From a virus: 30,129 nucleotides of DNA. Positions 1 through 30,129 of the stretch are shown one piece after another (within the stretch, counting starts at the first letter, position 1; each line of letters starts with the position of its first letter). The position numbers were made by a program, and so were the translations under genes. Below the pieces are notes generated by a model. That model saw only the letters and a program-made list of their open reading frames with translations. It was not told the origin of the DNA and ran no database searches. The DNA lies in the IMG/VR virus record IMGVR_UViG_3300047548_000630, positions 1 to 30,129 of that record, one strand, 5' to 3'.

Positions 1-1036
1 TTCTAAGGACTTTAGAACCTGCGGAGACATAACCGTAACTATCTGCTCCAATAGTTCCTGCATAAGGGATGGAACAATTTACAGGAAAACTTCGGATAAC
101 AGTTAAATCCAGTTTATTTATTTGTAACACTTCAACTGAACTTTGCTTGTATTTCCCATTACCTGCATGGTTAAGTACAATAACATTAAGAAAAGACTCG
201 ATGTGAGTATCACAGATAAGTAAGATAAAATCCGCTAGAATATCAGAAGTTAGAAGGATGTTTCCAGTAGAGTCGAGTTTAACCAATCTACCAGCGTTAA
301 GTGGTAAGTCGGCATCTACATTGGCAGGATAACTGGAATTTAAAACTCCGTAAAAATTGGTTGTATCTGAACAAAAGACTTCAGTAACACCTGATATTGA
401 AGTAGCAGGAATTGACCCATCTGTGATAGAGCCTTTGAGAACCACTTTATGCCCATCAGAATGTAGAAGAGTTATAAAAACAAGATTACCTAGGGAAGAT
501 ATATTGCAGATAGCTTTAAAACTTCCATAAGAACCCTGAGCTAGAAAAGTGAAGCTAGGGTAACGACTGGAGAATATCTTAGCTATAGCTCCAGTTGGAA
601 TGTTGTGTACAACACTTCCACCAGAGTATAGGTCTTTTCCAGAATTTCCTTCCCCTAAGTGAATTGCTAGGAAACCTCCAGTTGCTTCAGGAGCTAGTGC
701 TTCATAAACTGGGTGATATGTGTAAGCAGAATTTCTATCAAAAGTGCTTATACCTAGACCGTAAGTGAAGGGGCTGGATAGGAGATTCCCAGAAGAGTCA
801 ATATCCAGACCCCTGAATCCGCTTAGAGTATCTACTAGATAACTTTGTGTAGGGTTAATCAGTACAGGTACGAGTTCTTCCCCAAACAAGGTAGTATCTA
901 CTTTACAAAAGTAACCCTTGGAATGTTTATCTCCCGCAAACCAAACCTCAGTACCAAAGTCTTTACCTGTGAAGAGTTCTATAGTTGCTTGTAAAATTTG
1001 TCTAGCTTTTTTCGCAGGGCTGAATATAGGAATCAT
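1..1036 (-). CDS. Large protein at end of tail-tip operon, beta-propeller-like, cut by left edge
   Basis: Reading the minus strand from an ATG at 1036 gives an open frame with no stop through position 1, so about 345 codons are visible and the C-terminus is outside the window. The start is supported by GGAG five bases upstream, which overlaps the end of the preceding gene. I do not recognise the family. The visible protein is rich in Gly, Ser, Thr and aliphatic residues, with beta-type segments such as GLDIDSSGNLL and GRLVKLDSTGNILL that recur like blades of a propeller (NHL/YncE-like look). There is no signal peptide or membrane segment. Its position after the tip and fibre genes suggests a virion surface or receptor-binding component; that is inference from context only. 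Confidence 0.75.
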   Translation of the reverse strand, partial: MIPIFSPAKKARQILQATIELFTGKDFGTEVWFAGDKHSKGYFCKVDTTLFGEELVPVLINPTQSYLVDTLSGFRGLDIDSSGNLLSSPFTYGLGISTFDRNSAYTYHPVYEALAPEATGGFLAIHLGEGNSGKDLYSGGSVVHNIPTGAIAKIFSSRYPSFTFLAQGSYGSFKAICNISSLGNLVFITLLHSDGHKVVLKGSITDGSIPATSISGVTEVFCSDTTNFYGVLNSSYPANVDADLPLNAGRLVKLDSTGNILLTSDILADFILLICDTHIESFLNVIVLNHAGNGKYKQSSVEVLQINKLDLTVIRSFPVNCSIPYAGTIGADSYGYVSAGSKVLR

Positions 1037-1046
1037 AAATTCTCCA

Positions 1047-1463
1047 TTAGTGGCTTTCAAAAATGCTAAGTTGTCCTGCGCCTGCTTTACCAATAACTGA
1101 CAGAGAAGTTTTACCATTAAGTAAAATAGGTGGGAAAGGGATACCAGCACTGATAAAGAAGGACGTTCCACCAGCAGTTGCAGTTCCACCGAGTTTAACC
1201 CAGCAGTCTTCAGTTGGAGTTATCAGGATTCTTTTAGTAGAAGCATTAAAAGTTGCGCTAGTTGTAGAACTTCCTGCAGTAAAGTCCACAGTTTGACAAA
1301 CTACCTCAGATATATATTGATTTGTTTTAGTTGCAAGGTTACTGGCATCTCCAGTACCAACACCACTTCCACCTAAGTCTGCTTTAGTCAGGTATTCCAC
1401 CCCACCATCAGCTTCTTGGATAGTTTCTGCGGTCTTTTTAACCGCCAATAAGACTGTATCCAT
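1047..1463 (-). CDS. Small beta-rich tail-module protein (138 aa)
   Basis: A complete 138-residue frame on the minus strand, starting at ATG 1463 with AGGAATA upstream. The N-terminal 50 residues are polar and look helical or linker-like. The C-terminal 85 residues alternate beta strands and turns (RILITPTEDCWVKLGG, then AGIPFPPILLNG and a final LSIFE strand). This resembles the small beta-sandwich proteins often found next to siphovirus fibre genes, but I cannot name a family. It lies 10 bases before the next gene in the same direction, so co-translation is likely. A structural or fibre-accessory role is inferred from neighbours. The frame on the opposite strand here is a shadow. Confidence 0.72.
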   Translation of the reverse strand: MDTVLLAVKKTAETIQEADGGVEYLTKADLGGSGVGTGDASNLATKTNQYISEVVCQTVDFTAGSSTTSATFNASTKRILITPTEDCWVKLGGTATAGGTSFFISAGIPFPPILLNGKTSLSVIGKAGAGQLSIFESH

Positions 1464-1492
1464 AGTATATTCCTATGTTATTTTGTAAAATA

Positions 1493-1588
1493 CTAAGTTA
1501 ATCCAAAACCGTAGATTAACCATTCAGTTGTTGCAATTTTAATAGCTGCCGTGTTATTAATCCCTTTGAAATTTGATAGATTAATCAT
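1493..1588 (-). CDS. Possible 31-residue mini-protein coupled to the tail-fibre gene
   Basis: The ATG at 1588 overlaps the TGA of the fibre gene (ATGA arrangement typical of translational coupling). The frame runs 31 codons (starts MINLSNFKG, ends YGFGLT) to TAG at 1493-1495. No strong ribosome site precedes it, only a weak purine stretch. No function is recognisable. It could instead be untranslated spacer; the coupled stop-start junction is the main support. Confidence 0.4.
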   Translation of the reverse strand: MINLSNFKGINNTAAIKIATTEWLIYGFGLT

Positions 1589-2652
1589 GTTACGTCTATT
1601 TCTTCGGAAATAATCAAGGATGATTGCAACGCACCGCCAAACACTGCGCCAGCCGTGCCGCCGTTTATACTTAGCGTTTTAGAAGATGGTGAGCCTACAC
1701 GAACACTAATATTAATGGCATTGGTTGTGTTCGGAGTGTATTCGGCATAAACAGGTAATGACATTGGTGCTTCTGTCGCTGCTGTTGTAATAAAAGTATG
1801 TCCAGCACTTAACGCATCTGTGCTAAGGTTTGAAAACACACTTGCAATAACTCTGCTTGTTTCATTTGCCGCTACCCATAAATTTGCTGAAATTTTTAAC
1901 GTACTGTTGCTAGATTTTGGCGTAATAGTTTTAGTTAAAACCAATGTTCCCTCGGTTGATTGCGGTTTTGTGTTGTCGTAAGGAATTGACGCGGTAGTGT
2001 TGGAATAAGTGCTACTAATGTTGCTCACTTGCTGCAATTTTAGACTTAACGCGCTTAGATTGCTGTTTGTACCGCCGCGACTAAGGTTTAGTGTTCCACT
2101 AATATTTGTAGTGTTCGCTGATAGATTCAAGAAACTAACATTACCCGCAGTTACATTCGTGGCATTGCCATTACAGTTTGTTAGATTGCCGCTTTGTGGT
2201 GTGCCTAAAATGGGAGTGGTAAAATTTGCATTCGTCAACGTGGCATTAGTGTTTAACACTACGCTACCACTGCCATTAGTAGTCAAAAATTGCGCTGTGC
2301 CATTGCTACCAAACCCTGCAATAGTTGAAGCGTTGCCTTTATGCCCTGATTGTGTCCAGTTTAAATTAGATAACGCACTATGCTCTGATGATTGAGTAAT
2401 ATTGTTAATACTAGCTAACTGCGATTCATTGACATAGCGTTTATCTATGCTGTCTGAAATGTTTGCGGTAGTCAGCGTGACATTACCAGTCAATGCTTGA
2501 CCGTTGATAGTTAGGTTAGCATTGGCTTTAGCTTCTTGGTTGCTTTGTAACTCTTCAATATCCGTCTTAGCAGCTAAAGCTAAGGCTCTTATTTCTGCGG
2601 AAGTTATTAGACTACCAGCTAGAGGTTTTGTAGCATCTATTGTACTTGGCAT
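1585..2652 (-). CDS. Tail fibre protein with GTPxSG repeats and conserved distal domain
   Basis: A 355-residue minus-strand gene starting at ATG 2652, with AGAGAG upstream. Residues 1-70 form a helical, Gln/Ala-rich head that probably attaches to the tail. A low-complexity Asn/Thr-rich shaft follows, containing ILGTPQSGNLTN and SGTLNLSRGGTN, motifs common in phage side-fibre shafts. The last 130 residues are a beta-rich domain beginning near SIPYDNTKPQ and ending in IISEEIDVT, of the kind found at the tip of many unrelated phage fibres, likely the host-binding part. The gene is visibly richer in G+C than its neighbours (55% and about 42% in two 60-base lines counted, versus about 32% in a flanking line), which suggests recent acquisition as a host-range cassette. 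Host receptor binding is inferred. Confidence 0.82.
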   Translation of the reverse strand: MPSTIDATKPLAGSLITSAEIRALALAAKTDIEELQSNQEAKANANLTINGQALTGNVTLTTANISDSIDKRYVNESQLASINNITQSSEHSALSNLNWTQSGHKGNASTIAGFGSNGTAQFLTTNGSGSVVLNTNATLTNANFTTPILGTPQSGNLTNCNGNATNVTAGNVSFLNLSANTTNISGTLNLSRGGTNSNLSALSLKLQQVSNISSTYSNTTASIPYDNTKPQSTEGTLVLTKTITPKSSNSTLKISANLWVAANETSRVIASVFSNLSTDALSAGHTFITTAATEAPMSLPVYAEYTPNTTNAINISVRVGSPSSKTLSINGGTAGAVFGGALQSSLIISEEIDVT

Positions 2653-2664
2653 TTTTATATCTCT

Positions 2665-5052
2665 CTAAATAGTTACTTGACCATCGTATCTTAGATAGCC
2701 TGTATCATAATAAGCATCGTTATCATATCTTACTTCGTGGAAAGTATATTGCACAGCTTTACTAGGAAGTTCAATGTTATTATAAGCCACTATACTAAAA
2801 AAGTATATGACATTTTTAACATCAACAGGGGCTTGAAAGTTGTAACTCTTTGAATTTACAGTAGCTTGTCCTGATGTTCCTGTAGAAGTAGTCCAAGTTA
2901 TCTGATAAGAATACACTCTATCGGGATAAGTTGTATGTTCCCAAGTTAAAAGGAAGTGTTTATGTACTATATCAGCTAAGTTAGTATGGTCGCTTACCGC
3001 AATATTGGTAACAGCCGCTACTTTTCCAATAGCAACATCTTGAAAGTTGTTTGTCGAAGGGAGTGTAACAACTTGTTCCACAAAATCATACTTTCTTTCA
3101 TCGTATTTTGTAGCCTCTATTAGGTAAGTATCTTCTTCTTTAGTAATGTTTGTAACCTTATAGGCTGTAGTCCGTTCAGACTTTTGAATAAATAAGCTAT
3201 CAGGTACAAGAGTTAGTGTTCCAGCATAAGCCGCAGATACTTCTGTCAAAGTTCCAGAGGTTTCTTCTAGCATAAGTTCTGTTGGAGTTCCATCTTCGGC
3301 ATAGACTATTAGTGTTGTAATACCTGCTAAGGTAATTGGACGGTCTAATATAAGACTTATGCCGACAGGACTAGAAGTATAGCTAACAACTTTACCAGTC
3401 TCCACAATATCAAACATATTACTATCATGGATTCTTATTGGACTTCCTTTGTGTAGAAGGACTGCTTCAATAAGACATCTAAATTGAACAATCCCATCTC
3501 CTTCCAAGTCTATCATTAGACTATCCCATAAAAGGTTTCTTCCTTTTCGTATAGCAGTAGGTACGGAAGCACAGCCTAACATAAGAAAGTCCGAACTTGT
3601 ATAGCCATAAAGGTCAATGAAATGTCCTCTAGGAAGTCCTAAGAAATCTTCTAATTCATCTACCAATACTGTAACAGTTCTTGTTCTATTTCGATTGTTA
3701 ATTTCCTGAATAGTTACATTGATTTGGGTATTATTATCTGTAATATCTGCACTAGCATATTCAAAGATACCATTCTGCACGTTTTGGTTTGTAAAGATAA
3801 TACTTTGGTCAATCTCGGCTTCTGAGAATCTTCTGTCCCAAACAATAGATACTAAGCCACCATATTCTACTAACTCTGCATTTCCCAAAGTAAGCATATC
3901 ATCTCTAGCTACTTTAACATCCTTTCTTTCATAGAATTGTCTATTGAGAGTATATCTTCGTTCTGTAATAACAGGCGCACCGTCATATTCTTGGTACGAA
4001 AGTAGCTCGTCACAGTATCGTGCATATTCTTCAAAAGTAAAATGAGCAATAAGTTCTTTTGGAATATCACATCCAACAGGATAACGGATTCCATCCACCT
4101 CGAAATAAAGCCAATCACTAAGAAAGTTATAAATGCACCAACTTAAGTTGTTACTATAGCGAAAAGCAGGAAGTCCTGCTACAGTATGGAAAGTTCCATC
4201 CCACGGTATTCGACTAGGGTCTGTGGGAGAAACCCAAGTTGTTCCATTAGAATATAATCCTAAGTCGGCGTTATAATAGTTAGTTGATGGCATCATTAGT
4301 TTAATACCAGAACCTCTTACGGAGACTGTTGGTATTCTGTTAGCAGTTTGGGAAGCATCTTCCAATCTTATAGCTATAAGAGCCGAATGAGGGTAGTTAC
4401 TAACATTTTCCATACTATAATATGTAACGTATGGAATGTTCATAGTAACTTGGTCATCTAATGGAAACAAAGAATCTGCACTATGTACTATTCTAAAGCC
4501 CCATTCATGGTCTCCATTATTCGTAGCTGGTCTATAAACTCTAAACAATGCCTGATATTGTCCGTCAGATTTTCCAATAACATTCTGTCTATTTACATAA
4601 ACATCTACAGGAGTTGTATAGCTATCCATTGTGTAAAGGTCAAAGAAAACCATAGCATAAACGGAATCACCTTCTGGAGTTATATGGACAACCTGAGTAA
4701 AGTTTACTGCAATATCTACATACTCATAATCTCCTGATACAGGTCTTACAACTCCTGTAGGGTCTTCATAAGGAAGAGGAACATCAACACCGTCAGTAAT
4801 AGCTGTGGAGTTTAGATGTGCAATGGATGCTTGGTTGACTTCTCCAAAAGTAAAAGACCAACTAGCTGTGAACTCTCCCAAACTTACATCATCTAGGTAA
4901 ATATCTTCAATGTTTGTGATTTCACCTTCCGAAACAACAAACAACATATATAATGATTGGGTTGTTTTTAAGTTAGCAGGGTAGTCAACAGGTTGGGAAG
5001 GTGCGCTACCACCTTCCCCGTATAGTCTAGGTAAATTAGAAGTTTCCATCAT
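2665..5052 (-). CDS. J: Tip attachment / central fibre protein, lambda gpJ-like
   Basis: A 795-residue protein, shorter than lambda gpJ (1,132 residues). The N-terminal half carries the gpJ pattern: a segment NLKTTQSLYMLFVVSEGEI near residues 33-51, then a stretch with WDGTF followed by SNNLSWCIYNFLSD, matching the lambda W-S/D-G-x-F ... NN-x-AWC motif of the gpJ tip hub. The C-terminal part contains a fibronectin-type-III-like segment (LLTWEHTTYPDRVYSYQITW) and ends in a short beta tail. I place the start at ATG 5052, overlapping the TGA of the gpI gene by four bases, with GGATGAG upstream; a TTG at 5067 would be less usual. The protein should cap the tail tip and carry the host-binding end. 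Gene order L-K-I-J supports the call. Confidence 0.9.
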   Translation of the reverse strand: MMETSNLPRLYGEGGSAPSQPVDYPANLKTTQSLYMLFVVSEGEITNIEDIYLDDVSLGEFTASWSFTFGEVNQASIAHLNSTAITDGVDVPLPYEDPTGVVRPVSGDYEYVDIAVNFTQVVHITPEGDSVYAMVFFDLYTMDSYTTPVDVYVNRQNVIGKSDGQYQALFRVYRPATNNGDHEWGFRIVHSADSLFPLDDQVTMNIPYVTYYSMENVSNYPHSALIAIRLEDASQTANRIPTVSVRGSGIKLMMPSTNYYNADLGLYSNGTTWVSPTDPSRIPWDGTFHTVAGLPAFRYSNNLSWCIYNFLSDWLYFEVDGIRYPVGCDIPKELIAHFTFEEYARYCDELLSYQEYDGAPVITERRYTLNRQFYERKDVKVARDDMLTLGNAELVEYGGLVSIVWDRRFSEAEIDQSIIFTNQNVQNGIFEYASADITDNNTQINVTIQEINNRNRTRTVTVLVDELEDFLGLPRGHFIDLYGYTSSDFLMLGCASVPTAIRKGRNLLWDSLMIDLEGDGIVQFRCLIEAVLLHKGSPIRIHDSNMFDIVETGKVVSYTSSPVGISLILDRPITLAGITTLIVYAEDGTPTELMLEETSGTLTEVSAAYAGTLTLVPDSLFIQKSERTTAYKVTNITKEEDTYLIEATKYDERKYDFVEQVVTLPSTNNFQDVAIGKVAAVTNIAVSDHTNLADIVHKHFLLTWEHTTYPDRVYSYQITWTTSTGTSGQATVNSKSYNFQAPVDVKNVIYFFSIVAYNNIELPSKAVQYTFHEVRYDNDAYYDTGYLRYDGQVTI

Positions 5053-5735
5053 ACAAATCTCATCCAATTAGAAGGATAGTTCATACCTTCTGCAAAAGTA
5101 GCTACAGGAATTACATCAGTATAAACAGGCAAAGTTTGTTCCAATCGTAGCCCAATCCGAACTCCCCCAAACAAACAATTACCAAAAACAACAGGAACAC
5201 TTCCTCCTTGTTCAGTTATATTCGGAACACCATTAAATAACTTAGATAGTTGGGAAGGGTCTTGGTTATTGTCTAGTTTGTTTTGGGGTGTTAAGGCTCT
5301 AACTAACATACCTAGCCCGATAACGAGACCAATAGTAACTACGGTAGCAACAGCATAACCTGCAATAGCAGCACCTAAACCTACAGTTGCTACTAAAGTA
5401 CCCGCCGCAGCCGCAGCAGATACCGCCGCCGCAGTTGTCCCAGCTATAGCAGCCATAGTGGTTGTAGCTATAGTAGTAAAAAGAGCCTCCCCTTCTAGCT
5501 TAGGACAAATAACTAAGATTGGGTATTCTGAGAAATCAAAATCTAACATTGTCGGTAAGATTGGAAAAGCCTTTTCTTTCTTTTCATCGTATAGCGAATA
5601 GCAAAGTTCCTTCGTAGCAACCTGTTTAAAAATCTTTGGCTTATTTACTCGAAGATAATCATAAAGTTGGACAAGATTAGGTATGTTTGCCTCAAAACTT
5701 TCTTCGTATTCTGGTGTATAGAAAATTATTTTCAT
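5049..5735 (-). CDS. I: Tail assembly protein, lambda gpI-like
   Basis: A 228-residue protein. Residues 1-80 look like the ubiquitin-like N-terminal domain of gpI (MKIIFYTPEYEES start). Residues 81-150 form a long Ala/Gly/Val-rich hydrophobic stretch. The C-terminal region has the family signature FNGVPNITEQGGSVPVVFG followed by a GGVRIG segment. The chosen ATG at 5735 sits one base after the gpK stop and is preceded by GGAAAC; a longer frame reaching 5804 would run into the gpK gene and adds an unlikely leader. The four-base overlap with the gpJ gene suggests coupled translation. In lambda, gpI acts in initiating tail-tip assembly and is not abundant in the mature virion; the same role is inferred here. 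Confidence 0.88.
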   Translation of the reverse strand: MKIIFYTPEYEESFEANIPNLVQLYDYLRVNKPKIFKQVATKELCYSLYDEKKEKAFPILPTMLDFDFSEYPILVICPKLEGEALFTTIATTTMAAIAGTTAAAVSAAAAAGTLVATVGLGAAIAGYAVATVVTIGLVIGLGMLVRALTPQNKLDNNQDPSQLSKLFNGVPNITEQGGSVPVVFGNCLFGGVRIGLRLEQTLPVYTDVIPVATFAEGMNYPSNWMRFV

Positions 5736-5736
5736 C

Positions 5737-6516
5737 TTAGTTTCCGATAGCAGGATGACGGTATACTTTTGTAATCTTATTAAGATAAAGTTCCAAAGGT
5801 TCAATCTTTGAATACTCTCCTTGATTCAGGATTTGTCCATTTCCAAGATAAATCATAGCATGATTATCTCTAAAACCAAGAATGGAAGTAATCAAAAGGT
5901 CTCCTTTTTGAAGTTTTCCTGTTTGGGTAATATCTATAAGATTGTTACTTTTAATAGAAGCATCTACGTTATCTTGTTGAAGAAGATTCTGTGCTTGTAG
6001 TTGGTTATCTTCCAAGACCCTTTTAACTAAATCCGCCCAAGATTTTTTCTCAGTAAGATGGTCAGTTAGAGGAATCTTAATGTCAATGTCAAACTCAAAA
6101 TGGTAGTAGTCTCGAATTAGACAGCCACAATCGGAAACTCCAAAGATATAAGGACGGTTTAGGTAATCTTTGGAAGGGTCGGGAGGTACTTTAATAGGTT
6201 GAAAGTATTGTCCATTGTAGAGCGCGGCTATATACAAAGGAAGTCCTAGTTCAATAGCTAAAGTAAGGTCAGCCATTGAGGGTGTTTGGATATGTAGATG
6301 ATTCTTTTGAGTATGAGAATGGATAACTGCATAGATAGAATCTTTTTGGTCTAAGAAACGCAAAGGACATAGTTCAAAAGACTTATTAGGTTCTTTGGAC
6401 AGGTTAGTTTGTTCATAGAAAGTTCCATCTTTATAGATATAGCCGCACATTTCATTTGGAAAAGCTCTTCTAGTAGCTAATTCTATTTGCATTAAGGTTT
6501 CTTTTGGAAGTTTCAT
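5737..6516 (-). CDS. K: Tail tip peptidase with JAMM and NlpC/P60 domains, lambda gpK-like
   Basis: A 259-residue two-domain protein. Residues 1-110 match a JAB/MPN metalloprotease fold with an apparently complete JAMM set: E22, H66, H68, S80 and D83 (HSHT followed by PSMADL). Residues 120-255 match NlpC/P60, with nucleophile C130 in SDCGCLIRDYY and H219 in DNHAMIYLGN. Both catalytic sets look intact. The family cleaves peptide cross-links of peptidoglycan and helps assemble or open the tail tip during infection. The start at ATG 6516 is supported by a strong AGAGGAG. It lies between gpL-like and gpI-like genes, as in lambda. Confidence 0.92.
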   Translation of the reverse strand: MKLPKETLMQIELATRRAFPNEMCGYIYKDGTFYEQTNLSKEPNKSFELCPLRFLDQKDSIYAVIHSHTQKNHLHIQTPSMADLTLAIELGLPLYIAALYNGQYFQPIKVPPDPSKDYLNRPYIFGVSDCGCLIRDYYHFEFDIDIKIPLTDHLTEKKSWADLVKRVLEDNQLQAQNLLQQDNVDASIKSNNLIDITQTGKLQKGDLLITSILGFRDNHAMIYLGNGQILNQGEYSKIEPLELYLNKITKVYRHPAIGN

Positions 6517-6537
6517 AAGTATCTCCTCTTATAGCTA

Positions 6538-7062
6538 TTAAGTTTGTTTCGAGAAACTCAAGCCTTCAAAGCGCATCTTAGGACGCGAATCCCGTAACAT
6601 TTGTCGGCGAGGAAACTTCATCTGTTTAAAATTAGTATAAGTTCCCAACCCATAGACTAATTGTCCTGCTTGCTTTGATAGCATTTGGTCTATTTTAAAA
6701 CTTCGTTTCATCAAAAACAAGGGTGTACTAGCTAAAGCAGTGTCTCCAACATAGCTATCCGTCGTCTGAATATAAGTTACCTTAGCCCCCTTTAAATTCG
6801 GAAGCTGGTAGATAGCTGACAACCAATAAGCATCTCTCTTAGCTAGGGCTAACTTTGGAGTATCATTCGCATTAGTCTCATTAAAAGTAACATCACTGAT
6901 TGTCAATGGGAAGGCAGAAAAATCTTTGTTATTCCAATAGATAACACCATTTCTAATGGAATTGGTAAGTCTATACTCAACTCCTTTAAATACTATCTCA
7001 AACAGTTCAATAATATTAGGCAGTTCAGTCTGCTGAATAAGTTGTAAATTTTCATCAGTCAT
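6538..7062 (-). CDS. L: Minor tail protein, lambda gpL-like, lacking the Fe-S cysteines
   Basis: From ATG 7062 the protein has 174 residues. The N-terminal domain follows gpL: IIELFEIVFKGVEYRLTN, then IYWNNKDFSAFPLTIS, then a PKLALAKRDAYWLSAIYQLPNLKGAKV block like the PTLTVSN...LVGGTVVRR region of lambda. The C-terminus FPRRQMLRDSRPKMRFEGLSF aligns with the lambda end, but none of the cysteines are present; the whole protein from 7062 has no Cys. An in-frame TTG at 7122 would add 20 residues, but it has no ribosome site and lies in the promoter region. The ATG itself has only a weak AAAG upstream, so the start is uncertain. The product is expected at the tail tip between gpM-like and gpJ-like proteins. 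Confidence 0.82.
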   Translation of the reverse strand: MTDENLQLIQQTELPNIIELFEIVFKGVEYRLTNSIRNGVIYWNNKDFSAFPLTISDVTFNETNANDTPKLALAKRDAYWLSAIYQLPNLKGAKVTYIQTTDSYVGDTALASTPLFLMKRSFKIDQMLSKQAGQLVYGLGTYTNFKQMKFPRRQMLRDSRPKMRFEGLSFSKQT

Positions 7063-7069
7063 ATTAACT

Positions 7070-7098
7070 TTGACAAAGTAAGTTGTTTTAAGTATATT
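7070..7098 (+). promoter_or_regulatory. Strong sigma70-type rightward promoter
   Basis: TTGACA at 7070-7075, a spacer of exactly 17 bases, then TATATT at 7093-7098: a perfect -35 and a five-of-six -10. Transcription would begin near 7105 and read into the gene at 7159 and the terminase genes. It lies inside the leader of the divergent gpL-like gene. It is a good candidate for the main promoter of the packaging and head operon. Confidence 0.72.
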
Positions 7099-7122
7099 AC
7101 CATACCAACAGAACTCATACAA
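7094..7122 (-). promoter_or_regulatory. Candidate leftward promoter for the tail-tip operon
   Basis: On the minus strand, TTGTAT is followed after 17 bases by TAATAT, with TG one base upstream of that hexamer (extended -10 pattern). Transcription would begin near 7087 and leave a leader of about 25 bases before ATG 7062. The match to consensus is modest. Its -10 region overlaps the -10 of the rightward promoter, so the two may compete. Confidence 0.4.
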
Positions 7123-7158
7123 ATAAACTTAACGCTTCAAACATATAAAGGTTGTCTT

Positions 7159-7482
7159 ATGAATAGTGAAACTAACTTTGGCGTGAAAGCCGAAGACATA
7201 GATAGACGAGACCATAAGTTGGAACAAAGATTTATCCAACTGCTAGAGCAACACTCACGAGAAGAAGAGAGAGTTATTAAAGACCTCCAATATCAGTTAT
7301 CTGAACTTAAACAATCGAATGATAATTTGGTAGCTAGTACCAGAGAAATCATAGAAGCCTATGATACAACTCAGAAAGCTATTAAAGTTTCTATTGGATT
7401 TGGAAAGTTTATAAAATTCATAGCTGGTATCTTAGTAGCTTTCTATGCTTTAATGAACTACCTACAACACGACCAACCTTAA
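7159..7482 (+). CDS. Small coiled-coil protein with one C-terminal membrane segment
   Basis: A 107-residue protein, first gene of the rightward operon, start ATG 7159 after AAAGG. Residues 15-75 are strongly charged and heptad-like (coiled coil). Residues about 78-100 (VSIGFGKFIKFIAGILVAFYALM) form one hydrophobic segment, and the tail is short. The layout resembles XhlA-type or other phage membrane accessory proteins, so a holin-associated or membrane-tethering role is possible, but I cannot assign a family. It is followed three bases later by the small terminase gene. A direct function in packaging is not supported by sequence. Confidence 0.75.
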   Translation: MNSETNFGVKAEDIDRRDHKLEQRFIQLLEQHSREEERVIKDLQYQLSELKQSNDNLVASTREIIEAYDTTQKAIKVSIGFGKFIKFIAGILVAFYALMNYLQHDQP

Positions 7483-7485
7483 GCT

Positions 7486-8088
7486 ATGGATAATTATATT
7501 CCTTCACCTGATAGTCAGGCAATTTTAAGTAGAATCCAAGAACTTTGTGGAATCAACCCAAAGATTTGGAAAGACCTTACTGATGCAGGAACTTTTAAAG
7601 AATGTACTTCCTACAAAGACTATTTTACTACTTTAGTTAGCCATTATCGGTATAACAAAGAAGCTAAAGAAATTGCTGCTAAGGCAAAACTTGCTGAGGC
7701 AGAGAATAAACCGCGTTTTAAGAACTCTGAACTACGAGACCAACTAGACCAAGTTACTATAGCTGAGAAGATTCAGAAAATCCGATTAGATAAAGCTAAG
7801 GAACAGGAACTTTGGGTAAAAAACCAAGTAAGTAGAGGTGAACTTGTCTCGAAAGGAGAATTAGAGCAACTAATGTTTCCTACTTTTGTTACTATTTGTA
7901 ATATTCTTCGTCACGCGGCTGATGAAACTCCAGAACTTCAACAACCAATAGATAAGTGCCTAGCAGAGTTATTCTCATTAGGGGAAAGATTAGAGGAAAA
8001 TGCTATTGGGGATAGTAAAAAGTATGTGGAAATTATGTTAGATACAACGGTTGATTACATGGAACTTATTGAAGGATTCGAGGGCTGA
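7486..8088 (+). CDS. Terminase small subunit, Nu1-like
   Basis: A 200-residue protein directly before the large terminase gene (two bases between stop and start). Residues 1-60 could hold a DNA-recognition helix-turn-helix. Residues 60-125 are a long charged helix (AKEIAAKAKLAEAEN onward, then LDKAKEQELWVKNQVSRGELV). The C-terminal helical domain starts with LEQLMFPTFVTICNIL. The sequence R/S-RGELVSKGEL after a long helix is typical of Nu1-type small subunits. It should bind the packaging start site and recruit the large subunit. The call rests mainly on helix pattern plus position; the ribosome site is weak, so coupling to the gene before it is likely. Confidence 0.75.
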   Translation: MDNYIPSPDSQAILSRIQELCGINPKIWKDLTDAGTFKECTSYKDYFTTLVSHYRYNKEAKEIAAKAKLAEAENKPRFKNSELRDQLDQVTIAEKIQKIRLDKAKEQELWVKNQVSRGELVSKGELEQLMFPTFVTICNILRHAADETPELQQPIDKCLAELFSLGERLEENAIGDSKKYVEIMLDTTVDYMELIEGFEG

Positions 8089-8090
8089 GT

Positions 8091-10058
8091 ATGAACATTC
8101 CTGCAACTTTAAAGAACATCTCAGAAAGATTACTCCTAGCTAATTGTTTGAAACACTTTCGACCAATCCTTCGTATATCTACAATGGAATGGTCTAAACG
8201 CTACCGAAGTATAAGTAGTGCCGAAACTTCTTTTGGTGTAGGAAAGTTTGACCCAGACCATACCCCATATATGGAATACGTCTATGAGTGTTTGGACAAC
8301 TTACGGATTCCAGTTGTTTGCTCTCAAAAATCTGCTAGAGTAGGTTGGACAGAGGTCATCAATAACTATCGAGGAAGAAGAATCCATACTCAACCATGTA
8401 ATATGTTATTAGGTTTTCCAACTAAGGAAGATGCAAGAACCTTCGGAAAAGAAAAATGGAAATGGTTTTTAGAAAATACTCCGATACTATCTAAGATAGT
8501 GGATGTTGGTATCTCAGAAAACCGTAAATCGGTGTTTGATTATGCTTTTAATGGGGGAAGTTTGCGGTTGCGAACTTTGGGAAGTATTGGTTCACTAAAA
8601 TCCAATAATGTTCCTTACATCGAGATTGAAGAACCTGATGACATCAAAGATAACATTGGCGGTCAAGGGGATGTTCTAGCTAACTTAAAAGAACGTCAAA
8701 AACTTGTACCTAAAACAATGAAGAAACTTATCTTTGGGGGTACTCCAACGCATCTTGACTTCTCTATGGTAGAAAATGCCATAAAAACAAGTAATCAACT
8801 TATCTTTAAAGCAGAATGTCATGAATGTAAAGAACTTGTACCAATGGACGGCTCAAGTTTTGATTGTATAAAGTATGCAGAATTTCCTGAAAGAAAGATA
8901 GATGAAATCTATGGTAAGCATGACCCTGAATCTGCAAAGTTCTTTTGTCCTTTTTGCAATACCGAATGGACTTTCGAGCAGAAAAACCAAAATATCAGGG
9001 AAGGAAAAAAGTATGGCTTTGTTGACCATACAGGAAACTTCTCTAAAGGATGGCATCCTAAGAAACCTGAAATCACAGATACTTTTGGATTTATTTTCTC
9101 AGAGCTTATGTCTCCCTTTGAAGGAAGTCATTTTGTTGAATTAGCTAAGAAACGTATTTTAGCGGAGCTTGACCTAGCTAAAGGCAAAGAAGGTTTAATG
9201 AAAACCTTTTATAATAACTCTCGTGGTATGCCTTATGCAAGTGGAATCTCTGCTCTTTCCGCAGAAGAAATGAGAAAACTTCGCAGCAACTATCCAGAAG
9301 GTATTGTTCCTTCAGAAGGTCTTATTCTTACGATGGGAGTTGACGTACAGATAAACCGTTTCGCGTATGTTATCCGTGCTTGGGGAAGAAATGGAAATTC
9401 TTATCTAGTAACTTGGAGAGAAATCTTTGGGAATACCCAAAACTACCAAGACCCTGTTTGGACGGAACTTTATAACATTATCACTGCTGATTATCCACAT
9501 AGTAATGGAAAAACTCTCAAAATCTCAGCTTGTAGCATAGATAGTGGTTGGAATACAGAACTTGTGTACCGTTTTGTTAAAGAACTTAACCAAGTTAAAG
9601 GTTACGAACAAGTTTTCGCTACTAAAGGTTCTGATGATTTGCGTTTTTCACATGATGAAATCTATAATGAACCTGCTGACTTAGATATTCTGACTGACAA
9701 AGCTGCTAGAAGAACTTTAGCTGAGACTATGGGTGTTAAAGTCTATAACGTGGGAGCGCACAAAGCTCATAACGAGATTCTTAGAAGGGTTGGTCTGAAT
9801 TTGATTGAAGGCTGTAACCAAGATAGATATTTCTTTAACGAACAAAGTTATGGGATGTATGAAGAACAAATGACTTCTTGTAGAAAGTTAATAGATGTTA
9901 GAAGTGGTACACAAAGGGAAGTTTATAAGCTAGTAAGTGGGAAAAGGAAGGAGGCGATGGACTGCGAGAAGCTGATTTGTCATGCAGCTTACGCTATTGG
10001 AGTACCCTCTTACCCGCCACAATACTGGGCTGCGATAGAAAAATATCTGTATGAGTAA
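8091..10058 (+). CDS. Terminase large subunit, lambda gpA family
   Basis: A 655-residue packaging motor. The ATPase domain has the GpA-type Walker A variant QKSARVGWTE at residues 79-88, and an acidic Walker B-like strand VPYIEIEEPDD at 174-184. A zinc-binding pair CHEC (243-246) and CPFC (286-289) sits between ATPase and nuclease parts. The nuclease domain has acidic residues in MGVDVQINRFAYVIRAWG (D418) and CSIDSGWN (D484), expected for an RNase-H-like metal-dependent nuclease. Length is close to lambda gpA (641 residues). It cuts concatemeric DNA and drives it into the prohead through the portal. The start ATG 8091 lies two bases after the small-subunit stop, with GAGGG upstream. Confidence 0.95.
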   Translation: MNIPATLKNISERLLLANCLKHFRPILRISTMEWSKRYRSISSAETSFGVGKFDPDHTPYMEYVYECLDNLRIPVVCSQKSARVGWTEVINNYRGRRIHTQPCNMLLGFPTKEDARTFGKEKWKWFLENTPILSKIVDVGISENRKSVFDYAFNGGSLRLRTLGSIGSLKSNNVPYIEIEEPDDIKDNIGGQGDVLANLKERQKLVPKTMKKLIFGGTPTHLDFSMVENAIKTSNQLIFKAECHECKELVPMDGSSFDCIKYAEFPERKIDEIYGKHDPESAKFFCPFCNTEWTFEQKNQNIREGKKYGFVDHTGNFSKGWHPKKPEITDTFGFIFSELMSPFEGSHFVELAKKRILAELDLAKGKEGLMKTFYNNSRGMPYASGISALSAEEMRKLRSNYPEGIVPSEGLILTMGVDVQINRFAYVIRAWGRNGNSYLVTWREIFGNTQNYQDPVWTELYNIITADYPHSNGKTLKISACSIDSGWNTELVYRFVKELNQVKGYEQVFATKGSDDLRFSHDEIYNEPADLDILTDKAARRTLAETMGVKVYNVGAHKAHNEILRRVGLNLIEGCNQDRYFFNEQSYGMYEEQMTSCRKLIDVRSGTQREVYKLVSGKRKEAMDCEKLICHAAYAIGVPSYPPQYWAAIEKYLYE

Positions 10059-10065
10059 TCTATAG

Positions 10066-10094
10066 TTTCTTTTTGTACTTTGTTACTGTATAAT
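10066..10094 (+). promoter_or_regulatory. Possible promoter before the HNH gene
   Basis: A perfect TATAAT lies at 10089-10094 in the only gap between terminase and HNH genes. At 17-base spacing the -35 position reads TTTCTT, which is weak. A promoter here would give the HNH gene its own expression. The evidence is a single good hexamer in A+T-rich DNA, so it could be chance. Confidence 0.4.
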
Positions 10095-10122
10095 GCTTCT
10101 TTTTTAACTAAGAGACTTAGAC

Positions 10123-10965
10123 ATGGAACAATTTACTTTGCAAGAAATAGAAGACACTTTTTTAATGAAAATACTCCCTAACACTGAACGAGATGGGGAG
10201 TGTTTAAATTTCTTAGGTGGAAAAACGGCTAGTGGGTATGGGTCAGTTCTTATAAATGGTATAGCTATTGGGACACATAGAGTAGCGTATGCTTACTACC
10301 ATAATACTAACAGATTTAATAACTTATTTGTTTTACATAGTTGTGATAACCGTAAGTGTTTAGCTAAAGAACATTTACGTCTTGGAACACACCAAGAAAA
10401 TATGCAGGACATGGTAGATAGAAACAGGACAACCAGAAAACTTACAGATGCAGAGATTATAGAAATATACACTTCTGATAAGCCAACTGAATATTTTGCA
10501 GATAAGTATTCTATTACTAAACAAACAATAAATACTATCCGCAATAGAACTAATTGGGCTGAGGTTACGGAAGGTTTAGTTTGTGGAGTACCAGAAGGCA
10601 AAGAACGTGCTAGAGAAAGTTTTGCCATTTTGACCAAAGAACAGGTTAAAGAAATCTATTTAGCCGAAGATACTTTAAGAAATTTAGCTAAGAAATTTGG
10701 TACAGAAATTACTACCATTTCTAAGATAAAATGTGGTATAAATTGGCAGGATGTTACAGCCTCGTTAGGTAAAGCGGGTAGTTCACAGCACCCGTTCAAA
10801 GCTAAACTAACTAAAGAAGATGTAGCATATATCTATACTTCCAAAGAATCTTCAAAAGATTTAGCTACAGCTTTTAATATTTCTATTAGAAGTGTTAATC
10901 AAATTAGAAGTAAAGAAACTTGGAAAACTTTTACAGATACTTTAGACAAAAAGGAAACATCATGA
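10123..10965 (+). CDS. HNH endonuclease with three C-terminal helix-turn-helix-like repeats
   Basis: A 280-residue protein. Residues 25-100 are an HNH_3-type nuclease: THRVAYAYYH at 51-60, then VLHSCDNRKC, EHLRLGT and QENMQDMVDR through residue 100, giving the H...N...H metal site and CxxxxC pattern. Three related repeats of about 44 residues follow at 106-149, 169-212 and 228-271. Each runs K/I-LT-x-E/A-x-(V/I)-x-x-IY, then a polar turn, then I/T-I-x-x-I-R/K, and ends in W-x-x-(V/F)-T; they look like DNA-binding helix-turn-helix units. Such enzymes cut specific DNA and are either mobile (homing) or assist packaging when beside terminase. Its stop overlaps the next start by ATGA, so it is well built into the operon. 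Confidence 0.88.
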   Translation: MEQFTLQEIEDTFLMKILPNTERDGECLNFLGGKTASGYGSVLINGIAIGTHRVAYAYYHNTNRFNNLFVLHSCDNRKCLAKEHLRLGTHQENMQDMVDRNRTTRKLTDAEIIEIYTSDKPTEYFADKYSITKQTINTIRNRTNWAEVTEGLVCGVPEGKERARESFAILTKEQVKEIYLAEDTLRNLAKKFGTEITTISKIKCGINWQDVTASLGKAGSSQHPFKAKLTKEDVAYIYTSKESSKDLATAFNISIRSVNQIRSKETWKTFTDTLDKKETS

Positions 10966-11126
10966 ATTGGCTCAAACAAAGATTAAAAGAAAAATCAACT
11001 TTAGCTTCTTTAACAGGCTTAATAACTGCACTTCTTCCTTACTTAGGAGTTCCAACCGACCTTCAAACTCCCTTAGCTAGTTTCTTAGGGGTAGTTTTAA
11101 TGTCTTTTGCAGTTACAGAAGGGTAA
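10962..11126 (+). CDS. Small membrane protein, holin-like (54 aa)
   Basis: The ATG at 10962 overlaps the HNH stop codon (ATGA) and follows AAGGAAAC. The 54 residues begin with a basic amphipathic part (MNWLKQRLKEKS), then two hydrophobic stretches of about 18 residues each, separated by GVPTDLQTP. This hairpin layout suits a small holin or other membrane peptide. A longer frame starting at 10920 would overlap the HNH gene deeply and lacks a ribosome site. No lysin gene lies nearby, so the lysis role is unproven. Confidence 0.68.
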   Translation: MNWLKQRLKEKSTLASLTGLITALLPYLGVPTDLQTPLASFLGVVLMSFAVTEG

Positions 11127-11127
11127 G

Positions 11128-11286
11128 ATGAGCGATATGAGCCGACCAGACCTCCATATCTGTGAGGTCTTTGTTAAAGAAAATAATAGATTAGTTTGTA
11201 AGAAGTGTGGTAAAGTAGAGAGAATAGTTCCAACTTGGGCAGACTTAGTGCTACCACCTATAAACTTATGGTCATTACCTAACTAA
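11128..11286 (+). CDS. 52-residue Cys-containing protein, possible zinc knuckle
   Basis: Begins at ATG 11128, one base after the previous stop, with AGAAGGG upstream, and ends at TAA 11284-11286. The protein has H10, C12 (LHICEVF) and a CKKC pair at C24 and C27 (RLVCKKCGKVE), which could bind one metal ion. The C-terminal half is hydrophobic with Pro and Trp. The function is unknown. The close spacing, ribosome site and Cys pattern support a real gene. Confidence 0.62.
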   Translation: MSDMSRPDLHICEVFVKENNRLVCKKCGKVERIVPTWADLVLPPINLWSLPN

Positions 11287-11299
11287 CTCTGGAGATTCA

Positions 11300-11581
11300 A
11301 TGGCAACCATAACTAGACAACAAAAACTTGAAATAGCTTATGCTGATTTAGCTAAGGTTAATGATGCCATAGATAAACTTATTCAAGGAAAACTTATCCA
11401 AAGGCTTGAGATTGGAAGTCATGAGTTCCGCAGAGTTTATGATAATAACAAAGTTTCTCTTTCAGATTTAAAAGAAATGAGAAAAGAGCTTTTAGAATAT
11501 ATTGATACTTTGGAAGGAACTACTCAAATAGAGTATAGGGCAGGAGCTTCTGTTCCTTTGGTAGTTAGTAGGAGATTCTAA
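11300..11581 (+). CDS. W: Head-tail connector, lambda gpW-like
   Basis: A 93-residue protein with a GGAG ribosome site ahead of ATG 11300. The sequence IDKLIQGKLIQRLEIGSHEFRRVYDNN followed by VSLSDLKEMRKELLEYIDTL matches the gpW pattern: helix, then beta hairpin around a G-x-x, then S-x-SDL-x-x starting the second helix. Its position before the portal gene is also that of gpW. gpW enters the filled head below the portal, stabilises packaged DNA and gives the site to which the next connector binds. It is a few residues longer than lambda gpW (68 residues), mostly at both ends. Confidence 0.88.
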   Translation: MATITRQQKLEIAYADLAKVNDAIDKLIQGKLIQRLEIGSHEFRRVYDNNKVSLSDLKEMRKELLEYIDTLEGTTQIEYRAGASVPLVVSRRF

Positions 11582-11763
11582 TGTCTAAAAGTGTACCACC
11601 TCTTATACCTATAGCTAAGAGACCTAAGCCACAGGTTGTAAAAACTATAAAAAATAGCGTACAAACAGACCAAATCAAAGCTGTGGGTTTACACATACCT
11701 AAATTAGATTTAACAAATCTAACTACATTACTAGAGTTAGATGTCGGAGGTTCTAATGACTGA
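11581..11763 (+). CDS. 60-residue protein between gpW and portal, unknown
   Basis: Starts at ATG 11581, sharing one base with the gpW stop (TAATG), with GGAG upstream, and overlaps the portal start by eight bases. The N-terminal half is Pro/Lys-rich and likely unstructured (VPPLIPIAKRPKPQ). The second half has alternating hydrophobic residues (LHIPKLDLTNLTTLLELDV). It has no recognisable family. Tight coupling on both sides suggests it is truly translated, perhaps as a head-assembly accessory. Confidence 0.65.
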   Translation: MSKSVPPLIPIAKRPKPQVVKTIKNSVQTDQIKAVGLHIPKLDLTNLTTLLELDVGGSND

Positions 11764-13204
11764 CCCAACTTATGTCGTTCCAAACTTATTCCAAACAAAC
11801 TATGAAGCAGCTTCTACGGAGTATGCTTTAGCTCATAGACAAGCTGCTATGGGAGACGCTGATACTCTTGGAGTTTCTGAGATTGTTTTCCTGATAGCTA
11901 GAAGCCGATATATGTGCCGCAACAATGCAGTTGCATCTTCTGCACAAGATAAATATGCTACTAAGTTGGGAAGTATTAAAGTTTCTTGGAACAATCAAGA
12001 CGGTTCTAAACATTCCATTATGCAAGATTTATGGGATAGTTTTGCAGAAAGTCCTATGCTTGATGGGTTTGGTAATCTCGATACTTGGCAAGTTGCGTGT
12101 AATCATGAACGATTCGCTAGTGGAAAAGCCATTACAAGATTCCATACAATAGCTAGTGACCATCCTATTCCTCTGAAACTTCAAGGTATTCCTGCTGAGT
12201 ATTGGGATATATCCTATACAGGAAGTGATAAACCTGAACTTAACCAAAATGGGAGAGTTACTAGGTATGGTATTACTTTTAAGAATACTAAACCTGAGTT
12301 ATATCATTTCTATAAGGAAGGATACTTTGCAATAAACAATCCTACTAATGTAGATACTTGGAAGCGTGAAGCTATAGATGCAAATGACATCATCAATAGC
12401 TTTGAACGAAAAAATGCTAATCAATGGATTGGAGTTCCTCTCTTAACAAGTTGTCTTTTAACTATCTATGCTTTGGAAGACCTTTGTGATGCAACTACCA
12501 AACAACAAACAAATGCTTCGGCTGTTAGCTGGATAGTTTCCACAGAAGGAAGTCCATTGCTAAGAACTCCTGTAGGAAGTGTTATTACGGTCGGAGACCG
12601 AGACCAAGCTGACCCTAATACAAAGACTATCTTCCGAAGTGCATCAGGTAATGTACATTACTTAGCGACAGGGGAAAAACTCCAACAGGTTCAAAGTACA
12701 GACATTGGTAATAACTTAGTTCCTTTTGTGAAAAGTGAGTTGGAATTAGTCGCAGCCGCATTGAATATGCCTTACTTTGAGCTAAAAGGTGATACTTCGG
12801 GCATGGACTTTAGTTCTATTCGAGCAATTCTTATCCAATGGCGCAACCGAATTGAATTTATCTATAATATTATAGTTATTCCAACTCAAATGCGTCCTTT
12901 AGTAGCTAGATTCCAAAACTATGCTAAACTAAAGTTTAAAGTAGCAAATGCAAAGCCTACATTTATCTTACCTAGATGGTATGGGGTTGATGATAGAAGT
13001 GATGCGGAAGCTGACTTAATTGAAGTAGCTAGTGGATTTACTCCTATAGAAGCTATTTGGATGGAACGTGGCTATACTAAGGAACAAATAGAACAAAGTT
13101 TGAAACTTATTAAAGAACTAGGTTTGGATGGGATATTGGCTGATAGTGGAAAAGATAAAGCCGCGCAAACTCAGCAACAGATGAATCAACAGGCGGGAAG
13201 TTAG
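11756..13204 (+). CDS. B: Portal protein, lambda gpB family
   Basis: A 482-residue portal. I choose ATG 11756 because GGAGG sits five bases upstream; an in-frame ATG at 11741 has no such site. The family pattern is present: SEIVFLIARSRYMCRNNAVASSAQDKY near the N-terminus, a W-x-x-A-C-N-H-E region where the lambda family has the G-E/R-F-A-S-G-K segment (ERFASGKAI), then the wing and stem with NQWIGVPLLTSCLLTIYALEDL and a later LNMPYFELKGDTSGMDFSSIRA. The C-terminus is Gln/Lys-rich. It forms the dodecameric gate of the head through which terminase moves DNA, and binds scaffold and gpW-type connectors. Confidence 0.93.
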   Translation: MTDPTYVVPNLFQTNYEAASTEYALAHRQAAMGDADTLGVSEIVFLIARSRYMCRNNAVASSAQDKYATKLGSIKVSWNNQDGSKHSIMQDLWDSFAESPMLDGFGNLDTWQVACNHERFASGKAITRFHTIASDHPIPLKLQGIPAEYWDISYTGSDKPELNQNGRVTRYGITFKNTKPELYHFYKEGYFAINNPTNVDTWKREAIDANDIINSFERKNANQWIGVPLLTSCLLTIYALEDLCDATTKQQTNASAVSWIVSTEGSPLLRTPVGSVITVGDRDQADPNTKTIFRSASGNVHYLATGEKLQQVQSTDIGNNLVPFVKSELELVAAALNMPYFELKGDTSGMDFSSIRAILIQWRNRIEFIYNIIVIPTQMRPLVARFQNYAKLKFKVANAKPTFILPRWYGVDDRSDAEADLIEVASGFTPIEAIWMERGYTKEQIEQSLKLIKELGLDGILADSGKDKAAQTQQQMNQQAGS

Positions 13205-13205
13205 T

Positions 13206-13937
13206 ATGATACAGCTATTTAATGGTGATTGTTTGGAAGTTATGAAAGATTTGGACGATGGAAGTGTTGACCTTATCTTAGCAGATATTCCTTACGGTAC
13301 AACCGCTTGTAAGTGGGATGTTGTTATTCCTTTTGAATCTATGTGGGAGCAGTTGCACAGACTAATCAGACCAGATGGTGCAATGGTCTTTACAGCTAGA
13401 GAACCTTTTACCTCTAAACTTGTTATGTCAAACATACAAAACTATAAACATAAATGGGTTTGGAATAAGAAACAATCAGGAAGTTTTCAAAATGCTAAAT
13501 ATATGCCTTTACAGATTGAAGAGGATGTTCTTGTTTTTGCAAAGTCTAAAGTTAGATACTTTCCTATTATGCGAAAAGGTGTGTTTAGAAAGAAAGGAGG
13601 AAGTTCTAAGAAAAATGAATTATTCACTGGTTTAAAAACAGAACACTGTACTTATAACGATGACTACTACCCTACAAACATTTTAGAGATTGTAAATCCT
13701 AGAATTGGAAAAGTTCATCCTACCCAAAAACCAGTTGAACTAATGGAGTATCTAATAAAAACATATTCTTTAGAGAATGAAACTGTTTTAGACTTTACAA
13801 TGGGAAGCGGAACTACAGGAGTAGCCTGTAAGAACCTTAACCGTTCTTTCATCGGCATTGAACTAGACCAAACTTACTTTGAAATAGCTAAACAACGCCT
13901 AGAAAGTACCAACCCACCCTCTGAACTATCTTCCTAA
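13206..13937 (+). CDS. Beta-class DNA methyltransferase (N6-adenine or N4-cytosine)
   Basis: A 243-residue S-adenosylmethionine-dependent methyltransferase. Catalytic motif IV is DIPYGT at residues 27-32 (usual form DPPY; a non-Pro second residue is also seen in phage enzymes). HPTQKP lies at 171-176 and the cofactor-binding motif I DFTMGSGTTG at 196-205, followed by FIGIEL with its acidic end. Motif IV before motif I marks the beta class. There is no specificity subunit, so it acts alone on a short site that cannot be read from sequence. It lies between portal and protease genes, where lambda has none, and would protect progeny DNA from restriction or alter host marks. It starts one base after the portal stop. 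Confidence 0.92.
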   Translation: MIQLFNGDCLEVMKDLDDGSVDLILADIPYGTTACKWDVVIPFESMWEQLHRLIRPDGAMVFTAREPFTSKLVMSNIQNYKHKWVWNKKQSGSFQNAKYMPLQIEEDVLVFAKSKVRYFPIMRKGVFRKKGGSSKKNELFTGLKTEHCTYNDDYYPTNILEIVNPRIGKVHPTQKPVELMEYLIKTYSLENETVLDFTMGSGTTGVACKNLNRSFIGIELDQTYFEIAKQRLESTNPPSELSS

Positions 13938-13949
13938 GAAAATATTTTA

Positions 13950-13976
13950 TTGACTTTCTGTACATTATGCTATAAT
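13950..13976 (+). promoter_or_regulatory. Extended -10 promoter for the protease-scaffold-capsid genes
   Basis: A perfect TATAAT at 13971-13976 is preceded by TG and one base (TGCTATAAT), the extended -10 form, with TTGACT at 13950-13955. The spacer is 15 bases, shorter than ideal, but an extended -10 does not need a good -35. The start would lie near 13983, leaving a short leader with AAAGGAG before ATG 13997. It gives a second input for the high-copy capsid genes. Confidence 0.65.
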
Positions 13977-13996
13977 ACCCTACAAAGGAGACCTAC

Positions 13997-15157
13997 ATGA
14001 ACCGCAAAGAACTATTCGCACAACTAAAGGCTAATGAAAAGAAACTTATTCAGGAAAAAACTTCCTCAATTAAGTATGCGGATAGTTGTGTCGCTAATGC
14101 AGAGATTATCCAAAGAATACCTCCAAAAGAAACTTCTACCAAAGCCGCAGGAGATTCTACGGAAACTTCCGAAGATTCAGATTCCATTCTAGTAAAAGTT
14201 GTAGCAAACACAGCTAATTGGATGGATTCTCACAAAGATGTCCTTACTGCTGATTCTTATTCTGCTAGTATCTTTAAAAGAGGAACAACTATTCCTCATA
14301 TCCTAGACCACAAACACAGTGTTACTTCTTTTGTCGGCGATGTTCAAAAAGTCTATACTACACAACTTAATCTAAAAGACTTAGGATTATCTCAGGAAGG
14401 AAGTACCACTGCTCTTGTTTTTGAAACTAATATCCGTAAAGATTACAATCCCGAAGTCTATAAGTTCTATAAAGCTGGTAAGATTAACCAACATAGTATT
14501 GGCTTAAGATACCAAGAACTTAGATTAGCTTTGGATTCTTCTGCCCCAGAAGATGTAGCTTACAAAGAAGTTTGGGATAAATACTACCCTGATATTATCA
14601 ATAAGGAAGAAGTTGACAATCTAGGCTACTTTTGGGCTGTAACTAAAGTTGACGTACTAGAGAATAGTGCGGTATTATTTGGTGCAAATGAACTTACTCC
14701 GACTTTAGAACTTTCTAATAACGAACTTTCTACTAAAGATGAAACTTCCGAAACTATTGAAAAAGATTTACCCACTCAAACTGCTCTACCAGAGCAAGGA
14801 GACAACACAATGACTTTAGATGAGGCATTGAAAAAAATCTCAGACTTAGAAACTGAGTTAAAACAGGCTTCTGCTTTGGCAACTAAAGCAGAAAGAGAAC
14901 GTACATTAGCTATTGTAGAAGCAGCTAAAACCTTTGGCTTACCGAATGAAAATGTTGTGAAAGCTGTTACTAAAGGTTGGGATGCTGAAACTACTGCTGA
15001 CATCTTTACAGAGATTAAATCTGGTATTGACGCGGCTAAAAGCATAGACACTTCTGCTATGGCATTTGGCAAAACTTCCGAAGAAGCTACAGGTTCAGCT
15101 AATAAAACTTCTTCTGGCTTATACATCCCTAAATTCACAACCGAAGGAGCTAAATAA
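13997..15157 (+). CDS. Prohead maturation protease with C-terminal scaffold region
   Basis: A 386-residue protein. Residues 65-180 resemble the HK97-type prohead serine protease (S78/U35): a strand with ANWMDSHKDVL, then HILDHKHSVTSFVGDV with likely catalytic H105, and INQHSIGLRY with likely nucleophile S167. Residues 180-270 are acidic and linker-like. Residues 272-386 form a helical, Glu/Lys/Ala-rich scaffold that also has its own start (see 14810). It assembles inside the prohead, shapes the shell, then cleaves the scaffold and itself. The start at 13997 has a strong AAAGGAG site. It is followed by the decoration gene through a one-base TAATG overlap. Confidence 0.88.
   Translation: MNRKELFAQLKANEKKLIQEKTSSIKYADSCVANAEIIQRIPPKETSTKAAGDSTETSEDSDSILVKVVANTANWMDSHKDVLTADSYSASIFKRGTTIPHILDHKHSVTSFVGDVQKVYTTQLNLKDLGLSQEGSTTALVFETNIRKDYNPEVYKFYKAGKINQHSIGLRYQELRLALDSSAPEDVAYKEVWDKYYPDIINKEEVDNLGYFWAVTKVDVLENSAVLFGANELTPTLELSNNELSTKDETSETIEKDLPTQTALPEQGDNTMTLDEALKKISDLETELKQASALATKAERERTLAIVEAAKTFGLPNENVVKAVTKGWDAETTADIFTEIKSGIDAAKSIDTSAMAFGKTSEEATGSANKTSSGLYIPKFTTEGAK
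14810..15157 (+). CDS. Internally started scaffold protein (Nu3-like)
   Basis: In frame with the protease, codon 272 is an ATG preceded by AAGGAG at 14796-14801, eight bases upstream. Initiation there gives a 115-residue protein (MTLDEALKKISDLETELKQ start): a coiled-coil helix, a compact middle, and a C-terminal GLYIPKF tail that could bind the shell. Lambda uses the same device, with Nu3 made from within gene C, so that scaffold outnumbers protease. The strong internal ribosome site is direct sequence evidence; the protein product is inferred. Confidence 0.75.
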   Translation: MTLDEALKKISDLETELKQASALATKAERERTLAIVEAAKTFGLPNENVVKAVTKGWDAETTADIFTEIKSGIDAAKSIDTSAMAFGKTSEEATGSANKTSSGLYIPKFTTEGAK

Positions 15158-15945
15158 TGGCTAATCCTAGTTCAGATTGGGAATTATACTATCAGCATGA
15201 ACAAAAAGCTGGTTGGAATCAATATCCTGAAAGAGTAACCCGTAGAGGTTTTGTACCTGAAAGTTCTCGTACTTGTACAGTGGCTTCTGGTCAAGTTCTT
15301 AAAGCTCGTAGCTTTGTAACCAGTGATTCTACTGGTAAGATGGTTGCTTGTGGTAACATTGCAGAATATGCTAAAGCAGTTTTTGCAACTAATGCAGCTA
15401 GTGGTTCTACTGTTATCTTAGGTGGTTTAACCTTAACTACCTCAGCTATCATGACACCTGCTGAAATAGTTTCTGCGTTTTTAACTCAATCCACTGAAAA
15501 AGGTACTTTCACAGGTACTTTAACTGGTTGGGAGTTGGTAGCCGATAGTAATTCAGATGTTACTTTGTTTGCTTATGCAACTACAGGCTTAACAAACGTA
15601 ACTGACTTTGCTAAAACAGGTACTTCTGCAACTACTGTTACAGTAACTACCGTAAATGGTTCAACTACTTTCCAACAACCAGAAGGTATCTTAGCTTTTG
15701 ACGTAGATGCAACTTCCGCAGATACCGAAGCTACTATTTATACCGAAGTAAGAGCTTATGTTTCAGAAATTGTTTGGGCAGTGGATACATCTGTTGACAA
15801 AATAACTAAAAAAGATGGTACTCAAGTAGCCTGTACTACCTACAATACTGGTGCTGGTACAGATTTGTTAAAACAAAAAGTAGTAGCTGGAACTGAGTTT
15901 GAAATCGTCATTCCTACTGCTGGGGAGAGCTTACAACATGGCTGA
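15157..15945 (+). CDS. Head decoration protein, gpD-like, with inserted domain
   Basis: A 262-residue protein after GAAGGAG and a TAATG overlap. The N-terminal part (VASGQVLKARSFVTSDSTGKMVACGN) and the C-terminal part (EGILAFDVDATSADTEATIYTEVRAYVSEIVWA) together look like a gpD-type decoration fold. That fold is split at about residues 81-170 by a Thr/Gly-rich domain (VILGGLTLTTSAIMTP..., TFTGTLTG, GLTNVT). This insert resembles flagellin_IN-type modules and the insert of the tail-tube gene here. Decoration proteins form spikes on the capsid after expansion and stabilise it. Lambda gpD has 110 residues, so the insert accounts for much of the extra length. Confidence 0.8.
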   Translation: MANPSSDWELYYQHEQKAGWNQYPERVTRRGFVPESSRTCTVASGQVLKARSFVTSDSTGKMVACGNIAEYAKAVFATNAASGSTVILGGLTLTTSAIMTPAEIVSAFLTQSTEKGTFTGTLTGWELVADSNSDVTLFAYATTGLTNVTDFAKTGTSATTVTVTTVNGSTTFQQPEGILAFDVDATSADTEATIYTEVRAYVSEIVWAVDTSVDKITKKDGTQVACTTYNTGAGTDLLKQKVVAGTEFEIVIPTAGESLQHG

Positions 15946-17194
15946 AATTGAATTTTTAAATCCGTATGACGTTGCTGCTGTCTTAGATGGTGCAATTACG
16001 GCAAACCCACTTCCAAAGCCTAGAGCAATGTCAATGTTCTTAGGTACTGAGAAGACTACCTTACAAAGTCGCGTCAACTTCGACTATGAGTTTGGTGCTA
16101 CTAACATTATGGCTAACTTTGTTGCTCCTACCGTAGATGCAACTGCTTTAGCACATAGTAACTTTGGTACTAAAGAGATGTACTTTGCCTATGCGAAGGC
16201 TGCTGTAGAAAGTCCTGCACTTTCTGAGATTTCTCAAAGAATGTTTGGTCAACCTTTTGGCGTTCAACAAAACTACCAAGCAAACTATAATGCTATCGTA
16301 GCTCAAGACATGGTACGCGCAGATGAGACTATTCAGAACTTGGAAGAGTTGGTTGCAACTAACTTGTTGGTGTATGGTTCTTATACTACAGCTATTGCTG
16401 GTGATAATGCTCAACATCCCGAAGTTACTTATGATTGGGGTCGTACTAAGTTGGAAAACTCTAGTGCAACTACTCAAGCAAGCCGAGATAGTAACAGAGA
16501 TGCGGTTTATCATGATTGGATTCCAGAAGTAGATTTAACTACTTTAAAAGCTAATACATCTACCAATGTTGGTGGTGGTCTTAGCTGGGATTCTAAAGAT
16601 GCTTCCAATAGTAATGCTACTGTAACTCCTGTAGCTACTGTACATCCTATTGAACACGTCCGCAGAATGGTAAGAAACTGTAAGTATCGTGCAGGTTCTT
16701 GTTCAGCAGTTGTTATGTCGGAAGATGCTTGGGCTTGGTATCATAAAGACTTAAGTCATGCAGATTATGCAGACTTAAGAGACTTATTGAAAACTGCACA
16801 ACCTAAGATTGACCCAATGATTCTGCAAAAACTTCCAGAGTTACAAGGTTACTCTCAAGTTGGTTGGGTAATTGACGACTTAAATATGGTAATTCCTATC
16901 TTTGTTTATTCAGGAATCTACCATGACCGTAAGACTGGTGAAAAAACTAAGTATTTCCCTAATGGATATGTCTTAGCTTTACCAAGTCCTAGCTATGGTT
17001 TTAAAATCTATGGTCGTATCTTACATCCAAAAGCTGCTTGGCTTCCTGCTAAACGCTGGGTTAATACTTGGATGAACGAAAAAACTGGATTCCAACAATG
17101 GGAGATGCACAGTAATCTATTGTTGGGTCATGCCGACATCAATACAGTAATTAGTTGGAAAGTTTGTTCAACTGCACCAGCTTCACCACTGTAA
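15938..17194 (+). CDS. E: Major capsid protein, lambda gpE family
   Basis: A 418-residue protein from ATG 15938, which lies within the end of the decoration gene (eight-base overlap) after GGGGAG. A longer frame from 15899 would be a read-through of the upstream gene and lacks a ribosome site. The family pattern is present: ADETIQNLEELVATNLLVYG, then AVVMSEDAWAWY, and a conserved end with LHPKAAWLPAKRWVNTW and a QWEMHSNLL segment. Relative to lambda gpE (341 residues) there is extra sequence around residues 160-215, rich in Asn, Ser and Thr, probably a surface loop. It forms the icosahedral shell. Confidence 0.94.
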   Translation: MAEIEFLNPYDVAAVLDGAITANPLPKPRAMSMFLGTEKTTLQSRVNFDYEFGATNIMANFVAPTVDATALAHSNFGTKEMYFAYAKAAVESPALSEISQRMFGQPFGVQQNYQANYNAIVAQDMVRADETIQNLEELVATNLLVYGSYTTAIAGDNAQHPEVTYDWGRTKLENSSATTQASRDSNRDAVYHDWIPEVDLTTLKANTSTNVGGGLSWDSKDASNSNATVTPVATVHPIEHVRRMVRNCKYRAGSCSAVVMSEDAWAWYHKDLSHADYADLRDLLKTAQPKIDPMILQKLPELQGYSQVGWVIDDLNMVIPIFVYSGIYHDRKTGEKTKYFPNGYVLALPSPSYGFKIYGRILHPKAAWLPAKRWVNTWMNEKTGFQQWEMHSNLLLGHADINTVISWKVCSTAPASPL

Positions 17195-17225
17195 AATAGT
17201 TTCCAAGTCGTGAGACTTTGAAAAC

Positions 17226-17268
17226 GTGGGCGGGTTAGATTATCTCCCTAAGACCGCCCACACCTTTT
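17226..17268 (+). terminator. Hairpin after the capsid gene, probable terminator or attenuator
   Basis: GTGGGCGG at 17226-17233 pairs perfectly with CCGCCCAC at 17254-17261, and an inner TTAG/CTAA helix extends the stem. A short T run (TTTT at 17265-17268) follows. It lies in the only gap (84 bases) between capsid and gpZ-like genes. The short T run suggests partial termination, lowering expression of the downstream tail genes relative to capsid. Confidence 0.7.
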
Positions 17269-17278
17269 AGGAGTTTTA

Positions 17279-17956
17279 ATGTCAGATTTAGTATTACCAA
17301 TAAAACCATCTGGTAGGTCAAATACAGGAGAACTTACTAAATGGTTAAAAACTAACTTAGAATCTAGTTTAAAAATAGAAAGATTTAATCAGAATCTTGT
17401 TATTTTTAAGAAAGATTGGTGTAAGACTGCTTCGGAATTATATACAAAAAGAAGTCAAAAGGATTTTGAAAAGTATGTTACGGTAAGTAGTTTGACTAAA
17501 GGAACTGCAAAAGGAATCTTAGAAGGTGGAAGTAATAGAACTTTAGCTAATATTACTCTAAAAGTTGAATCAAATCTATTAACTAGCTTTAGTTATGACA
17601 CTCGCTTAGGTATGGTTACAGAAGCAGGCGGTTCAGGAAAACATAGAATCACTAGAGCGGCTATTCTAAAAGGGCAACAAAAACAAGTTGTTATGATTGG
17701 TTCTAAGAATAGAAATCCTAAGTTTCAAGTAGCTAAAACAGGATTAACTCCAAGATATAAAGGTAGAATAAAAGGGTTTGTACCTAAAGGTTATAAAAAG
17801 ATTTATATTAGATTACAACCACATACTTGGGTAGATGGACAAAGACAACCTATAGCACAGATGCTTGGTATCCCCAACGCCTATCTACTAAACAGCAACC
17901 GAACCAAAACTAAATTTAACTTCGACCAAAGATTAAAAGACCTATGGAAACCTTAG
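17279..17956 (+). CDS. Tail completion / minor tail protein, gpZ-like
   Basis: A 225-residue, very basic protein with GGAG before ATG 17279. The middle and C-terminal portions (VTVSSLTKGTAKGILEGGSNRTLANITLKVES, then GFVPKGYKKIYIRLQPHTW, then PIAQMLGIPNA) follow the gpZ pattern, where a Lys/Arg-rich linker precedes a motif with a R-x-G-x-x-x-P-I ending. In lambda, gpZ is needed for joining tail to head and positioning the DNA end. The similarity is weak by eye; position after capsid and before gpU-like genes supports it. It overlaps the next gene by 13 bases. Confidence 0.6.
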   Translation: MSDLVLPIKPSGRSNTGELTKWLKTNLESSLKIERFNQNLVIFKKDWCKTASELYTKRSQKDFEKYVTVSSLTKGTAKGILEGGSNRTLANITLKVESNLLTSFSYDTRLGMVTEAGGSGKHRITRAAILKGQQKQVVMIGSKNRNPKFQVAKTGLTPRYKGRIKGFVPKGYKKIYIRLQPHTWVDGQRQPIAQMLGIPNAYLLNSNRTKTKFNFDQRLKDLWKP

Positions 17957-18261
17957 AAGAAAAAAATACTCTTCTTTCTTATTTTGGAAAAACCCTTACG
18001 TTTCCAAACTTTACTATCCTTGGAATCAATGGGGAAGACTATTCAAATATTAACTTTGAAGTTGATGCTATCAGCCATAGAGCTATCATTCAATACTTCC
18101 AAATAACTCAGGAAGATTGGAATAATTTTTCTATAACTGAGAAAGATACTTTTTCTACCACCGTAGGCGTAAAAACTTTTAACTTTCGGATAACTCAAAA
18201 ACCTTTTGTTGACATTTACGGTTGGGTTAAAATAACTGCTAACTTAGTGAGCATAGTATGA
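17944..18261 (+). CDS. Small head-tail joining protein, possible gpFII-like
   Basis: A 105-residue protein overlapping the gpZ-like gene by 13 bases and the next gene by ATGA. It is mostly beta: FTILGINGEDYSNINFEVD, then a strand-turn-strand with VGVKTFNFRITQKPFVDIYGWVKITANLVS, the latter like the C-terminal part of FII-type connectors (strand, D-x-x-GW, strand). A function in completing the head-tail interface is inferred from size, fold look and position. It may instead be another small tail protein. Confidence 0.55.
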   Translation: METLEEKNTLLSYFGKTLTFPNFTILGINGEDYSNINFEVDAISHRAIIQYFQITQEDWNNFSITEKDTFSTTVGVKTFNFRITQKPFVDIYGWVKITANLVSIV

Positions 18262-18701
18262 TTGATTTACAGCATCTAGCAGACTATTTAGAACTTTCTA
18301 TGGGAGTTCAAACAGATATTGCTCAAAGACTTTTCCAACAAGGACAATCTTATGAAGAAGAAACAGATTTAATAGAAGTTTGTTACTCCCGTATTGTTCC
18401 TGCAAAAGAAAATGACATCTTACTAAGTAGTGCATCAGAAATTGACAACCAATGCGTAATGTTCATAGATATTGTATATGTTGCCCCCATGTTCACAGGT
18501 AATGTTTTTACTTATCATGAAGGTTTGCAAAAACTTTGGTACTATCTTCATGCCTATATGCCTTCTCAGTTTGTTTCCACAGAGCAAAATTTCCGAAGTT
18601 TTACTGCCATTGCTGGTGATTTTGCCACAGATAATGGTAGAATAATAACAAAACTTGTCTTTGGTTTCACTTTTGACAATCTTTTAAACTTTAACCCATG
18701 A
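18258..18701 (+). CDS. Tail terminator-like protein, gpU position
   Basis: A 147-residue protein starting inside the previous stop (ATGA). The central part CVMFIDIVYVAPMFTGNVFTYHEGLQKLWYYL suggests the strand-helix fold of tail terminator proteins (gpU, DUF1834/gp37 types), with an early helix (LQHLADYLELSMG) and late strands (RIITKLVFGFTFDNL). Terminators form the hexameric ring that stops tube growth and links tail to head. The assignment is by fold pattern and position just before the tube gene, not by a clear signature. Confidence 0.62.
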   Translation: MIDLQHLADYLELSMGVQTDIAQRLFQQGQSYEEETDLIEVCYSRIVPAKENDILLSSASEIDNQCVMFIDIVYVAPMFTGNVFTYHEGLQKLWYYLHAYMPSQFVSTEQNFRSFTAIAGDFATDNGRIITKLVFGFTFDNLLNFNP

Positions 18702-18711
18702 GGAGACCCTA

Positions 18712-18855
18712 ATGGCTATTACAGTAAGACTTCCAAAGCAAAAAAAGGAAGTTCCTAATCAACCAAAACAGGAAGAACCAAAGCCTATTGCTAAAGAAAG
18801 TTCTTCTACTAAAGATAAACCAATCGAAGTCTTAGAGGAGAAAGTAGATGGCTAG
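18712..18855 (+). CDS. 47-residue Lys/Pro/Glu-rich protein before the tail tube
   Basis: ATG 18712 follows AGGAG at 18701-18705 with six bases between. The stop TAG at 18853-18855 overlaps the start of the tube gene by eight bases. The protein is nearly all charged or Pro (VPNQPKQEEPKPIAKE), so it is probably unstructured. The strong ribosome site and coupling to the tube gene suggest true translation. The function is unknown; it may instead be a leader that tunes tube translation. Confidence 0.65.
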   Translation: MAITVRLPKQKKEVPNQPKQEEPKPIAKESSSTKDKPIEVLEEKVDG

Positions 18856-20809
18856 TAATGTAAGTTTTACCGAAAAAGCGGTTGCACTTTATGGTGCTAA
18901 ACAAACAGGTGGTTCAGGTGTACCAGAAACTATTTCTTCTGCACATGCCTTAGCAGCTTTGTCTCTTAGCTATGAGAATAATATCACTTCTCAGGAAGAA
19001 CAATACTTAGGTAACATGCAGCAAAGAGAAGTTGCTATCACCATCACCGATAAATATTGCGATGTTAAAGCAGAAACTATTGTTCCTCGCTTAGGTAGCT
19101 TATTTGGTCGTCCTGTGTATGGCTATGAAACAGCAGTTTTAAAGTTCTTAGATAGTTTATCTAGTGGAACTATTATCTTTGCTGGTGCGACAATGACAGT
19201 AACTTCTTTAGCTACTCCTAATCAATTAGCGGAAGAATTAGTTGCTTACTTAGGTGGCGGTAGTCCAACTCAGGCACATTCTACCTTTACTGGTACTCCA
19301 AATGTGCAATTTAGCTACGTTATCAATGCCCAAGACCCTTCTGTTATCTTAGCTACTGCTTTAACAGCTAATACTAACGTAACAAGTTTAACTTTAGGTG
19401 GTACACAAGCTGCCAAAGCATCTTTAGATGTTAATGACCAAACTACTGGAGCAGTTAATACTATTCCAATGATTCCTTTCATGGAAGCATCCAGATTCCA
19501 TTGTATCTTAGATTCTGGTTTATCTATCACAGATGCTTTGTACGATTTATATAAAAAAGCCTCTGTAAAATTGGAAGAAGGTTATACTGAAACTAACTGG
19601 ATTGAGAATGTTTTATTAAATGCTTATAGGAATGCTCAGAAACTAGATTTACTCGACTTAGGTACTTCTGGTAATGCAGCTGTAAGTGCTTTATTAGCAA
19701 ATATTGTATCGGCTAGAGCGGAAACTGCTGACATCATAGCTAAGATTACTGCTTGTCGTGAGTCTATCAAAGACTTATGGCATAATCTGCAAGTTAATTT
19801 GATTGGAGACCCTTCTGGCGCAACCTTAGTAGCTGACTTAAAAACTGATGATGCTGCTTTAAAGTTATTAGTAGATGCTATTGACGTTGCTACTTTAGCT
19901 AGTTTAATTAATACTGCTACCTACATTGACGCTATTACCAATAGTAATCCTGCGGTCGAACAAGAGTTTCGTGCAAACTTTGATAAAACCAGAGACTATT
20001 ATTTGCAGGCAGAAGACCGTGAAGCTAACTTAGCTCCTTTATTAACTACAGGAACTTATGCAGCCGCAACTTATCTTACTTCGGCTAACACAGTAGTTCA
20101 GGATGTTGGTTTTACTACAGCTTCTTTGATTCCTGTTGTAGCTAGTATTGAGTTCACCAATGAGTATTCATCTAACGATACCATGACGCTTCATGTGCGT
20201 AAGTCTTCTGACAAATTAGTTGGTACTCAGAAGACTATCATTGTTACTGATGCGGTTGGTACTTTAGACTTAACTTTAGAAGTTGGTCAACGTCCTAAGA
20301 TTGCTTTCAACTATCATGGTAATGTTTGGGATGTTGCGAATATTCCTGAGTTGGCTTATCCGATTCAGCAACAAAAAGCTGATGCGGCTTTCGTTTTGAA
20401 AGCAGAAAACATCCGTAATGCTAGTTTGATGCCTACAGGTGAAGGTCTTATCTTGAATAATATCTGTTTTGCAAAATTCACAGGTACTAACTTAGATGGT
20501 TTCGAGCATCAACGTATTATGACTGGTTGCGAAGATACTTGGGACGTTTCAGCTAAAGCAGGTGAAGTTACCATTACTATTATCGAACCAGAAGCTAATA
20601 CTAATATTGTTGACCAATTCAATGCCGAAGATTCTTTGGGTAAAGAGTTCTGGTTTAACTTTAAGCAGGATGGTACTAGAGGTAATACTTTAGAAGTTGA
20701 AATCACTAAGCTAACTTTGAAAGATTACAAACAAACTACACAAAACAACCGTGCTATGTTTGATTTAGTCTTTGCGTATGGTGGCTTTACTAAGATTATG
20801 TTGAAATAA
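18848..20809 (+). CDS. Tail tube (major tail) protein with two insertions
   Basis: A 653-residue protein, more than twice the size of lambda gpV (246 residues). The N-terminal part (FTEKAVALYGAKQTGG..., then VAITITDKYCDVKAETIVPRLG) and the C-terminal part (from about residue 430, SIEFTNEYSSNDTMTLHV to AMFDLVFAYGGFTKIML) look like the tube fold. Between them are an approximately 90-residue Thr/Gly-rich insert at 107-195 related to the one in the decoration protein, and a long helical region at about 226-395 (ITDALYDLYKKASVKLEE, then helices with AETADIIAKITACRESIKDLW). The last part includes TGTNLDGFEHQRIMTGCEDTWDVSAKAGE. The gene has a GAGGAG ribosome site and ends before a terminator. Stacked rings of it form the DNA conduit. 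Confidence 0.8.
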   Translation: MASNVSFTEKAVALYGAKQTGGSGVPETISSAHALAALSLSYENNITSQEEQYLGNMQQREVAITITDKYCDVKAETIVPRLGSLFGRPVYGYETAVLKFLDSLSSGTIIFAGATMTVTSLATPNQLAEELVAYLGGGSPTQAHSTFTGTPNVQFSYVINAQDPSVILATALTANTNVTSLTLGGTQAAKASLDVNDQTTGAVNTIPMIPFMEASRFHCILDSGLSITDALYDLYKKASVKLEEGYTETNWIENVLLNAYRNAQKLDLLDLGTSGNAAVSALLANIVSARAETADIIAKITACRESIKDLWHNLQVNLIGDPSGATLVADLKTDDAALKLLVDAIDVATLASLINTATYIDAITNSNPAVEQEFRANFDKTRDYYLQAEDREANLAPLLTTGTYAAATYLTSANTVVQDVGFTTASLIPVVASIEFTNEYSSNDTMTLHVRKSSDKLVGTQKTIIVTDAVGTLDLTLEVGQRPKIAFNYHGNVWDVANIPELAYPIQQQKADAAFVLKAENIRNASLMPTGEGLILNNICFAKFTGTNLDGFEHQRIMTGCEDTWDVSAKAGEVTITIIEPEANTNIVDQFNAEDSLGKEFWFNFKQDGTRGNTLEVEITKLTLKDYKQTTQNNRAMFDLVFAYGGFTKIMLK

Positions 20810-20827
20810 ACATAGTTTAGAAGTTAG

Positions 20828-20860
20828 AGGCAGGTTATGTAAAAGTAACCTGCCTTTTTT
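20828..20860 (+). terminator. Intrinsic terminator after the tail-tube gene
   Basis: AGGCAGGTTA (20828-20837) and TAACCTGCCT (20846-20855) form a perfect ten-base-pair stem with an eight-base loop, followed directly by a run of six T. This is a textbook rho-independent terminator. It separates the high-copy tube gene from the chaperone-like genes. Confidence 0.93.
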
Positions 20861-20874
20861 ATTGGAGATAATAA

Positions 20875-21609
20875 ATGAAAGTTGTACCAGACTATATTGA
20901 GATTCCTTTGAAGGCAAAAGACCCTAACTGGGAAGTAGATTTTAATGTAGCTTTTAAAATACTTAAACCAGAACTTTATAGACAATTAGCAAAAAAACTT
21001 TCAGAGGTAGAAGACCAAAATAAAATTCCTATACTATTAAGTAATATTGTCTATGTTGATAGAGTAGCAGATGCTAAAGGGAACTTGACCAACTCTTTTG
21101 AAACTGATATACTGAAATCGGTTCTAAGTAGTCTTCCATATTTTAGAGCTATATTAGCTAATTTTCAAGAGATTCCTAAATGGTTAAGTCCCGCGTATAT
21201 AGAACGTAAGAAAGAAGATAATCTTATTTTATGTGGAAAATACCAGTACGAATTAGACTATGGAAAACAAGATTTAGAAACTAAGATAAAAGAAGACACG
21301 GAGTATTTGCAAGAGAATCTTGGTATGTTCATGAATTTTGATGATGAACCACCAAAAGAAGAAGAAACTTTGAAACCTAAAAGAGAAGAACTTTCTTCTA
21401 CTACACTTCCTAATCTTGTTTGGGAAAGTAATCTTCCATATCTTAGATTATTTAACATTGCTAATAGATATACAAATGAGTGGGGTATTTTGAATCCTAT
21501 TGTTATTATCGAACTAGCTAAAGAATTTGAGCTTCGGCTTGAAGATACACTTAAAGCAATTCCTTTGATAAAGGCTGGCTATGAGAGTATGAAACCTGAA
21601 ACAACGTAA
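20875..21609 (+). CDS. Tail assembly chaperone-like protein (244 aa)
   Basis: Starts at ATG 20875 after GGAGATAATAA. The first 120 residues (WEVDFNVAFKILKPELYRQLAKKL, NIVYVDRVADAKG, then SVLSSLPYFRAILANF) follow a chaperone pattern that is echoed in the gene at 21926 (VEFK..., a V-x-D-x-x-G segment, then PYRDAL). Residues 145-185 are acidic and Lys/Glu-rich. The C-terminal 60 residues are helical (IANRYTNEWGILNPIVIIELAKEF), like the C-terminal part of tail chaperones. It would coat the tape measure before the tube is built. I saw no slippery heptamer giving a gpG/gpGT pair. The call is by pattern and position. Confidence 0.6.
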   Translation: MKVVPDYIEIPLKAKDPNWEVDFNVAFKILKPELYRQLAKKLSEVEDQNKIPILLSNIVYVDRVADAKGNLTNSFETDILKSVLSSLPYFRAILANFQEIPKWLSPAYIERKKEDNLILCGKYQYELDYGKQDLETKIKEDTEYLQENLGMFMNFDDEPPKEEETLKPKREELSSTTLPNLVWESNLPYLRLFNIANRYTNEWGILNPIVIIELAKEFELRLEDTLKAIPLIKAGYESMKPETT

Positions 21610-21610
21610 A

Positions 21611-21636
21611 CTTTTGGAGATAAAACTATGTCAAAA
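21611..21636 (+). repeat. Duplicated translation leader, copy 1
   Basis: The leader and first codons of the 21628 gene (CTTTTGGAGATAAAAC then T, ATG and TCAAAA) recur at 21909-21934 before the next gene, identical in 25 of 26 positions. It contains the GGAG ribosome site. Copying of a leader during duplication or gene insertion is a likely cause. Confidence 0.8.
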
Positions 21637-21906
21637 AATCCTTTTAAGTATGGTCTAGGAGACGTAGTTAAAGTAACTTTAGGGTATGAAGTAGTATCGG
21701 CTAAAGTGATTGGGCTATATATACACCCAATTACTAACTCCCCAAGATACCTTGTAGAGTATACAGAAGGTATCTTAGCTGGCACACAAGCTGAACATTA
21801 CAAAGATACTTTAGACCTACATTTAATAAAACCTTTGTCTGAGTACCCGCAAGGGTATAACGACTATAGTCCTAATACCTTAGTTAGACCAGCTTTTAAC
21901 CCTTAA
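21628..21906 (+). CDS. Small SH3/KOW-like barrel protein (92 aa)
   Basis: A 92-residue gene after GGAG. The first 60 residues (YGLGDVVKVTLGYEVVSAKVIGLYI, then SPRYLVEYTEGILAGTQAEHYKDTLDL) look like the small SH3-like barrel in which a G-D-x-V strand opens and a YLVEY strand closes. Such proteins are found in many phages, usually without assigned function. It sits between two chaperone-like genes. A role in tail assembly is only suggested by position. Confidence 0.6.
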   Translation: MSKNPFKYGLGDVVKVTLGYEVVSAKVIGLYIHPITNSPRYLVEYTEGILAGTQAEHYKDTLDLHLIKPLSEYPQGYNDYSPNTLVRPAFNP

Positions 21907-21908
21907 AT

Positions 21909-21934
21909 CTTTTGGAGATAAAACCATGTCAAAA
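21909..21934 (+). repeat. Duplicated translation leader, copy 2
   Basis: Second copy of the 26-base leader, differing from the 21611 copy by one base just before the ATG (C for T). It drives the chaperone-like gene at 21926. Confidence 0.8.
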
Positions 21935-22372
21935 TATACTTTAGCATTACAAACACCTTCTGTTATCCTGAATGTACCTGTAAAAGATGCTGCAGGAAAG
22001 ACTGACCAACTACAGGTCGAGTTCAAACGCTACCCAATTAAAGAAGCTAACCAACACTTAGCTAAGTTTGATAAGATTGCTGAAGCTAATCAACAAACTT
22101 TGGAAGCTACTAAAGATGGTAGTTCTAGTATTTGGGAAAGTTCGGTTGTGAACGAGGCTGAAGATATTAAGGCTTTCGTTAGAGAGCATATTGTGGACTT
22201 TTTAAATGTAAGAGCAGTCAATGATTCTGGCAAACAAATCAAAGTTCCATCTGTAAAAGCAGAAGGTGATTTGGATACTTACTTTAATATGTTATGGGAT
22301 TCTTTTCCATATCGAGATGCGTTGAGAACTGCTACTTTACAGGCTATTCAAAACACTGCAAGTAATCAATAA
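21926..22372 (+). CDS. Second tail assembly chaperone-like protein (148 aa)
   Basis: A 148-residue gene with the duplicated GGAG leader. The protein has VILNVPVKDAAGKTDQLQVEFKR, a helix, then FVREHIVDFLNVRAVNDSGK and a late LDTYFNMLWDSFPYRDAL, a layout typical of siphovirus tail chaperones ahead of the tape measure. It resembles the gene at 20875 in order of strand, helix, V-x-D-G and PYR-A elements, so the two may be paralogues. No frameshifted extension is visible. It ends before a terminator. Confidence 0.65.
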   Translation: MSKYTLALQTPSVILNVPVKDAAGKTDQLQVEFKRYPIKEANQHLAKFDKIAEANQQTLEATKDGSSSIWESSVVNEAEDIKAFVREHIVDFLNVRAVNDSGKQIKVPSVKAEGDLDTYFNMLWDSFPYRDALRTATLQAIQNTASNQ

Positions 22373-22389
22373 TCCTCGTGTGTTTCTTT

Positions 22390-22414
22390 GGGAGGCTTAG
22401 TCCTCCCTCTTTTT
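22390..22414 (+). terminator. Intrinsic terminator before the tape measure gene
   Basis: GGGAGG (22390-22395), loop CTTAGT, CCTCCC (22402-22407), then TCTTTTT. A compact six-pair G+C stem with a T run: a likely rho-independent terminator. It lies 24 bases before the tape measure start, so it may act as an attenuator that keeps that gene at low copy. Confidence 0.8.
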
Positions 22415-22437
22415 AAAAACTTTTGGAGTTCTTTATT

Positions 22438-25400
22438 ATGGCTGAATCAAAGATAACTTATCTATTAAAATTAGATACTTCTGGGGCAGTGCAGGAAGTT
22501 GATAAACTATCCAAAAGTTTTGACCAACTAGATAGAGAACAACAGAAGTTTGCTAAAAATGCAAAAGAAGTTTCATTAAGTAAGTTAAAAGAATCTTTAA
22601 AAGATTTGGAAAGTTTAAAAGATAGCTTACAAAAAGCAGGAACTACCGCCACGCTTTTTAATAAATCTTTAACAGAAGCTACTCAAAAATTATTTGAACG
22701 CTTACAAACTACGGAAGCCCCTAAGCTAATAAAATTTTTAGAAACTCAAATAAATCTTACTGAACAATTAGCTACCGAACAACGTAAGTTATTAAATGAT
22801 AAGATTGCGGCTCAAAATGCTAGGTATGCACCTACTAAAGCAGCTATGACTGCGGAAAGTCCTTCTTTCTCTAAAGGAATGGCTCAAGCAGAAGCTAATG
22901 CTCTAAAACTTCAAGCAGATTTATTAGCTAAACGTAAAACACAAGAAGCCGCTAGACAAGCACAACATAAAGCTGAAATTCAGGCTGAAGTTGCTAGAAG
23001 AGCCGATATAGCTAGATTAGCTAGTACAGCCCAACTTGCCTATAACATAAAATTCATCCAACAACGCCCTACGAATTTACCCACTGCCACAACCTCAGCA
23101 TTTTTAAAACCCCCTGCAAAATGGAAACCTTATGATGAAGATTTAAAATTACTTCAACAAGCTAAGGAAAAAACTGAGAAGAGCCTTGCAAATGCTATCT
23201 CCAACTTAAATGCTTTAAAAAGTCTTAGAGCAAATCAAGAAGCAACTTGGAAAGCAGATTGGGATGCTCTTGGTAAAGCTAATTGGGAAGCTATCCAAGC
23301 TAAACAGAAAGAAATTGCTACTGAAAAAGCTCTTATAGCTGAACTTGATAAAGAGATTGCTAGAAAACAGCAACTAGAGGGACAAAGAAAGAAAGCAGAA
23401 GCAAGACAAACTAATAAACTTAACTTCTACCAAACTGGGTTTGGACAATTTACTGCCGTAGCAGAAAGGTTAGCTGAAAGAACTCCCGCACAAAGAAACG
23501 CAGATACTAAGGCGGCTAGACAAGAATATCAAGATAGACTTGCTGCCGAAAGGCAGGCAGCTAAAGAACGGGAAACTATTGCCACACAAGCTGCTGCACT
23601 CAGAAAACAACAAGAAAAAGAATTAGCTGATTTTCTAGCTGGCTTAGAACAAGACAGATTAAACAAAGCAAGAGCTACTGCAAAACAATTTTTTGCCGAG
23701 AAAAAAGCCTTTGAGGAACAGGCATATAAGGATGTTGCCGCTAAAGCTAACCAAGAACTTGCGGCTATTAAAAAAGCAGAATCCGATACACTGGTCGCTA
23801 AACAAACTTATGCAAAAGAAATGATAGCTCAGGAAGAAGCTATTAAACAACAATTTATTGCGTCTCAAAAAGCCCAACAAAAGGCTGCGGAGGATTATAC
23901 CAAAGCTATGGCAGCACAAGGAGAGGTTTTAAAAGCTCAGTTCCTAGCTAATCAACAACTACAAGCTAAACAACAAGCTGCAAATGCCTATGCACAAGCT
24001 ATGGCTGCTCAGGGTAATACCATGAAAGCCCAGTTCCAAGCTCAATTTGCTCCTAAGTCTGGGGTTATTGGAACTGCTACCACTCCAGTATCTCCAGTAT
24101 CTAAAGCACCGTTCACTTCACAAGCGGCACAACAAGCATCTCAAAACTATAATGCTGCGACTAAAGCGGCGGCTGCTTATCAAGCACAAGTACAGCAAGC
24201 TAATACTGCCTCCGTACTTTTAGATTCTGCCATAGTACATTTCAACGCTCAAGTCGAAAAGTTGGTAAATAGTTTTGCAAAAACTAAAGAAGCCTTTGAT
24301 GTTTATAGAAATGGAATTACCTCTAGTCAAAGAGCTACCTTAGATTTAGCTGAAAGTATTAAATATGAAATAGGTCTAAGAGAACGTCAAAAACAAGCCT
24401 ATGCAAATCTAAGTCCTGAACTTAAAAAAGTTACACAAGCTAGACAAGACGCTGCATTCTTTGAACAAGAAATTGCAAGGGCTACAAAAAGTTATTACGA
24501 AAGTATAAGCACCGCTAAAACAGCGCAAGAAGTTCTTAACTTAAAAAATACTTTCCAACAAACTTTTGCAGTATTAGATGCTGGTTATAAGAAAGCTATT
24601 GCAGACGGTAAAGCTGCCGAACAAAACTTTATGGCACAAGTTGCCGCCGTAGAACAACTTAGAAAAGTTAGTCTAGCTAGTATTGACCGTAATCAAGCTA
24701 ACTTTGCTTCTTCTGGACGTTTTGCTTATCTACAAGGTACAGGAGCTTCTACTCAAGAAGTTCAAATGCAGAAACTTAGAGATACTATAGCTAAGACAGA
24801 AGCGGCTTATGCAAAGTTAGTAGCTAGAACTAAAGAAAAACTAGGTGCAACTGATGACCCAAATAAAATTGCTAAGATAACTCAGCACTATGACCGTTGG
24901 TCTGCTAAACTTTCTGAGATTAACAACAAAAATCAAACTCTCTTAGGTAATGTTGAGAAACTTGCTGGGGCGCACAAACCTTTATTAGAAAGAATCTTTG
25001 ACTTAGTTGTGGGTTATCGGTTAATTAACTCAGCAGTTAATACCTTCACTAATGCTCTACGAAGTGTTCCAAACATGGGACTTCAATATGAGACTACCTA
25101 TGCTACTTTGAAGGCAACTTTCAGCGTTACAGCTAAAGTCAATGAAGAACTTAAATTCTTAGACCAATTAGCCCAAGATGCTGGTATTAGCATTGATTCT
25201 TTGAGAACCAGTTTTGTTGATTTTGCGGCTAGTGCGAAGTTTTCTGGTGAAAAAGTAGAAAACATCAATGAGATTTTTGCAAACATATCTAAAGCAGGTA
25301 TGGTATTACATCTTCCTGCTGATAAGATGAAGAGTGCTTTCGTAGCTCTTAACCAAATGTATGCAAAAAACCAAGTAATGATGGAAGAGTTAAAACGACA

Positions 25401-28400
25401 ACTCGGTAACCAACTTCCTGCGGCGGTTAATATTTTTGCATTATCTATGGGTAAGACAACTCGTCAACTTATGGATGATATGAAGAAAGGTTTGGTAGTT
25501 CCAAAAGAAACTATCCTTAATTTCTCTCGCACTTATGCAGCTATCTTTGCTGACCCAGCTAGTATGGCTTATGCTAGTCAAGGGGTTAATGCCCACATAC
25601 AAAGACTTTCTACTGCCTGGACTAATTTAGCTGTAGAAATCTATGAAAAATCCAAAGGACTTATTAAAGGTGGTTTGGATGTTGCTACAGCTTCTTTAGA
25701 ATTTTTTAGAACTCATATAGAAGGTGTGACGGATGTAGTAGTAGGTTTAAGCCTTGCACTAGGGACTTCTTTAGTTGTTCAACTAGGGAAAGTTACACTA
25801 GCTATGATGGCTACTAGAAATGCTGCTATAGCTTCTGCGGGAGCTATGACAGCCCTTACTGGTGTTAGTGCAACTGCTGGGGGTGTCAGTGCTTTAGCTA
25901 CCTTGGGAACTTACTTTAAAAATATTGCCTTAAGTATCCCACCTTGGTTACGCTTAATAGCTGTACTAGGTACTGCTGGGATGGTTCTAAAAAATGTAGA
26001 AGCGGGAACTACCGTAGTAACTTCGTCTATAAAAACTCTAAATGGTCAGGCGGTTAAGCTAGAAGAAAGTATTACTATCGGAGATATGGTATTAGCTGGT
26101 TGGGATGCTCTTATAGCTAAGGCACAGAAGTTTTTAAATATTCAGGATGAGATAAAAGCTAAAGCCGCCGCACAAAATCCCAAAGAAACTAGAAATACAG
26201 TTGTACCTTTTGTAGCTGAACAAGTAGCTAGGCTATCACCGCTAAGTTCAGTAGGTGGTACGTTGGTTAGAACAGGCTACGCGGCACTCTATGCGTTAGC
26301 TGAACAAGCTAAAGAAAAAGAAGTTTTAGCAAAAGAAGCTGCTACCCAGACAGAACTTTTAAATGAAAAAATCAAAGAAACTCTTTTAGCTGGTACATCT
26401 GGTACTGTAGATGAAACTATGGTAGGGGTTAATAAGGTAGTTACTACTGCTTTAACTCGTATTGACCAAGAATTTAATTTAGCTACTTCTAAGATTAAAA
26501 GCAGTACCGATTTAGCTACTGCCAAAATTACAGGTGAAATAAACAAAACTGCTGCTTTAGAAAAAGTTGGTGCAATTACAGCTAAAGAATCTTATGAGAA
26601 ACAATTAGCTCTACAAAAACAAATAAATAAACTAAAACTAGATGCTATTGATGCAGAAATCAAAGCCTTAGACGAGAAAATCAAAAAAGAAGAAGCTATT
26701 AGCCAAACTCAGATAGATAAATCTAAAGAAGCTACTACCTATCAGGAAGCCTATAAGAACTTAGGTATAAAACAAAGTTTTAGACAAGAAATTCCTAAAG
26801 CTCTAGTAGAAATTGGTGCTTATAAGTCTATTGAAGATGCCGCTACAGCGTTGCAAGACAAAGAAGCATACAAACTTCAAGATACAACAATTCAAAGAGC
26901 TATAGACCAATATAATGCTACACATCCAAATCAAGGTTTTAAAGCATTAGAAGATGTTTCAGAAGCTGCTATGAAACAGGCTAATGAGAATACTGTAAAA
27001 ACTTGGAAAATCTATGAAGCTAGGATGGATGCTCACGCGGCTATCTTAAATAGAGTTTCCGAAGGTGTCCTAGAGACTAATAGAATTGCAGAAGAAGAAA
27101 GAAAACTGTTTGAAGAATTGGTAGCTAAGATGCCTCAAACAGCTAACACTTTCCAAGCCGATGAAGCCTCTGCTAAGATTGGTGCATCTATTTGGGGACA
27201 AAGATATTTTGCAACTGATGCTGCTAAAGTAGCTTCTGGAGTAGATAAAACAACTCTTAATAAAGTCTTAGAACTTATTACTAAAGCAGCCGTAAAAGAA
27301 GGAATAGACCCTGAGTTTGCCAAAACAATAGCTAGTATAGAAAGTAAGTTTAATCCTGCTGCTATGTCAACTTTTGTTCCTAAGAAAGGAGCTTATGCTG
27401 GTCAAGTTCAACACGCTTATGGGGTTATGCAGTTATACCGTCCTGATAGAAAAGGTTTTACTGGCGGTACTTTAGAAGAAAATATTAACGAAGGGGTTAA
27501 GCAATTAGCTAGTGAACTTAGATACTTCAATGGGGATTATACTAAAGCAGCCGCCGCATACAATGCAGGTAGAGCTGCGGTAGAAAAACACAGTGCAGAG
27601 ACAGCATACAAAGAAACTAGAGACTATGTAGCTAAGATGAAAGCCTTATATCAACCTTCTACTTCAGCTATTAAGTCAGGCGAACTTAAATCAGAGGAAG
27701 CTACAAGAGAATCTCTTATTAAACGACAAGAGAAAGTAGCTGAGAAAAATCTTATAACTTTACAACAAAAGAATGAAGAAGAAGTCAAAGCCTTAGAAGA
27801 AAGATTTGCAGCTTTGGGAAGAGTTACCGAAGAACTACAAAGCACTTTTAGCTTTACTAAGACTAAACAAGAGCAAGCCTTAGCTAGATTACAAACTTCG
27901 GCTATCCCATTGACAGAAACCCAACTAGCAGACCAGACTGCGGCTATAAAAGAAAAGTTTGCTCCTGAACTTACTAAAGAAATTGATGCAATTATTGCTA
28001 GTATTCAGGAAAAACTTAAAGTTACAGTGGTAGAAAGTACAAAACAAGGTCTAAGAGCAGAGATTGTCAACCTAGAAAAAGAACGCGCAACTATCCAAGC
28101 CGAAGCCTTACAAGCAAAAGTTACTGTAGCTATTAACAAAGTAATTCCACTCCAAACCGCCCTTGAACGCAAGCAATTTGAAATTCAAAAATCTCTTGAA
28201 GATAGTTTAGAAATTTTCAATGAAGAAACTTTTAAACTTAATCAGCAAATCAGTCAGGAAGAAACTTTAAAACTGCTTGCAACCGAGAAAGAAAGATTAA
28301 AAGATAAAAGTAATGGTCTTACTGAGGAAGAGATTAATAAGAATACCCAACTTATTGCTTTAGCGGAGAAACAAATAGCTCAGTTGAATCAAATTGAACT

Positions 28401-29412
28401 TATTAAGGCTAGAATAGCTAGAGAAAGAGACCTTTCAGCTTCTACTAGAGAACTTGCTGACGCTCAAGCTGCTAATCTTCCTTTGAACAGAGCTTCTCGT
28501 ATGGGGGTTAGCGGTGGGTTTGTAGGTGCTATTGCTACGGAAGAAGCTGCAAACTATAAGTATGCTGAGAAAATGGCTAGTTATCAGCAGGATATTGTAG
28601 GATTCCAAGCTGAACAAAGCATCGCAAAGACTACAACTGAATGGAACAAATTACAAACTCAAATTGAACAGACTACTTCCGCAATGTATGACTTGTCCTT
28701 AGCTAAAGACGCGGTGCTTAACCAAGCTGTAGCTGATACTATGGACTCTATTAGCGGACACTTTGTTGCTTGGGCTAATGGTGCTGAAAAAGCCAAAGAT
28801 GCGTTTCGCGGCATAGCTATTGACTTTGCTAAAATGGTTCAGGAAATCATTATGAATGAACTTAAGATGCTTGCGGTTAAGGGTATCATGAGTTTGATTT
28901 CTGGAGGATTCTCTGGGGGCGGTGGAGTTGGTTCCGTTTCTAGTTTAGGTGGTGGAAGGGCTGGTGTTCTTGGCTTTGCTTCTGGCGGACAAGTTTCTGG
29001 TGTGGGTACAGGAACTTCCGATAGTATTCCTGCTATCGTTCCGATTGGTAGCTATGTTCTTAATGCCAAAGCCACTGCAAAAGCAAAACGCAATAGACTT
29101 ATCAACCTAAGTCATGGTGAGGTGGTATTTTCCCCCGAACAAGCGGCTCAAATTGGTTTAGATAACCTAGAAAGAATGAACAAACAAAACTTTGCTAGTG
29201 GTGGTTTAGTTGGTGGAACTACTACTTCTACCTCAGCTAAAGCAGCAAAACAAAACTCTAATGTCTATAATATCAATGTAGCTGTACCACAAGGAACTTC
29301 TAATCCACAACAATTTGGTAATGATGTAGCAGTGGCTATGATGAAAGCCATAGCTAAAGAAGAAGCAAAGAAACAAGTTAATCAATACAATAAACTTAAA
29401 GCAAGGGGATAA
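22438..29412 (+). CDS. Tail tape measure protein with lytic transglycosylase domain
   Basis: A 2,324-residue protein. I choose ATG 22438 with GGAG nine bases upstream; a TTG at 22423 would start inside that site. Residues 1-860 are coiled coil and Ala/Gln/Lys-rich. Residues about 880-1070 match the tape-measure N-terminal domain (LKATFSVTAKVNEELKFLDQL, MMEELKRQLGNQLPAA). Hydrophobic segments lie at about 1095-1185. A soluble lytic transglycosylase domain spans about 1611-1735, with catalytic E1635 in ASIESKFNPAAM, then AYGVMQL (1660-1666) and AAYNAG (1706-1711). More coiled coil follows, then a Gly-rich end with FASGGQVSGVGTGTSDSIPA typical of tape measures. It sets tail length and, after ejection, cuts peptidoglycan and helps DNA enter. 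Confidence 0.96.
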   Translation: MAESKITYLLKLDTSGAVQEVDKLSKSFDQLDREQQKFAKNAKEVSLSKLKESLKDLESLKDSLQKAGTTATLFNKSLTEATQKLFERLQTTEAPKLIKFLETQINLTEQLATEQRKLLNDKIAAQNARYAPTKAAMTAESPSFSKGMAQAEANALKLQADLLAKRKTQEAARQAQHKAEIQAEVARRADIARLASTAQLAYNIKFIQQRPTNLPTATTSAFLKPPAKWKPYDEDLKLLQQAKEKTEKSLANAISNLNALKSLRANQEATWKADWDALGKANWEAIQAKQKEIATEKALIAELDKEIARKQQLEGQRKKAEARQTNKLNFYQTGFGQFTAVAERLAERTPAQRNADTKAARQEYQDRLAAERQAAKERETIATQAAALRKQQEKELADFLAGLEQDRLNKARATAKQFFAEKKAFEEQAYKDVAAKANQELAAIKKAESDTLVAKQTYAKEMIAQEEAIKQQFIASQKAQQKAAEDYTKAMAAQGEVLKAQFLANQQLQAKQQAANAYAQAMAAQGNTMKAQFQAQFAPKSGVIGTATTPVSPVSKAPFTSQAAQQASQNYNAATKAAAAYQAQVQQANTASVLLDSAIVHFNAQVEKLVNSFAKTKEAFDVYRNGITSSQRATLDLAESIKYEIGLRERQKQAYANLSPELKKVTQARQDAAFFEQEIARATKSYYESISTAKTAQEVLNLKNTFQQTFAVLDAGYKKAIADGKAAEQNFMAQVAAVEQLRKVSLASIDRNQANFASSGRFAYLQGTGASTQEVQMQKLRDTIAKTEAAYAKLVARTKEKLGATDDPNKIAKITQHYDRWSAKLSEINNKNQTLLGNVEKLAGAHKPLLERIFDLVVGYRLINSAVNTFTNALRSVPNMGLQYETTYATLKATFSVTAKVNEELKFLDQLAQDAGISIDSLRTSFVDFAASAKFSGEKVENINEIFANISKAGMVLHLPADKMKSAFVALNQMYAKNQVMMEELKRQLGNQLPAAVNIFALSMGKTTRQLMDDMKKGLVVPKETILNFSRTYAAIFADPASMAYASQGVNAHIQRLSTAWTNLAVEIYEKSKGLIKGGLDVATASLEFFRTHIEGVTDVVVGLSLALGTSLVVQLGKVTLAMMATRNAAIASAGAMTALTGVSATAGGVSALATLGTYFKNIALSIPPWLRLIAVLGTAGMVLKNVEAGTTVVTSSIKTLNGQAVKLEESITIGDMVLAGWDALIAKAQKFLNIQDEIKAKAAAQNPKETRNTVVPFVAEQVARLSPLSSVGGTLVRTGYAALYALAEQAKEKEVLAKEAATQTELLNEKIKETLLAGTSGTVDETMVGVNKVVTTALTRIDQEFNLATSKIKSSTDLATAKITGEINKTAALEKVGAITAKESYEKQLALQKQINKLKLDAIDAEIKALDEKIKKEEAISQTQIDKSKEATTYQEAYKNLGIKQSFRQEIPKALVEIGAYKSIEDAATALQDKEAYKLQDTTIQRAIDQYNATHPNQGFKALEDVSEAAMKQANENTVKTWKIYEARMDAHAAILNRVSEGVLETNRIAEEERKLFEELVAKMPQTANTFQADEASAKIGASIWGQRYFATDAAKVASGVDKTTLNKVLELITKAAVKEGIDPEFAKTIASIESKFNPAAMSTFVPKKGAYAGQVQHAYGVMQLYRPDRKGFTGGTLEENINEGVKQLASELRYFNGDYTKAAAAYNAGRAAVEKHSAETAYKETRDYVAKMKALYQPSTSAIKSGELKSEEATRESLIKRQEKVAEKNLITLQQKNEEEVKALEERFAALGRVTEELQSTFSFTKTKQEQALARLQTSAIPLTETQLADQTAAIKEKFAPELTKEIDAIIASIQEKLKVTVVESTKQGLRAEIVNLEKERATIQAEALQAKVTVAINKVIPLQTALERKQFEIQKSLEDSLEIFNEETFKLNQQISQEETLKLLATEKERLKDKSNGLTEEEINKNTQLIALAEKQIAQLNQIELIKARIARERDLSASTRELADAQAANLPLNRASRMGVSGGFVGAIATEEAANYKYAEKMASYQQDIVGFQAEQSIAKTTTEWNKLQTQIEQTTSAMYDLSLAKDAVLNQAVADTMDSISGHFVAWANGAEKAKDAFRGIAIDFAKMVQEIIMNELKMLAVKGIMSLISGGFSGGGGVGSVSSLGGGRAGVLGFASGGQVSGVGTGTSDSIPAIVPIGSYVLNAKATAKAKRNRLINLSHGEVVFSPEQAAQIGLDNLERMNKQNFASGGLVGGTTTSTSAKAAKQNSNVYNINVAVPQGTSNPQQFGNDVAVAMMKAIAKEEAKKQVNQYNKLKARG
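23809..24048 (+). repeat. Three tandem coiled-coil repeats inside the tape measure
   Basis: Starting at residue 458, three units of 29-31 residues follow a consensus Y-x-K/Q-x-M-x-AQ-x-x-x-x-K-x-QF-x-A-x-Q (starts YAKEMIAQEEAIKQQF, YTKAMAAQGEVLKAQF, YAQAMAAQGNTMKAQF). Starts are at 23809, 23896 and 23989; the last is cut short. Duplication within a tape measure is a way to change tail length. Confidence 0.75.
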
Positions 29413-29418
29413 TAGATT

Positions 29419-29733
29419 ATGCAAGCAATGCCTTTACCATGTAAGATACTTAAGAACTATGCTAGTAGTGTAGTTGTAGATGTGGTTTCGTTTGGAAATA
29501 TTCCAAAAGATATTCAGAGCCGCAATCCACATAGTATTGGAGAAACTTTTGAAGTAGTTTGGGGTAATCTTACTTATGCTGACGTGGAAACAATAGAGAT
29601 TGCGTTACTGAATAGCAAAGGTACTGGTAGGTTTAGCTATGAGGGCGGAGAGTATTATCTTGTAGATACTTATACCATTAAAGTTACCAATAATAAGCCT
29701 TCCATAAATGCGTCCTTTGTGAGGGTATCATGA
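29419..29733 (+). CDS. Minor tail tip protein, gpM-like
   Basis: A 104-residue protein with AAGGGG before ATG 29419, six bases after the tape measure. The pattern VSFGNIPKDIQSRNPHSIGETFEVVWGNLTYADVETIEIALL then GTGRFSYEGGEYYLVDTYTIK is that of the lambda gpM family (F-G-x-x-x-x-x-x-R then W/G-N-L, a helix, a G-F-x segment and a final strand pair). gpM follows the tape measure in lambda too and joins the tail-tip complex. It overlaps the next gene by ATGA. Confidence 0.72.
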   Translation: MQAMPLPCKILKNYASSVVVDVVSFGNIPKDIQSRNPHSIGETFEVVWGNLTYADVETIEIALLNSKGTGRFSYEGGEYYLVDTYTIKVTNNKPSINASFVRVS

Positions 29734-30129
29734 CAATCTATGCCTTACCCTTAACTAATAAGCTATCAGGAACTTATACAAAGACTGTAAGTTTTACGTC
29801 CATGCAATGTAAAGCTAACAACCAATACCAAAGAAAGATGGGAGTTGGAAAAGATAATCTGCAAATTTCCTACGAGTTGAAGTATATTGGACTTATTCAA
29901 AGTGAAGTTTCTACAGTAGAAACTCTTTTTAGTATTCAAAGTCTAGGAGATGTCATTAGTTTTAAGTCTCCAGTAGATTCTTTTGCAAGGTTGTATGCAA
30001 AGCCGACTTCATGGCAAAAAGAAAACTACTATGGCTGGGCAAAAGACCAACCATATCAGAAACTTACTGATTTGAGTTTCACTTTGGTACTTGGAAACGA
30101 GTTGACACCTATAGCAAAAACAAATCTAG
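29730..30129 (+). CDS. Second gpM-like tail tip protein, cut by right edge
   Basis: Starts at ATG 29730, overlapping the previous stop (ATGA); 133 codons are visible with no stop. It contains YQRKMGVGKDNLQISYELKYIGL, then a helix with VSTVETLFSIQSLGDVISFKSP, and a late RLYAKPTSWQKE...YQKLTDLSFTLVLG, which follows the gpM layout (R-x-G-x-x-N, helix, F-x-x-P, W, and final beta strand) more clearly than its neighbour. It could therefore be the true gpM while the gene before is a divergent paralogue. The last visible residues continue into the right edge. Confidence 0.72.
   Translation, partial: MTIYALPLTNKLSGTYTKTVSFTSMQCKANNQYQRKMGVGKDNLQISYELKYIGLIQSEVSTVETLFSIQSLGDVISFKSPVDSFARLYAKPTSWQKENYYGWAKDQPYQKLTDLSFTLVLGNELTPIAKTNL

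Follow-up and report, generated by a model that had tools for sequence, protein, structure and literature searches.

Palindromic restriction sites are missing from an uncultured tailed-phage contig and nearly so from its closest relatives

Avoidance of restriction sites by phages has long been known, and the absence of such sites is therefore in itself no surprise. A survey of almost 4000 viruses credits site avoidance to orthodox Type II systems, sees sites wholly or almost wholly eliminated from roughly one viral genome in ten, with stronger elimination in non-temperate phages, and reports that Type IIG sites are not avoided in general (Rusinov et al. 2018, PMC6286503). Its analysis sets each site against a known host, whereas the DNA described here is a contig of an uncultured bacterial virus. 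The contig, called the window below, is an entire IMG/VR record of 30,129 bases, which is classed as linear and is probably a fragment. It is a strong further case of restriction-site avoidance.

For comparison, words were counted as for the window in a handful of chosen phages, which are not a random sample. Anabaena phage A-4L (KF356198), a different phage placed in Saffermanviridae, resembles the window in the absence of GATC, GGCC and GGNCC (observed/expected 0/88, 0/57 and 0/69) and of 25 of 56 other hexamer palindromes, where 2.7 absences are expected; unlike the window, it retains CCGG (25/62) and CCNGG (50/71) and eliminates GAWTC. Staphylococcus phage K, counted over its first 50 kb, is also free of GATC (0/125), GGCC (0/29) and GGNCC (0/33), but it retains CCGG and CCWGG, is without GCWGC, and the depletion of its hexamer palindromes is no more than mild (11 of 52 absent, 6.5 expected). 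T7 shares with the window low counts of GATC (6/149), CCWGG (2/69) and AAGCTT (0/11) and differs from it in retaining GGCC and CCGG; CTGAAG is nearly absent from T7 (1/28), as it is from the close relatives described below. Phi29 has no GGCC (0/25) or GGNCC (0/28) but retains GATC, while a Flavobacterium phage has eliminated GATC and GGCC nearly as the window has. Lambda and Marinobacter phage PS3, in contrast to the window, eliminate no tetramer palindrome.

The predicted terminase, portal, capsid, tape measure and tail genes (Table 1) make up a lambda-like structural module and mark the contig as part of the genome of a lambda-like tailed phage; a DNA methyltransferase and an HNH endonuclease are encoded as well. 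The 2329-aa ORF has tail genes on one side and small minor-tail-like ORFs on the other. No tyrosine integrase was found in the contig or in eight relatives, which is weak evidence from contigs that are fragments and fits the stronger elimination that the survey saw in non-temperate phages.

Table 1. Predicted genes of the window discussed in the text.
Feature	Position	Strand	Basis and remarks
Tail tip protein, lambda J-like	2665..5067	-	PHROG 31
Tail assembly protein, NlpC/P60 domain, lambda K-like	5737..6516	-	PF00877, PHROG 30
Terminase large subunit, lambda gpA-like	8091..10058	+	PHROG 15, E 2.5e-112; query for relatives
HNH endonuclease, probably a homing enzyme	10123..10965	+	PF13392, PHROG 59; outside the purge
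Portal protein, lambda family	11741..13204	+	PF05136, PHROG 21
DNA methyltransferase, N6_N4_Mtase	13206..13937	+	Pfam PF01555, E 6e-33; PHROG 67
Major capsid protein, Phage_cap_E	15899..17194	+	PF03864
Probable tape measure protein, 2329-aa ORF	22423..29412	+	inferred from length and position

The contig is 62.9% A+T. An earlier note on this DNA had reported that GATC, GGCC and CCGG are wholly absent, and exact counting bears this out: each is found 0 times, where the note had allowed for a handful, and, with reverse complements pooled, they are the sole tetramers with a zero count. The copy numbers that it had given for independent bases, on the order of 100 GATC and about 30 each of GGCC and CCGG, are likewise close to the calculated 102, 35 and 35. 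When all 16 palindromic tetramers were counted, these three were zero and the other 13 were present, including GCGC and CGCG, as the note had said (AGCT 263, TTAA 236, TATA 164, ATAT 147, AATT 147, TGCA 133, CTAG 132, GTAC 88, CATG 46, ACGT 39, TCGA 29, CGCG 18 and GCGC 17 copies).

First-order Markov expectations for GATC, GGCC and CCGG are 63, 44 and 19, and second-order expectations 82, 21 and 35. We also used a synonymous-codon shuffle that preserves each protein and the codon counts of each gene. Over 300 shuffles, it gave 80.2±6.5 GATC, 17.7±3.7 GGCC and 22.3±4.3 CCGG, the lowest counts in any shuffle being 59, 8 and 12. The Markov and codon nulls thus predict 18-80 copies where none is found, and since the shuffles yield about 80, 18 and 22 sites, protein sequence and codon usage are not the explanation.

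The three tetramers stand, but as a list they are incomplete. GGNCC is absent from the contig (29-36 expected from the Markov models, 8 from the codon null), CCNGG occurs once (36 and 10, respectively), and interrupted GGNNCC once against 22.8 expected. Hexamer palindromes are missing in 46 of 64 cases, among them AAGCTT, CAATTG, ACTAGT, TCTAGA, AGTACT, GTTAAC and GAATTC; setting aside the twelve with a purged tetramer inside them leaves 52, of which 34 are absent (5.8 expected). In coding sequence, all 64 hexamer palindromes together occur 229 times, against 450±18 after codon shuffling. The depleted words (GATC, GGCC, CCGG, GGNCC, CCNGG, AAGCTT and others) are mostly palindromes and match common specificities of Type II enzymes.

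Since the record extends no further than the window, a full-genome check was possible only on relatives. Twenty-two viral contigs encoding a related terminase were found, all of them fragments or of unknown completeness. The five closest (loci L024-L027 and L031-L038) are G001, G002, G003 and G010, from metagenome 3300020045, and G004, 66 kb long, from another metagenome; their terminases are 73-82% identical to that of the window. Listed as G001, G002, G003, G010 and G004, these contigs contain 0, 1, 0, 0 and 4 GATC, 1, 1, 0, 0 and 0 GGCC, and 0, 3, 2, 2 and 0 CCGG; GGNCC and CCNGG occur 0-2 times each, and the 66-kb contig is purged over its entire length. More distant relatives differ among themselves: G009 is purged too, and G007 (L028-L030) retains GGCC and CCGG and is without TTTAAA, AATATT, ATTAAT, CAATTG and GGWCC. 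G007 also lacks 32 of the 64 hexamer palindromes, with fewer than one absence expected.

An artefact of sample or assembly was rejected, because L009, a contig of 33% GC from the metagenome of the first four relatives, retains 13 GATC and 13 CCGG. Nor is elimination universal at similar composition: the sites survive in part or in full in L009, G007 and L023 (a contig described below), and lambda and PS3 have lost no tetramer palindrome. The purge pattern tracks lineage, not sample. The value of the window lies in the comparative set that it forms with relatives whose DNA is 65-71% identical over shared genes, which have one purged core in common and in which further sites are lost nearly all-or-none. 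In this set, elimination is seen operating under natural conditions, and predictions follow from it about the enzymes of the host.

To follow the sites through divergence, codons differing between the window and a relative were redrawn from the window's synonymous pool. Per relative, 26-37 GATC, 5-10 GGCC and 8-12 CCGG are predicted to have re-arisen, and 0 were seen. Selection has therefore been maintained since the lineages diverged, and the absence of sites is not merely inheritance from a site-free ancestor.

Other sites distinguish the window from its relatives. There is no AAGCTT in the window, against 18-76 in the relatives, and no CAATTG, while GAGTC and GTMKAC are reduced to 2/23 and 3/15 (observed/expected, coding sequence); all four words are mostly near expectation in close relatives. 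At 94 aligned positions, a relative has AAGCTT; it is kept in the window at 0 of the 94, and 31 of the losses do not alter the protein. For comparable non-palindromic hexamers, the rate of retention is 16.5%. The five comparisons share ancestry, so the 94 positions are not independent events, and zero AAGCTT is kept in each single-relative comparison as well.

CTGAAG, an asymmetric site of Type IIS/IIG enzymes (Eco57I, AcuI), is avoided most strongly in the five closest relatives (observed/expected 1/24, 0/28, 0/21, 1/22 and 1/40, that is, 3 found for 135 expected) and more weakly in the window (6/32). This avoidance is worth noting because the survey found none in general for Type IIG sites. 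In the coding sequence of G009 and G011, CTGAAG lies above expectation (50/34 and 67/37).

The methyltransferase gene of the window is inserted between the portal gene and the next head gene. Its predicted product carries conserved amino-methyltransferase motifs in the order DIPY, then TMGSGTT, and, with head genes as neighbours and no adjoining restriction enzyme gene, it has the features of an orphan methyltransferase. A search of the contigs of G001, G002, G003 and G010, the four closest relatives, gave no match, which is weak evidence because the contigs are fragments; a homologue 52% identical lies elsewhere in G004. The earlier note had supposed that the methyltransferase may protect a further site. 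In this regard, CTGAAG is less avoided in the window than in the five relatives, but G004, for all its homologue, still avoids it. Because the contigs of relatives that gave no match are purged alike, the methyltransferase is not required for the purge and was rejected as its cause. As a separate observation, G011, another relative, has nearly eliminated GATC (4/74) and carries a gene for a Dam-type (PF02086) methyltransferase (L041-L042, G011:31266-31838).

We tentatively suggest, while thinking it somewhat less probable than the contrary, that the clade preserves the traces of a restriction pressure that has changed over time in nature, with a fixed purged core, lineage-specific sets (AAGCTT, CAATTG, GAGTC and GTMKAC in the window, CTGAAG most strongly in the relatives), and a methyltransferase in the window that possibly relaxes one avoidance. 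If this is true, the site lists of uncultured phages could serve as a record of the enzymes met by each lineage.

The absence of sites is very probably due to classical avoidance, in which selection rids a phage genome of the targets of Type II restriction enzymes. Every such target that enters a cell unmethylated would expose the phage DNA to cutting, so that variants with fewer sites would survive, and small, often synonymous changes could over time remove every site of the enzymes that are met repeatedly. Sites so removed would include GATC, GGCC, CCGG, GGNCC/GGWCC, CCNGG/CCWGG and many hexamer palindromes. The core of the list is shared across the clade, and the lineage of the window would have met, and purged, the sites of its own set in addition. 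We infer that the selection comes from restriction endonucleases and that enzymes of this kind are present in the host range. The long exposure to restriction systems that the earlier note had proposed is well supported, as the depletion exceeds the codon nulls, is clade-wide, is maintained through divergence and changes between lineages in units of restriction sites. Two observations count against classical avoidance: CTGAAG is avoided in the clade, yet belongs to an asymmetric class that the survey did not find generally avoided, and the over-representation of TAGCTA (see below) is left outside its account.

Selection by some other defence or process that reads these words is improbable, be it an enzyme that cuts methylated DNA (DpnI-like or Type IV) or interference with mismatch repair or host regulators. 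Counts alone cannot separate cutters of unmethylated sites from cutters of methylated ones, and phage DNA coming from a methylating host would bear methyl marks; but many different palindromes are hit, including AAGCTT and CAATTG in the window only, and changing Type II enzymes fit this better than does any one mechanism.

Less probable still is erosion by deamination, in which host methylation at GGCC, CCGG and CCWGG, all frequent targets of cytosine methyltransferases, would turn C into T without any cutting. These three words are indeed purged and one product, TCGG, is above expectation (94/59). The products CTGG (128/154), GGTC (117/105) and GGCT (169/190) show no excess, GATC, a target of adenine methylation, is equally absent, and deamination would leave some copies rather than remove all. 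That the words are missing through base content, neighbour effects and codon choice, with no selection on words, is hardly credible: the DNA is indeed rich in A+T, and further words depart from the codon null (AATT 141 vs. 282, and poly-A runs), but the nulls still call for 18-80 copies, the minima being at least 8, the equally G+C-rich CGCG and GCGC are present, and L009 retains its sites at 33% GC.

The list of lost sites does not lead to a host. The suggestion that it may identify the host range found no support: no single host could be named, and the Anabaena and Staphylococcus phages share the elimination of GATC and GGCC, and the Flavobacterium phage nearly does. Phages of unrelated hosts thus lack the same sites, and the idea that the site list, whose main entries these three phages share, would reveal the host was rejected. 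When 84,980 genomes were scanned with the terminase, a single match came up, on a contig (L023) of a Candidatus Roizmanbacteria MAG from Lake Pavin; the contig is probably misbinned and was dismissed as a host link. The L023 terminase is 63% identical to that of the window, and L023 retains GATC (15/19). Among named phages, the best terminase match is that of PS3 (34% identical) and the capsid protein has no match, whereas polymerase, tail-tip and portal searches gave matches scattered over many different hosts.

Two Rep_3 replication initiators of plasmid type, together with RepL-like proteins, are encoded in G004 (L025:8898-9683 and L025:13872-14606), where no tyrosine integrase was found; replication of this relative is perhaps plasmid-like. 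As host clues, the Rep_3 initiator gave plasmid matches of only about 30%, and the tRNA search found one gene, a tRNA-Gln in G004.

Beside the absence of most other palindromic hexamers from the contig stands an excess of TAGCTA. It is the most over-represented hexamer, with 72 sites between positions 580 and 29634. Coding sequence holds 68 copies, where codon shuffles give about 21. The excess is seen in both possible reading frames (60 vs. 19.4 and 8 vs. 1.4). The trend is present in close relatives as well (52/24 in G001, 67/42 in G004), and G007 is without it.

The left ends of G001, G002 and G004, contigs from two metagenomes, lie less than 50 bases from where one and the same tail gene ends (starts 31, 32 and 48), and the window stops inside this gene. 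The shared left ends possibly mark a true terminus of the genome, or else a repeat at which assembly breaks off.
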